A stretch of 64,000 nt of DNA from Arthrobacter gandavensis. GTDB taxonomy: Bacteria; Actinomycetota; Actinomycetes; Actinomycetales; Micrococcaceae. Each line of letters begins with the position of its first letter. Within the stretch, counting starts at the first letter, position 1. A program made the position numbers and the translations under genes. The stretch lies in the NCBI RefSeq assembly GCF_009192735.1, contig NZ_VTFU01000001.1, positions 310,001 through 374,000 of the forward strand, given 5' to 3'. Positions 1-64,000 of this stretch are shown one piece after another. The notes under the pieces are model-generated. The model was not told where the DNA came from. It saw only the letters and a list, made by a program, of their open reading frames with translations, and ran no database searches.

Positions 1-484
1 CGGAACGCTCAGCGACAAGATCGATCCCTATCTGCGGCCGCTGTACGACGCGCTGCACGACATGATGGACCCGGATTCGATCCCCCGCCTGATGGCGGCG
101 GGAACCATTGAGGTTGCTCCGCTGGCGTACATGCGCGGACGCACGCTCAATGACGCATTCATCATCCTGGACGAAGCGCAGAACACCACGCCCGAGCAGA
201 TGAAGATGTTCCTGACGCGGCTGGGCTTCGGCTCCAAGATGGTGGTGACCGGTGACGTCACCCAGGTGGACCTGCCCGGCGGGACGGCCTCCGGCCTGCG
301 CATTGTCCACGACATCCTCGGTGACATTGACGACGTGTCCTTCTCGGAGCTTCAGGCAACGGACGTGGTCCGGCACTCGCTGGTCAGCAGCATCGTGACG
401 GCGTACAGCGAGTGGGACGAGTCCAAGCGCAGCGCCGCTGCCGGCAACGGGCGCTCCGCCGCCGGGCGGGGGACAGCGAAATGA
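1..484 (+). CDS. phoH: PhoH-like ATPase, C-terminal part (5' end outside window)
   Basis: The gene enters from the left edge; reading starts at base 2 and gives 160 residues to the TGA at 482-484. The translation begins [20 protein letters not shown], typical of the PhoH family, and continues with [20 protein letters not shown] (Walker B region) and [14 protein letters not shown] (sensor-like motif). PhoH proteins are cytoplasmic P-loop NTPases linked to RNA metabolism; their exact role is unsettled. The Walker A motif lies upstream of the window. The stop overlaps the ybeY start as ATGA, so the two are probably translationally coupled, as in the conserved phoH-ybeY order. Family identity is secure. 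Confidence 0.93.
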
Positions 485-954
485 GCATCGAGGTCAATAA
501 CGAGTCCACGGTGGTCGTGGACGAAGAGGAACTGTCCCGTCTGGGCCGGTACCTGCTGGAGAACCTGTACGTGCATCCGGAAGCTGAACTGTCCATCATC
601 CTGGTGGACGAGGAAGCCATGGAGAAGCTGCACATCGAGTGGATGGACATCCCCGGAGCAACCGACGTGCTGTCCTTCCCGATGGACGAACTGCGGCCCG
701 GCGTCCCGGGACGCGTCACACCGGCGGGAGTGCTCGGCGATATTGTGCTGTGTCCGCAGGTTGCCGCCGATCAGGCCGACACCGCAGGCCACAGCATGCA
801 GGAGGAACTGCTGCTGCTGACGACGCACGGCGTGCTGCACCTGCTCGGTTATGACCACGCGGAACCCGAAGAAGAACAGGAAATGTTCGGGCTGCAGCGT
901 CAGCTCCTGTCCTCCTACCTGGGCCGGGACGCCCCGAAGGAGACGCGCAGTTGA
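481..954 (+). CDS. ybeY: Endoribonuclease YbeY (rRNA maturation factor)
   Basis: A 157-residue protein starting at the ATG that overlaps the phoH stop. The zinc signature [11 protein letters not shown] (H-x3-H-x5-H) near residues 117-127 is intact, and [15 protein letters not shown] is the usual UPF0054 core. YbeY is a metal-dependent endoribonuclease acting in 16S rRNA 3' processing and ribosome quality control. Longer in-frame translation upstream would run into phoH coding sequence, so the ATG at 481 is preferred. Its stop overlaps the TTG start of the next gene, making a tight phoH-ybeY-corC-era operon. Confidence 0.96.
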
Positions 955-2288
955 GCGTAGCCCTGCTGATTTTCATGGCCGTGGCGTTCATGGTCCTGGC
1001 CGGACTGCTCACAGCCGCCGAATCCGCGTACGGTTACCTGCCCCGGCATGAGGCTGAGGCGCTGCTGCATGGAAAGGCCGGCAAACCGCTGCGCAAAATC
1101 CTGCAGCACCCGGTCGCCCACATGCACGCCCTGCGCTTTTGGCGGGTTTGGTTCGAGATGGCCACAGCCGTTTCCGTGGCCACCCTGTTCCAGATGCTCC
1201 TGGACAACATTTGGCTGGCCGGGCTGCTGGCCACCGTGGTGATGGCCGGCATCGGTTTTGTCCTGGTGGGGGTATCCCCGCGGCAGATCGGCCGCAAGCA
1301 CGTGACCGGCGTCGTCGTCCTGACCGCCGGCATGGTGCGGTTCCTCCGTGTGGTGCTCGGCCCGGTTCCCGGCTGGCTCGTTCGGCTGGGCACCGCCGTC
1401 GCGCCCGGGACGCAGGGCCCGGACGCCGCGTTCTTCACGGAGGAGGAATTCCGTGAACTCCTGGACCGCGCGTCCGAGGCGGACATGATCGAAAACACGG
1501 AAGCGGAGCTCATCCACTCAGTGTTCGAACTGGGCGACACCAAGGTCCGTTCCGTGATGGTGCCCCGGACGGACATGGTCTGCATTGACTCCGGGTCCAA
1601 CCTTCGCCAGGCCATGTCCCTGTTCCTGCGCTCGGGTTACTCCCGCGTTCCGGTGATCGAGGACAGCGCGGACCAGATCGTGGGCATCCTGTACCTCAAG
1701 GACGTGGCCGCGCAGATGCACTCCAACCCCGGCGAGGCCACGGTTCGCCGGGTGGAGGAGTTCGCGCGCGGCGTCCGCTATGTTCCCGAATCCAAAGCGG
1801 TCAGCGAACTGCTGCAGGAACTACAGCGCGAATCCACCCACGTTGCGATCGTGATCGATGAGTATGGCGGAACCGCCGGACTGGTCACGCTGGAGGACCT
1901 GATCGAGGAAATCGTCGGCGAGATCGTGGACGAATACGACTCAGAGCGTCCCGAAATCGAAAACCTTGGCGGAGGACGCTACCGCATCAGCTCCCGCGCC
2001 GGCATCGATGACCTCGGCGAGCTCTTCGACGTCGACCTCGAAGACGACGAGGTGGACACCGTGGGCGGGCTGCTGGCCAAGGCCCTGGGCCGCGTGCCGA
2101 TTGTCGGCAGCGAAGTGGTGGTTGACGGCGTCGTGCTTCACGCCGAACGCCTCGAGGGACGCCGCAACCGGGTGTCCCATATCATCGCCTGGAAACAGCA
2201 GCGTGCGGATGAAACAGACGAAAAGAACGACGACGGCAGGGAAGCATCCCGCGTCCACTCAACAGAATTGGTACCCCGTAATGACTGA
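951..2288 (+). CDS. CNNM/CorC-type membrane protein with CBS pair (hemolysin C family)
   Basis: 445 residues from a TTG start that overlaps the ybeY stop (TTGA). The N-terminal third is hydrophobic with several membrane segments (CNNM/DUF21 domain). A CBS pair follows, with motifs such as VRSVMVPRTDMVCID and VAIVIDEYGGTAGLVTLEDL, then an acidic CorC_HlyC domain. Family members are linked to Mg2+/Co2+ efflux or divalent ion homeostasis; hemolysin is a historical name. The C-terminus after the CorC domain is a short charged tail. The gene overlaps era by 8 bases, consistent with co-translation. The specific ion cannot be told from sequence. Confidence 0.9.
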   Translation: MSVALLIFMAVAFMVLAGLLTAAESAYGYLPRHEAEALLHGKAGKPLRKILQHPVAHMHALRFWRVWFEMATAVSVATLFQMLLDNIWLAGLLATVVMAGIGFVLVGVSPRQIGRKHVTGVVVLTAGMVRFLRVVLGPVPGWLVRLGTAVAPGTQGPDAAFFTEEEFRELLDRASEADMIENTEAELIHSVFELGDTKVRSVMVPRTDMVCIDSGSNLRQAMSLFLRSGYSRVPVIEDSADQIVGILYLKDVAAQMHSNPGEATVRRVEEFARGVRYVPESKAVSELLQELQRESTHVAIVIDEYGGTAGLVTLEDLIEEIVGEIVDEYDSERPEIENLGGGRYRISSRAGIDDLGELFDVDLEDDEVDTVGGLLAKALGRVPIVGSEVVVDGVVLHAERLEGRRNRVSHIIAWKQQRADETDEKNDDGREASRVHSTELVPRND

Positions 2289-3210
2289 CTCACAGTTCCG
2301 CGCCGGCTTTGTATCGCTGGTGGGCCGGCCAAACGCCGGCAAATCCACCCTGACCAACGCCTTGGTTGGCCAGAAGGTGGCCATCACCTCCTCCAAGCCG
2401 CAGACCACGCGGCACACGATCCGCGGCATCGTGCACCGCGAGGACTCCCAGCTGATCCTCGTGGACACTCCGGGACTGCACCGACCGCGGACGTTGCTCG
2501 GTAAGCGGCTGAACGACCTGGTGGCTGACACGCTCGCCGAGGTGGATGCCATCGGGTTCTGCCTTCCCGCCAATGAGGCCGTAGGGCCCGGTGACCGCTA
2601 CATCGCCAAGCAGCTCGCCGCACTGAAGAAAAAGCCGGTGGTGGCGCTGGTCACCAAGACCGACCTGGTGGACCGTGCCGCCCTGGCAAAGCAGCTGATG
2701 GCCGTGACCGCCCTGGGCACAGAGGTTATGGGTGAAGCGGGATGGGCCGACATTGTGCCGGTCTCGGCAGCGGACGGGTTCCAGGTGGACACCGTCGCAG
2801 AGGTCCTCTCCAGCTACATGCCCTCGTCACCGCCCCTCTACCCGGACGGTGAGCTGACGGATGAACCGGAAGCCGTCATGGTGGCCGAACTGATCCGTGA
2901 AGCCGCGCTCGAGGGTGTCCGCGATGAGCTTCCCCACTCGCTGGCCGTGGTGGTGGACGAGATTGTTCCCCGTGAAGGACGCTCCGAGGACAATCCGCTC
3001 CTGGATATCCGGGTCAACCTGTACGTGGAGCGGTCCTCGCAGAAGGCCATCATCATCGGCAAGGGCGGCGCACGGCTGCGCGAAGTGGGCACCAACGCTC
3101 GGCTTGCCATCGAAGCGCTGCTGGGTACCCGCATCTACCTTGACCTGCACGTCAAGATTGCCAAGGACTGGCAGCGCGATCCCAAGCAGCTGGTGAAACT
3201 GGGCTTCTAA
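2281..3210 (+). CDS. era: GTPase Era
   Basis: 309 residues. The G1 loop GRPNAGKST is near residues 15-23, then a G2 region with TTRHTIRG, DTPGLH (G3) and TKTD (G4; the canonical form is NKxD, and T-K-T-D is common in actinobacteria). The C-terminal KH domain has IIGKGGARLREVG. Era binds the 3' end of 16S rRNA and helps 30S assembly, fitting its place beside ybeY. The ATG at 2281 overlaps the end of the CorC-like gene. Upstream in-frame sequence is a shadow of that gene and has no family similarity. Confidence 0.97.
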   Translation: MTDSQFRAGFVSLVGRPNAGKSTLTNALVGQKVAITSSKPQTTRHTIRGIVHREDSQLILVDTPGLHRPRTLLGKRLNDLVADTLAEVDAIGFCLPANEAVGPGDRYIAKQLAALKKKPVVALVTKTDLVDRAALAKQLMAVTALGTEVMGEAGWADIVPVSAADGFQVDTVAEVLSSYMPSSPPLYPDGELTDEPEAVMVAELIREAALEGVRDELPHSLAVVVDEIVPREGRSEDNPLLDIRVNLYVERSSQKAIIIGKGGARLREVGTNARLAIEALLGTRIYLDLHVKIAKDWQRDPKQLVKLGF

Positions 3211-3223
3211 ACAGGCCTGAACA

Positions 3224-3255
3224 GGCGTACCCTGAATTTTCTTTTCAGGGACGCC
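3224..3255 (+). terminator. Hairpin after era
   Basis: The arms GGCGT + CCCTGAA (3224-3228 and 3230-3236) pair with TTCAGGG + ACGCC (3244-3255) around a 7-nt T-rich loop, with one bulged A at 3229. No T-run follows, so it may be a weak terminator or an RNA 3'-end stabiliser for the phoH-era operon. Confidence 0.5.
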
Positions 3256-3339
3256 GCGTACACTTTGATCATCCACGTGCGCTTCAATCACTATTGGTGA
3301 GCACGAATCAGAACACGAATCATTGAAGGGGACCGGCCC

Positions 3340-4872
3340 ATGTCATCTCGCCGTGCCGTAACGGGTGCCGGTCCCTCCGGAAACTCAGCTTCCGGAGCGC
3401 CCCGCGCGCAGCACCCCGGCGGACGGCATCTGGGCAATGGGGGCGGCGCGCACCCGGTGCTGCGGCTTGTGGCCGTGATCCTGTCCCTGACACTGGTCTC
3501 AGGGCTGGTCTTCGTGGGCGTGCAGGTGCTCCGCCTGCAGAACAACCTTGACACCAAGCCGCTGAACCTAGGCTCCAGCCGCGAGCCGGCCCCTCCGGTG
3601 GACACCAATACGGATCCGCTGCAGATCCTGATCCTCGGCACCGACAACCGCGAGGGCCAGGAAAGCAACAACTCGGACGTGATGATGCTGGCGAACATGT
3701 CGGCGGACCGCTCCCACGTGACCGTGGTCAGTTTCCCCCGGGACCTTCTGGTGCCGCTGCCGGCTTGCACCGACCCTGAAACCGGCAACACCTACCCCGG
3801 GATGGACCTTGGCCAGCTCAACGGCGCCCTGGGCAACGGCGGGCCGGGCTGCACGGTGGCCGCGATCAACCAGCTGACCGGACTGAGCATTGACCACTTT
3901 ATGATGGCCGACTTTGATGCCGTGAAGGAACTGTCCAACACCCTGGGCGGCGTCGATGTCTGCGTCAACCAGCCGGTGGAGGATGAGCTGTCCGGACTGA
4001 GCCTTCCGGCCGGAGTCAGCAGCGTGCAGGGCGAACAGGCCCTCGCCTTCCTGCGCACCCGCCACGGTTTCGGCAACGGCGGCGACGAGGGCCGCATCCG
4101 CGCCCAGCAAAGCTTCATGGCCTCCATGGTCCGCAAGGTCCAGGACGAGGGCACACTCAGCAACCTGCCCAAGCTGTACTCCATCGCCGAGACGGTCACC
4201 CGGAACCTGACGGTGGACGAGGAACTGACCAGCCCGACGTCGCTAATCGCCCTTGCCGGTCGGCTGAAGGACGTGGACCTGAGCCGCGTGGCCTTTGTCA
4301 CGGCTCCGGTAGTGCCCTACGAGTACGACAACAACCGGCTGGTGCTGGACGAAACTGCGGCCGAACCGCTTTTCAACGCCCTGGTCGAGGACCGGGACAT
4401 CACCGAGCCTGCCCCTGAACCGGCACCGGAAACCACCGCACCGGCTGACGGCACCGAATCGCTCCCGGCCGAGGAAGTCCCGTTCTTCGATCCGGCCACC
4501 ATTCCCGTCACCATCCTTGACGCCACCGGCAGCACCGCTGACCCCGGCGCCGGATCCCGGGATGAGGCCATTGCCGCACACCTGCTCTCGGAGGGGTATG
4601 CCCTGGCGGCAGCAGCCGGACAGACCAACGATCCCAGCCCGGCCACGCAGATTTTCCACGGCGTCGGCTACCTGGAGATGGCGCAGCAGGTTGCCGCCGC
4701 CCTGGGCGTTCCTGCCGTGCAGGTGGTGGCCAGTAACCTGGTCAACGGCGTGAGCGTGCAGATCGGACAGGACTTCCGCACCGGCAACACCATGCCCGAT
4801 GCCGGGGGCGTGGGCGGGCTCACCGGCCAGACCGCAGCACAGGTTACGTGCCAAACAGCTTTCGGGAATTAA
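3340..4872 (+). CDS. LytR-CpsA-Psr (LCP) family protein with LytR C-terminal domain
   Basis: 510 residues. A short cytoplasmic N-terminus (about 45 residues, Gly/Pro-rich) precedes one membrane segment (VLRLVAVILSLTLVSGLVFV). Then comes an extracytoplasmic LCP domain with LILGTDNREGQESNNSDVMM, VVSFPRDLLVPLP and ALAFLRTRHGFGNGGDEGRIRAQQ, whose Asp and Arg residues bind polyprenyl pyrophosphate and metal. An acidic Pro-rich linker leads to a LytR_C domain (about residues 385-505). LCP enzymes attach glycopolymers to peptidoglycan. The RBS GAAGGGG lies at 3325-3331. It sits between era and leuA and probably has its own transcript, because a hairpin separates it from era. Confidence 0.92.
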   Translation: MSSRRAVTGAGPSGNSASGAPRAQHPGGRHLGNGGGAHPVLRLVAVILSLTLVSGLVFVGVQVLRLQNNLDTKPLNLGSSREPAPPVDTNTDPLQILILGTDNREGQESNNSDVMMLANMSADRSHVTVVSFPRDLLVPLPACTDPETGNTYPGMDLGQLNGALGNGGPGCTVAAINQLTGLSIDHFMMADFDAVKELSNTLGGVDVCVNQPVEDELSGLSLPAGVSSVQGEQALAFLRTRHGFGNGGDEGRIRAQQSFMASMVRKVQDEGTLSNLPKLYSIAETVTRNLTVDEELTSPTSLIALAGRLKDVDLSRVAFVTAPVVPYEYDNNRLVLDETAAEPLFNALVEDRDITEPAPEPAPETTAPADGTESLPAEEVPFFDPATIPVTILDATGSTADPGAGSRDEAIAAHLLSEGYALAAAAGQTNDPSPATQIFHGVGYLEMAQQVAAALGVPAVQVVASNLVNGVSVQIGQDFRTGNTMPDAGGVGGLTGQTAAQVTCQTAFGN

Positions 4873-4875
4873 CAA

Positions 4876-4905
4876 TTGGGTAGCCCCACAGCCTGCTGTT
4901 AGGGT
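4876..4905 (+). promoter_or_regulatory. Possible promoter of the leuA leader transcript
   Basis: TTGGGT (4876-4881) and TAGGGT (4900-4905) are separated by 18 bases. The GTG of the leader peptide starts 6 bases past the -10 box, so the transcript could be leaderless. Both boxes are only moderate matches to sigma-70-like consensus. Confidence 0.35.
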
Positions 4906-4911
4906 TGTCAC

Positions 4912-6778
<1,867 letters not shown>

Positions 6779-6798
6779 TCTGGAACACCGCAGCATCA

Positions 6799-6833
6799 GG
6801 CGCGCCCGGGAGCCCTCGGTTCCCGGGTGCGCC
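6799..6833 (+). terminator. Intrinsic-type hairpin after leuA
   Basis: A 13-bp stem (GGCGCGCCCGGGA at 6799-6811 with TCCCGGGTGCGCC at 6821-6833, one G-T pair) with a 9-nt loop lies 20 bases past the leuA stop, followed by a weak T-rich stretch (GACTTTCGT). Confidence 0.65.
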
Positions 6834-6864
6834 GACTTTCGTCCGGACGTGGGAAAATAGCACA

Positions 6865-7617
6865 GTGGCAGGAAAATCATTTGCTTCCCGGACATATCGG
6901 GACGAGGGCGTCATCCTGCGCACCCACAAACTGGGTGAGGCGGACCGCATCCTGGTGCTGTTGACGCGCAGCCACGGCCAGGTGCGCGCCGTGGCCAAGG
7001 GGGTGCGCCGGACATCGAGCAAGTTCGGTGCCCGGCTGGAGCCGTTCATGGTGGCGGACCTGCAGCTGTCCTCGGGCCGCAACTTGGACATCGTGACCCA
7101 GGCGACAACCCTGGGCGCCTACGGGCACGGGATCGTTTCGGACTATGCGCGCTACACTGCCGCGGCGGCGATCGCTGAAACCGCTGAACGGCTCACCGAC
7201 GTCGACGGCGAGTCGGCCAACGCCCACTACCACCTGGTGATCGGGGCGCTGGCTGCCCTGAACCGCGGCGCCCATGCCCCGGAGCTCATCCTGGATTCCT
7301 ACCTGCTGCGGGCCCTGGCGACTGCCGGTTGGGCACCGAGTTTCACCATCTGCGCGCGCTGCGGCGCGCCGGGGCCGCACTCGGCGTTTTCCGCAGCCCT
7401 GGGCGGCGCCGTATGCCCCTCCTGCCGGCCGCCGGGCGCGGCATCTCCCTCACCGGAAACCATGGTCCTGCTTGCGGCCCTGCTCTCCGGGGACTGGGCC
7501 ACCGCCGACGACGCCGGGCAGCAGCCCCGGCGGGAGTCCGCCGGTTTGGTGGGCAGCTACCTTCAATGGCACCTGGAACGGGTCGTCAAATCACTTCAAC
7601 ATGTGGAGCGTGTCTAA
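6865..7617 (+). CDS. recO: DNA repair protein RecO
   Basis: 250 residues from GTG 6865. The N-terminal OB fold ([24 protein letters not shown]) is followed by a helical region and a four-cysteine zinc site (CARC and CPSC). RecO anneals ssDNA and loads RecA with RecR in gap repair. The sequence AAAATA lies 5 bases before the GTG with no Shine-Dalgarno site, so a leaderless transcript is possible. It is immediately upstream of uppS, a conserved actinobacterial pair. Confidence 0.94.
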
Positions 7618-7619
7618 GC

Positions 7620-8429
7620 TTGCGTTCAAAGCCGTCTTCCCCAGGCATCCGGCCGGTGTCGCGTCCGGCACCGCATCCGTCCGGAGCAGTGCCGCCGCCG
7701 GTTCCCGCAGAGCTGGTGCCGCAGCATGTTGCCATTGTCATGGACGGCAACGGACGCTGGGCAAACCAGCGTGGACTGCCGCGCACGGAAGGCCACCGGG
7801 CCGGTGAAGCCGCTCTCCTGGATGTCATGGCCGGCGCGGTGGAGATGGGGATCCGGCACGTCTCCGTGTATGCCTTCTCCACTGAGAACTGGAAACGGTC
7901 TCCCGAGGAGGTCCGCTTCCTGATGGGCTTCAGCCGGGACGTGCTGCGCCGCCAGCGCGACCAGCTCAACGAGTGGGGTGTCCGCATCCGCTGGTCCGGC
8001 CGCCGTCCCCGGCTGTGGCAGTCGGTGGTGAAGGAGTTGGAGATCGCCGAGGAGGCCACCCGGGACAACAAGGTGTGCACGCTGAACATGTGCGTGAACT
8101 ATGGCGGACGGGCCGAAATCACGGACGCTGTGTCCGCCATTGCCGCCGACGTCGCACGGGGCAAGCTGCGCCCGGGATCCATCACTGAGAAAACCATCCA
8201 GAAGTATCTCGACGAACCGGACCTGCCGGACGTGGACCTGTTCCTGCGGACTTCCGGCGAGCAGCGCCTGTCCAACTTCATGCTGTGGCAGTCCGCGTAT
8301 GCGGAGATGGTCTTCATGGACACGCTGTGGCCCGACGTTGACCGTCGCACCCTGTGGGAAGCCGTGGAAATCTACGCCCGGCGGGACCGGCGCTATGGGG
8401 GAGCGGTGGACCAGGCCGCCCCGGCCTAG
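7620..8429 (+). CDS. uppS: Isoprenyl transferase (undecaprenyl/decaprenyl diphosphate synthase)
   Basis: A cis-prenyltransferase making the polyprenyl diphosphate carrier for cell-wall synthesis. Motifs: [13 protein letters not shown] (catalytic Asp about residue 42), [30 protein letters not shown] and [14 protein letters not shown]. The closest pattern is the mycobacterial decaprenyl synthase type that also follows recO. The frame is open far upstream inside recO. I choose TTG 7620 (2 bases after the recO stop), giving 269 residues with a Pro-rich N-terminal extension; GTG 7656 is an equally possible start. Confidence 0.93.
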
Positions 8430-8447
8430 CTTCGCACCCCGGCTTCC

Positions 8448-9515
8448 CTAGAGCATGAAGGCCTGCGCCCACTGCTCGAGCCTGCCGTACACCTTCCGCC
8501 GAACGGGCCGGGCCGACAGCAGGACATCATGAAGGGCATGATCGAAGCGGCACACGGTGACCTGTTGACCCAGCAGCAGGCCGCGCTGCACCATCAGATT
8601 CACGTCCAGCACACTGTCCGAGGTCTTCATTGACTCATTCCAGGTGACGGCCACCGTGGACGTTGCCGAGGCCAGCAGCAGGATCGGGACCTTGATGTCC
8701 AGTCCCCGGGCCACCTGGGCATGTCCGCCAAGCACCGCCCTGATCCAGCCGGCCCTGATCGGCCAGCTGGACGGCGGCCTCAGCTGCGGATCAAGGTCCC
8801 ATTCACCGTCGCCGTCGCGGCTGATGCTGCGCCAGTAGTTGGTGAGCTCGGGCACTTTCAGCCTCGCCTTGGGCCGCACCCGGGCCAGCGGCTCCAGCAG
8901 GGATGCGGTGGCATTGCGCACCAGCCAGGAGCCGCGGAGTTCCAGCCACGGACTGTTCAGGATCAGCGCTTCGATGCGGCCGGGGTTCCGGTGCGCCCAC
9001 AGGGATGCCACCAAGCCGCCGGTGGAATGGGCCATCAGGGAAATCCGCACCGGGGTGTCGGTGCCGCGGTGCTCCCGGATATGCGCCGTCAGTGCCTCCA
9101 GCGCAGCCTCAATGTCGGCGTCGTACTCCTGCAGGTCCAGCGTGAAGCCGGCCGACTGCCCCGGCAGCAGGCTTCGGCCGTATTTGCGCAGGTCCAGAGC
9201 ATAGAACGTGACGCCGAGCCCGCTCCAGAAGTGCGCCAGCTCCGTCTGGAAGAAATAGTCGCTCCAGCCGTGGATGTACAGGACGGCGTGAACGGGCTCG
9301 GCGTCCACCGGGGCCCGCAGGCCGTGCAGCAGCTGCCGCATCCTGCCGGAGAAGGTGGGCGGAGGCGGCGGCTCGGGCGTATAGGACACCAGCGTGGCCA
9401 CCACGGGGCCCTCGTCGTCTTCACCGAGGTCCAGGGTCAAACACTGATAACGGTCGCCGAGGATGTCCGGTTTCCACTGCGTTCCGCTGGTGTCCGTGCC
9501 CGTGTAGCTGCCCAT
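8448..9515 (-). CDS. Alpha/beta hydrolase (serine lipase/lysophospholipase-like)
   Basis: 355 residues from the ATG at 9515-9513 (MGSYTGTDTSG); an upstream GTG-type extension of 21 residues is possible. The nucleophile elbow is SLMAHSTGGLVASLW (Ser in AHSTGG). Upstream AVLYIHGWSDYFFQ is the oxyanion-hole HGW region, and the C-terminal RFDHALHDVLLS supplies the likely catalytic His. No signal peptide is seen, so it is probably cytoplasmic. The gene is convergent with uppS (18 bases apart) and divergent from pyrD. The substrate is unknown. Confidence 0.8.
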   Translation of the reverse strand: MGSYTGTDTSGTQWKPDILGDRYQCLTLDLGEDDEGPVVATLVSYTPEPPPPPTFSGRMRQLLHGLRAPVDAEPVHAVLYIHGWSDYFFQTELAHFWSGLGVTFYALDLRKYGRSLLPGQSAGFTLDLQEYDADIEAALEALTAHIREHRGTDTPVRISLMAHSTGGLVASLWAHRNPGRIEALILNSPWLELRGSWLVRNATASLLEPLARVRPKARLKVPELTNYWRSISRDGDGEWDLDPQLRPPSSWPIRAGWIRAVLGGHAQVARGLDIKVPILLLASATSTVAVTWNESMKTSDSVLDVNLMVQRGLLLGQQVTVCRFDHALHDVLLSARPVRRKVYGRLEQWAQAFML

Positions 9516-9628
9516 CCATCGAGAATAACGGTCCCGGGGCCCGGGCGCCGACGTCACGCTGCGCGGCGGGCCGGTCACGACCGGCAGCGGATTTGGTGCG
9601 GTGCCTGTGGCAGGGCAAGCTTAAAACC

Positions 9629-10699
9629 ATGCGCGTCTACCCTGCCTTCTTCCGTGCCGTCTTCTCCGGCATGGACCCGGAAAAGGCACACCGAATCGGC
9701 TTCGACATGATCAAACTTTCCGCGGCGACGCCCGCCGGCCCGCTGCTGCGCCGGCTGATGCGGCCATCGCCCGATCTGCGGGTCCGGGCCCTCGGCATGG
9801 ATTTCCCCTCTCCCTTCGGGTTGGCTGCCGGGTTCGACAAGGAAGGATCCGGCATTGTGGCCCTGACCAACATGGGCTTTGGCCATGTGGAAGTGGGCAC
9901 CGTGACCGGCCGGGCGCAGCCGGGCAACCCCAAGCCGCGGCTCTTCCGCCTCGTGGAGGACCGCGCCGTCATTAACCGCATGGGCTTCAATAACGACGGC
10001 GCTGCCACCGTGGCTCCGCGCGTCGCGGCCGCCCGCACCCGGCTGGAGCGGACCTACGGCCGGAACCGTCCCGTTATCGGCATCAACATCGGCAAGACCA
10101 AGGCCGTGGACCTGGCGGACGCCGTTGAGGATTACCTGATCAGCACCCGCGAACTTGCTCCGCACGCGGACTACCTGGTGGTCAACGTGTCATCGCCCAA
10201 CACTCCGGGCCTGCGGCTGCTGCAGAACATCGAATCGCTGCGGCCGCTGCTCTCAGCCGTTAGGGCAGCCGCCGACGAATCCGCCGGACGCCATGTGCCT
10301 CTGCTGGTGAAGATCGCGCCGGACCTGACCGACGACGACGTCGACGACGTCGCCCGCCTGGCACTGGACCTGGGCCTCGACGGAGTCATTGCCACCAACA
10401 CGACCATCACCCGCGGGGGGCTGGTGACGGACCCGCAGCAGGTGATGGCCTGCGGTGTGGGCGGCCTCAGCGGGGCGCCGCTCCGGCGGCGGTCACTGGA
10501 GGTGCTGAAGCGGCTGCGTGCCGGTCTCGGCGAAGACGGACCGGTGATCATTTCGGTGGGAGGCGTGGAATCGGCCCGCGACGTGCAGGAACGGCTTGCT
10601 GCCGGAGCAACCCTGGTCCAGGGCTACACCGCCTTCCTGTATCAGGGTCCGTTCTGGGCTGCGCGCATTAACCGCCGGCTCGCCCGGCTGCTGGCCTAG
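9629..10699 (+). CDS. pyrD: Dihydroorotate dehydrogenase (quinone), class 2
   Basis: 356 residues from ATG 9629 (MRVYPAFFRAVFSGMDPEKA). The N-terminal helical membrane-association segment, FGLAAGFDKEG (FMN site), NRMGFNN and VNVSSPNTPGLR (catalytic Ser loop), and the C-terminal ISVGGVESARD identify the class 2 enzyme. It oxidises dihydroorotate to orotate and passes electrons to the quinone pool. A GTG at 9593 would add 12 residues without family similarity. Its 3' end runs into a striking tandem repeat array and a strong terminator. Confidence 0.95.
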   Translation: MRVYPAFFRAVFSGMDPEKAHRIGFDMIKLSAATPAGPLLRRLMRPSPDLRVRALGMDFPSPFGLAAGFDKEGSGIVALTNMGFGHVEVGTVTGRAQPGNPKPRLFRLVEDRAVINRMGFNNDGAATVAPRVAAARTRLERTYGRNRPVIGINIGKTKAVDLADAVEDYLISTRELAPHADYLVVNVSSPNTPGLRLLQNIESLRPLLSAVRAAADESAGRHVPLLVKIAPDLTDDDVDDVARLALDLGLDGVIATNTTITRGGLVTDPQQVMACGVGGLSGAPLRRRSLEVLKRLRAGLGEDGPVIISVGGVESARDVQERLAAGATLVQGYTAFLYQGPFWAARINRRLARLLA

Positions 10700-10720
10700 G
10701 CAGCTGGCGGGACAAGCAAG

Positions 10721-10898
10721 GCAAGACAGCCAACAAAACAAGGCAAGACAGAAGACAGCCACACAGAAAACGGCAAGACAGGCAACAAAACAAGGCAAGA
10801 CAGAAGACAGCCACACAGAAAACGGCAAGACAGCCAACAAAACAAGGCAAGACAGAAGACAGCCACACAGAAAACGGCAAGACAGGCAACAGGCAGCC
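10721..10898 (+). repeat. 52-bp tandem array, T-free, downstream of pyrD
   Basis: There are three full 52-bp units starting at 10721, 10773 and 10825 and a partial fourth from 10877. Each begins GCAAGACAGSCAACAAAACA and ends CACACAGAAAACG. The copies differ by one base (S = G or C). The plus strand has no T at all from 10706 to 10908. Units are head-to-tail without spacers, so this is not CRISPR. It occupies the space between the pyrD stop and the terminator hairpin. Confidence 0.95.
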
Positions 10899-10923
10899 AA
10901 CGGCCAGCTAACAGCCAGACAGA

Positions 10924-10955
10924 AGAAGGGCCGCTCCGGGGAGCGGCCCTTCTTT
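10924..10955. terminator. Strong terminator between convergent pyrD and DUF3043 gene
   Basis: A 14-bp perfect stem: AGAAGGGCCGCTCC (10924-10937) with GGAGCGGCCCTTCT (10940-10953), followed by TTGGTT on the plus strand. It can serve pyrD (+) and, in the other direction, the convergent gene. Confidence 0.85.
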
Positions 10956-10956
10956 G

Positions 10957-11008
10957 GTTCTGCTGAGTGGTTCTGCCGGGAATTTGTTCTGCCGGCAATC
11001 TGTTCTGC
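10957..11008 (-). repeat. Short array next to the DUF3043 stop side
   Basis: GTTCTGC occurs at 10957, 10970, 10986 and 11002 (spacing 13, 16, 16), usually within TCTGCYGGSAATYTG-like units. On the minus strand it is a GCAGAAC array located after the DUF3043 stop, so the shared terminator is flanked by one array on each side. Confidence 0.7.
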
Positions 11009-11054
11009 TAAGGATCTGTCCAGCCGCACATCCGCGGTGCTGGAACCCGTGGGG

Positions 11055-11654
11055 TTATTCGGGCTTTTCGCCGCGCTTGACGAGTGCCTTGGGAAGGCGG
11101 AAGCGGCGCAGCTGCAGGGCGCGGGACACGCCATACCAGACATCGCCGGAGTTGGGACCGCCAAACTTCTCCGTCAGCCGGCGGCGCAGGAGGGCACGCA
11201 GGATGAAGGAATCCAGGATGACGGCCAGGATGAGGACCCAGAACGCGAGCATGACGATGCTCTGAACAGTCAGGTTCTGGATAAAGCTGACCACCACAAA
11301 GACGAGGGCGGCAATCATGACAAACTCGCCGAGGTTCCAGCGGGAATCCACCACGTCGCGGATGAACCGGCGCTGCGGTCCCTTGTCCCGCAGCGGGAGG
11401 TAACGCTCATCGCCGGTATCCAGAGCAGCGCGGGTCTTCAGGCGTTCCTCGCGCAGGGCCTCCCGGCTGGCGTTTTTCGCCGCTTTGCGGTCAGTGGGAA
11501 CCAAGGGGCGCTGGCGCGCTGCGACCTGGTCCCGGCGTTTGGGCGTGGGTGCTCCCTTCCCCGCGGCAGTGCGGGCTGGGCTGGTCTGGGCTGCTGCGGC
11601 AGCCTGGTCCACAGTTTCCTGCGCGGTGGGCGCTTCATTCTTTCGTCCGAACAC
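11055..11654 (-). CDS. DUF3043 family membrane protein
   Basis: 199 residues from a GTG at 11654. A charged N-terminal half (VFGRKNEAPTAQET..., KAAKNASREALREERLKTRA) is followed by GDERYLPLRDKGPQRRFIRDVVDSR and two hydrophobic segments (EFVMIAALVFVVVSF; SIVMLAFWVLILAVILDSF), then a basic tail. This matches DUF3043, an actinobacterial family of unknown function usually found near the dipeptidase and HesB genes, as here. TATCCT ends 6 bases before the GTG on the minus strand, suggesting a leaderless mRNA. Further in-frame sequence upstream overlaps the divergent dipeptidase gene and is a shadow. Confidence 0.82.
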   Translation of the reverse strand: MFGRKNEAPTAQETVDQAAAAAQTSPARTAAGKGAPTPKRRDQVAARQRPLVPTDRKAAKNASREALREERLKTRAALDTGDERYLPLRDKGPQRRFIRDVVDSRWNLGEFVMIAALVFVVVSFIQNLTVQSIVMLAFWVLILAVILDSFILRALLRRRLTEKFGGPNSGDVWYGVSRALQLRRFRLPKALVKRGEKPE

Positions 11655-11715
11655 CCCTCTAGGATACCTTGGCGGCGGCGGCGGCGGACCGGGTGCCCGC
11701 ATGTACTGTTTTGTT

Positions 11716-13122
11716 ATGACTTTGAACCCAGAATCATCCTCGTCGTCAGTGGATACCGGCGCCCTTCGCTCCGCCGTTGACGCCGATTTCCCCCGCATAG
11801 TTGAACAGCTGAAGTCCCTGGTCTCGATTCCCGGCATCGCCTGGGACTCGTTTGATCCGGAGCGGCTGAATGAGAGTGCCGCGGCCGTTGCGGAGCTCAT
11901 CCGCGGCGCCGGACTGTCGGACGTGCAGATCCTGCGCGTTGACAACAACGGCAAGCCCGGCGGCCCCGCCGTCGTCGCCCGCCGCCCGGCGAAGGCCGGA
12001 AAGCCCACGGTCCTGCTGTACGCCCACCATGATGTGCAGCCGCCGGGGGACCTGTCCCTGTGGGAGACGGAGCCCTTCACGGCGACCGAGCGCAACGGCC
12101 GTCTGTTCGGCCGCGGCGCGGCTGACGACAAGGCTGGAATCATGGCGCACGTCGGTGCGCTGCGGGCACTGGATGAGGTGCTGGGGGAGGAATCCGGCGT
12201 CGGCATCACCCTCTTCATCGAAGGTGAGGAAGAGGCAGGGTCACCCACCTTCCGCTCATTCCTGGAGACCTACCGGGACCTGCTGGCGGCCGATGTCATT
12301 GTCGTGGCCGACTCCGGCAACTGGAAGGTCGGAGTGCCGGCCCTGACCACGAGCCTGCGCGGCCTGGTGGACGGCACCGTGGAGGTGCAGGTCCTGGATC
12401 ATGCGGTCCACTCCGGGATGTTCGGCGGGCCGGTGCTGGACGCGCCCACACTGTTGGCACGCCTGATTGCCACCTTCCACGACGACGCCGGGGACGTCGC
12501 CATCGAGGGCCTGGTTTCCTCCGACACTGCGGCGGTGGAATACGAGGAAGCGGACTTCAGGGCTGACTCCTCAGTGCTCGACGGCGTACAGCTCGCCGGC
12601 ACCGGCTCGATTGCTTCCCGGCTGTGGACGAAGCCGGCACTGTCCATTATTGGCATCGACGTACCCACGGTTGCCATGTCATCGAACACCATCCAGCCCA
12701 AGGCACGCGCCAAGTTCAGCCTCCGGCTTGCTCCCGGGCAGGACCCCGCGGAGGCCATGGCCGCCGTTGAGCGCCACATCCAGGCCAATGCGCCGTTCGG
12801 TGCCAAAGTCACGTTCACGCCGGGGGAGCAGGGCCAGGCATTTGCCACGGACACCTCTGCCCCCGCGGCACGGACGGCACTGTGGGCCTTGAAGGAAGCC
12901 TGGGGCGGCGTTGACCCGGTGGAATCCGGAATGGGCGGGTCCATTCCGTTCATCGCGGATCTCACCGAGCTGTTCCCTGCGGCGCAGATCCTCATCACCG
13001 GAGTCGAGGATCCGGACTCCCGGGCGCACAGCGCCAACGAGTCCCTTGACCTCGGCGACTTCCGCAACGCGGTGCTTGCCGAGGCACTGCTGCTGGCCAG
13101 CCTGGCCAGGGAAGGGCTCTAG
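11716..13122 (+). CDS. M20 family dipeptidase/metallopeptidase
   Basis: 468 residues from ATG 11716. Metal ligands are visible: YAHHDVQPP (His105, Asp107), GRGAADDKAG, IEGEEEAGS (general base Glu and ligand) and the C-terminal AHSANES. A dimerisation domain lies near residues 215-370. Such enzymes hydrolyse dipeptides with two Zn ions in the cytoplasm. TACTGT at 11704-11709 ends 6 bases before the ATG and there is no SD site, so the message may be leaderless; ATG 11701 is an alternative start. It is divergent from the DUF3043 gene with only 61 bases between starts. Confidence 0.9.
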   Translation: MTLNPESSSSSVDTGALRSAVDADFPRIVEQLKSLVSIPGIAWDSFDPERLNESAAAVAELIRGAGLSDVQILRVDNNGKPGGPAVVARRPAKAGKPTVLLYAHHDVQPPGDLSLWETEPFTATERNGRLFGRGAADDKAGIMAHVGALRALDEVLGEESGVGITLFIEGEEEAGSPTFRSFLETYRDLLAADVIVVADSGNWKVGVPALTTSLRGLVDGTVEVQVLDHAVHSGMFGGPVLDAPTLLARLIATFHDDAGDVAIEGLVSSDTAAVEYEEADFRADSSVLDGVQLAGTGSIASRLWTKPALSIIGIDVPTVAMSSNTIQPKARAKFSLRLAPGQDPAEAMAAVERHIQANAPFGAKVTFTPGEQGQAFATDTSAPAARTALWALKEAWGGVDPVESGMGGSIPFIADLTELFPAAQILITGVEDPDSRAHSANESLDLGDFRNAVLAEALLLASLAREGL

Positions 13123-13169
13123 CAGCCCCGCATCCCGAGGTTTTAGGCAGCGTCTTCGTCAGCACCGCG

Positions 13170-13199
13170 GCCGGGTCCGGAAATCTTTTCCGGCCCGGC
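13170..13199 (+). terminator. Hairpin after the M20 dipeptidase gene
   Basis: GCCGGG-T-CCGGAAA (13170-13183) pairs with TTTCCGG-CCCGGC (13187-13199): 13 pairs with one bulged T and a 3-nt loop. No T-run follows. Confidence 0.5.
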
Positions 13200-13314
13200 T
13201 GCGTTGCCTCTGGGTGCATGCACCGACGTACCATGGAGAATGAACTGGCCCGGGACTTGCGGGGGAGCGCAACTGCTCTCCAGCGCACGGACCACGTGAA
13301 GAAAGAGAGAAGCA

Positions 13315-13716
13315 ATGAGTACTTCCACCAGCGAAACCGGCACCGGCGTGGACACGGCAGCAGCTGCCGCCCCGGAAACGGAGCTGCCGACCCACGAAGT
13401 TGCCCTCTCCGACGTTGCCGCCGGGAAGGTGCGCAGCCTGTTGGAGCAGGAAGGCCGAACCGATCTGCGGCTTCGCGTGGCTGTCCAGCCCGGCGGCTGC
13501 TCCGGCCTGATTTACCAGCTGTACTTTGACGAGCGCGTCCTTGACGGCGACGCCGTCCGGGACTTCGACGGCGTCGAGGTCATTGTGGACAAGATGAGCG
13601 TGCCGTACCTGTCGGGTGCCTCCATTGACTTTGAGGACACCATCTCCAAGCAGGGGTTCACCATCGACAACCCCAACGCGGGCGGATCGTGCGCCTGCGG
13701 CGACTCGTTCCACTAA
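13315..13716 (+). CDS. erpA: Iron-sulfur insertion protein, HesB/IscA/ErpA family
   Basis: 133 residues preceded by a purine-rich RBS (GAAGAAAGAGAGAAG). The A-type carrier core is present: VAVQPGGCSGLIYQLYFDE and the C-terminal GGSCACGDSF, giving the three conserved cysteines. The first 25 residues are a low-complexity Thr/Ala/Glu tail. It delivers Fe-S clusters to apoproteins in the cytoplasm. The position just before the cytochrome oxidase genes is conserved in actinobacteria (Rv2204c neighbourhood). The paralogue name erpA versus iscA is by family habit. Confidence 0.88.
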   Translation: MSTSTSETGTGVDTAAAAAPETELPTHEVALSDVAAGKVRSLLEQEGRTDLRLRVAVQPGGCSGLIYQLYFDERVLDGDAVRDFDGVEVIVDKMSVPYLSGASIDFEDTISKQGFTIDNPNAGGSCACGDSFH

Positions 13717-13731
13717 GCTCCGTCCCGGGTA

Positions 13732-13750
13732 CCCCGTTTCACTAACGGGG
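13732..13750 (+). terminator. Small hairpin after erpA
   Basis: CCCCGTT (13732-13738) pairs with AACGGGG (13744-13750) around TCACT, 15 bases past the stop; no T-run. Weak candidate terminator ahead of the ctaC promoter region. Confidence 0.35.
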
Positions 13751-13928
13751 AGCCCGCGGCCGCAGGTCCGTAACACACGGTATTTTGCGGGAACGCGGTG
13801 CGGTCTGTCACTGGATGGCCACGCGTGCGGGTAAGCTCTACACGTAGTAGTAAAACTGATCGTGCGCAGTTGGGGGATTTTTCTGCCTGCTGTGCCGCAC
13901 TTGCACGTAACAAGAGGAAGGGCCGTCT

Positions 13929-14783
13929 GTGAGTTCGCAGGACCGAACCAGCAGCCGACGCGCCAGGATCTTAAAGATCTCAGCCGTAACGTCGGCCGGC
14001 GCGTTGTTTTTATCGGGTTGTTCGTCAGAAGTCCAAAGAGGCTGGTTGCCCACGGAACGCGACATGACCAACCACACCGGCCGAATCATGGACCTGTGGG
14101 TCAATTCATGGATTGCGGCCCTGGCGGTTGGCGTGCTCACCTGGGCACTGATCATTTGGTGCATCGTCGCTTACCGCCGCCGGAAGAACGAAACCGGCTA
14201 CCCGCGGCAGCTGAGCTACAACCTTCCCCTGGAGATTTTCTACACGGCCATTCCGCTGTTCATGGTGCTCGTGTTGTTCTACTTCACGGACCAGGACATC
14301 CGCGCCATCAGTGAGCGCGTTGATGACCCGGACGTCGTCGTTGACGTCCGCGGCAAGCAGTGGTCCTGGGACTTCAACTATGTCAATGAGGACAAGTATG
14401 ACCTCAACGTCCAGGTGAACCTGGACGGCACGGAAAAGTCCGAGTCGGACATGCCGACCCTGTACCTGCCCGTCAACCAGACCGTTGAGCTCCAGCTGAA
14501 CTCCCGCGACGTGCAGCACTCCTTCTGGGTTCCCGCCTTCCTGCAGAAGATGGACCTCTACCCGGGGCGCACCAACTACATCAACATCACTCCCGGCATC
14601 GAGGGCACCTACGAAGGTAAGTGCGCCGAGCTCTGCGGCGAGTACCACTCGGAAATGCTCTTCAACGTCAAGGTTGTTTCGGAAGCTGAATACGACGCTT
14701 ACATGAACACCCTGCCTGACGGCCAGGTCGGATCCGAGTACGACCGCGTGTACAACTCAGAATCAAGCGAAGTAAGGAGGTAG
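13929..14783 (+). CDS. ctaC: Cytochrome c oxidase subunit II (aa3-type), lipoprotein
   Basis: 284 residues from GTG 13929, with AGAGGAAGGG as RBS. A signal sequence ends in the lipobox LSGC (Cys31). Two membrane segments follow, then a periplasmic-side cupredoxin domain. The CuA site is complete: CAELCGEYHSEM plus the His in DVQHSFWVP. Subunit II takes electrons, in actinobacteria directly from the diheme cytochrome of the bcc complex. It starts the ctaC-ctaD-ctaF operon (9 bases to ctaD). Confidence 0.96.
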   Translation: MSSQDRTSSRRARILKISAVTSAGALFLSGCSSEVQRGWLPTERDMTNHTGRIMDLWVNSWIAALAVGVLTWALIIWCIVAYRRRKNETGYPRQLSYNLPLEIFYTAIPLFMVLVLFYFTDQDIRAISERVDDPDVVVDVRGKQWSWDFNYVNEDKYDLNVQVNLDGTEKSESDMPTLYLPVNQTVELQLNSRDVQHSFWVPAFLQKMDLYPGRTNYINITPGIEGTYEGKCAELCGEYHSEMLFNVKVVSEAEYDAYMNTLPDGQVGSEYDRVYNSESSEVRR

Positions 14784-14792
14784 GAGGAAGCT

Positions 14793-16514
14793 GTGACTAC
14801 TCTCGAATACACTTCGGAAGATACTCAAGTTGCACCGCGCGTCGTCCCCGTCTCCAAGGGACGCATCATCGTCAGTTGGATCACCTCCACTGACCACAAG
14901 ACCATCGGGTACATGTACCTGATCGCGTCATTCATTTTCTTCTGTCTCGCAGGCGTGATGGCCCTGGTCATCCGCGCCGAGCTGTTTGAACCCGGTATGC
15001 AGATCCTGCAGACCAAGGAGCAGTACAACCAGCTGTTCACCATGCACGGCACGGTGATGCTGCTGATGTTCGCCACCCCGCTGTTCTCCGGCTTCGCAAA
15101 CGTCATGATGCCGCTGCAGATTGGCGCACCGGACGTTGCGTTCCCGCGTTTGAACGCGCTGGCCTTCTGGTTCTTCCTCTTCGGCAGCACCATTGCCGTT
15201 GCCGGCTTCATCACCCCGCAGGGCGCCGCATCCTTCGGCTGGTTTGCCTATGCGCCGCTGTCCAACACCACCTTCTCTCCGGGTGTTGGCGGAGACCTGT
15301 GGGTCTTCGGCCTGGCCCTGTCCGGCTTCGGTACCATCCTTGGCGCGGTGAACTTCATCACCACCATCATCTGCATGCGTGCCCCCGGCATGACCATGTG
15401 GCGCATGCCGATCTTCACCTGGAACACCCTGGTGACCGCCATCCTGGTCCTGATGGCGTTCCCGCCGCTGGCCGCAGCACTGTTTGCACTCGGTGCGGAC
15501 CGCCGCTTCGGAGCACACATCTTTGACCCCGAACGAGGCGGTGCCATCCTGTGGCAGCACCTGTTCTGGTTCTTCGGCCACCCCGAGGTTTACATCATCG
15601 CGCTGCCGTTCTTCGGTATTGTTTCGGAGATCTTCCCGGTCTTCAGCCGCAAGCCGATCTTCGGATACAAGGGCCTGGTTTACGCCACCATTGCGATTGC
15701 CGCCCTGTCCGTGACTGTGTGGGCACACCATATGTACGTCACCGGCGCTGTCATGCTGCCGTTCTTCTCCTTCATGACCATGCTGATCGCGGTGCCAACC
15801 GGCGTGAAGTTCTTCAACTGGATCGGCACGATGTGGCGGGGGTCCATCACGTTCGAGACACCCATGCTGTGGAGCATCGGGTTCCTGATCACGTTCCTCT
15901 TCGGCGGCCTGACCGGCATCATCCTGGCCTCCCCGCCGCTGGACTTCCACGTTTCCGACACCTACTTCGTGGTGGCACACTTCCACTACGTGATCTTCGG
16001 AACCGTTGTCTTCGCGATGTTCGCAGGCTTCTACTTCTGGTGGCCCAAGTGGACCGGAAAGATGCTCAACGAGCGTCTGGGCAAGATCCACTTCTGGATG
16101 CTGTTCGTCGGCTTCCACGCCACGTTCCTTGTTCAGCACTGGCTCGGCGTCCTCGGCATGCCCCGCCGCTACGCCGACTACCTGCCGGAGGACAACTTCA
16201 CCCTGATGAACCAGTTCTCCACCTTCGGCTCCTTCCTGCTGGGTGCATCGATGATCCCGTTCTTCTGGAACGTGTACATCACCTGGCGCCACGGCAAGAA
16301 GGTTGAAGTTGATGACCCGTGGGGCTTCGGTGCATCGCTGGAATGGGCCACCTCGTGCCCGCCGCCGCGCCACAACTTCACGTCCCTGCCGCGTATTCGT
16401 TCCGAGCGCCCGGCACTGGACCTGCACCACCCTGAACTGCAGCAGACGGTGACCGACACGTCGGCCGCCGGCAAGGTCTTCGGACCGGGCGACCGTAAGG
16501 AGAAAGTCAATTGA
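14793..16514 (+). CDS. ctaD: Cytochrome c oxidase subunit I
   Basis: 573 residues from GTG 14793 behind AGGAGG. Twelve membrane segments are expected. The haem-copper ligands are visible: the haem a His in [24 protein letters not shown] (CuB His cross-linked to Tyr), AHHMYVTG and [10 protein letters not shown] (haem a3 and a His). It is the catalytic proton-pumping subunit. The stop overlaps the ctaF start as TTGA. Confidence 0.97.
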
Positions 16515-16912
16515 AGGTAGAGACTAAGCTCTTCGCTTACATGGCGCCGTTCTTCCTGGTGGTTGGGGTTGTCTACGGCTACCTCGTCGAGTGGATGGAA
16601 CCGGTGGGCTACCTGGCGCTGTTCCTGACCGCCGGCATGTCGGCCATGATCGCCTTTTACATCGGCTTCACCGGCAAGCGCGTCGGAGCCCGTCCGGAGG
16701 ACCGGCTTGACGCGGAAATCCACGAAGGTTCCGGCGAGCAGGGCTTCTTCAGCCCCTGGAGCTGGTGGCCGCTGCTGCTCGGTCTGTCCGCCGCAGGCGG
16801 CTTCCTGGGCATGGCCGTCGGCTGGTGGGTTCTCTTCATCAGCGCCGGCCTGGCACTGATCGCCCTGGTTGGCTGGGTCTTTGAATACAGCCGCGGAGCC
16901 CACGCACACTAG
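16511..16912 (+). CDS. ctaF: Cytochrome c oxidase subunit IV (actinobacterial)
   Basis: 133 residues from a TTG that overlaps the ctaD stop. Four hydrophobic stretches in two hairpins ([77 protein letters not shown]) match the actinobacterial CtaF subunit of the aa3 oxidase. It is the last gene of the oxidase operon, followed by a strong terminator. Confidence 0.94.
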
Positions 16913-16959
16913 GGCTTCCGCACCAATCTCCCGGGATTGAACCGGAAACAGAACACCCG

Positions 16960-16998
16960 GCAGGGGACCCGCACACGGTGCGGGTCCCCTGCTGTTTA
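16960..16998 (+). terminator. Strong intrinsic terminator after ctaF
   Basis: A perfect 15-bp stem, GCAGGGGACCCGCAC (16960-16974) with GTGCGGGTCCCCTGC (16978-16992), loop ACG, followed by TGTTTAAT. Confidence 0.92.
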
Positions 16999-17118
16999 AT
17001 GCGCACTGCCAAGGCTTAATGTGCACTGCAAGGACTTAACGTGCGCTGCCAAGGCTTAATGTGCACTGCAAAGTGGACTTATTGTGCGCTGCAAGGACTT
17101 AACGTGCACTGCAAGGCG
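16996..17118 (+). repeat. 20-bp tandem array after the ctaF terminator
   Basis: Six units start at 16996, 17016, 17036, 17056, 17079 and 17099, consensus TTAAYGTGCRCTGCMAGGMC-like (TTAA, then GTGCACTGC or GTGCGCTGC, then AAGGC or AAGGAC). The fourth unit carries a 3-base insertion. Each unit has a TAA and an almost palindromic GTGCAC. The rest of the stretch to the GntR start (17119-17217) shows no feature I can support. Confidence 0.93.
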
Positions 17119-17217
17119 CATTTCCAAAACGTGCTGTTGTGGAGCCCCCGGGTGCCGGCAAACCATCAGCTCCAATGTGGGTGCGTCACAGGCGTGCATC
17201 CCCGCCGGTTATCCTTG

Positions 17218-18081
17218 ATGAAGCACCACCGCCGAGGGAAGGAACCGGATGCGCAGGATGACGGACCCCAGGATTCGGCGCAGCTGATGCACCAGGCGTT
17301 CAAGAATTTCCCCGACCTGCTGGACCCGGTTTCGGATGTGGCAAAGCACCTGCAGCTGCAGAACATACTGCGGCGGTTTGTGGACCAGCACGCCGCGGCA
17401 GGCGCCGCCATCCCCAGTGAACGCGTGTTGGCCGAGCACTTCGGCGTGGCGCGTATGACGGTGCGCCAGGCAATTGATGCCCTGGTGGCCGATGAAGTGC
17501 TTGAACGCGTTGTGGGGCTTGGCACCTTCGTGGCTCGTCCCAAGCTGGACCTGCAGGTGAAGCTCACGTCTTACAGCGAGGAAATGCACCGCCGAGGGAT
17601 GGTGCCTGATGCGCGCGTCCTCAGCTTTGAACAAATTGGCGCATCACGCCTCGTGGCGCGTGAACTGCAGATTGACCCGGGCCAGCCGGTCATCCGGTTC
17701 CGCCGCCAGCTGCTGGCGGACGGCGAACCCATGAGCGTGGACGAAAACTTCATTCCGGCCACGCACGTCCCGGGGATGCTCGATGAGGAGCCGCCCACGT
17801 CGCTGTACCGGGTGCTCAGCGAACGCTACGGCATGGTGATGGAATGGGGAGAGGACACCATCGAAGCAACCGCAGCATCGGCCTCGATCGGGCGGCTCCT
17901 CAATGTCGAGCTTGGCGCCCCGCTCCTGAAGATCCAGCGTCACGCGTATGTGGCACGCGCCATGGTGGACTATTCGGTCTCGTACTACCGTGCGGACCGG
18001 TACAAGCTTTGGGTGCCCCTCCAGCGGCCTGGAATGCGCACTCCGCGCTCCTATCACCCCGGCCGGCATCCGGGCTCCTGA
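17218..18081 (+). CDS. GntR family transcriptional regulator (HutC/UTRA type)
   Basis: 287 residues from ATG 17218; ATG 17287 is possible. The wHTH region contains IPSERVLAEHFGVARMTVRQAIDALVADEVLERVVGLGTFV (cited in part: MTVRQAIDALV). A UTRA ligand domain follows (LTSYSEEMHRRGM, VIRFRRQLLADGEPMSVDENF, DYSVSYYRADRYKLWVPLQRP). UTRA regulators usually sense sugar phosphates or amino-sugar phosphates (as NagR/YvoA). No target operon is adjacent, so the effector is unknown. The upstream in-frame extension is encoded by the repeat array and is not credible as protein. Confidence 0.85.
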   Translation: MKHHRRGKEPDAQDDGPQDSAQLMHQAFKNFPDLLDPVSDVAKHLQLQNILRRFVDQHAAAGAAIPSERVLAEHFGVARMTVRQAIDALVADEVLERVVGLGTFVARPKLDLQVKLTSYSEEMHRRGMVPDARVLSFEQIGASRLVARELQIDPGQPVIRFRRQLLADGEPMSVDENFIPATHVPGMLDEEPPTSLYRVLSERYGMVMEWGEDTIEATAASASIGRLLNVELGAPLLKIQRHAYVARAMVDYSVSYYRADRYKLWVPLQRPGMRTPRSYHPGRHPGS

Positions 18082-18224
18082 AGCCGCACCGGCGCCTGCA
18101 GAGGTTGCCGCAGGCTTCGAGGCCGACCCTTCTTCCTCTTCCAATACTTCGCCCACCCTCTTTCCAGCCCTTCAGCGTTGGAAACACGACAGACCGCATT
18201 ACCCAGCCAGGAGGCTACCGAACT

Positions 18225-18785
18225 ATGAACATCACCGTGATGTACCACCGGGACAGCAAGGGGGTCCTGCACTTCCGCGAGGCCATGTACGACCCCGAGT
18301 CCGAAGAATTCATGATCAACCAGGGCCCTGTTGGCCACATGGGGAACAGCAGCGTTGTTGCCAATATTGACGAGGCGGCCGCTGACAAGAAGTTTGCAGC
18401 CTTCGCTGAGAAGTCGGCGGAGCTGGGCTATGCGGAACTGCCGCCCGAAGAGCAGCACTGGGTTGTGGCGCAGTATGCCCTGAAGTCGGCCGAAGGCACG
18501 GAGCGTGACCGGTACCTCGAGTACAAGGCCCGCACCGCGCTGGCCTCCTACTTCTCCTGGCGGGGTCTGGGGACGGTCGAAGAGAGCGAATTCGTGCCCG
18601 GCAAGCTGAACATTTTCTGCCTGGTTCCGGATGTGCCCAAAGCGGTGAAGGGCATGCTCGTGGTCCTGCGCGACGCGAACCTGGACTTCACCAAGCTCAG
18701 TGTCGGCTCCTCGCCCTTTGCCGAGCCCGGCAATTGGAAGCGGCGGCATCCGCTGCCGGCCAAGAAGCCCTTCGTTCTGGACTAG
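18225..18785 (+). CDS. Conserved-looking protein of unknown function
   Basis: 186 residues from ATG 18225 with a good RBS (CCAGGAGG). I do not recognise the family. There is no signal peptide or membrane segment. It begins MNITVMYHRDSKGVLHFREA, is mostly acidic, contains SWRGLGTVEESEFVPGKL in the middle, and ends with a basic tail KRRHPLPAKKPFVLD. Codon use and GC look like its neighbours, so it is very likely expressed. It sits between the GntR gene and the bcc complex genes, convergent with qcrB. A link to either neighbour is only positional. Confidence 0.75.
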   Translation: MNITVMYHRDSKGVLHFREAMYDPESEEFMINQGPVGHMGNSSVVANIDEAAADKKFAAFAEKSAELGYAELPPEEQHWVVAQYALKSAEGTERDRYLEYKARTALASYFSWRGLGTVEESEFVPGKLNIFCLVPDVPKAVKGMLVVLRDANLDFTKLSVGSSPFAEPGNWKRRHPLPAKKPFVLD

Positions 18786-18877
18786 CCGGGAGGCTGCCTG
18801 GACTAGCTGGGAAGCCTCTTAGCCGGGAAGCCTCGACTAGCCGGGAGGCTGCTCTTCCTGGACAGCCGGGAGACTCC
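18777..18877 (+). repeat. Array of the gene's own last codons plus stop
   Basis: The end of the 186-aa gene, CTGGACTAGCCGGGAGGCTGC (18777-18797; TAG is the real stop), is followed by a diverged copy at 18798-18818 and by shorter degenerate copies (TTAGCCGGGAAGCCTC, CTAGCCGGGAGGCTGC, CAGCCGGGAGACTCC) to about 18877. The first two copies keep the Leu-Asp-stop codons. Confidence 0.85.
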
Positions 18878-18890
18878 ACCGGCCGCTCGG

Positions 18891-19020
18891 CTAACGCAAG
18901 ACAAGCCCGGCTAACGCAAGACAAGCCCGGCTAACGCAAGACAAGCTCGGCTAACGCAAAACAAGCCGGGCTAACGCAAAACACGCCCGGCTAACGCAAA
19001 ACAAGCCGGGCTAACGCAAA
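18891..19020 (+). repeat. 20-bp tandem array ending in the terminator arm
   Basis: Six full 20-bp units and one half unit start at 18891 and every 20 bases to 19011, consensus CTAACGCAARACAAGCCSGG. The last half unit (CTAACGCAAA) forms the outer part of the following terminator stem. The rest of the 18786-19104 gap is made of the neighbouring array and the hairpin. Confidence 0.95.
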
Positions 19021-19060
19021 GGGAGCCGGTCAGCAGATGCTGACCGGCTCCCTTTGCGTT
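19013..19060. terminator. 23-bp perfect hairpin between convergent genes
   Basis: AACGCAAAGGGAGCCGGTCAGCA (19013-19035; first 8 bases belong to the 20-bp array) is the exact reverse complement of 19038-19060. The loop is GA, so the closing pairs probably open. T-rich ends on both strands (TTTGCGTTATT) suit bidirectional termination for the unknown gene (+) and qcrB (-). Confidence 0.9.
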
Positions 19061-19104
19061 ATTACCTGATGCTGCGTTGTTACGTCATGCTGTCCCGCGG
19101 AGGA

Positions 19105-20790
19105 CTACCGGTTCGTGATCGAAGCCTGGTCTTCCGCTTCCGCTTCAAGTTCAGCGGGGGACTCGTGGTGGTGAGCTGCTTCAAGTTCCCGCGGAGTAAC
19201 CGGGGCAACCCGGTCCTCGAAGAAGAACCGTGACAGGCGTCCACGCAGCTTCTCCTTGCCGGAGATCTTGCCGCGTGCATCGGGCTGGGCGGGAGACACC
19301 TCGGGGGAGGTGAAGTCCACCAGCTTGTAGCGCTTGTACTCGTCCACGGGCTCGTGGACCTCGATGTACTCGCCGTGAGGCAGGCGGACAATGCGTCCGC
19401 TCTCCACGCCGTGCAGAACGATCTCGCGGTCCTTGCGCTGCAGTGCCAGGGCAATGCGGCGGGTAATTGCGAAGGCGATCAGCGGTCCGAAGATCACCAG
19501 GAAGCGGAGCCAGTACGTCACATCGTTCAGCGACACATGGAAGTGCGTGGCGATGAGGTCCGAGCTCGCTGCTGCCCACATGGTGCAGTAGAAGACAATG
19601 CCGGCTACGCCGACGCCCGTGCGGAACGGAGCGTTGCGCGGGCGGTCCAGGAGGTTGTGGACTGCCTTGTCCTTGGTCAGCCAGGCTTCAATCCAGGGCC
19701 AGGTGAACAGCAGGGTGAAGACGATTCCGGCCGGAACCAGCGCCGGGAACAGCACGTTCATGGAGAGCGTGTTGGTGCCCCACGGGAACGGAATGTTCCA
19801 CTCCATCGGGATATTGCCGATCCAGCCCGGCATCAGGCGCAGGGCGCCGTCTACCCAGCCGATGTACCAGTCAGGCTGGGTACCGGCGGAAACGGGGGAG
19901 GGGTCGTACGGGCCGTAGTTCCAGATCGGGTTGATCGTGAACAGACCAGCGATGACGGCGATGATGCCGAAGACGATGAAGAAGAATCCACCGGCCTTGG
20001 CTGCGTAGACCGGTCCAACCGGGTAGCCGACAACGTTGTTGTTCGTACGGCCGGGGCCGCGGAACTGGGTGTGCTTGTGAACAACCACCATGAAGAGGTG
20101 GATGGCGATCATCAGAAGGATCAGGGCCGGCACCAGCAGGATGTGCAGCATGTACAGGCGGCCGATGATGTCGGTGCCCGGGAACTCCCCGCCGAAGAGG
20201 AAGAAGCTGATGTACGTTCCAACCACCGGAACAGCCTTGATCACTCCATCGATAATCCGCAGGCCGTTACCGGAGAGCAGATCGTCGGGGAGCGAGTAGC
20301 CGGTGAAGCCGGCTGCGAGGGAGAGGATGAGCAGCACGCCGCCCACCACCCAGTTCAGTTCACGGGGCTTGCGGAAGGCGCCGGTGAAGAACACGCGGAG
20401 CATGTGCACCGAAACGGCAGCGACAAACAGCAGCGCCGACCAGTGGTGAACCTGGCGCATGAAGAGGCCGCCGCGGATATCAAAGGAGATATTCAGCGAG
20501 GACTCGTAAGCCACCGACATTTCCACGCCCTTGAGCGGGACGTAGCTGCCGTTGTAGTGCGTTTCGGCCATGGAGGGGTCGAAGAAGAACGTCAGGAAGG
20601 TTCCCGACAGCAGGAGGATGACGAAGCAGTAAAGTGCGACTTCACCGAACATGAACGACCAGTGGTCCGGAAAGACCTTGCGGCCGAATTCCTTGACCAT
20701 GGCGGATCCGCCGACGCGGGAGTCGACGAAGTTGGTGACGCGGCCCAGACTGGTCTTGGCCTCGTAAGGGGTAGCGGAGGGAACACTCAT
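19105..20790 (-). CDS. qcrB: Cytochrome bcc complex cytochrome b subunit
   Basis: 561 residues. The haem ligands are in FMRQVHHWSALLF and VSVHMLRVFF, with LHILLVPALILL and IAIHLFMVVVHKH in the second pair of helices. The quinol-site motif appears as NPIWNYGPYDPSP, the actinobacterial variant of PEWY-type regions. A long C-terminal cytoplasmic extension of about 140 residues is typical of actinobacterial QcrB. It oxidises menaquinol in the III2-IV2 supercomplex. Its start lies 3 bases past the qcrA stop; it is the last gene of ctaE-qcrC-qcrA-qcrB. Confidence 0.96.
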   Translation of the reverse strand: MSVPSATPYEAKTSLGRVTNFVDSRVGGSAMVKEFGRKVFPDHWSFMFGEVALYCFVILLLSGTFLTFFFDPSMAETHYNGSYVPLKGVEMSVAYESSLNISFDIRGGLFMRQVHHWSALLFVAAVSVHMLRVFFTGAFRKPRELNWVVGGVLLILSLAAGFTGYSLPDDLLSGNGLRIIDGVIKAVPVVGTYISFFLFGGEFPGTDIIGRLYMLHILLVPALILLMIAIHLFMVVVHKHTQFRGPGRTNNNVVGYPVGPVYAAKAGGFFFIVFGIIAVIAGLFTINPIWNYGPYDPSPVSAGTQPDWYIGWVDGALRLMPGWIGNIPMEWNIPFPWGTNTLSMNVLFPALVPAGIVFTLLFTWPWIEAWLTKDKAVHNLLDRPRNAPFRTGVGVAGIVFYCTMWAAASSDLIATHFHVSLNDVTYWLRFLVIFGPLIAFAITRRIALALQRKDREIVLHGVESGRIVRLPHGEYIEVHEPVDEYKRYKLVDFTSPEVSPAQPDARGKISGKEKLRGRLSRFFFEDRVAPVTPRELEAAHHHESPAELEAEAEDQASITNR

Positions 20791-20793
20791 GGT

Positions 20794-21825
20794 TTAGCCA
20801 CGCTCCCAGTAGCTCGGTCCAACGGGTTCATGGAAATCGCTGGTGGCGATCAGGTAGCCATCACTGTCTACGGCGATGGGCAGCTGCGGAAGCGGGTGGA
20901 CAGCCGGTCCGAAGATGACCTTGCATTCCTGCGTCAGGTCAAACGTGGACTGGTGGCACGGGCAGAGCAGATGGTGGGTGTGCTGTTCGTACAGCGCAAC
21001 CGGGCAACCGACGTGGGTGCAAATCTTGGAGTATGCGACGATGCCGTCGACGTTCCAGTCTTCGCGGCCCGGAGAGGGGTTGAGGGAGTCCGGATCCAGG
21101 CGCATCAGCAGGACAACGGCCTTGGCCTTCTCCTCCAGCTTGTGCTCGGACTCATTCAGGCCTTCCGGAATGACATGGAAAGCTGAACCAAGGGTTACGT
21201 CCGAGGCCTTGATCCGGGTTCCGCTGGGATCGCGGGTCAGGTGCACGCCTTCGGCCCACATGGTGTGGCGGAGAACGTCGCCGGGCAGCGGACCCAGGTC
21301 GCGGAATACGGCAATGGCCGGAAGCGGTGCGAGAACCATGGCACCCAGGAGGGTGTTGCGGATCAGCGGACGGCGCTTGATGCCCGTCTCTTCAATGATG
21401 TCCCCAAGCATCTTCTCAGCAACGGCGCGGTCCTCTTCGGGACGGATTTCATGCCGTTCCTCGATGACCTCGTGGTCCGGCATGAGCGTCTTGGCCCAGT
21501 GGACAATGCCGACGCCGATGCCCAGCATCGCAAACGCGGTGCCGAGGCCCAGGAGCAGGTTCTGCACCCTGATGTCGGCAATAGTGTGGCCGCCTTCGAG
21601 CTTGATGCCGAAGTAGCCGACAAAAAACACGAGCGTACCAATGATGGAGATGACGAACAGTGCCGCCACCTGCTTCTCAGCACGCTTCTCAGCGCGGGGA
21701 TTCGTATCGGCCAGACGAGGACGGTGCGGAGGAAGACCGGGATTCCGGAACTTCTCTTCGTCGCCCTGGCCAGCCGTAGCTACGGTGCCCGAGGTGTTCG
21801 GACTGCCGTGACTATGGTCGCCCAT
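20794..21825 (-). CDS. qcrA: Cytochrome bcc complex Rieske iron-sulfur subunit
   Basis: 343 residues from the ATG at 21825, chosen over the ATG at 21837 because GAGGGGG lies between them as RBS. Three membrane helices in the N-terminal half are the actinobacterial arrangement, followed by the Rieske domain with CTHVGCPV and CPCHQSTF ligating the 2Fe-2S cluster. It transfers electrons from menaquinol to the diheme cytochrome. It lies between qcrC and qcrB in one operon. Confidence 0.95.
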   Translation of the reverse strand: MGDHSHGSPNTSGTVATAGQGDEEKFRNPGLPPHRPRLADTNPRAEKRAEKQVAALFVISIIGTLVFFVGYFGIKLEGGHTIADIRVQNLLLGLGTAFAMLGIGVGIVHWAKTLMPDHEVIEERHEIRPEEDRAVAEKMLGDIIEETGIKRRPLIRNTLLGAMVLAPLPAIAVFRDLGPLPGDVLRHTMWAEGVHLTRDPSGTRIKASDVTLGSAFHVIPEGLNESEHKLEEKAKAVVLLMRLDPDSLNPSPGREDWNVDGIVAYSKICTHVGCPVALYEQHTHHLLCPCHQSTFDLTQECKVIFGPAVHPLPQLPIAVDSDGYLIATSDFHEPVGPSYWERG

Positions 21826-21912
21826 GATCCCCCTCATCCTTCTCTTGAAACTGCATTTATAGACCTATGTGTAACTGTGATGTCACCTTCGAAAGGTGAG
21901 CGCGGGTGATGT

Positions 21913-22704
21913 CTAGGAAGACCGGGCGGTCAACCAAATGGTGAAAGCAATGACGAGGCCGAGGCCTGCGGTCCAGATGAACAGGCCTTCGGAAACGGGG
22001 CCCAGCGAGCCGAGTTCCGCACCGCCCGGGGAGCCGTTGGCTTCGATGTTCTTCAGGAAGGCGATGATGCTCTGCTTGTCCTCAGGGGAGATGTTGGCGT
22101 CATTGAAGACAGGCATGTTCTGCGGGCCGGTGACCATGGCCTCGTAGATGTGCTTCTCCGAAACGCCCTCGAGGGACGGAGCAAACTTGCCCTGCGTCAG
22201 GGCACCGCCTGCGCCGGCGGCGTTGTGGCACATGGCACAGTTGACGCGGAAGAGCTCGCCGCCCTCGGCTGCGTTGCCGGCAGCGGCGTTGGTGAGCTCG
22301 GTGTCCGGTACAGCGGGACCGGCGCCGAGGCTGGCGACGTAGGCAGCAAGCTGGCTGGTCTGTTCCTCGGTGAACTGGACCGGCTTCTGCTGGGCCTGCG
22401 GGCCCTGCATGGCCATCGGCATGCGGCCGGTGCCCACCTGGAAGTCGACGGAGGCGGCGCCCACGCCAACGAGGGAGGGACCGTTGGCGGATCCCGAAGC
22501 GTCCATGCCGTGGCATGTTGCGCAGTTGGCGATGAAGAGCTTCTCGCCCTGGTTTTCGTCATCAGCCGTGTAGGCGGTGCTTGCAGCCTGGGCCTCGTTG
22601 GCGCCGCTGACTGCTGCGTAGAGCCCACCTGTAACGAGGAGTCCCAGCAGCAGCAGCGCAACTGCTGCTAGGGGATGACGTCGCCTTTGCGATAGTGCCT
22701 TCAC
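21913..22704 (-). CDS. qcrC: Diheme cytochrome c subunit of the bcc complex
   Basis: 263 residues from GTG 22704. An N-terminal membrane anchor (AAVALLLLGLLVTGGLYAAV), two cytochrome c domains with CATCH and CAMCH, and a C-terminal membrane helix (LFIWTAGLGLVIAFTIWL). This fused diheme protein replaces soluble cytochrome c in actinobacteria and passes electrons straight to CtaC. Axial Met candidates are in GRMPMAM and QNMPVF. Confidence 0.95.
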   Translation of the reverse strand: MKALSQRRRHPLAAVALLLLGLLVTGGLYAAVSGANEAQAASTAYTADDENQGEKLFIANCATCHGMDASGSANGPSLVGVGAASVDFQVGTGRMPMAMQGPQAQQKPVQFTEEQTSQLAAYVASLGAGPAVPDTELTNAAAGNAAEGGELFRVNCAMCHNAAGAGGALTQGKFAPSLEGVSEKHIYEAMVTGPQNMPVFNDANISPEDKQSIIAFLKNIEANGSPGGAELGSLGPVSEGLFIWTAGLGLVIAFTIWLTARSS

Positions 22705-22784
22705 TTGGTGGTTCCTAACTTCTGTGGTCTTTGGTGTGCTGGTGCCACTTTGGGTTTCTTAAGGGTTGCCGGCTCAAGCAGGTG

Positions 22785-23423
22785 TTACTTGAGGAAGTAG
22801 ATGATGACGAACAGGGCAATCCAGACTACGTCCACGAAGTGCCAGTAGTACGACGTCACGATCGCAGAGGTGGCTTCAAAGTGGCCGAAGCGCTTGGCTG
22901 CGTAGGCACGTCCGATGATGAACAGGAACGCGATCAGTCCACCGGCGACGTGAAGGCCATGGAAGCCCGTGGTCAGGTAGAACGAGGATCCGTAGGAGTT
23001 CGAGGAAAGCGAAACTCCTTCGGTCACGAGCATCGCGTATTCGTAAGCCTGGACGGATACGAAGATCGCGCCCATAACGAAGGTGAGGAGGAACCACTCG
23101 ACCATGCCCCAGCGGGAGACTTGGAACAGTCCTCCCGTGCGGCGCGGCTGGAGGCGTTCTGCGGCGAAGACGCCGAACTGGCAGGTAACGGAACTAAGAA
23201 CAAGGATCACCGTGTTCGCGAACGCAAACGGAACGTTGAGCTTCTCCGTCTCCATGGCCCACAGGTCGCTCGAGGTTGAGCGAAGAGTGAAATACATGGC
23301 AAAAAGGGCGGCGAAAAACATCAGTTCGCTGGCCAGCCACACTACGGTTCCGACGGAAACCATGTTGGGGCGGTTCAGCGTGGGGTGAGCCGGGGTACTG
23401 GGGGCATGGGTCGCTGTTGTCAC
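22785..23423 (-). CDS. ctaE: Cytochrome c oxidase subunit III
   Basis: 212 residues, five membrane helices, with the family motifs [32 protein letters not shown] and [17 protein letters not shown] start at 23423. It is the first gene of the leftward ctaE-qcrC-qcrA-qcrB operon, so oxidase subunits are encoded on both sides of the GntR/unknown gene island. Confidence 0.96.
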
Positions 23424-23429
23424 ATAGAC

Positions 23430-23435
23430 ATTATG
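23430..23435 (-). promoter_or_regulatory. -10 box of a probably leaderless ctaE transcript
   Basis: On the minus strand CATAAT ends exactly 6 bases before the GTG of ctaE and there is no Shine-Dalgarno sequence, the usual arrangement for a leaderless mRNA. I do not see a convincing -35 box. Confidence 0.45.
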
Positions 23436-23582
23436 GACGTAAAACAGCCCAGTTCTCCAACAGATATGGACGGACGGCGCGTCTAAATAGTGCCGAAACC
23501 CCGCCGATCCCAGTAACGGCGCGGAACTCGCTCGTCAGAAACAAATCAGTATTTTCTACGAAACGTAGATAACCTAGGGGAT

Positions 23583-24629
23583 GTGACTACGAATCCGAGC
23601 TCCGAACACGCCTGGCCGCAGCTTCTGAACACCCTGATTTCGAGGCGGGACCTGCGGGTGGACCAGACCCGCTGGGCAATGAACACCATCATGGCGGGGG
23701 ACGCCTCCGACGCCCAGATTGCGGGCTTCCTGGTGGCGCTGCGGGCCAAGGGCGAGACTGTTGAGGAGCTGACCGGCCTGGTGGAAGCCATGCTGGAAAA
23801 CGCCAGGCCGATCGAGATTCCCGGCGAGACACTCGACATAGTCGGCACCGGAGGTGACCGCCACAACACCGTGAACATCTCGTCCATGGCGGCCCTGGTC
23901 TGTGCCGGGGCCGGCGCCAAGGTGGTTAAGCACGGAAACCGTGCGTCGTCGTCGGCATCGGGATCCGCCGATGTCATCGAGGCCCTGGGGGTGCGGCTGG
24001 ATCTCACAGTGGACCGGGTGGCCGAGGCGGCCCTTACCGCCGGCATCACCTTCTGCTTCGCCCAGGTGTTCCACCCATCCATGCGCTACGCCGCCGTGCC
24101 GCGGCGTGAAATGGGCGTGCCCACCGCTTTCAACTTCATGGGTCCGCTGACCAATCCGGCCCGGCCCGCAGCATCGGCGATCGGCGTGGCCGATCCCCGG
24201 CTGGCCCCGCTGATCGCCGGCGTCCTGGCCGCGCGCGGAGTACGCGCGCTGGTGTTCCGCGGGGAGGATGGACTCGACGAGATGACGACGACGGGCGTGT
24301 CCACGGTCTGGGAGGTCCGTGGAGGGGCCGTGGAGACGACAACCGTGGATCCCCTGGACCTCGGGATACCCCGGGCCACCCTGGACGATTTGCGGGGCGG
24401 AGACGCCGCCGCCAATGCCGCCGTGGTGCGCAGTGTCCTGGCCGGGGACCGTGGGCCCGTGCGTGACGCCGTTGTCCTCAACGCCGCCGCCGCCTTGGTG
24501 GCGCTCGATACTGATGGCGCAGGCAGTCTCAGCAAGCGGCTGGCCGCGGGGATCGCCCGTGCTGAGGCTTCGATCGATGACGGCCGTGCCCAGGCGGCAC
24601 TGGACCGGTGGATTGAAGTCACGCAGTAA
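23583..24629 (+). CDS. trpD: Anthranilate phosphoribosyltransferase
   Basis: 348 residues from GTG 23583. The PRPP site [16 protein letters not shown] (about residues 85-100), the metal/anthranilate motif [21 protein letters not shown] and [15 protein letters not shown] (anthranilate channel) are intact. It catalyses the second step of tryptophan synthesis. TAACCT at 23570-23575 ends 7 bases before the GTG. It stands alone, divergent from ctaE as in mycobacteria, rather than in a trp operon. Confidence 0.96.
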
Positions 24630-24691
24630 GGCACAGGCTGAGCGACCCGCCGGCACACAGGCAGGCAATAGGCAGCGCAGCTTGAATAATC

Positions 24692-24735
24692 AAAAATGAG
24701 GCCGTCCCGGTTTTCCCGGGACGGCCTCATTTTTT
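24692..24735. terminator. Bidirectional intrinsic terminator between trpD and the Lrp-type gene
   Basis: A 19-bp perfect stem: 24692-24710 (AAAAATGAGGCCGTCCCGG) is the reverse complement of 24716-24734, loop TTTTC. The outer A5/T6 gives a T-run on both strands, so it can end trpD (+) and the leftward operon (-). Confidence 0.95.
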
Positions 24736-24821
24736 GGATCTTGGGTTCGAATTCGGAGAACCCGGCCTCACTTATGAGGTGATCAATTTGTTATGAATTT
24801 GTTACCCAAAGGATGCCAAGG

Positions 24822-24830
24822 TGTGATAAT
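24822..24830 (+). promoter_or_regulatory. Extended -10 promoter-like element in trpD-lrp gap
   Basis: TGTGATAAT fits an extended -10 box (TG-N-GATAAT). TTACCC lies 17 bases upstream as a poor -35. It would drive a transcript antisense to the end of the Lrp-type gene. It lies in an AT-rich stretch (about 24770-24860) unusual for this genome. No gene is visible here. Confidence 0.3.
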
Positions 24831-24883
24831 AGGAGCCAAAACTGAGATTTTTCTTACCCTGCAACGCCGATAAGGACGGATTC

Positions 24884-25165
24884 TCAGCCGTCGAAACCCA
24901 GGGAAAAAGCGGCGTCAAGGTCGTGCTTCGAGTAGGCGCGGAAGGCAATCTGCGTGGTCGTGCCGATGACGCCCTGCACCTTGGACAGACGGTTGGCAAT
25001 GGCGTCGGCCAGGTCTTCGTGGCGCCGCACGCGGGCAATGGCGATCAGGTCCCATTCACCTGTCACGGAGTAGACCTCGCTGATGCCTTCGATCTCAGAG
25101 ATTTCCTCGGCGCATTCCGGGATGCGCGCTGAATCGGTCTGGATGAGTACAAAAGCGGTGATCAT
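24884..25165 (-). CDS. Stand-alone Lrp/AsnC ligand-binding (RAM) domain protein
   Basis: 93 residues: MITAFVLIQTDSARIPECAE through GEWDLIAIARVRRHEDL to TTTQIAFRAYSKHDL, which is one complete alpha-beta RAM domain. There is no helix-turn-helix, so it cannot bind DNA alone. Such proteins may form decamers or mix with full-length Lrp/AsnC regulators and sense amino acids. ATG at 25165 with GAAAGGG upstream. It lies 39 bases after the DUF3054 gene and may be the last gene of the leftward operon ending at the 24692-24735 terminator. Confidence 0.85.
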   Translation of the reverse strand: MITAFVLIQTDSARIPECAEEISEIEGISEVYSVTGEWDLIAIARVRRHEDLADAIANRLSKVQGVIGTTTQIAFRAYSKHDLDAAFSLGFDG

Positions 25166-25204
25166 GGTGGGCCCTTTCGTGGTGCTGCCTGTGGGACGGA
25201 GACG

Positions 25205-25642
25205 TTACGCCCTGTTGTCGAGCCTATCGGACGGGACGGAGGTGCGGCGGATGGCCGCGGATCGTCGGCCCCGGCGGATGAGCGCGGCCGCAGCCCGGGG
25301 CACCAGGAGGAATGCACCCAAGACGCAGAACGTCACCACCGCGAAGCTGGGCGCCACGCCGCCGCCGGCCAGCGCGCGGATCCCCAGCCCGGCGCCAGCG
25401 GTAAGAATCCACAGGAGCACGCCCGCGGGCCACAGGGAAGCGGGAGAACGCCAGCGCCCCAGCAGCACCCAGCCGCCCAGGCAGGCAGCCAGGAACGGCG
25501 ACGCGGTGATCAGGATCCCGGCGGGATCCAAACCATGTTCATGCGTGTCGCGGCCGAGGGCGGCAAACAGGATGATGAGGACGGCGTCAAGGGCCGGCAG
25601 CAGGAACAAGCTGCGTCGGGAGCTGTAAGGGGCGCGGGTCAT
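25205..25642 (-). CDS. DUF3054 family membrane protein
   Basis: 145 residues, about four membrane segments: LFLLPALDAVLIILFAALGR, ILITASPFLAACLGGWVLLG, ASLWPAGVLLWILTAGAGLG and VVTFCVLGAFLLVPRAAAAL. The pattern DAVLIILFAALGRDTHEHG at the first helix is typical of DUF3054; its function is unknown. The ATG overlaps the TetR stop (ATGA at 25642-25639), so the two are co-translated. Confidence 0.8.
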   Translation of the reverse strand: MTRAPYSSRRSLFLLPALDAVLIILFAALGRDTHEHGLDPAGILITASPFLAACLGGWVLLGRWRSPASLWPAGVLLWILTAGAGLGIRALAGGGVAPSFAVVTFCVLGAFLLVPRAAAALIRRGRRSAAIRRTSVPSDRLDNRA

Positions 25643-26241
25643 GATTGCTGCTCTCCGGAGGTGCGGCGGCGGTGTTCCCGGACGTAGGGTTCCAGAAGTT
25701 CGGTGACGCGTGCCTCTACGGCTTCCTGGGGCGATCCCTCCAGCAGCTTGGTGGCGGTGTGGACAATCCCGTTGATGAGTTCGGCGGTGGCCGCCGGGTC
25801 CGGGGAGTCCATCTCCTGGAGGGTGCTCACCAGCGGATCCAGCAGCTGCGAATGCATCATCGCGCTCTGCGTGTTGAGTTCCTCGCTGGGCGCCACGGCC
25901 GCCAGGGCGGTCCCCACAGCGTGCTCGCCCTCGGCCACCAGGGCAATGTTGGTCAGCACGTAGGCAAGGATGCGGTCGGCCGGATCGGCCTCGGCCCGCA
26001 TTGCCGCCTCGACGCGCTGTGCCCACCGGGGGAAGACATCCAGAACCAGGGCATTCAACAGGTCCTGGCGCGATTTGTAGTACTGGTAGGCGCTGGGGCG
26101 GGCGAGACCGGCCAGCGCGGCCACTTCGGCCATGCTGGGGGCCTCGCCCGTCTGGGCAAGCAGGGTGCGCGCCGCATCCAGAAGCGCCCGCTGCTGGGCT
26201 GTGCGGTGTTCTGCAACGGTGGGGGCGTTAATCCGGGGCAC
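25639..26241 (-). CDS. TetR family transcriptional regulator
   Basis: 200 residues from GTG 26241, which has AGGA at the right distance; a TTG at 26247 is less likely. The N-terminal HTH reads ALLDAARTLLAQTGEAPSM through AALAGLARPSAYQYYKSRQDLL. The C-terminal ligand domain is not assignable. It lies 21 bases after the ABC ATPase gene and probably belongs to the same operon, so it may repress the transporter it travels with. Confidence 0.87.
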   Translation of the reverse strand: MPRINAPTVAEHRTAQQRALLDAARTLLAQTGEAPSMAEVAALAGLARPSAYQYYKSRQDLLNALVLDVFPRWAQRVEAAMRAEADPADRILAYVLTNIALVAEGEHAVGTALAAVAPSEELNTQSAMMHSQLLDPLVSTLQEMDSPDPAATAELINGIVHTATKLLEGSPQEAVEARVTELLEPYVREHRRRTSGEQQS

Positions 26242-26262
26242 GAGCAATCCTGTTCGAGGTGG

Positions 26263-26958
26263 TTACGGGTTGATCAGGCGTCCGTCGACCATCTCCACTA
26301 CCCGGTGGCAGTGGTGCAGTACGTCGTGATCATGCGTCACCATTACTGTAGCAACGCCGCGCTCCGCGGTTTCCCGTGCCAGCAGCGCCACAACGTCCTG
26401 GCTGCGCTTCCGGTCAAGGGCCGCGGTGGGTTCATCCACGAGCAGCAGGCGCGGCTTGGTCACCAGGGCGCGGGCAATGCCCACCCGCTGGCGTTCCCCG
26501 CCGGAGAGCTGGTCGGGGCGGCTCTTGACCTTGTGGTCCATGCCCACTGCGGCAAGCAGTTCCCGGGGATCGAAGTTCTTCTTCCCGAAGGCCAGCCGGT
26601 GCAGCAGCTCCAGCTGTTCTCCGGCGGTGAGTGCCGGAATCAGATTGCCGGACTGGAAGACGAACCCGATGTTCCGCAGGCGGAAGCGGGCACGCTCCGA
26701 ACGGTTCAGTGTGGCTAGGTCTGTGCCGTTGACCGCAATGGTCCCGCTGTCCGGAGACGTCAGGGCGCCGGCTGCCGCAAGCAGGCTGGATTTACCGGCT
26801 CCGGACGGGCCGACGACGGCGACAAGTTCGCCGGGCCGGACGGTGAGGGACACATTGTCCAGTGCCTGCACGGTGCTGTCGCCGTCACCCAGTGCCATGC
26901 TGGCGCCTTCAATGACCAGTCCAAGGGTTTCTGTCGAGGTTTTGGTTGCGGTGCTCAT
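26263..26958 (-). CDS. ABC transporter ATP-binding protein (LolD/MacB type)
   Basis: 231 residues with Walker A GPSGAGKSS, Q-loop FVFQSGNLIP, signature LSGGERQR, Walker B LLLVDEP and VTHDHDV (His switch). Its partner is the FtsX-type permease whose stop overlaps this start (ATGA). These two-gene systems export peptides, lipids or drugs or act as mechanotransmission complexes; the substrate is unknown. Confidence 0.9.
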   Translation of the reverse strand: MSTATKTSTETLGLVIEGASMALGDGDSTVQALDNVSLTVRPGELVAVVGPSGAGKSSLLAAAGALTSPDSGTIAVNGTDLATLNRSERARFRLRNIGFVFQSGNLIPALTAGEQLELLHRLAFGKKNFDPRELLAAVGMDHKVKSRPDQLSGGERQRVGIARALVTKPRLLLVDEPTAALDRKRSQDVVALLARETAERGVATVMVTHDHDVLHHCHRVVEMVDGRLINP

Positions 26959-28100
26959 CGCTGTCCTCCAAGTGCTGCCAGGGGATCAACCCGGGAAATA
27001 CGAATGATGGCTGCCGCCGCGCCGATGAGTCCCAGGAGGATGGTCAGGGCTGTGGCAAGGCTGATCGGGGCCACCTCCAGGGCGAACGGCATGGCCGTGC
27101 CGGAGAGGGCGGATCCCATTCCCAGGCCCGCCAATACGCCCAGGCCGGTGAAGCCGATCAGGATGATGGCTGCCTGGGCCAGGCCGTCGCGGAGCAGGTC
27201 GCCGGTGGAAGCGCCGATGGCGCGCAGGACAGCCAGTTCGTGTTTGCGCTGGACGGTCCAGACTGTGAAGAATGCGCCCACAACCAGTGCGCAGATGGCG
27301 TACAGGAAAACCTGGATCATCTGCAGGGTGAGCGTTTCCGCCGAGTAGCCGGGGGAGGCGTTGAAGGATTCCTTCAGCGAGGAGGTCACCGTTCCCGCAG
27401 CCTCGTCGCCGGCGGCAAAGTCGATGTCTTCGCCGTCTTCGGCCAGAAGTGCCACGGTGCTGGCAGTGTCGCGCGCCTCGGAGGAAACGATGGCTTCTGT
27501 CGGCGTTCCGGGGGCAGCGTCTCCGCTGGCGATGTACTGCCAGGTGGGGAGCGGCAGGTATGCAATGGTGACGTGTCCGAACGTGGCCTGGCCCGGTGTG
27601 TAGCCAACGACGGTCAACTCGGTGCCAATGCGGTCCAGGGTCACGACGGAGCCCAGCTCCAAGCCTTCGTCGGCTCCGGTGGCGGAAACGACAATCTCAT
27701 GGGGGGCCTCGGATGCCCGGCCTTCGCCGATCTCCGGTGCAAGGAAGGAATCGGATTCGACGCCGAAGAGTGAGAGGTCCACCTGGGTGCCGTCTTCAGT
27801 GGCGCCGTTCATCATGGTTGAACCCATCAGGGTTACGTCCTTGACCCCGGGCTGGCCGCGCCAGGCTTCGGCCTGGGATTCGTCCACGACACTTCGCGAG
27901 AACGCGTTGTCGGTCTTGGTGCCTTCGTTGAAGGCGAAAGCGGTGGCCGGCATGGCTTTGAGTCCAGAGACGCCGTCATTGACCAGTCCGGAGGACAGGC
28001 CTGAGAGCAGGACCATAAGGATGGCGATGAGGGCGATGACGCCGCCCATCAAACCGAACCGCGCCCGGGCGAAGCGCAGTTCGCGCAGCGCTAGAAACAT
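26955..28100 (-). CDS. FtsX-like permease (MacB-type ABC transporter)
   Basis: 381 residues: an N-terminal membrane helix (GLMGGVIALIAILMVLLSGLS), a 200-residue extracytoplasmic domain (about residues 40-250) and three C-terminal helices forming the FtsX domain (FLYAICALVVGAFFTVWTVQ, then RAIGASTGDLLRDGLAQAA). It is fused as one half-transporter with four helices. It heads a leftward operon FtsX-ATPase-TetR-DUF3054-RAM. Confidence 0.88.
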   Translation of the reverse strand: MFLALRELRFARARFGLMGGVIALIAILMVLLSGLSSGLVNDGVSGLKAMPATAFAFNEGTKTDNAFSRSVVDESQAEAWRGQPGVKDVTLMGSTMMNGATEDGTQVDLSLFGVESDSFLAPEIGEGRASEAPHEIVVSATGADEGLELGSVVTLDRIGTELTVVGYTPGQATFGHVTIAYLPLPTWQYIASGDAAPGTPTEAIVSSEARDTASTVALLAEDGEDIDFAAGDEAAGTVTSSLKESFNASPGYSAETLTLQMIQVFLYAICALVVGAFFTVWTVQRKHELAVLRAIGASTGDLLRDGLAQAAIILIGFTGLGVLAGLGMGSALSGTAMPFALEVAPISLATALTILLGLIGAAAAIIRISRVDPLAALGGQR

Positions 28101-28130
28101 GGGAAATCTCCAAGTGGGTGTGTGTTACAT

Positions 28131-28161
28131 ATGCCAACACCTTGTCAGCATCATACCAACA
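28131..28161. promoter_or_regulatory. Direct repeats upstream of the FtsX operon (operator candidate)
   Basis: ATGCCAACA (28131-28139) and ATACCAACA (28153-28161) are 22 bases apart, two helix turns, 30-60 bases upstream of the permease ATG. GTGTT and AACAC also flank CATATG at 28122-28140. A TetR-type autoregulator encoded in the operon could bind here; this is inference. Confidence 0.3.
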
Positions 28162-28267
28162 TGGTGTCAGGACGCTTCCCTCGGCGCAAGTTTTCCCTTC
28201 AGTGCCGCAGGCCTGATTCACGAGCATCCCTCTGGTCCCGCCTCCGCCGTTCTGGTGTCCTTGGAGC

Positions 28268-29584
28268 ATGACCTTGCACCTGCGGTCGGCCTGGGACCGG
28301 GTTCGTGGTTCCCGCCTGCTTCGGTGGGTGGTGGCGCTGCTGGCCGTGGTGCTGGTGATCGAATACATCGTCCTGCCGCAGCTCGGGGGTGCGGGCAACG
28401 TGGCCGGCGCACTGGTGCGCCTGCCGCCGGTGCTGCTGCTTGTTGCCCTGGTGCTGCAGGCCATGTCCCAGGCCAGCTACAGCCTGCTGACGCGTGCCGT
28501 GCTGCTGGGCGATGCCCGTCCCGGCTTTTTCACTCTGTTGCGCATCGATTTGTGCGACTTGGCCATCAACAACACGGTTCCGGGCGGGGGTGCGACGGCG
28601 GCCGCAGCCAGGTTCCGCCTGCTGACACTCTGCGGTGTGCAGTCACAGAATGCCCTCAGTGCCGCCACGATCCAGGTGGTGGGGTCCAACCTCGTGCTTG
28701 CGGGACTGTTTGCCGTGGGGCTGCTGGCGGGGCACGGAGGTGGCAGCGGCGGAAGGTATCTCAGTGTTGCCGGGACCGTTGTGCTCGTGCTTTTGGGACT
28801 ATCGCTGATCTGCCTGGTCATCCTGGAGCGGCACTTGGGCGCTGCCGTCCGTGCGGCACGGGCGGCAGCGCGCGCCGTGCGGGTGATCAAGCAGAATTCC
28901 GCGGAGCAGTTCGTGCGGACAATCGCCGCGGAAGTGCATCTGTTCCGGACCGAGCCCCGGCGATTGGGTGCGGCAGTGCTCCTTGCATCCCTGCGGTACC
29001 TGTTGAGTGCTGCGTGCCTGTGGGTCCTTGTTGCAGCGTACGGGCATGTACTTAACCCCGGGGAACTGCTCCTGGCCTACTCGCTGGCGAATCTGGTGGC
29101 GCTGGCGCCGCTCACTCCCGGAGGGCTTGGCCTGGTGGAGGCGGTCATGGTGCCCATGCTCGTCGGTTTTGGCGCACCCAACCATGTGGCGGTATTGGGT
29201 GTTCTGTCCTGGCGGATCGTGCAGTTCTGGCTGCCGATTCCGCTGGGCGGGCTCTCCTACCTGTCCCTGCGGCTGGGGGCCCTCCGCCGGCAGGCGGCCC
29301 GGAATCATCGTTCAGGGCCGGCACCAAAGACACCGGAACCAGAGGGGTCGGCACCAAAGAAACCGGCTCCAAAGAAAGAGGGATCGGCACCAAAGACACC
29401 GGAACCAGAGGGATCGGCACCGAATTCACCGGCACCAAATTCACCGGCCCCGAACGCACCGGCACCGAACACACCGGCACCAAATTCACCGGCACCAAAG
29501 AAAGAGGGATCGGTGCCAAAGAAGCCGGGACCACGAACGGCGGCCGCGGGGCATCGGTCCCGCGGCCGCCGCCGTGCTGCTTAA
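28268..29584 (+). CDS. UPF0104-type (lysylphosphatidylglycerol synthase-like) membrane protein with repetitive C-terminal tail
   Basis: 438 residues. Residues 1-340 form an eight-helix-like membrane domain with the family motifs NNTVPGGGATAAAARFRLL and ANLVALAPLTPGGLGLVEAV. Members resemble the flippase half of MprF/AglD. From about residue 352 the protein turns into Pro/Lys/Asn-rich repeats (APKTPEPEGSAPKK, APNSPAPNSPAPNAP) and ends GHRSRGRRRAA. At DNA level this tail is a 12-bp-type tandem array followed by a 12-bp-stem hairpin, just like the noncoding 3' ends elsewhere in this window. The tail is therefore probably array plus terminator that stayed open in frame. The substrate is unknown. 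Confidence 0.8.
   Translation: MTLHLRSAWDRVRGSRLLRWVVALLAVVLVIEYIVLPQLGGAGNVAGALVRLPPVLLLVALVLQAMSQASYSLLTRAVLLGDARPGFFTLLRIDLCDLAINNTVPGGGATAAAARFRLLTLCGVQSQNALSAATIQVVGSNLVLAGLFAVGLLAGHGGGSGGRYLSVAGTVVLVLLGLSLICLVILERHLGAAVRAARAAARAVRVIKQNSAEQFVRTIAAEVHLFRTEPRRLGAAVLLASLRYLLSAACLWVLVAAYGHVLNPGELLLAYSLANLVALAPLTPGGLGLVEAVMVPMLVGFGAPNHVAVLGVLSWRIVQFWLPIPLGGLSYLSLRLGALRRQAARNHRSGPAPKTPEPEGSAPKKPAPKKEGSAPKTPEPEGSAPNSPAPNSPAPNAPAPNTPAPNSPAPKKEGSVPKKPGPRTAAAGHRSRGRRRAA
29321..29526 (+). repeat. Tandem array inside the 3' end of the UPF0104-type gene
   Basis: Degenerate 12-base units around CCGGCACCAAAT/G and a longer 27-30-base unit (CGGCACCAAAGACACCGGAACCAGAGGG at about 29320 and 29383, in part) repeat in frame, encoding PAPN, PAPK and PEPEGSAPK. 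The strand is T-poor, like the arrays near pyrD and the unknown 186-aa gene. Confidence 0.85.
29539..29570 (+). terminator. Terminator-like hairpin translated within the ORF end
   Basis: GGCGGCCGCGGG (29539-29550) pairs with CCCGCGGCCGCC (29559-29570), loop GCATCGGT. It lies inside the last 15 codons of the UPF0104-type gene. No T-run follows. Confidence 0.55.
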
Positions 29585-29670
29585 TACGTGCTGCCTAACG
29601 TGTTAATAAGTGCCTAACGTGCTCCCATGCCCGCTTAGTGTGAGGCGCGTTAGTGTGAGGTGCGGTCCGG
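29585..29670 (-). repeat. Degenerate array downstream of the SDR stop
   Basis: Read on the minus strand after the SDR stop: CCTCACACTAACGCG then CCTCACACTAAGCGG, and CACGTTAGGCA twice plus related CACGTATTAAGCAGC. The units contain TAA or TAG. The region fills the gap between the convergent UPF0104-type and SDR genes. Confidence 0.65.
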
Positions 29671-30480
29671 CTAGGCAGGCAGGTTTTGGCCTGCGCCGCC
29701 CCAGATGTCATCTCCGCGCAGCGTGGCGTCGGCCCCGCCGTCGGTGTAGATGGTCTGGCCGGTGGTGTGGGTGTTTTCCTCACTCGTCAGCCATGCCAGG
29801 AGCCGGGCGATGACAACCGGCTCGGAGTGGCCGTTCAGCGGCATCGGCACCGACGAGTCAACCATCTGCCGTCCCTCGGGGGTGGACAGCAGTTCCTTGG
29901 TCATGGCGGACAGCACGGTGCCCGGGGCAACAGCGTTCAGCGGGATGCCGGCTCCCGCCCACTGTTCGGAAATGCTGGCCCGGCGGACCCAGCGGCTGAG
30001 GGCACGCTTGGACGACGGGTAGTTGAGGTACCCGACGCGCGGCCCCTGCTCGGCGAGTGCGGCACCAATTTCCAGTGCGCGGGCTTCGTCCCCGGCCAGC
30101 ATTGCATCCACCAGTTCGGGGGAGTTCGGCTGCAGGGATGCCATGGAGCTGACCACGGCAGCCCGCGGTGCATCGCTCTTGGCCAGCACCGGTGCCAGCA
30201 GTTCGAGGAACTCCGTTACGCCGAAGTAGTTCACGGCAACGGTGATCGGTGCAGGTGCTGAGATTCCGGCGCAGGCGATTACTGCGTCGACCCGGCCTCC
30301 GGCCAGCTCAACTGCCTTGTCTGCGGCGGCGCGGCGACCCTCCGGAGTGCTGAGGTCCGCTTCGACCTCGGCGCCCCGCAGGTCCACTCCCACTACGGTG
30401 TAGCCGCGCCCGCGCAGCAGTTCGGCAGTAGCGGCGCCGATTCCCGATCCTGATCCGGTAACAATATATGTACGTGTCAT
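29671..30480 (-). CDS. Short-chain dehydrogenase/reductase (3-alpha-hydroxysteroid dehydrogenase-like)
   Basis: 269 residues. The NAD(P) motif TGSGSGIG is near residues 8-15, NNAG is replaced by IACAGIS, Ser is in VVSSMAS and the catalytic pair is YPSSK. A 30-residue insertion before the Tyr (SPELVDAMLAGDEARALEIG) is seen in the 3-alpha-HSD/carbonyl reductase type. The substrate is unknown. It lies 37 bases downstream of the zinc finger gene on the same strand. Confidence 0.85.
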   Translation of the reverse strand: MTRTYIVTGSGSGIGAATAELLRGRGYTVVGVDLRGAEVEADLSTPEGRRAAADKAVELAGGRVDAVIACAGISAPAPITVAVNYFGVTEFLELLAPVLAKSDAPRAAVVSSMASLQPNSPELVDAMLAGDEARALEIGAALAEQGPRVGYLNYPSSKRALSRWVRRASISEQWAGAGIPLNAVAPGTVLSAMTKELLSTPEGRQMVDSSVPMPLNGHSEPVVIARLLAWLTSEENTHTTGQTIYTDGGADATLRGDDIWGGAGQNLPA

Positions 30481-30517
30481 GCCTTTAGCTTACGCCGTAA
30501 ACAAGAGGAGTGTGAGC

Positions 30518-30868
30518 TCAGCCGGAGAGCCTTGCCTGCCAGTCCGGAGGCACAAGCCCGGCGGGCCCGGGCGCGGTCTGGTTTAGTGGATGGGACTCCG
30601 GCGGCGCAAGCGGCGGACCCTGGAAAACCGAATTGCTGCGGTAGTCCCAAAACCAGTCTTCACCGGGTTCATAACTGCGGATGACCGGATGCCCTGTTTC
30701 CTCTTCATGTGCCGTGGCATGCCGGTTGGGGGATGAGTCGCAGCAGCCGATGTGGCCGCACTCGGCGCAGCGGCGCAGGTGGAACCACCAGCTGCCTTCG
30801 GCCGTGCACTCCACGCAGCCGGGGCCGGACGGCGGAACGGATGCATTGATGCCGGATGAGTAATCCAT
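30518..30868 (-). CDS. UBP-type zinc finger domain protein
   Basis: 116 residues with strong RBS (AAGGAGTGAGGA). The Cys/His pattern CVEC, CAECGHIGCCDSS, RHATAHEEETGHP, and the aromatic SYEPGEDWFWDYRSN fit a ZnF-UBP fold, known in eukaryotes for binding the ubiquitin C-terminus. Bacterial versions are usual in actinobacteria; their ligand is not known. A Pro-rich C-terminal tail follows. It lies 76 bases after the LacI gene; co-transcription is possible. Confidence 0.83.
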   Translation of the reverse strand: MDYSSGINASVPPSGPGCVECTAEGSWWFHLRRCAECGHIGCCDSSPNRHATAHEEETGHPVIRSYEPGEDWFWDYRSNSVFQGPPLAPPESHPLNQTAPGPAGLVPPDWQARLSG

Positions 30869-30944
30869 GGGTCCTCACTCCTTGCGACGGGGCCAGCCGT
30901 ATCCCTCCACGGTAGTCAGTGGGCGTCGCCGGGAACAGTCCCGG

Positions 30945-31952
30945 TCAGCAGGGCTGAGTGCTTTGCCGCGCCACCAGTTCGGGAGTGAACCGCACCTGCC
31001 GGGGCTGGGACGGGGTCTGCCCGAGCTGTTCCTGCAGAAGCGCGACGGCGGTCCGCCCGATTTCCTCGGCGGGCTGGCGGATCGAGGAAAGCGGCACCAC
31101 CGTGGACTGCGCGAAGTCAATGTCGTCGTAGCCAATCAGTGCCACGTCCTCGGGAACGCGCAGCCCGTTAATCAGCAGCAGTGACTGGAGGACACCAACG
31201 GCCAGCAGGTCATTGGCGCAAAAGATCGCCTCCGGGAGTTGGTCCCTGTTCCGTTTCACCAGGTCCTCGCCCACCGAACGTCCGGCCAGGACTGTCATGT
31301 CCGATGCCTCCAGGACCTCGAGGGAAGCCTCCGGAACCCGCGCCACGGCGTCGCGTGCTCCCTCGAGCCGGTCGGCAACCTGTCGAATGGCCGGGGATCC
31401 GCCAACGAAAGCCAGCCGGCGCCGGCCGGTTTCCAGCAGGTGCTCCGCCGCCATGCAGCCGCCCGCGGTGTCGTCCACCGATACTGAGCTGTGGATCCCG
31501 GGGTCGCCTTCGCTGTCCACCAGGACCGTTGCCACGCCCCGGTCCTGCAGGGAGCGGAGCCGGGTCGTGATTTCGCCGGCGGGCGAGATCAGGACGCCCT
31601 GCACCCGCTGCTCCTCGAAGAGGGTGACGTAGCGGGCTTCGCGCTCCGGATCACTGCCGCTGTTGCCGAGGATGATGTCCGCACCATGCCGGGTGGCTTC
31701 ATTTTCGGCGGCTCGTGCGACTGCGGCAAAGAACGGGTTCGAAGAGTCCAGGACGATCAGGCCAATGGTCCGGCTCTGTCCGGCACGCAGCTGGCGGGCC
31801 GCGTCATTGCGCACAAACCCCAGTGCCTCGACAGCATTCATGACCCGCTCAAGGGTGGGCGGAGAAACGCGGTCCGGATGGTTCAGGACATTCGACACTG
31901 TTCCCACGGCCACTCCGGCGCGCGCCGCCACCTCTTTAATGCTCGCTGCCAT
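30945..31952 (-). CDS. LacI family regulator, probable L-rhamnose repressor
   Basis: 335 residues from ATG 31952, preferred over the ATG at 31964 because GGGGGT lies between them as RBS. The HTH reads SIKEVAARAGVAVGTVSNVLNHPDRV, here cited in part (VGTVSNVLN). The periplasmic-binding-type sugar domain follows (IGLIVLDSSNPFFAAVARAAE; VALIGYDDIDFAQSTVVPLSS). It is divergent from rhaI with a LacI-type operator between them and similar boxes at the distant rhaM/transporter locus. The rhamnose role is inferred from this context. Confidence 0.87.
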   Translation of the reverse strand: MAASIKEVAARAGVAVGTVSNVLNHPDRVSPPTLERVMNAVEALGFVRNDAARQLRAGQSRTIGLIVLDSSNPFFAAVARAAENEATRHGADIILGNSGSDPEREARYVTLFEEQRVQGVLISPAGEITTRLRSLQDRGVATVLVDSEGDPGIHSSVSVDDTAGGCMAAEHLLETGRRRLAFVGGSPAIRQVADRLEGARDAVARVPEASLEVLEASDMTVLAGRSVGEDLVKRNRDQLPEAIFCANDLLAVGVLQSLLLINGLRVPEDVALIGYDDIDFAQSTVVPLSSIRQPAEEIGRTAVALLQEQLGQTPSQPRQVRFTPELVARQSTQPC

Positions 31953-31997
31953 TGGGACCCCCATTTTTTCCAGCTTTTTTCCAGCCCGTCACGTGTC

Positions 31998-32026
31998 TTG
32001 ACAGCGTATCGCGAAAACCATAAGTT
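31998..32026 (+). promoter_or_regulatory. rhaI promoter
   Basis: TTGACA (31998-32003) and TAAGTT (32021-32026) are separated by exactly 17 bases. The expected start point is about 32033, just upstream of the LacI-type operator. It is the best sigma-70-like promoter in the window. Confidence 0.7.
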
Positions 32027-32038
32027 TGTTCGTATAAA

Positions 32039-32050
32039 TGAAACGATTCA
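32039..32050. promoter_or_regulatory. LacI-family operator upstream of rhaI
   Basis: TGAAACGATTCA, a 12-bp near-palindrome with the central CG typical of LacI-family sites. It sits just past the predicted transcription start, so binding would block initiation or elongation. Related boxes occur at 44158-44182. Confidence 0.65.
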
Positions 32051-32174
32051 AGCGCGACTGCTTGTTCCTCTGTCTTCCGTGGACCGTGTGCTGTTCGGTA
32101 GCCTCCCGATCAGCGGCCCCGGGCACGGCGGCGGCCGCGGAATCGTCCCACCCGCCCAGCTTGGAGAACAGCCA

Positions 32175-33341
32175 ATGACGTCACTGACCCACATCTTTCC
32201 CGCCCTGGAGGGCCTGGGCATAGAGGTCCCATCATGGGCCTACGGAAATTCCGGCACCCGTTTCAAAGTCTTTGCGACCCCGGGCACGCCGCGCACCATC
32301 CAGGAAAAGATTGCGGATGCCGCCAAGGTCAACGAACTGACCGGGCTTGCCCCCGCCGTCGCACTCCACATCCCCTGGGACAAGGTGGATGACTACACGG
32401 AGCTGGGCGCCTACGCCAAGGAGCACAACATTGCCCTTGGCACCGTCAACAGCAACACCTTCCAGGACGACGAGTACAAGTTTGGCAGCCTGACGCACAG
32501 CGACCCCGCCGTGCGGCAAAAGGCCATCGACCACATGTACGAGTGCATCGAGATCATGCACCAGACCGGTTCGCAGGACCTGAAGATTTGGCTTGCCGAC
32601 GGCACGAACTACCCCGGGCAGGGGAACATGCGCTCCCGCCAGGACTGGTTGGCGGATTCGCTGCGCAAGGTTTACGACCGCCTGGGCGATGACCAGCGCA
32701 TGGTGTTGGAGTACAAGTTCTTTGAGCCTGCTTTCTACCACACCGATGTTCCGGACTGGGGCACCTCCTACGCCCATACCCTTGCCCTGGGCGAGAAGGC
32801 GCTGGTCTGCCTGGACACCGGCCACCACGCTCCCGGAACCAACATCGAATTCATCGTGGCCCAGCTGCTGCGCCTGGGAAAGCTCGGTTCCTTCGACTTC
32901 AATTCCCGCTTCTATGCCGACGATGACCTGATTGTTGGCGCGGCTGACCCGTTCCAGCTCTTCCGGATCCTCTTCGAAGTCGTCCGCGGCGGCGGCCTGG
33001 GCCCGGACTCAGGCGTATCGCTGATGTTGGACCAGTGCCACAACCTCGAAGAGAAGATTCCCGGCCAGATCCGGTCGGTGCTCAACGTGCAGGAAATGAT
33101 GGCCCGCGCACTGCTGGTCGACACCGACGCCCTGGACGCAGCCCAGACATCCGGCGACGTGCTCGGTGCGAACGCCGTGTTCATGGACGCCTTCTACACC
33201 GATGTCCGTCCGGGCCTGGCCTCGTGGCGGGAATCCCGCGGACTGCCCACTGATCCAATGGCCGCGTACGCCGCCAGCGGCTACCAGGACAAGATCAACA
33301 CCGAACGCCAGGGCGGCCAGCAGGCCGGATGGGGAGCATAA
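32175..33341 (+). CDS. rhaI: L-rhamnose isomerase (RhaI type)
   Basis: 388 residues from ATG 32175 with TTGGAGAA as RBS. A TIM-barrel sugar isomerase: VALHIPWDKVDDY, NSNTFQDDEYKFGSL, KIWLADGTNYPGQ, EYKFFEPAFYHTDVPDWGTS, LDTGHHAPGTNIEF and FDFNSRFYADDDL contain the metal ligands (Glu, Asp, His). This is the RhaI form, distinct from E. coli RhaA. It converts L-rhamnose to L-rhamnulose. It is the first gene of rhaI-aldolase/dehydrogenase-rhaB, 5 bases before the next start. Confidence 0.92.
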   Translation: MTSLTHIFPALEGLGIEVPSWAYGNSGTRFKVFATPGTPRTIQEKIADAAKVNELTGLAPAVALHIPWDKVDDYTELGAYAKEHNIALGTVNSNTFQDDEYKFGSLTHSDPAVRQKAIDHMYECIEIMHQTGSQDLKIWLADGTNYPGQGNMRSRQDWLADSLRKVYDRLGDDQRMVLEYKFFEPAFYHTDVPDWGTSYAHTLALGEKALVCLDTGHHAPGTNIEFIVAQLLRLGKLGSFDFNSRFYADDDLIVGAADPFQLFRILFEVVRGGGLGPDSGVSLMLDQCHNLEEKIPGQIRSVLNVQEMMARALLVDTDALDAAQTSGDVLGANAVFMDAFYTDVRPGLASWRESRGLPTDPMAAYAASGYQDKINTERQGGQQAGWGA

Positions 33342-33346
33342 ACAAA

Positions 33347-35383
33347 ATGAGTAACGATACCGTCAGCGCACTGATCGCCCGATCGAACCGCTTGGGCGCT
33401 GACAAGCGCAACACCAATTACGCCGGCGGGAACACCTCCGCCAAGGGCTTTGACACGGACCCGGTCACGGGAGAAAACGTCGAGCTGCTGTGGGTCAAGG
33501 GTTCCGGGGGAGACCTTGGCACGTTGAAGGAATCCGGCCTTGCCGTCCTCCGGCTGGACCGCATGCGCGCCATGGTGAACACCTATCCCGGCGTGGAGCG
33601 CGAGGATGAAATGGTCGCAGCGTTCGACTACTGCCTGCACGGCAAGGGCGGGGCAGCTCCCTCGATCGACACCGCCATGCACGGGCTGGTCGATGCCCCG
33701 CACGTTGATCACCTGCACCCTGATTCGGGCATCGCCATTGCCACGGCCGCCGACGGCGAAGAGCTGACCCGGAAGATCTTCGGCTCCAAGGTTGTCTGGG
33801 TGCCCTGGCGCCGCCCGGGCTTCCAGCTCGGCCTGGACATCGCCGCCATCAAGGAGGCAAACCCGCAGGCGGTCGGCACGATTCTCGGTGGCCACGGTAT
33901 TACCGCATGGGGCGCCACCTCCGAAGAGGCCGAGGCCAACTCGCTGTGGATCATCGAAACCGCTGAAGCGTACATCGCTTCGAACGGCCGGCAGGATCCC
34001 TTCGGCGCCGTGCTGCCGGGATACTCTCCGCTGCCTGAAGCCGACCGCCGGGCCAAGGCCGCCGCACTGGCACCGGTCATCCGCGGCCTGGCCTCCACCG
34101 ACAAGCCGCAGGTGGGGCACTTCACCGACGACGCCGTCGTGCTGGACTTCCTGGAGCGCGCCGAACACCCGCGCCTGGGCGCCCTGGGCACTTCCTGCCC
34201 GGACCATTTCCTGCGCACCAAGGTCAAGCCGCTGATCCTGGACCTGCCCGCCGATGCATCCCTGGAGGACAGCATTGCCCGGCTGAAGGAACTGCACGAG
34301 CAGTACCGTGCCGATTACCAGGCGTACTACGACCGCCACCGCAGCGAAGACTCGCCGGCGATGCGCGGCGCCGACCCCGCCGTTGTCCTGGTTCCGGGTG
34401 TGGGCATGTTCACGTACGGAGCGAACAAGCAGACCGCACGCGTGGCCGGTGAGTTCTACATCAACGCCATCAACGTCATGCGCGGCGCCGAGGCCATCTC
34501 CACCTATGCGCCGATCGAGGAATCCGAAAAATTCCGGATCGAGTACTGGGCGCTGGAGGAAGCCAAGCTGGCCCGGATGCCCAAGCCGAAGTCCCACGCG
34601 ACGCGGATCGCACTGGTGACCGGTGCGGCATCGGGCATCGGCAAGGCCATCGCCACGCGGCTGGCCGCCGAAGGCGCCTGCGTGGTCATTGCCGACCTGA
34701 ACCTGGAGAACGCCGAGGCCGTGGCCGCCGAACTGGGCGGCTCCGACGTCGCTGTGGGCGTGCAGGCCGACGTGACCGACGAAGCCCAGGTGCAGGCGGC
34801 AATTGACGCCACCGTCCTGGCGTTCGGCGGGCTGGACCTGGTGGTCAACAATGCCGGCCTGTCCATTTCCAAGCCGCTGCTGGAAACCAGCGAAAAAGAC
34901 TGGGACCTGCAGCACAACGTGATGGCCAAGGGGTCGTTCTTTGTCTCCAAGGCAGCGGCCAAGGTGCTGATTGACCAGGAGATGGGCGGCGACATCATCT
35001 ACATCTCCTCCAAGAACTCCGTCTTTGCGGGCCCGAACAACATCGCCTACTCCGCCACCAAGGCGGACCAGGCGCATCAGGTGCGCCTGCTGGCCGCCGA
35101 ACTCGGTGAATACGGCGTGAAGGTCAACGGGATCAACCCCGACGGCGTGGTGCGCGGCTCGGGCATCTTCGCCGGCGGCTGGGGCGCCAAGCGTGCCGCC
35201 GTGTATGGAGTTCCGGAAGAGGAACTGGGCAAGTTCTACGCCCAGCGCACCCTGCTCAAGCGCGAAGTGCTGCCGGAGAACGTCGCCAACGCGGTGGCCG
35301 TACTGACCGGTGAGGATCTCTCGCACACCACCGGCCTGCACATTCCGGTTGACGCCGGCGTGGCGGCTGCCTTCCTGCGATGA
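33347..35383 (+). CDS. rhaEW: Bifunctional rhamnulose-1-phosphate aldolase / lactaldehyde dehydrogenase
   Basis: 678 residues. The N-terminal class II aldolase domain (about 1-430) carries NYAGGNTSAKG, HVDHLHPDSGIAI (metal histidines) and GGHGITAWG. The C-terminal SDR domain (about 430-678) has VTGAASGIGKA, NNAGLS and the catalytic YSATK. In known RhaEW enzymes the aldolase splits L-rhamnulose-1-P to DHAP and L-lactaldehyde, which the SDR half oxidises to lactate. ATG 33347 has GGAG 11 bases upstream; ATG 33329, inside rhaI, is an alternative. The stop overlaps rhaB (ATGA). Confidence 0.93.
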   Translation: MSNDTVSALIARSNRLGADKRNTNYAGGNTSAKGFDTDPVTGENVELLWVKGSGGDLGTLKESGLAVLRLDRMRAMVNTYPGVEREDEMVAAFDYCLHGKGGAAPSIDTAMHGLVDAPHVDHLHPDSGIAIATAADGEELTRKIFGSKVVWVPWRRPGFQLGLDIAAIKEANPQAVGTILGGHGITAWGATSEEAEANSLWIIETAEAYIASNGRQDPFGAVLPGYSPLPEADRRAKAAALAPVIRGLASTDKPQVGHFTDDAVVLDFLERAEHPRLGALGTSCPDHFLRTKVKPLILDLPADASLEDSIARLKELHEQYRADYQAYYDRHRSEDSPAMRGADPAVVLVPGVGMFTYGANKQTARVAGEFYINAINVMRGAEAISTYAPIEESEKFRIEYWALEEAKLARMPKPKSHATRIALVTGAASGIGKAIATRLAAEGACVVIADLNLENAEAVAAELGGSDVAVGVQADVTDEAQVQAAIDATVLAFGGLDLVVNNAGLSISKPLLETSEKDWDLQHNVMAKGSFFVSKAAAKVLIDQEMGGDIIYISSKNSVFAGPNNIAYSATKADQAHQVRLLAAELGEYGVKVNGINPDGVVRGSGIFAGGWGAKRAAVYGVPEEELGKFYAQRTLLKREVLPENVANAVAVLTGEDLSHTTGLHIPVDAGVAAAFLR

Positions 35384-36909
35384 GCGCGAACACGCCGGAC
35401 ACGCAGGCCGCAGCCGGCGTGTTTGCCGCCGTCGACATCGGAGCGTCGTCCGGCCGGGTTATTCTCGGCCGGACGGGCCCGGACGGACTTGCCCTCGAGA
35501 CGGTGCACCGGTTTCCCAACGGGGTCCGGGAGGTTGACGGTGTGCTGCGCTGGAACCTGCCCGGAATCTTCGAAGAGGTGCTCACCGGCCTGACGCTGGC
35601 CGCCGCGCGTGCCGCGGCGGGCGGGGAGCGGATCGTGAGCATCGGCATCGACACCTGGGCAGTGGATTACGGGCTCCTGCACGCCGACGGCGCACTTGCG
35701 GCGCTGCCTCACAGTTACCGCGACGGCCGGACCGAAGCCGTGGTGCCCCTGGTGCACCGGAAGCTGTCCGAGGAACGGCTGTATGAGGTGACCGGCCTGC
35801 AGCACCTTCCCTTTAATACGCTGTACCAGTTGGCCTCCGAACCGAATCTGGACGGGATGCAGGCACTGCTGATTCCGGACCTGCTGGCCTTTTGGCTGAC
35901 CGGGGAACGCCGCACGGAGCAGACCAACGCTTCCACCACCGGGCTCTTTGATGCGGTGGCGGGGGAGTGGGCCACGGAGTTCCTCGCCGAGCTGGGGCTG
36001 CCGGACAACCTCTTTCCCGACCTGATTGCCCCCGGGCAAACCGTGGGCGGGCTGCTGCCCGCTGTCGTGGAACGGACCGGCCTTCCGGCCGGGACGCCGG
36101 TGGTGGCCGTCGGCTCCCATGACACCGCGTCCGCAGTGGCTGCGGTGCCGGCCCTGGAACCGGGGTTTGCCTATGTCTCCTCCGGCACCTGGTCGCTGGC
36201 CGGCATTGAGCTGTCGCATCCCGTGCTGACGGAGGCCAGCCGCAGGGCGAACTTCACCAATGAGCGCGGCGTGGATTCGACCATTCGGTACCTGCGCAAT
36301 GTTGGCGGCCTGTGGCTGCTGAGCGAGTCCATGCGCACCTGGGCCGAAGCCGGCCTGGACATCGAACTGCCGGACCTGCTGGCCGCCGCTGAACTCCTGC
36401 CGCCCGGCGGTCCGCAGATTGACGCGGACTCGGACGCGTTCATTGCTCCCGGAAACATGCCCGCCCGGATCCGCTCCGCCGTGGCGGCAGACGGAGGCAT
36501 ACTGCCGGAGGAACCGGCAGCGGTGACCCGCTGCATCCTGGATTCGCTGGCCGCAGCCTACGCCCGCACCCTGGCCGGCGCCGCGGAGCTGTCCGGACAG
36601 CGGATCGACACGGTGCATATTGTTGGCGGGGGCTCGCAGAATGCCCTGTTGTGCCGGCTGACCGCCGAGGCCACCGGACTGGAAGTGGTGGCCGGCCCTG
36701 TTGAAGCAACGGCACTGGGCAACGTCCTGGTGCAGGCGCGGGCAGCCGGAGCCGTTTCCGGGTCCCTGGCGGATCTGCGCCGGCTGGTGGCGCAGAGCAC
36801 CGAGACCATCACCTACCGGCCGGAGACTTCCTGCCCGCCGGCAGCGGGGGAGAGCCCCACCATGCGGGCGCTTTCGTCCCACAGCCGGGCCGACAGCGCG
36901 GCGTCGTAG
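35380..36909 (+). CDS. rhaB: Rhamnulokinase
   Basis: 509 residues of the FGGY kinase family. AAVDIGASSGRVILG is the phosphate 1 motif; ISIGIDTWAVDYGLL-type sequence carries the catalytic Asp region, GSHDTASAVAAVP the adenosine region, and VHIVGGGSQNALLC the second half. It phosphorylates L-rhamnulose with ATP. The last 32 residues are encoded on DNA that also codes, antisense, for the end of the convergent SDR gene, and the protein is slightly longer than usual. The start overlaps the previous stop (ATGA). Confidence 0.94.
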   Translation: MSANTPDTQAAAGVFAAVDIGASSGRVILGRTGPDGLALETVHRFPNGVREVDGVLRWNLPGIFEEVLTGLTLAAARAAAGGERIVSIGIDTWAVDYGLLHADGALAALPHSYRDGRTEAVVPLVHRKLSEERLYEVTGLQHLPFNTLYQLASEPNLDGMQALLIPDLLAFWLTGERRTEQTNASTTGLFDAVAGEWATEFLAELGLPDNLFPDLIAPGQTVGGLLPAVVERTGLPAGTPVVAVGSHDTASAVAAVPALEPGFAYVSSGTWSLAGIELSHPVLTEASRRANFTNERGVDSTIRYLRNVGGLWLLSESMRTWAEAGLDIELPDLLAAAELLPPGGPQIDADSDAFIAPGNMPARIRSAVAADGGILPEEPAAVTRCILDSLAAAYARTLAGAAELSGQRIDTVHIVGGGSQNALLCRLTAEATGLEVVAGPVEATALGNVLVQARAAGAVSGSLADLRRLVAQSTETITYRPETSCPPAAGESPTMRALSSHSRADSAAS

Positions 36910-37670
36910 GCGTCTTTGTTTGCCGTGGAAATCTTGCGCTTGTAGTAGTACTTGCCGGACTGCCAGTCCTCGCCGGGGACTGATTCCGCCAGCCACACCA
37001 GGGTTTCAGCACCCTGGTCGGGGGAGATCAGGAACCGGTTGAGGGCGGTCCGGTAGATCAGGCGCATGACGCTGGTGGACCCTGCGGCAAAGGAGGATGC
37101 CACCGCCCCCGGGTGAAAGGCAGCGGCGGAAATGCCGGCACTCCGGTACCTGGTGTCCAGTTCCCGGGTGAACAGGATATTGGCCAGTTTCGAGTTTCCG
37201 TACGCACGGTTCGGGGTGTACCGCCGCCGGGCCTCCAGATCATCGATGTCGAAATGGGCAAACAGGCTGTTGGCGACGCTGGAGGTGTTGATGACGCTGG
37301 CCTCCGACTCAGCCAGCCGTCCCAGCAGCAGGTTGGTGAGCAAAAACGGTGCCAGATGGTTGACCTGCAGCGTTTTTTCATGCCCGTCAAGGGTCTCTTC
37401 GCGCGCCCGCATGATGCCTCCGGCGTTGTTCACCAGGACGTCAATGCGCGGATAACGTTCCAGCAGGGAGGACGCCAGGGCACGGACGTCGTCCAGGCGC
37501 AAATAGTCGGCGAGCAAATAGTCGCTGTCCAGTTCCCGGGCCACGGCCGCGGTCTTCTCCGGGGAGCGTCCAACGATGACAACGCGGTTGCCCATACTCT
37601 TCAGGCTTCGCGCTGCTGCGGCTCCGATGCCGTCGCTGGCACCGGTGATGACAATGGTTCGCTCTGACAC
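36813..37670 (-). CDS. Short-chain dehydrogenase (retinol dehydrogenase-like)
   Basis: 285 residues from GTG 37670; the upstream 26 codons to 37748 look like leader sequence. TGASDGIGAAAARSL (cofactor), NNAGGIM, INTSSVANS and the catalytic YGNSK are present, followed by a long C-terminal part (RKISTANKDAYDAALSARLWDES) typical of RDH11-14/WW-domain oxidoreductase-like SDRs. Substrate unknown. The gene is convergent with rhaB and overlaps its 3' end by 97 bases, so there is no terminator between them. Confidence 0.85.
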   Translation of the reverse strand: MSERTIVITGASDGIGAAAARSLKSMGNRVVIVGRSPEKTAAVARELDSDYLLADYLRLDDVRALASSLLERYPRIDVLVNNAGGIMRAREETLDGHEKTLQVNHLAPFLLTNLLLGRLAESEASVINTSSVANSLFAHFDIDDLEARRRYTPNRAYGNSKLANILFTRELDTRYRSAGISAAAFHPGAVASSFAAGSTSVMRLIYRTALNRFLISPDQGAETLVWLAESVPGEDWQSGKYYYKRKISTANKDAYDAALSARLWDESARMVGLSPAAGGQEVSGR

Positions 37671-37947
37671 GGGCGGCCTTTCGGGCGGATGCGGAACTGG
37701 TGCGAAGTCTCTCCCAGTATTGCCCGGCCCAGCGGATCCGCCAATCAATGTGCTTCCCGGTGTCGCCGGATTACTCCCGGCTGCGTGTCGTTAGCTGACG
37801 CCTGAGGCGTGTAAGTAATTTTCACAAAACTGCAGGGATATGAAAGCAATTGACGCGCTGTTGGTGGCTGTGTTCTCCTAGTGACGTGAATTACACTCCC
37901 AGCGTCCGCACCAGTCTTCCCGCACCAGCCGGCCAGGTGGTGCCGTC

Positions 37948-39132
37948 GTGAGGATCCTCGGACTCTCCTCGGGCACCTCCGTGGACGGCATCGACCTCGC
38001 CGCCGCCGAGTTTCAGCTGCACGGAGACGCCCTCGTCCTGACGCCGCTGGGGCACCGGGAGGTCCCCTACCGGGAGCACGTGCGCACGGCGATCCAGGCA
38101 GCCATGCCGCCGTCGCCCACCAGCATGGCCGACGTGGCCCGGCTTGACACCCTCATTGGGCAGGAATTCGCCGCCGCTGCCCAGGAATTCCTGGCGGAGT
38201 CCGGCCTTCGGGCCGACCTCGTGGTTTCCCACGGGCAGACACTCTTCCACTGGATAGAGGACGGCGCCGCCCGCGGCACCCTGCAGCTCGGGCAGCCCGC
38301 CTGGATTGCACAGGCCACCGGGCTCCCCGTCCTGTCCGACCTGCGCAGCAGCGACATTGCCGCCGGTGGGCAGGGAGCACCGCTGGTGAGTTTGTTCGAC
38401 ACCCTGCTGCTGGCGGGCCGGGAGGCCGGAGCTGCGGCACTGAACCTGGGCGGGATTGCCAATGTCACGGTGGTTCGGCCCGGCCGGGACCCCGTGGCCT
38501 TCGACACGGGCCCGGCCAACGGACTGCTTGACGCAGCGGTCCACGCCTACACCGGGGGAGCGCATTCGGTCGACCCGGACGGCACGGGGGCCAGGGCCGG
38601 AACAGTGGACACCGCCCTCCTCGAGCAGTTCCTCGCCCATCCGTACTATGCGCAACCCGCGCCAAAATCCACGGGACGCGAGATCTTCCACGCGGCCTAT
38701 CTCGATGAAGTGACCGCGGGGCGGAACATCGCCCACAACGACCTCCTGGCCACCCTGACCGAGCTGACGGCCCGAACCGTTGCCGACGCCCTCCGCCCGT
38801 ACGCCCCGGCCGAGGTCTTTGTCTCGGGCGGGGGAGTCCGCAACGTGTACCTGATCGAACGGTTGCGGGAGCAGCTGGCCCCGTCCGTTCTGCGCAGCAC
38901 AGCGGAACTTGGCGTCGACGCAGATGCCAAGGAAGCGTATCTCTTCGCCCTGCTCGGCTTTTTCACCTGGCACGGGCTCCCCGGCACACTTGCGGGATGC
39001 ACCGGGAGCAGCAATCCACCGCAGGCCGGGCGCATTACGCCCGGCGCACACCCCCTGCGCCTTCCGCCGCCGCTTTCCGTTCCACCCCGGCACCTCACCA
39101 TGTCCCGCCCGATGACCTCGCGGCCCCGCTAA
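37948..39132 (+). CDS. anmK: Anhydro-N-acetylmuramic acid kinase
   Basis: 394 residues from GTG 37948. ILGLSSGTSVDGIDLAA (ATP phosphate loop), VVSHGQTLFHW, GQPAWIAQATGLPVLSDLRSSDIAAGGQGAPLV (cited in part: DLRSSDIAAGGQGAPL), FDTGPANGLLDA and VSGGGVRN identify AnmK. It converts 1,6-anhydroMurNAc to MurNAc-6-phosphate in cell-wall recycling. The C-terminal 40 residues are Pro/Arg-rich and unusual. It starts a three-gene set with a symporter and nagB. A TTGACG at 37850 may be a -35 box, but I find no matching -10. Confidence 0.92.
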   Translation: MRILGLSSGTSVDGIDLAAAEFQLHGDALVLTPLGHREVPYREHVRTAIQAAMPPSPTSMADVARLDTLIGQEFAAAAQEFLAESGLRADLVVSHGQTLFHWIEDGAARGTLQLGQPAWIAQATGLPVLSDLRSSDIAAGGQGAPLVSLFDTLLLAGREAGAAALNLGGIANVTVVRPGRDPVAFDTGPANGLLDAAVHAYTGGAHSVDPDGTGARAGTVDTALLEQFLAHPYYAQPAPKSTGREIFHAAYLDEVTAGRNIAHNDLLATLTELTARTVADALRPYAPAEVFVSGGGVRNVYLIERLREQLAPSVLRSTAELGVDADAKEAYLFALLGFFTWHGLPGTLAGCTGSSNPPQAGRITPGAHPLRLPPPLSVPPRHLTMSRPMTSRPR

Positions 39133-39147
39133 GCTCCTGGAGATTCC

Positions 39148-40644
39148 GTGCAACCCCTCGATTTGATCGTCATTATCGCCTACCTCGTGGGCTCGGCCTG
39201 GCTGGGGCTCAAGCTGTCCGGCAAGCAGGCAAACATCAAGGACTATTTCCTGGGCGGCCGCGAACTCCCGTGGTGGGCAGTATGCCTCTCAGTGGTGGCT
39301 ACGGAAACGAGCGCGCTGACCGTGATCAGCGTTCCCGCCGTCGCCTACCTTGGAAACATCACTTTCATCCAGGTGGCCATCGGGTACCTGATCGGCCGCA
39401 TCATCGTCGCCGTCGTGCTGTTGCCGCGGTACTTCCGAGGTGAAATGACAACCGCCTATGAGTATCTCGGCCAGCGGTTCGGCCGCGGGATGCAGAGCAC
39501 CGCCTCGGTGGCGTTCATCCTCACCCGTCTCCTGGCTGACGGCGTGCGGCTCTTTGCCGCGGCCATTCCGGTCAAAGTCATCCTCGACTCCTACGGGCTG
39601 CACCTGGGCTTCTTTCCGATCATCGCGATCCTCAGTGTCGTCACCATCGCCTACACATTCTTCGGCGGCATCAAGGCTGTTGTCTGGGTCGATGTCCTGC
39701 AGATGGCCCTCTATATTGTTGGCGGCATCGTTGCCCTGATCTTTGTCACCACAAAACTGGACGTCAATTTCTGGACCGAAGCCGCGGACGCGGGCAAAAC
39801 ACAGATCTTCGACTTTGCCTCAAGTCCCATCTCCGCGCCGTACGCCTTCATCACCGCGGTCATCGGCGGCGCGCTGCTCTCCACCGCATCCCACGGCGCC
39901 GACCAGATCATTGTCCAGCGGCTGCTCACCACGAGGACGCTTCGGGATGCGCAAAAGGCGGTCATCGGCAGCGTCATCGTCGTGTTCTTCCAGTTCGCCC
40001 TGTTCCTGACCGTCGGTCTGGCGCTGTGGAGCTACTACGAGCGCAGGACCATTGAGGAACTCGGCCTCACGCACAGCGACCAGATTTTCCCCACCTTTAT
40101 TGTGGAGGGCCTTCCCAGCGGACTGTCCGGACTGCTCCTTGCCGGCATCCTGGCTTCGGCAATGAGCACGCTTTCGTCGTCGCTGTCGGCGTTGGCGTCC
40201 TCCACCATGTCCGACCTGTTCGAGAGGCACAGCACCCGTAAACTGACCGACCACCAGGGTCTTCGCCTCAGCCGGGTGTTCACGCTGGGGTGGGGCCTGG
40301 TGTTCATCGGCGCCGGAGCCCTGTTCACCGGAACGGACAATCCCGTGGTCGAGCTTGGCCTGTCCGTGGCCGGCCTGACATATGGCGGCCTGCTGGGTGC
40401 CTTCTTCCTGGGTCTGTGGGTTCCCCGTGCCCGCCAGGCCGACGCCGTCCTGGGCTTCACCGTCGCCGTGGCGCTGATGACCTACCTGTTCCTCTTCCAA
40501 CCCGAACTGGTTGGCTTCACCTGGTACACGGCGATTGGAGTAATTGTCACCCTGGGCCTGGGATTCCTGTCCTCCCGGCGGCATCCGGCCGCGCCGGCCG
40601 AGACCGGCGTTGTGCAGACAGCGGACGCTGGCAGCGGACTGTGA
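39148..40644 (+). CDS. Sodium:solute symporter (SSS family)
   Basis: 498 residues from GTG 39148 with CTGGAG as RBS. About thirteen membrane helices; the SSS core is visible in KDYFLGGRELPWWAVCLSVV, ATETSALTVISVPAVAYLG, FGGIKAVVWVDVLQM and LLAGILASAMSTLSSSLSAL (Na+ site Ser/Thr). Position between anmK and nagB suggests uptake of anhydroMurNAc or another amino sugar. That substrate is inference; sugar, sialic acid and vitamin carriers share this fold. Confidence 0.88.
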   Translation: MQPLDLIVIIAYLVGSAWLGLKLSGKQANIKDYFLGGRELPWWAVCLSVVATETSALTVISVPAVAYLGNITFIQVAIGYLIGRIIVAVVLLPRYFRGEMTTAYEYLGQRFGRGMQSTASVAFILTRLLADGVRLFAAAIPVKVILDSYGLHLGFFPIIAILSVVTIAYTFFGGIKAVVWVDVLQMALYIVGGIVALIFVTTKLDVNFWTEAADAGKTQIFDFASSPISAPYAFITAVIGGALLSTASHGADQIIVQRLLTTRTLRDAQKAVIGSVIVVFFQFALFLTVGLALWSYYERRTIEELGLTHSDQIFPTFIVEGLPSGLSGLLLAGILASAMSTLSSSLSALASSTMSDLFERHSTRKLTDHQGLRLSRVFTLGWGLVFIGAGALFTGTDNPVVELGLSVAGLTYGGLLGAFFLGLWVPRARQADAVLGFTVAVALMTYLFLFQPELVGFTWYTAIGVIVTLGLGFLSSRRHPAAPAETGVVQTADAGSGL

Positions 40645-41423
40645 GAATCTGCATCATGCCCGACGCGGCGGCGGCAGGCAGGCGCGCTGCTGAGATCATC
40701 GCTGCAGTCGTAACGGCCAAGCCGGAGGCTGTCCTCGGTTTCGCCACGGGTTCCAGCCCGGTGGCCACCTACGAAGCGCTCGCAGACCACTGCGCCGACG
40801 GGCTGAATATGAGCCGGGTGACCGGCTTTGCGCTGGATGAGTACGTCGGTCTGCCTGCCGGGCACCCGCAGAGCTACGCCTCGGTCATCGGGCGGGACGT
40901 TGTCGCCCGGCTGGGGCTTCGGCGCGGCAGCGTCCGGGTTCCGGACGGATCCGCTGAGGATTTGCAGGCGGCGTGTGCCGCTTACGAAGAGGAGATCGGG
41001 GCTGCCGGAGGAATCGATCTGCAGGTGCTGGGCATCGGCGGCAATGGACACATCGGCTTCAATGAACCGTCGTCGTCCCTCGCCAGCCGGACCAGGGTGA
41101 AGACACTCTCGCCTGGGACCGCAGCGGACAACTCGCGGTTCTTCGACGGCGATCCATCCCAGGTGCCCCGCCACTGCATCACGCAGGGGATAGGGACCAT
41201 TCTGGAGGCAAAGAGACTCCTGCTCATCGCCTCCGGATCCGCCAAGGCGGCCGCCGTCGCGCAGATGGTTGAAGGACCCATCGGTGCGTTCTGTCCGGCA
41301 ACAGCACTGCAGCTGCACGCCAATTCCACCGTCGTCCTGGATGAGGCCGCTGCAGCGAACCTGCTTGAGCGCGCCTACTACGCCTATGTGGAAATCAACC
41401 GTCCCGCCTGGCAGGGCCCCTGA
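40641..41423 (+). CDS. nagB: Glucosamine-6-phosphate deaminase
   Basis: 260 residues from a GTG overlapping the symporter stop (GTGA). Motifs: LGFATGSSPVATY, FALDEYVGLPAGHPQSY (catalytic Asp), GIGGNGHIGFNEP (Asp/His relay) and FCPATALQLHANSTVVLDEAA. It converts GlcN-6-P to fructose-6-P and ammonia, the final step joining amino sugars to glycolysis. MurQ and NagA, needed between AnmK and NagB, are not in this window. Confidence 0.93.
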   Translation: MRICIMPDAAAAGRRAAEIIAAVVTAKPEAVLGFATGSSPVATYEALADHCADGLNMSRVTGFALDEYVGLPAGHPQSYASVIGRDVVARLGLRRGSVRVPDGSAEDLQAACAAYEEEIGAAGGIDLQVLGIGGNGHIGFNEPSSSLASRTRVKTLSPGTAADNSRFFDGDPSQVPRHCITQGIGTILEAKRLLLIASGSAKAAAVAQMVEGPIGAFCPATALQLHANSTVVLDEAAAANLLERAYYAYVEINRPAWQGP

Positions 41424-41447
41424 CCACAACGGCCCGGGCAGCGGGGC

Positions 41448-42035
41448 CTATCCGCAGGAGGGGTTTGGGGCCAGCAGCCGGCAGGCGGCCGCGACGGCTG
41501 CTTCGCGGCGGCGGCTCCGGGACTCGTCCTGCGCCTCAGGCTCGCCCGTGAACAGGAACTCCGGGGACTGGGCCCATGCGGTGGCCAGGGACAGGAGCAT
41601 CGTGAGCAGGTCGTCCGGGTCCCACCGCGAGTCAATGATGCCCCGGGCCTGTGCGCGGATCACGTCCTCCTTGTCCGGACCGGGGCGGCCGCAGGGCGTC
41701 TGCGGGGCGATCCCGGGTTCGTTTTCCAGCCGCGCCCAGTCCAGCATGCGCAGGTGGTCGGGATTGTGCGCCGCATGGTCGAACATGGCTCCCACGAAGC
41801 CGGGCAAATCCAGGACGTCGGCCGGGATCCTGTCCTTCGTCTCCTGCATGTTCAGGGCGAGGACCGCGGCAAACAGCGACCGCTTGTCACCGAAATACGC
41901 ATACAGGCGCTCCTTGCTGGCCCGGGCGTCGGCGGCAATCCGGTCCACGCGCGAGCCGGCAAGTCCGTAGCGCGCAAACTCGGTGCGTGCCGCTGCAAGG
42001 ATGCGGGCTCTGGTGGCTTCGCCGTCGCTTCTCAT
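41448..42035 (-). CDS. TetR family regulator of the adjacent efflux pump
   Basis: 195 residues from ATG 42035. HTH: RARILAAARTEFARYGLAGS and DRIAADARASKERLYAYFGDKRSL. The ligand domain is of the TetR_C type seen in drug-pump repressors. On the minus strand TATACT is followed by exactly 6 bases and the ATG, so it is probably leaderless. It is divergent from the DHA2 transporter with a palindromic operator between. Confidence 0.9.
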   Translation of the reverse strand: MRSDGEATRARILAAARTEFARYGLAGSRVDRIAADARASKERLYAYFGDKRSLFAAVLALNMQETKDRIPADVLDLPGFVGAMFDHAAHNPDHLRMLDWARLENEPGIAPQTPCGRPGPDKEDVIRAQARGIIDSRWDPDDLLTMLLSLATAWAQSPEFLFTGEPEAQDESRSRRREAAVAAACRLLAPNPSCG

Positions 42036-42055
42036 ACCTGTAGTATAGCTAAGCC

Positions 42056-42071
42056 AACCAACTAGTTCGTT
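42056..42071. promoter_or_regulatory. TetR operator between tetR and the MFS gene
   Basis: AACCAACTAGTTCGTT is a 16-bp palindrome with one mismatched pair (AAC-N-AACTAGTT-N-GTT). It overlaps the expected -35 region of the tetR promoter (TATACT at about 42042-42047 on the minus strand) and lies 21 bases before the transporter ATG, so one bound dimer could control both genes. Confidence 0.65.
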
Positions 42072-42091
42072 TGAATGAGGATTTCCCCTAC

Positions 42092-43573
42092 ATGGACCGT
42101 ACGACCACCGCCGGCGAGCCCTCCGCCGTCGACCACTCCACACATCCGCACCGCTGGATGCTTCTGGCCGTCCTGGCCCTTGCCCAGCTGATGGTGGTCC
42201 TGGATGGAACCATCGTCAACATTGCCCTTCCCGATGCCCAGCGTGAACTCGGCATGTCCGACGGCGACCGCACCTGGGTTGTCACGATTTACGCGCTGGC
42301 GTTCGGCTCGCTGCTGCTGCTCGGCGGCCGCATTGCGGATTACTGGGGCCGCAAGCGCACGTTCATGGTGGGCATGCTGGGCTTCGCCGCGGCTTCCGCC
42401 CTGGGTGGATTCGCCGGAAGCACCGAAGTGCTGCTGGCATCGCGCGGGCTGCAGGGTGCCTTCGCGGCACTGCTGGCGCCGGCATCACTGGCCATCCTCA
42501 CGATTACCTTCCCTTCGGGCAAGGACCGCATCAAGGCGTTTGCCGTGTACGGTGCCATCGGTGGCGGCGGGGCAGCCATCGGCCTGCTGCTCGGCGGCGT
42601 GCTGACACAGTACGCATCCTGGAACTGGTGCCTGCTGGTGAACGTGCCGATCGCCGTCGTCGCCATTGCCGGCGGGCTGCCGCTGATCCGGGAGAGCAAG
42701 GCACACGGCAACACGCGTTATGACCTGCCCGGCGCCGTTCTGGTTGTTGCCGGACTGGCCTCGCTGGTTTACGGGTTCGCCCAGGCCGAAGAGGGCTGGG
42801 TGCGCCTGGAAACGCTTGGTTTCCTCGCCGTCGGCATCCTCATTCTCGCCGTCTTTGTCCTGGTGGAATCCAAGGTGTCCAACCCGCTGCTTCCGCTGCG
42901 CGTCCTCACCAACCGGGTCCGCGGTGGTGCCTTCCTGGTGTCCACCCTGACCGGTGCCGCACTGCTGGGCGGCATCCTGTTCCTGGTCTTCTACTTCCAG
43001 ATTGTGCTGGGTTACTCGCCGCTGAAGTCCGGACTGGCCTCGCTGCCGATGACGGTGGCCATTACCGCCGGGGCCGGCGTGCTGTCCAAGTTCCTGCCGC
43101 GCACCGGCGTGCGCGTGCCGATGACGCTGGGCCCGGTGGTTGGCGCCGTCGGCCTCTTCTGGCTCTCCTCCATCACCGTTGAGGGAAATTACGCGCTGGA
43201 GGTCCTGCCGGGCCTGATTCTGCTGGGCTTCGGCCTCGCCATGATTTTTGTGCCGCTGCAGAACGTTGCGCTGGCGGGAATCGATGAGCACGACGCCGGT
43301 GTGGCCAGTGCCGCTGTTTCGGCGACCCAGCAGATCGGCGGTTCCATTGGCACCGCCCTGTTCACCGCGATTTACACTGCCGCGGTATCCGGTTATCTCA
43401 GCACCAGGGAAGTCCTGCCGCTCACGCAGCTCGAAGCCCTTGTCAGCGGCTATTCCTCGGCGTTCATGTGGGCCGGCGCCGCCATCGCCCTGGCTGCTCC
43501 GATCAGCTTCTTCATGATCCGGCTGTCCAAGAAGGATCTGCTGGACGTTCCCGCTGTTCCCCACGTCGGCTAG
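42092..43573 (+). CDS. MFS drug transporter, DHA2 (EmrB/QacA) family
   Basis: 493 residues from ATG 42092, with GAGGA upstream; a TTG at 42071 lies within the operator and is unlikely. About fourteen helices; motif D1 (LAQLMVVLDGTIVNIALP), motif A (LLGGRIADYWGRKRTF) and motif C (GPVVGAVGLFWL-like) are seen. A proton-driven exporter of antibiotics or toxic compounds, probably induced through the divergent TetR. Substrate unknown. Confidence 0.9.
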   Translation: MDRTTTAGEPSAVDHSTHPHRWMLLAVLALAQLMVVLDGTIVNIALPDAQRELGMSDGDRTWVVTIYALAFGSLLLLGGRIADYWGRKRTFMVGMLGFAAASALGGFAGSTEVLLASRGLQGAFAALLAPASLAILTITFPSGKDRIKAFAVYGAIGGGGAAIGLLLGGVLTQYASWNWCLLVNVPIAVVAIAGGLPLIRESKAHGNTRYDLPGAVLVVAGLASLVYGFAQAEEGWVRLETLGFLAVGILILAVFVLVESKVSNPLLPLRVLTNRVRGGAFLVSTLTGAALLGGILFLVFYFQIVLGYSPLKSGLASLPMTVAITAGAGVLSKFLPRTGVRVPMTLGPVVGAVGLFWLSSITVEGNYALEVLPGLILLGFGLAMIFVPLQNVALAGIDEHDAGVASAAVSATQQIGGSIGTALFTAIYTAAVSGYLSTREVLPLTQLEALVSGYSSAFMWAGAAIALAAPISFFMIRLSKKDLLDVPAVPHVG

Positions 43574-43580
43574 TTAGTGC

Positions 43581-43629
43581 CCGGTCCGCAACGGACCACA
43601 CTTCGCGGACCGGTTCCTGCTTTCGCAGG
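43581..43629. terminator. Hairpins between convergent MFS and rhaM genes
   Basis: CCGGTCCGC (43581-43589) pairs with GCGGACCGG (43605-43613); a second small hairpin CCTGC-TTTC-GCAGG is at 43616-43629, then another GGTCCGGTCCGC copy at 43629-43640. Alternative pairings among the three copies are possible. Confidence 0.5.
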
Positions 43630-43667
43630 GTCCGGTCCGCTGGTGGTTAACCACGCTGGCGCTGAAC

Positions 43668-43735
43668 GGCTGCTGTTTGCCGCCTGCTGTTTGCGGGCTG
43701 CTGGATTCCCGGCCTGCTCTTTTCAGACTGCTGGG
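43668..43735 (-). repeat. Degenerate array downstream of rhaM
   Basis: On the minus strand: GAAAAGAGCAGGCCGG, GAATCCAGCAGCCC, GCAAACAGCAGGCG, GCAAACAGCAGCCG, four units of 14-17 bases. CTCGAC also repeats across the rhaM stop (CTCGACTAGGCTCGACGG). Confidence 0.65.
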
Positions 43736-43759
43736 TGAGCTGCGGGCGAGCCGTCGAGC

Positions 43760-44080
43760 CTAGTCGAGGTGGAAGACCTCAGGCAGTGCCACCATGGCCT
43801 CATCCGGACGGCGGCCGTCCATCGGTTCAAAAAGGTCTCCCATGGAGGCCTGCCAGGCGGCGTTGATCTCACGCTTGTCCATGGCTGCCTGAGCTGCGGC
43901 AAAGTCCTCGGTTTCGAGGTAGCCGATCAGCAGGCCGTCCGGTTTCAGGAAAAGGCTGTAGTTGTGCCAACCTGTTTCCCGGAGGGCCTGCTGCATTTCC
44001 GGCCACACGTCCGAGTGGCGCTTCCGGTACTCGTCCATGCATTCGGGACGGACCTGAAGAGTGAAGCAAACCCGCTGCAT
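43760..44080 (-). CDS. rhaM: L-rhamnose mutarotase
   Basis: 106 residues, the normal length. MQRVCFTLQVRPECMDEYRKRHSDVWPEM (cited part: VRPECMDEYRKRHSDVWPEM) and WHNYSLFLKPDGLLIGYLE match the family, with the catalytic His in KRHSDVW and the tail Trp/Met region. It interconverts alpha and beta L-rhamnose. It is divergent from the MFS transporter and shares an intergenic region with two LacI-type boxes like that at rhaI. Confidence 0.92.
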   Translation of the reverse strand: MQRVCFTLQVRPECMDEYRKRHSDVWPEMQQALRETGWHNYSLFLKPDGLLIGYLETEDFAAAQAAMDKREINAAWQASMGDLFEPMDGRRPDEAMVALPEVFHLD

Positions 44081-44157
44081 ATTGAACCTCCGTGATCATG
44101 ACGGGAGCCGTTTTTAGCTTCCGCACCAGCTGTTGTAGTCTGTGTCGAGTCTAACAT

Positions 44158-44182
44158 TGAATCGTTTTTATGAAACGTTCCA
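44158..44182. promoter_or_regulatory. Two LacI-type boxes between rhaM and the sugar transporter
   Basis: TGAATCGTTTTT (44158-44169) and TGAAACGTTCCA (44171-44182) are tandem, 13 bases apart. Both share the TGAAWCG core with the rhaI operator (TGAAACGATTCA), and the first half is the exact complement of its right half. This joins the two rhamnose loci in one regulon. Confidence 0.6.
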
Positions 44183-44241
44183 AAAGACGTCCCCGCCGCT
44201 AGGAAATCCGGCGGACCGCTAGAATCAGGAGACACAACGGC

Positions 44242-45558
44242 GTGCGTATAGGCAGCAAGGAAACCAAGGGTTGGAAGGCCACCATATCGGTGGCGATGTC
44301 CAACTACATCGAAGCCGGATCGATCATTGCGATCGCTTCGAGCCTGTCCCTGTGGCAGGAATACCTCGGCATTGACAACTATCTCACCGGGCTGCTGGCC
44401 GCCCTCAGCGCCAATGCTTTCGGTGCGGCTATTGGCGCCGCCATCGGCGGCCCGCTCTGCGACAGGTTTGGCCGCAAATTCATCTACACGTATGACCTCA
44501 TGCTTTACATGGCGGGGGTCCTTCTCGCCGCCTTTGCGGGCAACTTCTGGATGCTGCTTGCCGCCTTTGTCATGACCGGTATTGCGGTGGGTGCCGGTGT
44601 CCCGGCGTCGTGGACCTACATTGCCGAAGAGGCCCCCGCCGACAAGCGGGCAGCGCACGTGGGCACCGCCCAGCTGGCGTGGTCCATGGGCCCGGTGATC
44701 GGGTTCGCCCTTGCCGTCCTGGTGGGTCCGCTGGGCCTGCTGGGCAGCCGCCTGATCTTCCTTCACCTCTTTGTGGTGGCCTTCATCACCTGGTACATCC
44801 GCCAGGGGTTGAAAGAATCGGTCATGTGGACCGAGGAAAAAGCGCAGGCCAAGCGCAGCAAGGCCACCGGAGGACGGGCACGGAGCAAGTACTCGGAACT
44901 CTTCACGAACCGGACCAACCTCAAGGCCCTGCTGTTCCTGTTTGGCGTCTATGCCTTCTGGAACACCGTTGCCGGTGCCATGGGCATCTTCATGCCACGG
45001 ATCTACGAAGCCGTTGGCGGGTTGAACGGCGTTCAGGCCAATATGCTGCAGGTGGTGCTCTGGAGTTTCACCGTCCTGGCCACCTTCTTCGGCTTCATGC
45101 GCCTGGCGGACCGCTACAGCCGCCGGCTGCTGTACGGGATTGGAGCGGCCCTGGGCATTATCGCCTGGGTGCTGCTGGTCTTCGCGCCGCCTGTACCCCT
45201 GGTGCTCGGTGCCTTCGTGGTCCTCTGGGGCGTCTCCGCCGGCATCGGCGCGCAGGCCTTCTACGGATTGTGGGCCAGTGAACTGTTTGCCACCCGCTAC
45301 CGTGCCGGCGCCCAGGGCATCCTGTTCTTCGCAGCCCGGACGGCAACCGGCATCCTCAGTTTCTTCTTCCCGACCATGCTGGCCACCGTGGGCTTTGTTC
45401 CGCTGGGCCTGACCATGATTGCGCTGCTGTTGGTGGCCGCCGTCGTGGGCGTCCTGTATGCCCCCGACACCCAGGGCAAGACGCTGCAGGAAATCGAGGT
45501 GGAGCGCTACGGCGCCGTGGTGGGGGAGTCCCCGGAACCGGTGCGCGTCCCGTCCTAA
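44242..45558 (+). CDS. rhaY: MFS sugar transporter, probable L-rhamnose permease
   Basis: 438 residues from GTG 44242, RBS CAGGAGA. Twelve helices. Motif A is GGPLCDRFGRKFIYTYD; other family features are GVPASWTYIAEEAP and RYRAGAQGILFFAART, as in the sugar porter/metabolite:H+ symporter group. The substrate is inferred from its divergent pairing with rhaM and the shared operator; the symbol follows the known actinobacterial-type rhamnose permease and is tentative. Confidence 0.8.
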   Translation: MRIGSKETKGWKATISVAMSNYIEAGSIIAIASSLSLWQEYLGIDNYLTGLLAALSANAFGAAIGAAIGGPLCDRFGRKFIYTYDLMLYMAGVLLAAFAGNFWMLLAAFVMTGIAVGAGVPASWTYIAEEAPADKRAAHVGTAQLAWSMGPVIGFALAVLVGPLGLLGSRLIFLHLFVVAFITWYIRQGLKESVMWTEEKAQAKRSKATGGRARSKYSELFTNRTNLKALLFLFGVYAFWNTVAGAMGIFMPRIYEAVGGLNGVQANMLQVVLWSFTVLATFFGFMRLADRYSRRLLYGIGAALGIIAWVLLVFAPPVPLVLGAFVVLWGVSAGIGAQAFYGLWASELFATRYRAGAQGILFFAARTATGILSFFFPTMLATVGFVPLGLTMIALLLVAAVVGVLYAPDTQGKTLQEIEVERYGAVVGESPEPVRVPS

Positions 45559-45593
45559 GGATCGGTTGCATCGCCGGGGACTGACCCGGCATT

Positions 45594-45639
45594 CTCCCGG
45601 CAGGTGGGTGTCTCAGACGCCCCGCCTGCCGGGAGTTTT
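45594..45639 (+). terminator. Intrinsic terminator after the sugar transporter
   Basis: CTCCCGGCAGG (45594-45604) pairs with CCTGCCGGGAG (45625-45635), extended inward by GGG/CCC with mismatches, followed by TTTT. Confidence 0.88.
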
Positions 45640-45731
45640 GCTGTGTGAGCCCTAAACCGGGGCCTGAAGCCGTGGGCGCCTGAGCTGTGTGCCTTAGACA
45701 GTGGGGCTGCCGCAGCATATCCTGCCTGGCC

Positions 45732-46554
45732 TCAGCGGAAGCCGCCGTCGCTCGTCAGCACCTGGCCGATCATCCAGCGGCCCTCGTCGCTCACCAGCCA
45801 GGCAATCAGGCGCGCCGGATCGTCGGGTTCGCCGAATCTCCCGCCGGGAAAGCGCGAGAGCACTTCCTCGAGCACTTCAGGCGGCCGGTCCGCGGTATCA
45901 ACGTCCAGATATCCGGTGTTCACTGGACCCGGGTTCACCGTGTTGAGGATGATTCCCCGTCGAATCAGGTCCGCCGCGACGGACGGCGTGATTCCGGCAA
46001 GGGCCGCCTTGGATGTGGCGTAGGCGATTTCGTTTTCCATCACGCCGCCGTTGATCTGGCCGGAGGTCATCCAAATGACCCTGCCGCCCGGGCGGCCGTC
46101 GTGCTGCTCGGAAAAACCCTGCGTGAGCAGCAGGGTCGACCGCGCATTGACCTGCCAATGCGCATCCAGCTTGGCCGCCGTCATTTCGGCCAGCGGACCG
46201 TCGCCGCCGCTGCGCGCGTGGTTGCAGATCAGGATGTCCAGGTGCCCCAGAGCTGACACGGCCGCGCCGATGACCTGCCCGGCGCCGTCGGCTGCCGCGA
46301 GGTCAGTGCTCCCGTGGGCCAAGGCAGCGCCGTCGGCAAGGTGGGTGCGCAGCCCGCCGACGACGTCGTCAATGGCGTCCGCGCCCCACGGCTGCTGCGC
46401 GTCGTGGGGGGGAGTAATGGGCCAGATAAAGGCTCGCCCCCATTTGTGCGAGCCGGGAAGCAACGGCGTAGCCGATGCCCTGCCTGCGGCTGACTCCGGT
46501 GATGACGGCCGTCCGCCCGGACAGCGGAAGGCGGTCACTTACGGGAATGCTCAT
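45732..46554 (-). pseudogene. Short-chain dehydrogenase interrupted by a frameshift in a G7/C7 tract
   Basis: The N-terminus lies in one frame from ATG 46554 (MSIPVSDRLPLSGRTAVITG, then VSRRQGIGYAVASRLAQMGASLYLAHYS; the Rossmann glycine motif is intact). The remainder lies in another frame (HDAQQPWGADAIDDVVGGL ... NHARSGG, VIWMTSGQ, catalytic YATSK, ... MIGQVLTSDGGF). The frames meet at seven Gs at 46406-46412. Removing one base gives a continuous 273-residue SDR. Either a real mutation, a phase-variable tract or a sequencing error. Downstream of the ROK regulator on the same strand. Confidence 0.8.
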
Positions 46555-46628
46555 GCGTTCCTCCGGGATGCAGCGCTGGTGCGGGCAACGTGTTCGGGTG
46601 TGGGGAGGCCGTACCGGCAGCCGCAGCG

Positions 46629-46701
46629 GCTGACAGCAGGCTCGATGACGGCAGGCTGGACGAAGCCAGGCTGGATGACGTCATGTACGGCAGACGTCAT
46701 G
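46629..46701 (-). repeat. Degenerate array at the end of the ROK regulator gene
   Basis: On the minus strand the stop region CATGACGTC is repeated 16 bases later, then GTCATCCAGCCTGGC, TTCGTCCAGCCTGCC and GTCATCGAGCCTGCT follow (15-base units) before the next gene. Confidence 0.65.
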
Positions 46702-47908
46702 CAATGGATACCGACCGCAGGGTCCGCGGCGAGAGCCGGTCCTGCAGGACGAGGGTGGCGGCGCCGAGCGCTGCGGCATCGTTGCCGTTCACGGACATCC
46801 GCACCTCCACCCGGTGGATGGCACGTGCCATGGCGCGCTTGTCCAGGGCGGAGGCGATGGTGTCGACGTAAAAGGAACCGGCGGTGGCAAAGGCGCTCCC
46901 GGCGAGGACAATGAGCTGCAGGTCCAGCAGGTTCACCATGGAGATGACGGCGCTGGCGACATAGTCCGCTGAGCGGTTGATCAACTGCAGGGCCACCGGA
47001 TCACCGTTGTTGGCCGCGGTGCCCACGGCGGCGAAATCCTCGGAGACGATTCCGGTCAGCGGCAGCGTTATTTCACCGCGGGCGACGGCGTCCGCAGCCT
47101 GGGCCACAACGACCTGCGGGCTGGCGTACAGTTCCAGGCACCCGATGTTTCCGCACGGGCAGGGGAGCCCATTGGCATCAACGCTCACATGCCCGATTTC
47201 CCCGACGTTGGAGCTGACGCCCTGATAAATGGTGCCGTCCATGACGATGCCCGCACCGATTCCGGAACCCATGTAGACCGACGCATAGCTCGTGTAGCCG
47301 GCGGTGGCGCCCAGCCAGAATTCTCCGATGGCGGCTGCTGTGGCGTCATTGTCGAACTCGCAGTGCAGTCCGGTGGTCGTGGACAGGGCCCGCCGCAGCG
47401 GGAAATCTGTCCACTCCCGGAACGACGGCGCGCCAATCATGGCTCCGGCGCTCCGGTCCAGGGGGCCGGGTGCGGCAAGGCCCATCCCGACCACGCTTCC
47501 ACGGTCCACGGCCAGGGCATCGAACAGCCGCTCAATGTCTTCCGTGATGCGGCTAACCACGGTCATGGGGGAGGCATCGCCGGGGCCGCTGACCCTTCGG
47601 CGTCCGACGACCCGTCCGCTGAGATCCGCGACCACATAGGTGATGTAGTCCTGCCCAATGTGGACGCCCAGGCCCAGGCGGGACACCGGATTCAGCTCCA
47701 GCAGCATCCGCGGCTTGCCGCCGGTGGACTCGCCGCGTCCGGCTTCCAGGACCACGCCGTCATTGAGCAGCGAACGCACCGCCGTGGAAATGGTGGCTTG
47801 GGTCAGCCCCGTCATATCGGCGAGCTCCACCCGGCTGACCGGGCCGGAAATGCGAATCAGGTCGAGGATCTTCCCGCGGGACGATTCGCGGGGGCGGGGC
47901 TGGTTCAA
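46697..47908 (-). CDS. ROK family transcriptional regulator
   Basis: 403 residues from TTG 47908. N-terminal MarR-like wHTH (ISGPVSRVELADMTGLTQAT, then STAVRSLLNDGVV). The ROK domain carries GMGLAAPGPLD, DNDATAAAIGEFW, ASVYMGSGIGAGIV and the zinc motif CPCGNIGCLE. Such regulators (NagC, XylR, Rok7B7) repress sugar genes and release DNA on sugar binding. It is co-directional with the SGNH hydrolase gene and divergent from the mannoside importer. TTACTTT/AAAGTAA-type sites between them are candidate operators. Confidence 0.88.
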   Translation of the reverse strand: MNQPRPRESSRGKILDLIRISGPVSRVELADMTGLTQATISTAVRSLLNDGVVLEAGRGESTGGKPRMLLELNPVSRLGLGVHIGQDYITYVVADLSGRVVGRRRVSGPGDASPMTVVSRITEDIERLFDALAVDRGSVVGMGLAAPGPLDRSAGAMIGAPSFREWTDFPLRRALSTTTGLHCEFDNDATAAAIGEFWLGATAGYTSYASVYMGSGIGAGIVMDGTIYQGVSSNVGEIGHVSVDANGLPCPCGNIGCLELYASPQVVVAQAADAVARGEITLPLTGIVSEDFAAVGTAANNGDPVALQLINRSADYVASAVISMVNLLDLQLIVLAGSAFATAGSFYVDTIASALDKRAMARAIHRVEVRMSVNGNDAAALGAATLVLQDRLSPRTLRSVSIA

Positions 47909-47957
47909 TGGGGAGGTCCTTAATCCGGCGAGTGGGGTCGGCGGCGCGGCGGCGCTG

Positions 47958-48016
47958 TTAGAGCAGGCGGCGGTGCTCCGCTAGAGCAGGCGGTGGTGCT
48001 CCGCTAGAGCAGGCGG
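47958..48016 (-). repeat. Array repeating the SGNH gene's last codons and stop
   Basis: Three copies of CCGCCTGCTCTAG (minus strand) lie at 48016-48004 (the true gene end: Arg-Leu-Leu-stop), 47993-47981 and 47970-47958 (ending TAA), exactly 23 bases apart, with CGGAGCACC between them. Confidence 0.92.
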
Positions 48017-48633
48017 TTGGCTACCGCGTCCAGCCAGGCCTCGGCAATCGCCGCGTGTCCCAGGGCCGTGGGGTGAACCCCGTCGTCGGCCAGGGTCTGC
48101 GGTGGTGCGCCTGCCGCAACGCGTGCGTTCAGGATCTCGTCGGTGCGGACAAGCACGGCGCCGAACTCCTTGGCCAGCCGGCGGACGGCGGCAATCTTGG
48201 GATCGAGGTCCTGCCGCCAGGCCTGCTGGTCCGGGTTCACCGGAAGCAGGAACGGTTCCATCAGGATGACGAGGGTGTCCGGCGCCAGCCGCTCCAACAG
48301 GGACCGGTATCTCGCCAGGAAGGTTCCTTGAGCGGTTTCCTGGCCGGCATCGTACCGGCGCCAGGTGTCGTTGATTCCGACCATGACGGACACGGCGTGC
48401 GGCGATTCCGCCAGCACGTCGGCACTCCAGCGCCGGGCGAGATCCTCCGTCCGGTCTCCACCGACGCCGCGGTTGAGGACCGCTGTTCCGGCAAGGGATC
48501 CACTCTCGGCCAGCAGGCGGACATAGCCGTTGCCCAGGCCCGCACCCGCGCCCTCACGCCGTCCGCAGTCGGTGACGCTGTCGCCCGCGAACACGAGGAG
48601 GTGCCCGCCAAGGAGCGGTTGGGCAGCAGTCAT
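48004..48633 (-). CDS. SGNH/GDSL hydrolase, probable carbohydrate esterase
   Basis: 209 residues from ATG 48633 with AAGGAGA 6 bases away. All four SGNH blocks are present: FAGDSVTDCGRR (Ser), RGVGGDRTEDL (Gly), VGINDTWRR (Asn) and DDGVHPTALGH (Asp/His). No signal peptide, so it acts inside the cell. Beside a mannoside importer it may remove acetyl groups from imported manno-oligosaccharides; this role is inference. It leads the transcript into the ROK regulator. Confidence 0.87.
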   Translation of the reverse strand: MTAAQPLLGGHLLVFAGDSVTDCGRREGAGAGLGNGYVRLLAESGSLAGTAVLNRGVGGDRTEDLARRWSADVLAESPHAVSVMVGINDTWRRYDAGQETAQGTFLARYRSLLERLAPDTLVILMEPFLLPVNPDQQAWRQDLDPKIAAVRRLAKEFGAVLVRTDEILNARVAAGAPPQTLADDGVHPTALGHAAIAEAWLDAVANRLL

Positions 48634-48671
48634 GGGGTGTCTCCTTGAAATCGAGGTGTAACTCAGATCAC

Positions 48672-48692
48672 TTACTTTAGTCCTCAAAGTAA
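48672..48692. promoter_or_regulatory. Candidate ROK operator
   Basis: TTACTTT (48672-48678) and AAAGTAA (48686-48692) form a perfect inverted repeat with a 7-base spacer, 39 bases upstream of the SGNH start. Related half-sites GGTACTTTCG (48774-48783) and GAAAGTACC (48844-48852) flank the importer promoter. Confidence 0.5.
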
Positions 48693-48817
48693 CTTCTGCC
48701 TATCCCGGATTTGCGGAACTCCAATGCGGCGACACCTCCTTCCTGCATGCCTGGGGGAGGCGATTTGCTGCTTGGTACTTTCGAAAAATTAAGAATCAAA
48801 AATCTCCCCAGAGTTCC

Positions 48818-48846
48818 TTGACTCCCCTAATAAAGTCGCCTAAGAA
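48818..48846 (+). promoter_or_regulatory. Promoter of the mannoside importer operon
   Basis: TTGACT (48818-48823) and TAAGAA (48841-48846) with a 17-base spacer. The -10 box overlaps the GAAAGTACC half-site, so repression by a bound ROK protein is plausible. Confidence 0.6.
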
Positions 48847-48929
48847 AGTACCAGCGGTTCGGTTTGTGGTGAACCTCACATAATCCGGCGGCGCACCGGC
48901 CGTCCGAATTTTTTCCGAAAGGTACAAAG

Positions 48930-50639
48930 ATGTCCTTCAAATTTTCCGGCACGCGCCCGGCCCGCAAACGGCTGGGTTTGGCTGCCGCCGCGCTTGTGGG
49001 GTCCACGGCCCTGGTCCTGACCGGCTGCGCCTCGGGCGGCGGGGGAGCGGCCGAAGACGCCGTCTCCTCCATTACCGTCTTCAACGGCGCCACCGGCACC
49101 ATCACCGAGAACTTCAACCCGTTCTCGACCAACGCCCTGCAGCCCACCCTGGGCGTCGTGTTTGAGTCGCTGTTCTGGTACAACGCTGCGGCCGAAGAGA
49201 AGGAGCCGACACCGATCCTCGGAACGGCATACGAGTGGAATGAGGACGGCACCGAGCTGACCATCACCACCCGCGAGGGCGTGAAGTGGTCCGACGGCGA
49301 AGACTTCACGGCCGAGGATGTGGCCTTCACCTTCAACCTGGTCAGCGAGACCCCCGAACTGAACACCACGGGGCTCTCGGCCACCGCGGAGGCCACGGAC
49401 ACCAACACCGTTGTCCTGAAGTTCAAGGAGAATTCCTTCATGCAGGAGCCCAATGTGCTGGGCAACCGGGGAATTGTGCCGGAACACATTTGGAAGGATG
49501 TGGCGGATCCCATCACCGAAATCAACTCGAACCCGGTGGGAACCGGTCCGTACAAGGTGAAGGACTTCACTGCCCAGAGTTACCTGATGGAAAAGAACGA
49601 CCAGTACTGGGAGGAGGGCAAACCCGAAATCGAGGAAGTGCGGTACATCTCCCTTGAGTCGGCGGACGCCGCCACGGGTGCCCTCCTGGACGGGCAGATT
49701 GACTGGATGAGTTCCTTCCTCCCGGGCCTGGAGACCATCCTGAAGGACAACGAGAACCTCTCCTATGTGAACACCCCGGCCATGATGACCTCCATCGTGA
49801 CCTGCTCCAACGAGGCGCTGGGCTGCGAAGGGCCGCAGACCGACAAGGCCGTCCGGCAGGCGGTCTACCTGGCGATGAACCGGGAACAGCTGAACCAGCT
49901 GGCGGGCGGCGGCTTTGCCCAGCCCGCATCGCCGGTGATGGTGCTTCCGGAGCGCGACGAAAAATGGATCTCCAACCCCGAACTGAAAGAGGTTCCGCAG
50001 AGCGCCAGCGTCTCCGAGGCCGAGAAGGTTCTCGAAGCAGCGGGCTGGACCAAGGGCAGCGACGGAATCCGTGAAAAGGACGGCGAGCGCCTCAGCCTGA
50101 CTATCCAGACCGTGTCGGGCTGGAGCGACTACATTTCCATCAACGACGCCCTGACCCAGCAGCTGGCTGAAGCAGGCATCGAGCTCAAGCCCACCCAGGT
50201 GACCTATAACGAGTGGAGCAGCAACCAGACGCTGGGGCAGTTCCAGCTATCCCTCGACTCCATTGGCGTCCAGCCGTCCAACAACCCGTACTTCACGTAC
50301 GACAACTGGTACAACGTGCAGAACACCGTGCCGGTGGGCGAGTCTGCGATTGCCGGCAACGCCTCGCGGTATGACAACCCGGTTGTGAATGAGGCCATTG
50401 CCGTTGCCCGTGCCACCAACGACGAGGCCATCCAGAAGGAGCAGTACGCGCTCATCCAGGAGCAAATCGCCGTGGACCTGCCCTACATCCCGATCTACGT
50501 GAACTCGATGCTCACCGAGTTCAACACCGACCGGGCCACGGGCTGGCCGAGCGAGGACGACACCTATGCCCTCCCCGCCTCCTGGAAGGCCTGGGACAAC
50601 GGCATCGTCCTGAAGAACATCACTCCTGCGCAGAAGTAA
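48930..50639 (+). CDS. ABC transporter substrate-binding lipoprotein, family 5
   Basis: 569 residues. Signal sequence ending in the lipobox LTGC (Cys33). SBP_bac_5 core: FNPFSTNALQPTLGVVFESL, TITTREGVKWSDGEDFTAEDVAFTF (part), NPVGTGPYKVKDFT, DKAVRQAVYLAMNREQL. Family 5 proteins usually bind oligopeptides or nickel, but some bind oligosaccharides, including beta-mannosides. The operon continues with permeases, ATPases, a beta-mannosidase and a sugar kinase, supporting a manno-oligosaccharide ligand. It lies on the outer face of the membrane. Confidence 0.9.
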   Translation: MSFKFSGTRPARKRLGLAAAALVGSTALVLTGCASGGGGAAEDAVSSITVFNGATGTITENFNPFSTNALQPTLGVVFESLFWYNAAAEEKEPTPILGTAYEWNEDGTELTITTREGVKWSDGEDFTAEDVAFTFNLVSETPELNTTGLSATAEATDTNTVVLKFKENSFMQEPNVLGNRGIVPEHIWKDVADPITEINSNPVGTGPYKVKDFTAQSYLMEKNDQYWEEGKPEIEEVRYISLESADAATGALLDGQIDWMSSFLPGLETILKDNENLSYVNTPAMMTSIVTCSNEALGCEGPQTDKAVRQAVYLAMNREQLNQLAGGGFAQPASPVMVLPERDEKWISNPELKEVPQSASVSEAEKVLEAAGWTKGSDGIREKDGERLSLTIQTVSGWSDYISINDALTQQLAEAGIELKPTQVTYNEWSSNQTLGQFQLSLDSIGVQPSNNPYFTYDNWYNVQNTVPVGESAIAGNASRYDNPVVNEAIAVARATNDEAIQKEQYALIQEQIAVDLPYIPIYVNSMLTEFNTDRATGWPSEDDTYALPASWKAWDNGIVLKNITPAQK

Positions 50640-50646
50640 CCCTGGA

Positions 50647-50678
50647 GCTGTTGCCGGTCCACGCGGACCGGCAACAGC
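50647..50678 (+). terminator. Intraoperon hairpin after the binding-protein gene
   Basis: GCTGTTGCCGGTCC (50647-50660) pairs with GGACCGGCAACAGC (50665-50678), loop ACGC. There is no T-run. Hairpins here often stabilise the binding-protein mRNA over the permease part; partial termination is also possible. Confidence 0.75.
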
Positions 50679-50714
50679 CCTGACCCTCCCTTCCTGCTGC
50701 AGAAAGTAGTGGTA

Positions 50715-51704
50715 ATGCGATACATCCTTCAAAAGCTTGGGTTCTACCTGGTGGCGTTCTGGGCGGCACTTACCCTCAACTTTTTCCTTCCCCGGCTCAT
50801 GCCCGGGAACCCCGTGGACATGATGATCACCAAGCTCGCCCAGCGCGGGCCGGTCAGCCCCCAGGCCCGGGAAGCCATCGAGCTGCTCCTGGGCACCAAC
50901 ACCGATGCTTCGCTGCCCGTGCAGTACTTTCAGTACCTGGGCAAGATCTTCTCGCTCGATCTGGGCGTCTCGGTGGCCTATTTTCCGGCGTCGGTCTCCG
51001 ACGTCATCGGGCAGACACTGCCCTGGACCATCGGGCTGATCGGCATCGCCACCGTCATCTCGTTTGTCGTGGGAGTTGGCTTGGGGATGCTGGCTGGCTG
51101 GAAGCGCGGCTCCTGGCTCGACAATTTCATCCCAGTCACCACCATGTTCCAGTCGGTGCCCTACTTCTGGCTCGCGCTGATCCTGCTGTTCCTGCTGGGC
51201 AGCACCTGGCAGTTGTTCCCCCTCAACGGCGGCTACAACGTGTACACCACCTCGCCCGGGTGGTCCTGGGAATTCATCGGCAGTCTGATCTACTACGGCA
51301 CCCTGCCGGCCCTGACCATCGTGATTTCCTCGGTGGGTGGCTGGATGCTGGGGATGCGCAACATGATGGTCTCCACTCTCTCCGATGACTACATCCTCAC
51401 AGCGGAAGCCAAAGGGCTGCGTCCCAGCCGGATCATGGGCGCCTACGCGGCGCGCAATGCGGTCCTGCCGTCCGTGGCGGGGTTTGCGATTTCGCTGGGA
51501 TTTGTGGTGGCCGGCTCCATCGTCACCGAGGCAGTGTTCTCCTACCCCGGCATCGGCTCGGCGCTGCTAAACGCCGTCAGCAGCAACGACTACTCCCTGA
51601 TGCAGGGTGTCTTCCTCGTCATTACCCTCTCGGTGCTCGGAGCCAACCTGCTCGTTGACCTGCTCTACACCATCATCGATCCCCGCACCCGGGCGCGAAG
51701 CTGA
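50715..51704 (+). CDS. ABC transporter permease (DppB/OppB type)
   Basis: 329 residues from ATG 50715; GTG 50709 is also possible. Six helices. N-terminal MRYILQKLGFYLVAFWAALT and PGNPVDMMI are typical; the EAA loop is LTAEAKGLRPSRIMGAYAARNA. It forms the membrane channel with the next gene, 10 bases further on. Confidence 0.92.
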   Translation: MRYILQKLGFYLVAFWAALTLNFFLPRLMPGNPVDMMITKLAQRGPVSPQAREAIELLLGTNTDASLPVQYFQYLGKIFSLDLGVSVAYFPASVSDVIGQTLPWTIGLIGIATVISFVVGVGLGMLAGWKRGSWLDNFIPVTTMFQSVPYFWLALILLFLLGSTWQLFPLNGGYNVYTTSPGWSWEFIGSLIYYGTLPALTIVISSVGGWMLGMRNMMVSTLSDDYILTAEAKGLRPSRIMGAYAARNAVLPSVAGFAISLGFVVAGSIVTEAVFSYPGIGSALLNAVSSNDYSLMQGVFLVITLSVLGANLLVDLLYTIIDPRTRARS

Positions 51705-51714
51705 AAGGCCGGCC

Positions 51715-52674
51715 ATGACCAGCACCTCGCAGGATCCTGCCGTCGCGGCTGCCGCGGCGCGCAGCACCCGTCCCAAGCGGGCACTTCCGCCCATGACCCC
51801 CAAACTCGCAGCGGGCCTGATCATCGCCGGAGCGATTACGGCCTTCGGCATCTTCGGACCGATGCTGGTGGGGGATCCGTCCAAGGTCAACAACATCGGC
51901 CTTTCCGGCCCCGGCGGCGGTTTCATCCTCGGCACCACGCAAACCGGGCAGGATGTCTTTGCCCAATTGGCCTACGCCACCCGAGGCTCCCTGACCATCG
52001 GCCTGATCGTGGGCGTGCTTACCGTGCTGCTCTCGGCCATCTTCGGCATTGTGGGCGCCTACGCCGGCGGCTGGCTCGATGAGTCGTTTTCCCTGTTCAG
52101 CAACGTCATGCTGGTGATTCCGGGGCTGCCCCTGGTGATCATCATCTCCAGCTATGTGCCGGACAAGAGCATCTTCCTGGTGGCGGTGGTCCTCGCCCTC
52201 ACGGGATGGGCCGGGTCGGCCCGCGTGCTGCGTGGGTACACCCTCAGCGTCCGCAACCGCGACTACGTTGCCGCCGCACGGGTCTCGGGTGAAAAATCCT
52301 GGCGGATCCTGGGCGTTGAAATCCTCCCCAACCTGATACCGCTGCTGGCCTCCCAAGCAGTCTTCGCCGTTATCTTCGCGATCCTGGGCGAAGCTGGACT
52401 GTCCTTCCTCGGCCTGGGCGCCTCGGGTTCCTTCACTTGGGGCACCATGCTCTTCTACGCCCAGAACGGGCTGGCGCTGCGGCTCGGCGCCTGGTGGTGG
52501 TTTGTTCCGCCAGGCCTGTTAATCGCAGCCTTCGGGGCGGCGCTGTCGCTGATCAACTTCTCCATCGACGAAATCATCAATCCGAAGCTCCGGGCCCAAA
52601 CGCGGGCAACGCGCCGCAAATGGAACGTTTCCAAGGCCCAGCTCCGCCTGGCCGACAAGGAGGGTGCACTGTGA
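51715..52674 (+). CDS. ABC transporter permease (DppC/OppC type)
   Basis: 319 residues from ATG 51715. A cytoplasmic N-terminus of about 30 residues, then GLIIAGAITAFGIFGPMLV, FILGTTQTGQDVFAQLAYAT (LGTDxxGRD-like OppC motif, here LGTTQTGQDVF), six helices and the EAA loop YVAAARVSGEKSWRILGVEI. The GTGA overlap with the ATPase gene shows coupling. Confidence 0.92.
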   Translation: MTSTSQDPAVAAAAARSTRPKRALPPMTPKLAAGLIIAGAITAFGIFGPMLVGDPSKVNNIGLSGPGGGFILGTTQTGQDVFAQLAYATRGSLTIGLIVGVLTVLLSAIFGIVGAYAGGWLDESFSLFSNVMLVIPGLPLVIIISSYVPDKSIFLVAVVLALTGWAGSARVLRGYTLSVRNRDYVAAARVSGEKSWRILGVEILPNLIPLLASQAVFAVIFAILGEAGLSFLGLGASGSFTWGTMLFYAQNGLALRLGAWWWFVPPGLLIAAFGAALSLINFSIDEIINPKLRAQTRATRRKWNVSKAQLRLADKEGAL

Positions 52675-53606
52675 GCATTGACCAACCCGTGAACATGACG
52701 GAACACGGTCCGCGGAACAGCCGCTCCGACCGCGCCGCGGAAGCCCGCAGCCATCCTGTCCTCACTATCGAGGACTTCAGCGTGGAGTATCAGGGCGAGC
52801 GCACTGTCCAGGCGGTGCGCAACGTGTCCCTGGCCCTGGGCCGGGGAGAAATCCTGGGCCTTGCCGGTGAAAGCGGATGCGGCAAGTCCACTCTGGCCTA
52901 CGGAGTCAACCGCCTGCTGAAACCGCCGGCGGTGATTACTTCCGGGGGAGCCTCCTTCCACTCCCGGGAGGGCTACAGCATTGACCTGGCGGAGCTGTCG
53001 GGTGAGGAGCTTCGGGCTTTCCGCTGGGACAAAATCTCGATGGTCTTCCAAGGTGCCATGAACTCCCTGAACCCGGTCATCTCCATCCGGTCCCAGATGG
53101 AGGACATCTTCACCACGCACCGGCCGGACATGTCCAAGAAGGACCGCCGGGAGAAATGCGCTGAACTGCTGGAACGCGTGGGCGTTGACCGTTCCCGCCT
53201 GCTCTCCTATCCGCACGAGCTGTCCGGCGGAATGCGCCAGCGGGTCATGATCGCCATGGCAATGGCCCTGGATCCGCAGGTGATGATCATGGATGAGCCA
53301 ACCACCGCCCTGGACGTGGTGGTGCAGCGCGAAATCCTGCGCGAAATCACCAGGCTGCGCGAAGAGCTTGGTTTCGCCGTCATCTTCATTACCCATGACC
53401 TGCCGCTGCTGCTGGAAATCAGCGACCGCATCGCAGTGATGCGCGAGGGAGAGATCGTGGAACTGGGCGACGCCGTAGAGCTTTACACCAACCCGCAGCA
53501 TGAGTACACACGCACGCTGCTGGCCTCCTTTCCCAGCCTCACCGGTGAACGCGGGGCCTTTGTCCGCGGAACCGTCATCGACCATGAAAGCGGAGTGAAG
53601 CGATGA
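52671..53606 (+). CDS. ABC transporter ATPase (DppD/OppD type)
   Basis: 311 residues from GTG 52671. Walker A GESGCGKST, Q-loop MVFQGAMNSLNPV, signature LSGGMRQR, Walker B VMIMDEPTTALD, and the His switch ITHDLPL. The C-terminal ends near YTRTLLASFPSL with a shortened oligopeptide-type extension; the cysteines of the Fe-S site found in some OppD proteins are missing. It pairs with the next ATPase (ATGA overlap). Confidence 0.93.
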   Translation: MSIDQPVNMTEHGPRNSRSDRAAEARSHPVLTIEDFSVEYQGERTVQAVRNVSLALGRGEILGLAGESGCGKSTLAYGVNRLLKPPAVITSGGASFHSREGYSIDLAELSGEELRAFRWDKISMVFQGAMNSLNPVISIRSQMEDIFTTHRPDMSKKDRREKCAELLERVGVDRSRLLSYPHELSGGMRQRVMIAMAMALDPQVMIMDEPTTALDVVVQREILREITRLREELGFAVIFITHDLPLLLEISDRIAVMREGEIVELGDAVELYTNPQHEYTRTLLASFPSLTGERGAFVRGTVIDHESGVKR

Positions 53607-54394
53607 GCGTCCTCGAAGTCCGGGACCTGGTCAAGGAATACCGTCTGCGGGAAGGACGCCGCTCGCGCGTCCTCACCGCAGTCAATAAGGTCAGCTTTTC
53701 CATTGAAACCGGACGCACCGTCGCCCTGGTCGGTCAAAGCGGCAGCGGCAAATCCACGCTCGCGAAGCTTCTGATGCAGCTGGAAAAACCGACATCGGGG
53801 CAGATCGTCCTGGACGGCAGCCCTGTCCAGCGCCGCGGCGCCGGGCTGAAGCAGTACCGCAGCGATGTCCAGATGGTTTTCCAGGACCCGTTTGCGTCGC
53901 TGAATCCTTACCACACCATTGCCCACCACCTGGGGCGGCCCTTGATCCTGCACGGCAAGGCGTCGGGACGCGACGAGGTCATGGCCGGCGTGCACCGCCT
54001 GCTGGAACGGGTCAGGCTCGAACCGGACATGGCAGGGCGCAAGCCGCATGAGCTCTCCGGCGGACAGCGCCAGCGCATCGCCATCGCCCGGGCGCTGGCA
54101 CCTGAACCGCGCATTCTGGTGGCCGATGAACCCGTCTCGATGCTGGACGTGTCCATCCGCCTCGGCGTCCTGAACCTGCTCGCCGACCTGCAGCGCGAAG
54201 AAAACCTCGGGGTCTTCTACATCACCCACGACCTGGCGACCGCACGGCACTTCTCCGACGACATCCTGGTGATGTTCAAAGGCGACATTGTCGAGCGGGG
54301 GCCCGCCGACGACGTCATCCTCAACCCCCGCCACGAGTACACGCAGCTGCTGGCGGAAGCGGCACCCAACCCGGAAAAACGCGTCAGCGCCTAA
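53603..54394 (+). CDS. ABC transporter ATPase (DppF/OppF type)
   Basis: 263 residues. Walker A GQSGSGKST, MVFQDPFASLNPYHT, signature LSGGQRQR, Walker B ILVADEPVSMLD (Ser-Met in place of the more usual Ser-Ala) and ITHDLATARHF. Second nucleotide-binding subunit of the importer. It is followed after 51 bases by the GH2 gene. Confidence 0.93.
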   Translation: MSVLEVRDLVKEYRLREGRRSRVLTAVNKVSFSIETGRTVALVGQSGSGKSTLAKLLMQLEKPTSGQIVLDGSPVQRRGAGLKQYRSDVQMVFQDPFASLNPYHTIAHHLGRPLILHGKASGRDEVMAGVHRLLERVRLEPDMAGRKPHELSGGQRQRIAIARALAPEPRILVADEPVSMLDVSIRLGVLNLLADLQREENLGVFYITHDLATARHFSDDILVMFKGDIVERGPADDVILNPRHEYTQLLAEAAPNPEKRVSA

Positions 54395-54445
54395 ACCCGC
54401 CAGCACCCACTCCACTTTCAGAACCATGTTTGGAGCTCCACCGCC

Positions 54446-57199
54446 ATGACACACACGAATGCCCAACACTCTTCCCTGGACCTCGACGGCCGCTGGGATC
54501 TTTCCTGGCAGGACGGCCCCGCGGATACCCCCGCCGGGATCCGGTCCGGAACCTCTCTGGCGGGTACCGTGCCCGGACAGGTGCACACCGATCTGATGGC
54601 CGCCGGCCTGCTTGAGGACCCGGATACCGGATTCGGCGAACTGGACCAGTATTGGATTGGGCATTCCACCTGGACCTACACCCGCACCTTCTCCTGGCCG
54701 GCAGCTGGAGGAACCGCGGAAACCCCGGAAACCCAGCCGGAACCCCGGACTTTCCTGGTGGCTGACGGCCTGGACACGTTCACCGTCGTCCACCTGAACG
54801 GCCAGGAAATTGCGCACACTGCCAACCAGCATGTCGGCTGGCGCTGGGACGTCACCGACCTCCTGGCCGTTGGGGAAAACATCCTGTCCATCACCTTCGG
54901 CTCGGCCTGGGACGCGGCCCACGAATGCGAGCGCGCCGTTGGCGAGCTCCCGCGCCCCTACGACGAGCCTTACGCCTACGTCCGCAAGAGCGCCTGCAAC
55001 TTTGGGTGGGACTGGGGACCGCACTACATCACGGCCGGGATCTGGCAGCCCATCCGGCTGGAAACCTGGTCCGGGGCACGGATCGCGTCGGTCCGCCCCG
55101 CCGTCGAGCTGACCCGCATCTCTGCGGACGGCTCCGGGGAACCGGCTGCAGCTGCGGCCGATGTGCGGGTCACGGTGGGCGTCGATCTACCGGAGCTTCC
55201 GCCCGGCGCCGCGGCACCCGGACTGACGCTGACCGCTGTGCTGACCGATCCCGAGGGCCGGGAAAGCGCGCGCGCCACGGTCCCCGTGGACTCCGCCGGT
55301 GACACGTCGGTGCAGCTCAGCGTCGCCGCACCCCGCCTGTGGTGGCCGGCCGGCCTGGGCGCACAGCCCCTCTACGGGCTCCGGGTCGAAGTGCAGCGTG
55401 ACGGGACTGTGCTCAGCGCGGAAAACCGGCGCCTGGGCCTGCGCACCGTCGCCGTCGATGAAAGCCCGGTCGACGCCGATAAGGGGCAACCCGGCGGGGG
55501 CGGGAGTCCCACCGCCGGCTGGGCGATCGTGGTCAACGGCCGCCGGGTGCGGATCCGCGGCTACAACTGGATTCCCGATGATCCGTTCATCGCCGAGGTG
55601 ACCGATGAGCGGCTCGGACAGCGCCTGGACCAGGCCGTCGACGGCGGGGCGAACCTGCTGCGTGTCTGGGGCGGCGGCTATTTCTCCACTGAAGCCTTCA
55701 TGAACGGCTGCGATGAGCGCGGCCTGATGGTCTGGCACGATTTCCTCTTCGCCTGCAGCGCGTACGACGAATCACCGGAGATGGTTGCCAGCGTTACCCG
55801 CGAGGCCGAACAGGCGGTGGCCCGGCTGGCGGCGCACCCCAGCCTGGTGCTGTGGTGCGGCGGCAACGAGTGCGTCTGGGGTGACTACGACTGGGGATGG
55901 CGGGAAATCCTGCAGGGCCGGCCGTGGGGTGCCAAGTACTACACCGAGGTCCTTCCCGGGGTCATCGACCGGGTGGACCCCGGCCGGCCCTACCTTCCCA
56001 ACAGCCCATGGTCCGGATCCCTGGACGTGCATCCCAATGATCCGGGCAGGGGCCCGGTGCATATCTGGACGGTCTGGAACAATCTCGACTACGCCCACTA
56101 CCGCGACGCCGATCCCGCGTTTGTCTCCGAAATGGGCTGGTGTGCCCCACCCGCGTGGAGCACGCTGCGGTCCGCGGTGACGGAAGGAGAGCTGCTGCCG
56201 GAGAATCCCCAGGTGGCGCACCACATGCGGGCCGACCGCGGCATGGAAAAACTGGCCCGGGGCATCCAGCCGTACTTTGGCGTTCCAGACACGGCCGAGG
56301 ACTGGCACTACCTCGCCCAGGTGGTCCAGTCCCGGTCGCAGAGCGCGGGTGCCGAGTGGCTTCGCTCCCGCGGGCGCTGTGCCGGCGTCGTCATCTGGCA
56401 GCTGAACGACTGCTGGCCCGTGCTCAGCTGGTCCGCGGTGGACGGCGCCGGAATCGAAAAGCCTGTGTTCTTCGGGCTGCGCCGGTCCTTCGCACCGGAA
56501 CTGGTGACCATTGTTCCCGTCGCACCCGGAGGCACGGACGATCCCACGGGGACCGGGGGACTGGAACTGGTGGCGGTCAACGACGGCACCGGCCCCTGGA
56601 CCGCCGACGTCCGGGTCCGTCGGCTGCGCGCTGACGGCACTGAAGTGGCCGCCGGGAACTACCGGCTTCAGACGGCCGCCGACTCAACGTCCCGCGTGCG
56701 GCTCGACTCAGCGCTCGCATCGCCGCGGAACGGCACGGAAGAGTTCCTGGTGGGCGACTATGGCCCTGCCGGACAGGAACAGCGCGCGCTGTGGTTCTTT
56801 ACGCCGGACGCGGCCTTTGACGCCGAAGCGCCACGCTTCACGTCCTCCGTCGAACTCGCCGGCGGCGCACTGCACATTACGGTCCGTGCCGAAACACTCC
56901 TGCGGGACGTCTGCCTCTTTGCCGACCGTCTGGCCGTCGATCTGAACGTTCCGGCGCCGCTGCTGCGGGTCGACGACATGATGCGCACCATCCTCCCCGG
57001 GGAGGCGGTGACCTTCACCGTTTCCCGGCGCGACGGCGGGACGCTGGACACGGCACCGCCGGCGGCAGGAGCGTGGCCGGTGCTGCGCTGCATCGGCGAC
57101 AGTAACCCTGAGGGCAATCCCGGCGGCTCCGACAGCAGCAGCCGCGCCGTTACGGCCGGAACAGCCGTGCCTGCGGGCTCTGTGCGGCGGCAGCTGTGA
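54446..57199 (+). CDS. Glycoside hydrolase family 2 beta-mannosidase
   Basis: 917 residues without signal peptide, so cytoplasmic. N-terminal jelly-roll (LDLDGRWDLSWQDGPA, GTVPGQVHTDLMAAGLLEDP, DGLDTFTVVHLNGQEIA), Ig-like domain, then the TIM barrel with GYNWIPDDPFI and LLRVWGGGYF. The acid/base Glu475 is in LWCGGNECVWG and the nucleophile Glu562 in FVSEMGWCAPP. These motifs are those of beta-mannosidases rather than beta-galactosidases. It would release mannose from the non-reducing end of imported beta-manno-oligosaccharides. Its stop overlaps the kinase start (GTGA). Confidence 0.92.
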   Translation: MTHTNAQHSSLDLDGRWDLSWQDGPADTPAGIRSGTSLAGTVPGQVHTDLMAAGLLEDPDTGFGELDQYWIGHSTWTYTRTFSWPAAGGTAETPETQPEPRTFLVADGLDTFTVVHLNGQEIAHTANQHVGWRWDVTDLLAVGENILSITFGSAWDAAHECERAVGELPRPYDEPYAYVRKSACNFGWDWGPHYITAGIWQPIRLETWSGARIASVRPAVELTRISADGSGEPAAAAADVRVTVGVDLPELPPGAAAPGLTLTAVLTDPEGRESARATVPVDSAGDTSVQLSVAAPRLWWPAGLGAQPLYGLRVEVQRDGTVLSAENRRLGLRTVAVDESPVDADKGQPGGGGSPTAGWAIVVNGRRVRIRGYNWIPDDPFIAEVTDERLGQRLDQAVDGGANLLRVWGGGYFSTEAFMNGCDERGLMVWHDFLFACSAYDESPEMVASVTREAEQAVARLAAHPSLVLWCGGNECVWGDYDWGWREILQGRPWGAKYYTEVLPGVIDRVDPGRPYLPNSPWSGSLDVHPNDPGRGPVHIWTVWNNLDYAHYRDADPAFVSEMGWCAPPAWSTLRSAVTEGELLPENPQVAHHMRADRGMEKLARGIQPYFGVPDTAEDWHYLAQVVQSRSQSAGAEWLRSRGRCAGVVIWQLNDCWPVLSWSAVDGAGIEKPVFFGLRRSFAPELVTIVPVAPGGTDDPTGTGGLELVAVNDGTGPWTADVRVRRLRADGTEVAAGNYRLQTAADSTSRVRLDSALASPRNGTEEFLVGDYGPAGQEQRALWFFTPDAAFDAEAPRFTSSVELAGGALHITVRAETLLRDVCLFADRLAVDLNVPAPLLRVDDMMRTILPGEAVTFTVSRRDGGTLDTAPPAAGAWPVLRCIGDSNPEGNPGGSDSSSRAVTAGTAVPAGSVRRQL

Positions 57200-58110
57200 T
57201 TGCCGGCATCGAGACCGGCGGCACGAAAGTTATCTGCGCCATTGCCGCTTCCTCCGCCCCCGGCACGATCGTGGAGCGGCTGCGGATTCCCACGACCTCT
57301 CCCGCGGAGACCCTCGGGGCGGTGCGGTCCTTTCTGGAGCGCTACGCCTCCGCCGGTGAGCTGGACGCCGTCGGCCTGGCAGCCTTCGGGCCGGTGAACG
57401 TGGACCGTTCCTCGCCGTCCTACGGCTGGATCACGTCCACTCCCAAAGCGGGATGGCGCAACACCGATATTCCCCGCGCCCTGGGCCTCGGGGATGCCAT
57501 GCCGCTGCAGGTGGTCTCCGATGTGACCGGCTCGGCCGTGGGGGAGCAGCGGTCCGGAGCGGGGATCGGCATGCGGAACATTGCGTACGTGACGGTGGGG
57601 ACGGGAGTAGGCGCTGGTTTTGCCGCCGACGGCGTTCCCTTCCTGCAGCGCAGCCATCCTGAAATGGGGCATCTGCCGGTGCGCCGGTATCCGGGCGACA
57701 CCTTTCCCGGGAACTGCCCGTTCCACGGGGACTGCCTGGAGGGACTGGTGTCGGGCCCCGCAATCCGGGCCCGGTGGGGCCGTCCGGGCGAGCAGTTGGG
57801 TGCCCTGCGGTCCGAAGCAGTGCCCCTGCTGGCGTTTTATGTGGCGCAGCTGCTCGCTGCCGTCACCTATACCGTTGCTCCGGACCGGATCGTCTTGGGA
57901 GGCGGCGTGCTGAAACTGCCCGGGTTGCTGCAGGCATCCCGGGAAGGGCTCGCGGGTGTGGTGGGCGGGGCGCTGGAAGGGCATCCGCTGACCCTGCCGG
58001 GCAGCGGTTACGTCTGCAGCCCGGTGCTCGCAGACCTGGCCGGGGTCCACGGAGCCCTGTTCCTGGCCCACGATTTGGCCGGAAACAGGGCTCCGCTTAC
58101 CGCTGTCTGA
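57196..58110 (+). CDS. ROK sugar kinase (fructokinase/mannokinase, GmuE-like)
   Basis: 304 residues from GTG 57196. AGIETGGTKVICAIA (ATP loop), GLAAFGPVNVDRSSPSYG, VSDVTGSAVGEQ, VTVGTGVGAGF and the zinc motif HPEMGHLPVRRYPGD plus CPFHGDCLEGLVSGPAI match the fructokinase/mannokinase group. Next to a beta-mannosidase it most likely makes mannose-6-phosphate. A mannose-6-phosphate isomerase is not in the window. Confidence 0.88.
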   Translation: MIAGIETGGTKVICAIAASSAPGTIVERLRIPTTSPAETLGAVRSFLERYASAGELDAVGLAAFGPVNVDRSSPSYGWITSTPKAGWRNTDIPRALGLGDAMPLQVVSDVTGSAVGEQRSGAGIGMRNIAYVTVGTGVGAGFAADGVPFLQRSHPEMGHLPVRRYPGDTFPGNCPFHGDCLEGLVSGPAIRARWGRPGEQLGALRSEAVPLLAFYVAQLLAAVTYTVAPDRIVLGGGVLKLPGLLQASREGLAGVVGGALEGHPLTLPGSGYVCSPVLADLAGVHGALFLAHDLAGNRAPLTAV

Positions 58111-58215
58111 GGCGCTGGTCCCCAAGGACGCTCGTCCCCCGAGGAGGCTCGCCCCAAAAGGACGCGGGCCCCAAGGACGCTCGTCCCAAAAGGAAGCCGG
58201 CCCCAAGGTTCGGGA
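58111..58215. repeat. Degenerate array between kinase and aldo/keto reductase genes
   Basis: Units of CCCCAAGGACGCTCGTCCC occur at about 58119 and 58169 with degenerate copies between and after (GAGGAGGCTCGCCCC, AAAAGGACGCGGGCC, AAAAGGAAGCCGGCC, CCAAGGTTCGGGAC). It fills the gap between two convergent genes; no clear terminator hairpin is seen, though GGACG/CGTCC pairs could fold. Confidence 0.8.
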
Positions 58216-58222
58216 CGAACTG

Positions 58223-59227
58223 CTACGACGGGCGGCTCTCCGGCGACTGGGTCTTCGCCGGGTCCCGCTCGGCGAGTCCGCCCAAGGCCTCGTCAATGCG
58301 CGCCATGACGTCGGGCTTCAGCTCCACGCCGGCTGCCTGCACGTTGGACGTCACCTGCTCCGGGCGTGATGCGCCGATGATGGCGCCTGCCACGTTCGGG
58401 TTCTGCAGGACCCAGGCGAGCGCCAGCTGGCCCATCGTGAGCCCGGCCTCGTCGGCAATAGGCTGCAGCTTCTGGACCCCGGTCAGGACCTCGTCATTCA
58501 TCCACCGGCCAATCATCTTCGCGCCGCCCTTGGCATCCGTGGCACGGCTGCCTTCGGGAAGGTCCGCCCCGGGCTTGTACTTTCCGCTGAGGACTCCCTG
58601 GGCCATGGGGGAGAAGACAATCTGGGAGATGCCCAGCTCCTCTGACGCCGGCACGACGTCGGCCTCGATGACCCGCCACAGCATGTTGTACTGCGGCTGG
58701 TTGGAGATCAGCTGGAAGCCGAGCTGGCGGGCGAGGTCGTGGCCGGCACGGATCTGTTCCGCGTTCCATTCACTGACCCCGATGTACAGTGCCTTGCCCT
58801 GGCGGACCACATCGGCAAACGCCTGCATGGTTTCCTCCAGCGGCGTCTCGTAGTCGTACCGGTGGGCCTGGTAAAGGTCCACGTAGTCGGTCTGCAGGCG
58901 CTGCAGGGAACCGTTGATGGATTCCATGATGTGTTTGCGGGACAGCCCGGAGTCATTATGGCCGCCGGGGCCGGTGGGCCAGTAAACCTTGGTGAGGATT
59001 TCCAGGGATTCCCGGCGCTCGCTCTTCAATGCTGCGCCGAGGACTCCCTCGGCAATCGTGTTGGCGTAGGCGTCAGCGGTGTCAAAGGTGCTGATTCCGG
59101 CGTCCAGTGCTGCGCGCACGCAGGAGGTTGCGACGTCGTTCTCCACCTGGGAACCGTGCGTGAGCCAGTTGCCGTAGATGATTTCGGAGATTTTCAGTCC
59201 ACTGTTGCCGAGGTATCTGTGTTCCAT
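58223..59227 (-). CDS. Aldo/keto reductase (voltage-gated K+ channel beta-like)
   Basis: 334 residues. MEHRYLGNSGLKISEIIYGN, FDTADAYANTIAEGVLG (catalytic Asp and Tyr), ILTKVYWPTG (Lys), YQAHRYDYETPLEETM (His) and C-terminal GAIIGASRPEQVTSN (NADPH phosphate clamp). NADPH-dependent carbonyl reductase in the cytoplasm; the substrate is unknown. It is convergent with the ROK kinase gene, and an array lies between. Confidence 0.9.
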   Translation of the reverse strand: MEHRYLGNSGLKISEIIYGNWLTHGSQVENDVATSCVRAALDAGISTFDTADAYANTIAEGVLGAALKSERRESLEILTKVYWPTGPGGHNDSGLSRKHIMESINGSLQRLQTDYVDLYQAHRYDYETPLEETMQAFADVVRQGKALYIGVSEWNAEQIRAGHDLARQLGFQLISNQPQYNMLWRVIEADVVPASEELGISQIVFSPMAQGVLSGKYKPGADLPEGSRATDAKGGAKMIGRWMNDEVLTGVQKLQPIADEAGLTMGQLALAWVLQNPNVAGAIIGASRPEQVTSNVQAAGVELKPDVMARIDEALGGLAERDPAKTQSPESRPS

Positions 59228-59339
59228 CTGCTGATTTCTCTCTTCCGGTGGTGTGTACGAGCAAAGCTAAGCCAGCTGTCCAATTCGGTCAAAGGGGGTC
59301 CGGAGAGTGGAATGCGGCTGGAACTGCTGTACTGGAGCG

Positions 59340-60320
59340 GTGAGAACCGACACGAACGTGCACGCCGTCGAGCTGCAGGTGCGCCAGCCCTTTGATGCCC
59401 CGGGAGTCTTTCGTTTTCTGGCGCTGCGCGCTGTCCACGGTGTGGAGGCAGCTGACCTCGGCCCCGGACTGCTGCGGTACGCGCGCACCCTCCTGCTTCC
59501 GCACGGCCCCGGAGCTGTGGAAGTCACCGCTGCTGCGGAACCGGGAAGTGTGTGGCGGGTGCGGGTGCGCCTGGAACTGGCTTCCTCCGCCGACGCCGGA
59601 CCGGCGCTGGACCGGGTGCGTTCCCTGCTTGATGCCGACGCCGACACCGGCGCCATTGATGCGGCGCTGGCAGTTGATCCTTTTCTGGCCCCGCTGGTGG
59701 AGCGAACCCCCGGCATCCGTGTCCCCGGCGCTGTGGAGCCGCATGAACTCGTGGTGCGCGCGCTGGTGGGACAACAGATCTCCGTCGCTGCCGCCCGGAC
59801 GCACCTCAGCCGCCTGGCAGCAGCAGCTGGAACTCCTTACCGTTCCGCTTTCTCCGGCCTGGACCGCCTGTTTCCGGCCCCGGCGGACATAGTCGCCTGC
59901 GTGCCCGAGCCGGTGCCGGGGGAGGCTTTGGACCCCGACCGGCCACTGCGCCTGCCGGGGCAGGCCATCCGCGCCGTCCGGGCGGCCGCGGGCGACCTGG
60001 CCAAGGGGAGCCTCACGGTCGACCCGGGAACGGATCCCGGCGTAATGCGCGAACAACTGCTGTCCCGCCCCCGGATCGGCCCGTGGACGGCCGCCTACAT
60101 CGCCATGCGGGTGCTTGGCGACGCCGATGCGTGGCTTGCCGGCGACGTCGCTCTCGTTGCGGGCGCCAAAACGGCGGGAGTGCTGGGGCACGGCACTGAC
60201 AAAGCCGCCGCACACCGCATCCTGGCAGCACGAGCCGCGGACTGGGCGCCGTGGCGCTCCTACGCGGCCATGCACCTGTGGCAGGCGGCGTCGGCGGCTC
60301 AGGCCGGGGGCGGGGTTTAG
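59340..60320 (+). CDS. alkA: DNA-3-methyladenine glycosylase 2 (AlkA family)
   Basis: 326 residues from GTG 59340 (GGAG just upstream); GTG 59307 would add 11 residues. The AlkA_N domain (VRQPFDAPGVFRFLALRAVHG) is followed by the HhH-GPD domain: LVGQQISVAAARTHLSRLA, LPGQAIRAVRAAA, and LSRPRIGPWTAAYIAMRVLG with LAGDVAL, whose Asp is catalytic. It removes alkylated purines in base excision repair. In many actinobacteria this module is fused behind Ada; here it stands alone. Confidence 0.88.
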   Translation: MRTDTNVHAVELQVRQPFDAPGVFRFLALRAVHGVEAADLGPGLLRYARTLLLPHGPGAVEVTAAAEPGSVWRVRVRLELASSADAGPALDRVRSLLDADADTGAIDAALAVDPFLAPLVERTPGIRVPGAVEPHELVVRALVGQQISVAAARTHLSRLAAAAGTPYRSAFSGLDRLFPAPADIVACVPEPVPGEALDPDRPLRLPGQAIRAVRAAAGDLAKGSLTVDPGTDPGVMREQLLSRPRIGPWTAAYIAMRVLGDADAWLAGDVALVAGAKTAGVLGHGTDKAAAHRILAARAADWAPWRSYAAMHLWQAASAAQAGGGV

Positions 60321-60397
60321 GAGAGGAGAAGTCAGTGCGGCACGAAGCCCGGTTAATGCCGGTGACAGAGAGCGAATAAAATCCACCCCCGCCGGCC

Positions 60398-60413
60398 CCT
60401 AGCAATTACTAGG
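60398..60413. promoter_or_regulatory. Palindrome upstream of the valine catabolism operon
   Basis: CCTAGCAATTACTAGG, a 16-bp palindrome with a single mismatched pair, 46 bases before the acyl-CoA dehydrogenase ATG. A likely operator for a dimeric regulator, whose gene is not in the window. Confidence 0.5.
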
Positions 60414-60459
60414 TAGTCCAAGTAAATTGGGCGTCCACGGTACCAATGAAGGGCGGAGC

Positions 60460-61596
60460 ATGTTCGGACTCACCGAAGATCAACAGGCGATCAGGGACAT
60501 GGTGCGCGAATTTGCCGCTGATGCCCTTGCCCCCAATGCAGCCAAATGGGATGAAACCAAGCACTTTCCCGTGGACGTCCTGGCCCAGGCCGGAGAACTT
60601 GGCATGGGCGGCATTTACGCGGCGGAGGAACACGGGGGTTCCGGACTTTCACGTTCCGATGCCGTACTGATTTTCGAAGAACTTTCCAAAGCCGACCCCT
60701 CCATTGCCGCCTACATTTCCATCCACAACATGGTGGTGTGGATGATCGATGCCTTCGGCAATGAGGAACAGCGCGCCCGCTGGATTCCGGAACTGGCGTC
60801 CATGCAGGCGCTGGGCAGTTACTGCCTCACCGAGCCCGGCGCCGGCTCGGACGCCGCCGCCCTGACCACCAAAGCCGAACGCGACGGCGACGAGTACGTG
60901 CTCAACGGCGTCAAGCAGTTCATCTCCGGTGCCGGCAGCTCCGCGTACTACGTCGTCATGGCCCGCACCAGCGGCTCCGGCTCCCGCGGGATCAGCGCGA
61001 TTGTTGTTCCCGCGGACACCCCCGGCCTGTCCTTCGGCCCCGCCGAACGCAAGATGGGCTGGAACGCGCAGCCCACCGGTCAGGTCATTTTCACTGACCT
61101 TAGGGTGCCCGTGACCAACCGGCTCGGGGAGGAGGGCGCGGGGTTCGGTATTGCGATGAAGGGCCTGAACGGCGGGCGCCTCAACATGGGGGCGTGCTCG
61201 CTGGGGGGAGCGCAGACCGCGCTCGACCAGACCGTTGCGCACCTGAAACAGCGCACGGCGTTTGGCCGGCCGCTCATTGAGCAGTCCTCGCTCCTCTTCC
61301 GTCTCGCCGACATGGAAATGAAGCTCCAGACCGCCCGCACCATGCTGTGGCGGGCCGCCGATGCGCTGGACCGGGGAGCGCCCGACGTCGTCGCCCTCTG
61401 CGCCACTGCCAAGCGTGTGGCCACTGACAACGGATTTGCGGTGGCCAACGAGGCCCTGCAGCTTCACGGCGGGTACGGCTATCTCTCCGAATACGGGCTG
61501 GAGAAGATCGTCCGGGACCTGAGGGTCCATCAAATACTGGAAGGCTCCAACGAAATCATGCAGCTCATTGTGGGCCGAACCCTGGCGGAGGCCTGA
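60460..61596 (+). CDS. Acyl-CoA dehydrogenase, isobutyryl-CoA dehydrogenase type
   Basis: 378 residues from ATG 60460 with GGGCGGAG as RBS; TTG 60427 is unlikely. Family motifs: YCLTEPGAGSDAAAL (FAD signature 1), KQFISGAGSSAYYVVMART, and C-terminal LHGGYGYLSEYGLEKIVRDL with ILEGSNEIMQLIVG (catalytic Glu region). With the 3-hydroxyisobutyryl-CoA hydrolase and mmsB genes downstream, the substrate is most likely isobutyryl-CoA from valine. Short/branched chain relatives cannot be excluded by sequence alone. Confidence 0.9.
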   Translation: MFGLTEDQQAIRDMVREFAADALAPNAAKWDETKHFPVDVLAQAGELGMGGIYAAEEHGGSGLSRSDAVLIFEELSKADPSIAAYISIHNMVVWMIDAFGNEEQRARWIPELASMQALGSYCLTEPGAGSDAAALTTKAERDGDEYVLNGVKQFISGAGSSAYYVVMARTSGSGSRGISAIVVPADTPGLSFGPAERKMGWNAQPTGQVIFTDLRVPVTNRLGEEGAGFGIAMKGLNGGRLNMGACSLGGAQTALDQTVAHLKQRTAFGRPLIEQSSLLFRLADMEMKLQTARTMLWRAADALDRGAPDVVALCATAKRVATDNGFAVANEALQLHGGYGYLSEYGLEKIVRDLRVHQILEGSNEIMQLIVGRTLAEA

Positions 61597-61597
61597 G

Positions 61598-62716
61598 ATG
61601 ACGGAAAACAGTGCACCCGGGCCCAATACGGCAGCGGCGGAGAACCCTTTATCGGGGGAGAACCCCGAACCCGAGGTCCGCATCGAACGCCATGGACATC
61701 TGGGCCGGATCATCCTGAACCGTCCCCGGGCCATCAACGCGCTCACCGCCAATATGGTTGGCCTGATCCGCGGCGTCCTGGACGAGTGGGAGCACGACGA
61801 CGGCGTGGCCACCGTCCTGTTGTCCGGTGCGGGGGAACGCGGACTGTGCGCCGGAGGCGACATAGTGGCCATCTATCGGGACGCAGGCAACGGCGGTGCC
61901 GAATCAGCGCGTTTCTGGGCCGATGAATACGAACTCAACGCGCGGATCAGCAGCTATCCCAAACCCTATGTGGCGTTCATGGATGGAATTGTCCTGGGCG
62001 GCGGCGTCGGCGTTTCCGCCCACGGCCGGCACCGCGTCGTCACCGAGCGCACCAAGCTGGGCATGCCGGAAACGGGCATTGGTTTTGTTCCAGACGTCGG
62101 CGGCACCCACCTGCTGTCGCGTGCGCCGGGGGAACTGGGCACGCATGCGGCCATGACAGCCGGGACCATGACCGGAGCCGACGCGATGCTCCTGGGGCTC
62201 GCCGACACGTATGTGGACAGCAGCCGGTTGGCGGATCTGACCGCGGCGCTCGCGGTAAAACCGGCCGGGGAGGCCCTGCGCGACTTTGCGCAGGAGGCGC
62301 CGGAAGCCCCGCTCGCCGCTGCACGGCACTGGATCGACGAGTGTTACGCCCACGACGACGTCGAGACCATCATCGACGCCCTGCTCCGCTCCGGGGACAA
62401 GGACGCCAACTCCGCCGCCGCCGCGGTGCAGGCCAAGTCCCCGACCGCGCTGAAGGTGACGCTGCAGTCGCTGCGCCGGGCGCGGGAGCTTCCGGATCTT
62501 GAGAGCGTTCTGGTCCAGGAGTACCGTGTGTCCCTGCACGCGCTCGCCGCGCCGGACTTCGCCGAGGGGGTTCGGGCACAGGTGATCGACAAGGACCGCA
62601 ATCCGCGCTGGCAGCCCGCAACTTTGCCGGAGGTTCGCCGAAGCGACGTCGACGCCTATTTTGACCCCGTGCGCGGCCAGGCGGACCTCTTCACCACGAG
62701 CCAGGAGCAAAGATGA
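61598..62716 (+). CDS. 3-hydroxyisobutyryl-CoA hydrolase (enoyl-CoA hydratase superfamily)
   Basis: 372 residues from ATG 61598, one base after the previous stop. Crotonase fold: RIILNRPRAINALTANMV, GAGERGLCAGGDIVAIY, MDGIVLGGGVGVSAHGRHRV and MPETGIGFVPDVGGTHLLSR (catalytic Glu and Asp of HIBCH). The long C-terminal domain (about 130 residues) separates it from ordinary hydratases. It releases 3-hydroxyisobutyrate for the next enzyme. The N-terminus is a 28-residue Pro/Glu tail. Overlap with mmsB is ATGA. Confidence 0.9.
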   Translation: MTENSAPGPNTAAAENPLSGENPEPEVRIERHGHLGRIILNRPRAINALTANMVGLIRGVLDEWEHDDGVATVLLSGAGERGLCAGGDIVAIYRDAGNGGAESARFWADEYELNARISSYPKPYVAFMDGIVLGGGVGVSAHGRHRVVTERTKLGMPETGIGFVPDVGGTHLLSRAPGELGTHAAMTAGTMTGADAMLLGLADTYVDSSRLADLTAALAVKPAGEALRDFAQEAPEAPLAAARHWIDECYAHDDVETIIDALLRSGDKDANSAAAAVQAKSPTALKVTLQSLRRARELPDLESVLVQEYRVSLHALAAPDFAEGVRAQVIDKDRNPRWQPATLPEVRRSDVDAYFDPVRGQADLFTTSQEQR

Positions 62717-63774
62717 CCCCGGAATCACAACCCGCACAGGATCAGGTCGAGGTCCAGGACCAGGACCAGGATCAGGTCGAGGACACCAGGATCGCCTTCA
62801 TCGGCCTGGGCAACATGGGCGGTCCCATGGCCGCCAACCTGGTTGCCGCAGGATATCCGGTGACCGGCTTTGACCCGGTTCCGGCAGCGGCCGAACGTGC
62901 CGCCGGCAAAGGCATCCGCATGCTGGCCACCGCCGATGAAGCGGTGGCGGAAGCCGACGTCGTCATCACCATGCTGCCCACCGGCCAGCACGTGCTTAAC
63001 GCGTTGTCCGGCGACGGCGACAGGATTGGGCTTCTCGCCGCGGCCGCCCCCAACGCGCTGTTCCTGGAGTGCTCCACCATTTCCGTGGACGACGCGCGTA
63101 CGGCGCACGCGCTAATGCTCGAGATGGGACACCGCGGGCTGGACGCGCCGGTGTCCGGCGGCGTGGTGGGTGCCGAGGCGGGAACCCTCACCTTCATGGC
63201 GGGCGGTGCGGCCGCGGATTTCGAGGCGGCCCGGCCCCTGCTGGAGGTCATGGGTGGCCGGGTGGTGCACTGCGGCGACGCCGGAGCAGGGCAGGCCGCC
63301 AAGATCTGCAACAACATGATCCTGGGCGTGTCCATGATCGCGGTCAGCGAGGCCTTTGTGCTCGGCGAGGAGCTGGGCCTGACGCACGAGGCGCTGTTCG
63401 ACGTCGCCTCTGCCGCCTCGGGCCAGTGCTGGGCGCTGACCACCAACTGTCCGGTGCCCGGACCCGTTCCCACCAGTCCTGCGAACCGCGGCTACCAGCC
63501 CGGATTCGCCGCGGCCTTGATGGCCAAGGACCTGGGTCTTGCCGCTGACGCACTGGATTCCACCGGAGTCCGCGCCGAGCTGGGGCGGCGGGCCGGGGAA
63601 ATCTACCGTGACCTTACGGCATCCGGCGGCGGCGGCCAGGACTTCTCCGCCGTCATCCAGTCCATCCGTGCCGCATCGGCGGCAGAAACCGATACCGATC
63701 AGCACCAACACCTCACCGGGGAACAGCAACCGGCACCATCAGCACAGCCGGCAGAACAGAGCGGAGCAGTATGA
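62713..63774 (+). CDS. mmsB: 3-hydroxyisobutyrate dehydrogenase
   Basis: 353 residues. After an odd acidic N-terminus ([14 protein letters not shown], from a 6-base GACCAG-type repeat at 62740-62785) the NAD site [17 protein letters not shown] appears, then [19 protein letters not shown] (substrate site), [15 protein letters not shown] (catalytic Lys) and [14 protein letters not shown]. The C-terminal 35 residues are Gln/Ala-rich and extra to the family. It oxidises 3-hydroxyisobutyrate to methylmalonate semialdehyde. ATGA overlaps on both sides. Confidence 0.93.
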
Positions 63775-64000
63775 GCGAGTACGAGAACATCCTTCTGGAG
63801 CGCAGCGGACGGGTAGGCATCATCACCCTGAACCGGCCCAAAGCCCTGAATGCGCTGAACTACGGGCTGATGCAGGATGTGGTCTCGGCAGCCGTGGAGC
63901 TCGACGACGACCCCGACATCGGCGCCATCGTCATTACCGGTTCCGAGCGGGCCTTTGCCGCCGGCGCTGATATCAAGGAAATGTCCGAAAAGTCCTACAT
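63771..64000 (+). CDS. Enoyl-CoA hydratase, N-terminal part (runs off the window)
   Basis: The first 76 codons are present from ATG 63771, overlapping the mmsB stop. [30 protein letters not shown] and [19 protein letters not shown] are typical of short-chain enoyl-CoA hydratase (oxyanion-hole Ala/Gly region GADIKEM). It would hydrate methacrylyl-CoA in the valine pathway. The catalytic glutamates lie beyond the window. Confidence 0.9.

Follow-up and report, generated by a model that had tools for sequence, protein, structure and literature searches.

Mycobacterial interspersed repetitive units (MIRU) are tandem units in the intergenic spacer of an actinobacterium and make up one dispersed family, and REP/BIME elements often lie near gene ends. 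In Yersinia pestis, 88 VNTRs have been described, over half of them intergenic, with units mostly of 7–21 bp that are divisible by three where they lie in ORFs; as far as the accessible portion of that report extends, stop codons are overlapped by ten of the loci and start codons by six, diversity is lower within 400 bp of a 5′ end, which was ascribed to purifying selection, some stop-overlapping loci show a low diversity that its authors had not expected, and gap orientation is not dealt with (PMC3689786). Borg tandem repeats, according to the accessible part of their description, have perfect, A-biased units and have been proposed to be functional (PMC9879509), while REP/BIME units are, in the accessible part of PMC2884548, a dispersed family of palindromes. 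Among the titles listed by literature searches, none deals with arrays after stop codons in actinobacteria, which is no proof of absence, and the position of repeats relative to stops is not treated in the accessible parts of PMC2884548 or of a Renibacterium VNTR typing study (PMC4029610).

The arrays described here, which occur in a window of 64 kb (the whole stretch of DNA analysed) and in the genome around it, resemble the Y. pestis VNTRs in their head-to-tail units, spanning 10–46 bp here (5–95% range of the 84 arrays near stops), and obey the same rules of frame and position, so far as the accessible text of PMC3689786 allows the comparison; the Y. pestis loci are polymorphic among strains, whereas the present arrays were compared between species only. 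With Borg repeats, as the accessible part of PMC9879509 presents them, they share the lack of a common consensus, a recent and independent origin, the keeping of frame within ORFs and, in some cases, a beginning inside a gene end, but their copies are imperfect and have no strong base bias. Like MIRU they are tandem and intergenic, and like REP/BIME units they lie between genes, but they share no consensus by eye and are not a dispersed palindromic family. We file them as minisatellites, being head-to-tail arrays with units of about 10–100 bp that keep the frame inside ORFs and not outside; a VNTR is defined by variation among strains, and the copy-number differences known here are between species only. 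With a probability of roughly 80%, they are lineage-specific minisatellites of the VNTR type, produced by widespread tandem duplication and filtered by selection, an ordinary process that is seen unusually clearly in this genome. Replication slippage, or a similar tandem duplication of 10–50 bp, would hit DNA widely; selection would clear almost all events inside genes except those that keep the frame, and would also clear events near starts, promoters and ribosome sites. Survivors would then pile up in spacer whose length is free, from the stop up to the hairpin, beyond it, and over the stop codon itself, the first copy of a stop-crossing array keeping the stop.

The window is part of contig C4 in the 3.72-Mb genome (12 contigs) of an Arthrobacter-like bacterium, and the genome sample comprised 1.25 Mb of this contig (34% of the genome), with 300001–310000 omitted. 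Genes were predicted with our own codon-pair caller, without curation, after which TRF was run and periods under 7 were dropped. Gaps longer than 1500 bp were dropped for the per-gap orientation counts and the taxon shares, those longer than 1000 bp for the distance profile and the convergent/tandem ratio, those longer than 800 bp for the density on either side of hairpins and those longer than 600 bp for the counts of hairpin presence. Within the window, TRF reports 11 noncoding arrays (score at least 50, period at least 7), of which 8 lie in five of the seven convergent gaps, 3 in three of the 20 tandem gaps and none in the nine divergent gaps (Table 1). Every array named in the initial annotation, which had placed them at or just beyond stop codons, is present in the TRF list at a score of at least 40, and the one at 19055–19092 is additional; the placement was loosely worded, since the nearest named stop is between −14 (overlap) and +102 nt away. 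Copies are imperfect, with TRF matches of 77–97% for several window arrays, and the gene names are backed by Pfam.

Table 1. Tandem arrays and hairpins in the window, with TRF scores and neighbouring genes
Feature	Position	Strand	Details
52-bp unit × 3.3	10720..10891		TRF 330; 20 nt past pyrD stop; convergent gap pyrD/DUF3043
Terminator-like hairpin, bidirectional, conserved	10923..10955		Read in sequence; between the two pyrD/DUF3043 arrays
16-bp unit × 2.4	10970..11008		TRF 64; 46 nt past DUF3043 stop
Terminator-like hairpin after ctaF	16960..16992	+	Read in sequence; similar hairpin in G002
~20-bp units (TRF period 20 or 63)	16996..17117		TRF 173; past ctaF hairpin
16-bp unit × 2.9	18796..18846		TRF 67; 10 nt past stop of 186-aa gene; unit similar to final codons plus stop of this gene
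20-bp unit × 6.7	18888..19020		TRF 217; leads into hairpin
Terminator-like hairpin	19012..19061		Core kept in G002
18-bp unit × 2.1	19055..19092		TRF 55; between hairpin and cytochrome b stop
15-bp coding array	29318..29501	+	TRF 118; Pro-rich C-terminal tail, UPF0104/LPG_synthase_TM gene
15-bp unit × 2.0	29635..29664		TRF 53, marginal; 6 nt past SDR stop
30-bp (or 14-bp) unit × 2.3	43668..43734		TRF 76; 25 nt past rhaM stop
15-bp unit × 3.3	46631..46680		TRF 65; 16 nt past ROK regulator stop
23-bp unit × 2.6	47959..48017		TRF 111; unit includes last codons and stop of GDSL/SGNH gene
17- or 32-bp units	58113..58208		TRF 81 and 109; convergent gap ROK kinase/AKR

The array pattern is genuine and extends beyond the window. 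Across the 1.25-Mb sample, arrays occur in 24 of 113 convergent, 46 of 457 tandem and 6 of 165 divergent gaps (convergent versus divergent, p = 5.4e-6), and with the window excluded the counts are 19 of 106 for convergent and 6 of 156 for divergent gaps (p = 0.0002). Expressed per spacer, there are 31 arrays in 16.2 kb of convergent, 49 in 81.5 kb of tandem and 7 in 37.5 kb of divergent DNA, and five rounds of dinucleotide shuffling of these spacers yield almost none (means of 0.4, 0.8 and 0.4, respectively), which bears out the claim that tandem arrays at gene 3′ ends are real. The convergent density used here is the 1.92 arrays per kb of the whole 1.25 Mb; in the first 464 kb it is 2.93. Arrays cover 8–9% of bases at 20–60 nt after stops versus 1–2% at 20–60 nt before starts, and in divergent DNA 150–250 nt from starts only 3 of 4554 bp belong to arrays, which tells against duplication filtered by selection unless constraint there is strong.

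The frame signature separates arrays inside genes from those outside. Periods of arrays not in gaps are distributed 149/7/4 modulo 3, versus 33/24/27 for the 84 arrays near stops, so the events visible within genes are mostly those that preserve the frame. Stop-crossing arrays show no such preference (6/8/12), in line with the expectation that their first copy retains the stop. Among the 154 arrays lying wholly inside genes, 26 fall in the first tenth of the gene and 24 in the last tenth, and both protein ends thus tolerate them. One coding array of the window encodes the repetitive Pro-rich tail of the UPF0104/LPG_synthase_TM protein, beyond its Pfam domain.

Replication slippage tolerated in the 3′ spacer, the simple mechanism offered in the initial annotation, is the best supported, and we infer that the positional bias is made by selection rather than by the local mutation rate, with replication slippage as the probable DNA step. 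Units of 10–50 bp may in any case exceed the reach of mismatch repair. NucS was found in the genome, MutS was not detected in it, and NucS is stated, in the accessible part of PMC8228993, to be unable to correct indels, so that slippage loops would escape canonical mismatch repair. Other actinobacteria share this background, which is a candidate contributor only and, being shared, cannot explain the level of arrays seen here. The low diversity of some stop-crossing loci in Y. pestis, as given in the accessible text of PMC3689786, counts against a simple picture of tolerance.

That a local mutational hot spot at gene ends promotes slippage, whether through R-loops in the transcribed but untranslated 3′ RNA, head-on convergent transcription or replication stalling at hairpins, is an unlikely alternative. 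Arrays flank hairpins at 10.7–11.0 and 18.8–19.1 kb of the window, where array words resemble, and recur in, the hairpin arms. In 118 tandem gaps of this genome and its relative G002 that have a hairpin near the stop, however, array bases make up 6.7% (256/3798 bp) of the DNA from stop to hairpin and 6.4% (561/8804 bp) of the DNA past the hairpin, and drop, to 1.1% (63/5910 bp), only within 60 nt of the start that follows. Tandem gaps of at least 200 bp likewise contain 3.0–6.1% of array at every distance from the stop, but just 2 of 4200 bp over the final 30 nt ahead of the start. Arrays shun starts more than they gather at stops, and the absence of thinning past the terminator or with distance from the stop speaks against any process acting on gene ends; a gene-end element is ruled out on the same grounds, and the proposal that a repeated process is aimed at gene ends or terminators is not supported. 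Convergent gaps with a detected hairpin carry arrays less often (10/71) than those without (20/62), which rules out hairpin-driven slippage as a rule in the sample, and of 90 arrays pooled from this genome's sample and G002, 61 lie in gaps where no hairpin was detected. Hairpins do stand beside arrays at 10.9, 17.0 and 19.0 kb, as the initial annotation had noted, but this is not the rule, and with equal density on both sides of the hairpin the arrays do not qualify as a terminator-associated element.

One point in favour of such a hot spot is the orientation of the gaps. In this genome, arrays make up 11.7% of convergent spacer (113 gaps) versus 4.4% of the spacer in 206 tandem gaps once the 60 nt next to a start are set aside, a ratio of 2.64 (95% CI 1.45–4.46), whereas pooled other actinobacteria have 3.8% versus 3.2%, a ratio of 1.19 that is not significant (CI 0.63–2.21). 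The idea that noncoding DNA after stops is richer in arrays than the rest holds against divergent and start-proximal DNA and hardly at all against the remaining tandem spacer, with the convergent gaps of this genome as the exception. Their 2.64-fold excess goes beyond what simple tolerance would give and would reflect either a hidden constraint on tandem spacer here or a duplication rate raised by convergent transcription in this lineage. The second is doubtful; on that reading the zone where opposing transcripts collide would be a mutational hot spot in which the spacer is continually rewritten around a fixed terminator. Convergent gaps are in any event a place for measuring slippage rates in MutS-less bacteria.

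Duplication filtered by selection also accords with the rapid turnover of the arrays between related genomes. Of 28 other genomes of the genus, the nearest, G002, carries the DUF3043 protein most like the one here (98%). In it 233 of 273 gaps were placed as orthologues, with flanking DNA 90% identical on average; at least four of the G002 gaps are longer than 1.5 kb and are likely to contain additional genes. Arrays are absent from G002 in 17 of the 22 orthologous gaps that have one here, and absent here in 13 of the 18 that have one in G002. Five gaps carry arrays in both genomes, two of them with a shared unit in different copy number (by eye, between species) and three with different units, and for several arrays G002 shows, by eye, one copy of the unit or part of one. 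The median difference in length between orthologous gaps, computed on gaps of at least 30 bp that differ by less than 600 bp, is 34 bp for convergent gaps (n = 30) versus 1 bp for tandem (n = 107) and 1 bp for divergent gaps (n = 39). Read by eye, the hairpins are kept between this genome and G002 while the surrounding spacer is rewritten; the gap around the hairpin core at 19012–19061 is 79 bp long in G002 versus 319 bp here. The gap between pyrD and DUF3043, readable in 21 of 22 genomes and 49–355 bp long, has a terminator-like hairpin in 21 of 21 species (by eye), and arrays in only 4 of 21, with units unrelated by eye and thus of independent origin: in this genome on both sides of the hairpin, in G018 (16 bp × 5.6), in G016 (15 bp × 4.3, crossing the stop) and in G011 (14 bp × 2.0). 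The result is a clear and checkable picture of how bacterial spacers grow, in which hairpins stay fixed and their flanks are replaced by recent, unrelated duplications.

With this turnover, a conserved functional 3′ element, serving as insulation, as back-up stop codons or as unstructured RNA that aids termination, is very improbable, even though the arrays adjoin stops and hairpins. Sense stop triplets are slightly more frequent in arrays than in other 3′ spacer (29.7 versus 21.3 per kb), but part of this small excess arises because some units copy the stop of their own gene, and the longest array of the window (10720–10891) holds no stop triplet by eye; the suggested role in multi-frame stops is therefore rejected. 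An unstructured lead-in to the hairpin, also suggested at first, fares no better, the mean fold z-score being −0.97 for arrays versus −1.34 for other 3′ spacer (p = 0.35), and arrays moreover occur past terminators too. A set of 69 arrays has no sense base composition in common, A outnumbering T in 36 and T outnumbering A in 29, C outnumbering G in 40 and G outnumbering C in 26, and neither this mixed composition nor the folding fits a Rho-site-like or unstructured RNA. No shared consensus was apparent by eye across these 69 arrays, and a genome-wide search, made for the array at 18888–19020 only, returned no second copy apart from a 14-nt chance match, which agrees with the initial view that the arrays are unrelated in sequence and speaks against a dispersed repeat family of the MIRU or REP type. 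These results advise caution against reading 3′ arrays as regulatory elements. An origin as assembly artefacts, for which one could cite the draft state of the genome in 12 contigs, is barely credible, as similar arrays occur in G002, G018 and G016, at loci on single contigs of 3.88, 3.73 and 3.08 Mb, and the longest window array measures only 172 bp.

Taxa were also compared by the proportion of array bases in the 150 nt that follow stops and in the 150 nt that precede starts, using small group samples of 54–587 kb that come mostly from one locus. This proportion is 6.7% after stops and 1.8% before starts in this genome and 4.1% and 1.8% in G002. Within the genus, six close members give 1.4% and 1.0% and fourteen further ones 2.7% and 0.4%; the family, with 20 genomes, gives 2.3% and 1.6%, and the named groups give 1.1–5.8% and 0–1.3%. 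Two genomes of the same class have 6.0% and 5.8% (G107) and 0.5% and 0% (G119). The bias towards stops over starts is common, not universal (G107 has none), and its level varies by lineage. For G002 alone, arrays in 8 of 39 convergent versus 4 of 52 divergent gaps do not differ significantly (p = 0.12), and 100 kb of Escherichia coli contained one array, in 1 of 11 convergent gaps. The arrays are not a single-lineage phenomenon, since they also occur near stops in other actinobacteria, at a lower or, in G140, a higher level. G140 (L245-L252), from another family of the same order, has a post-stop share of 14.1%, twice that of this genome, and 2.7% before starts. For the present group, the arrays would offer ready VNTR markers.

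Some observations concern individual genes of the window. The 186-aa gene at 18225–18785, between the ctaF region and the cytochrome b gene, matches no Pfam family, although protein comparison finds its product again in 21 genus relatives, at the same place. The start of the GntR/UTRA regulator was first called at 17104, inside the array at 16996–17117, and is likelier to be at 17218, which matches the ATG that ends the orthologous G002 gap. A second ctaD-like gene is present elsewhere in the genome (G000:C8:77630-79345), and its protein is 90% identical to that of the window copy.
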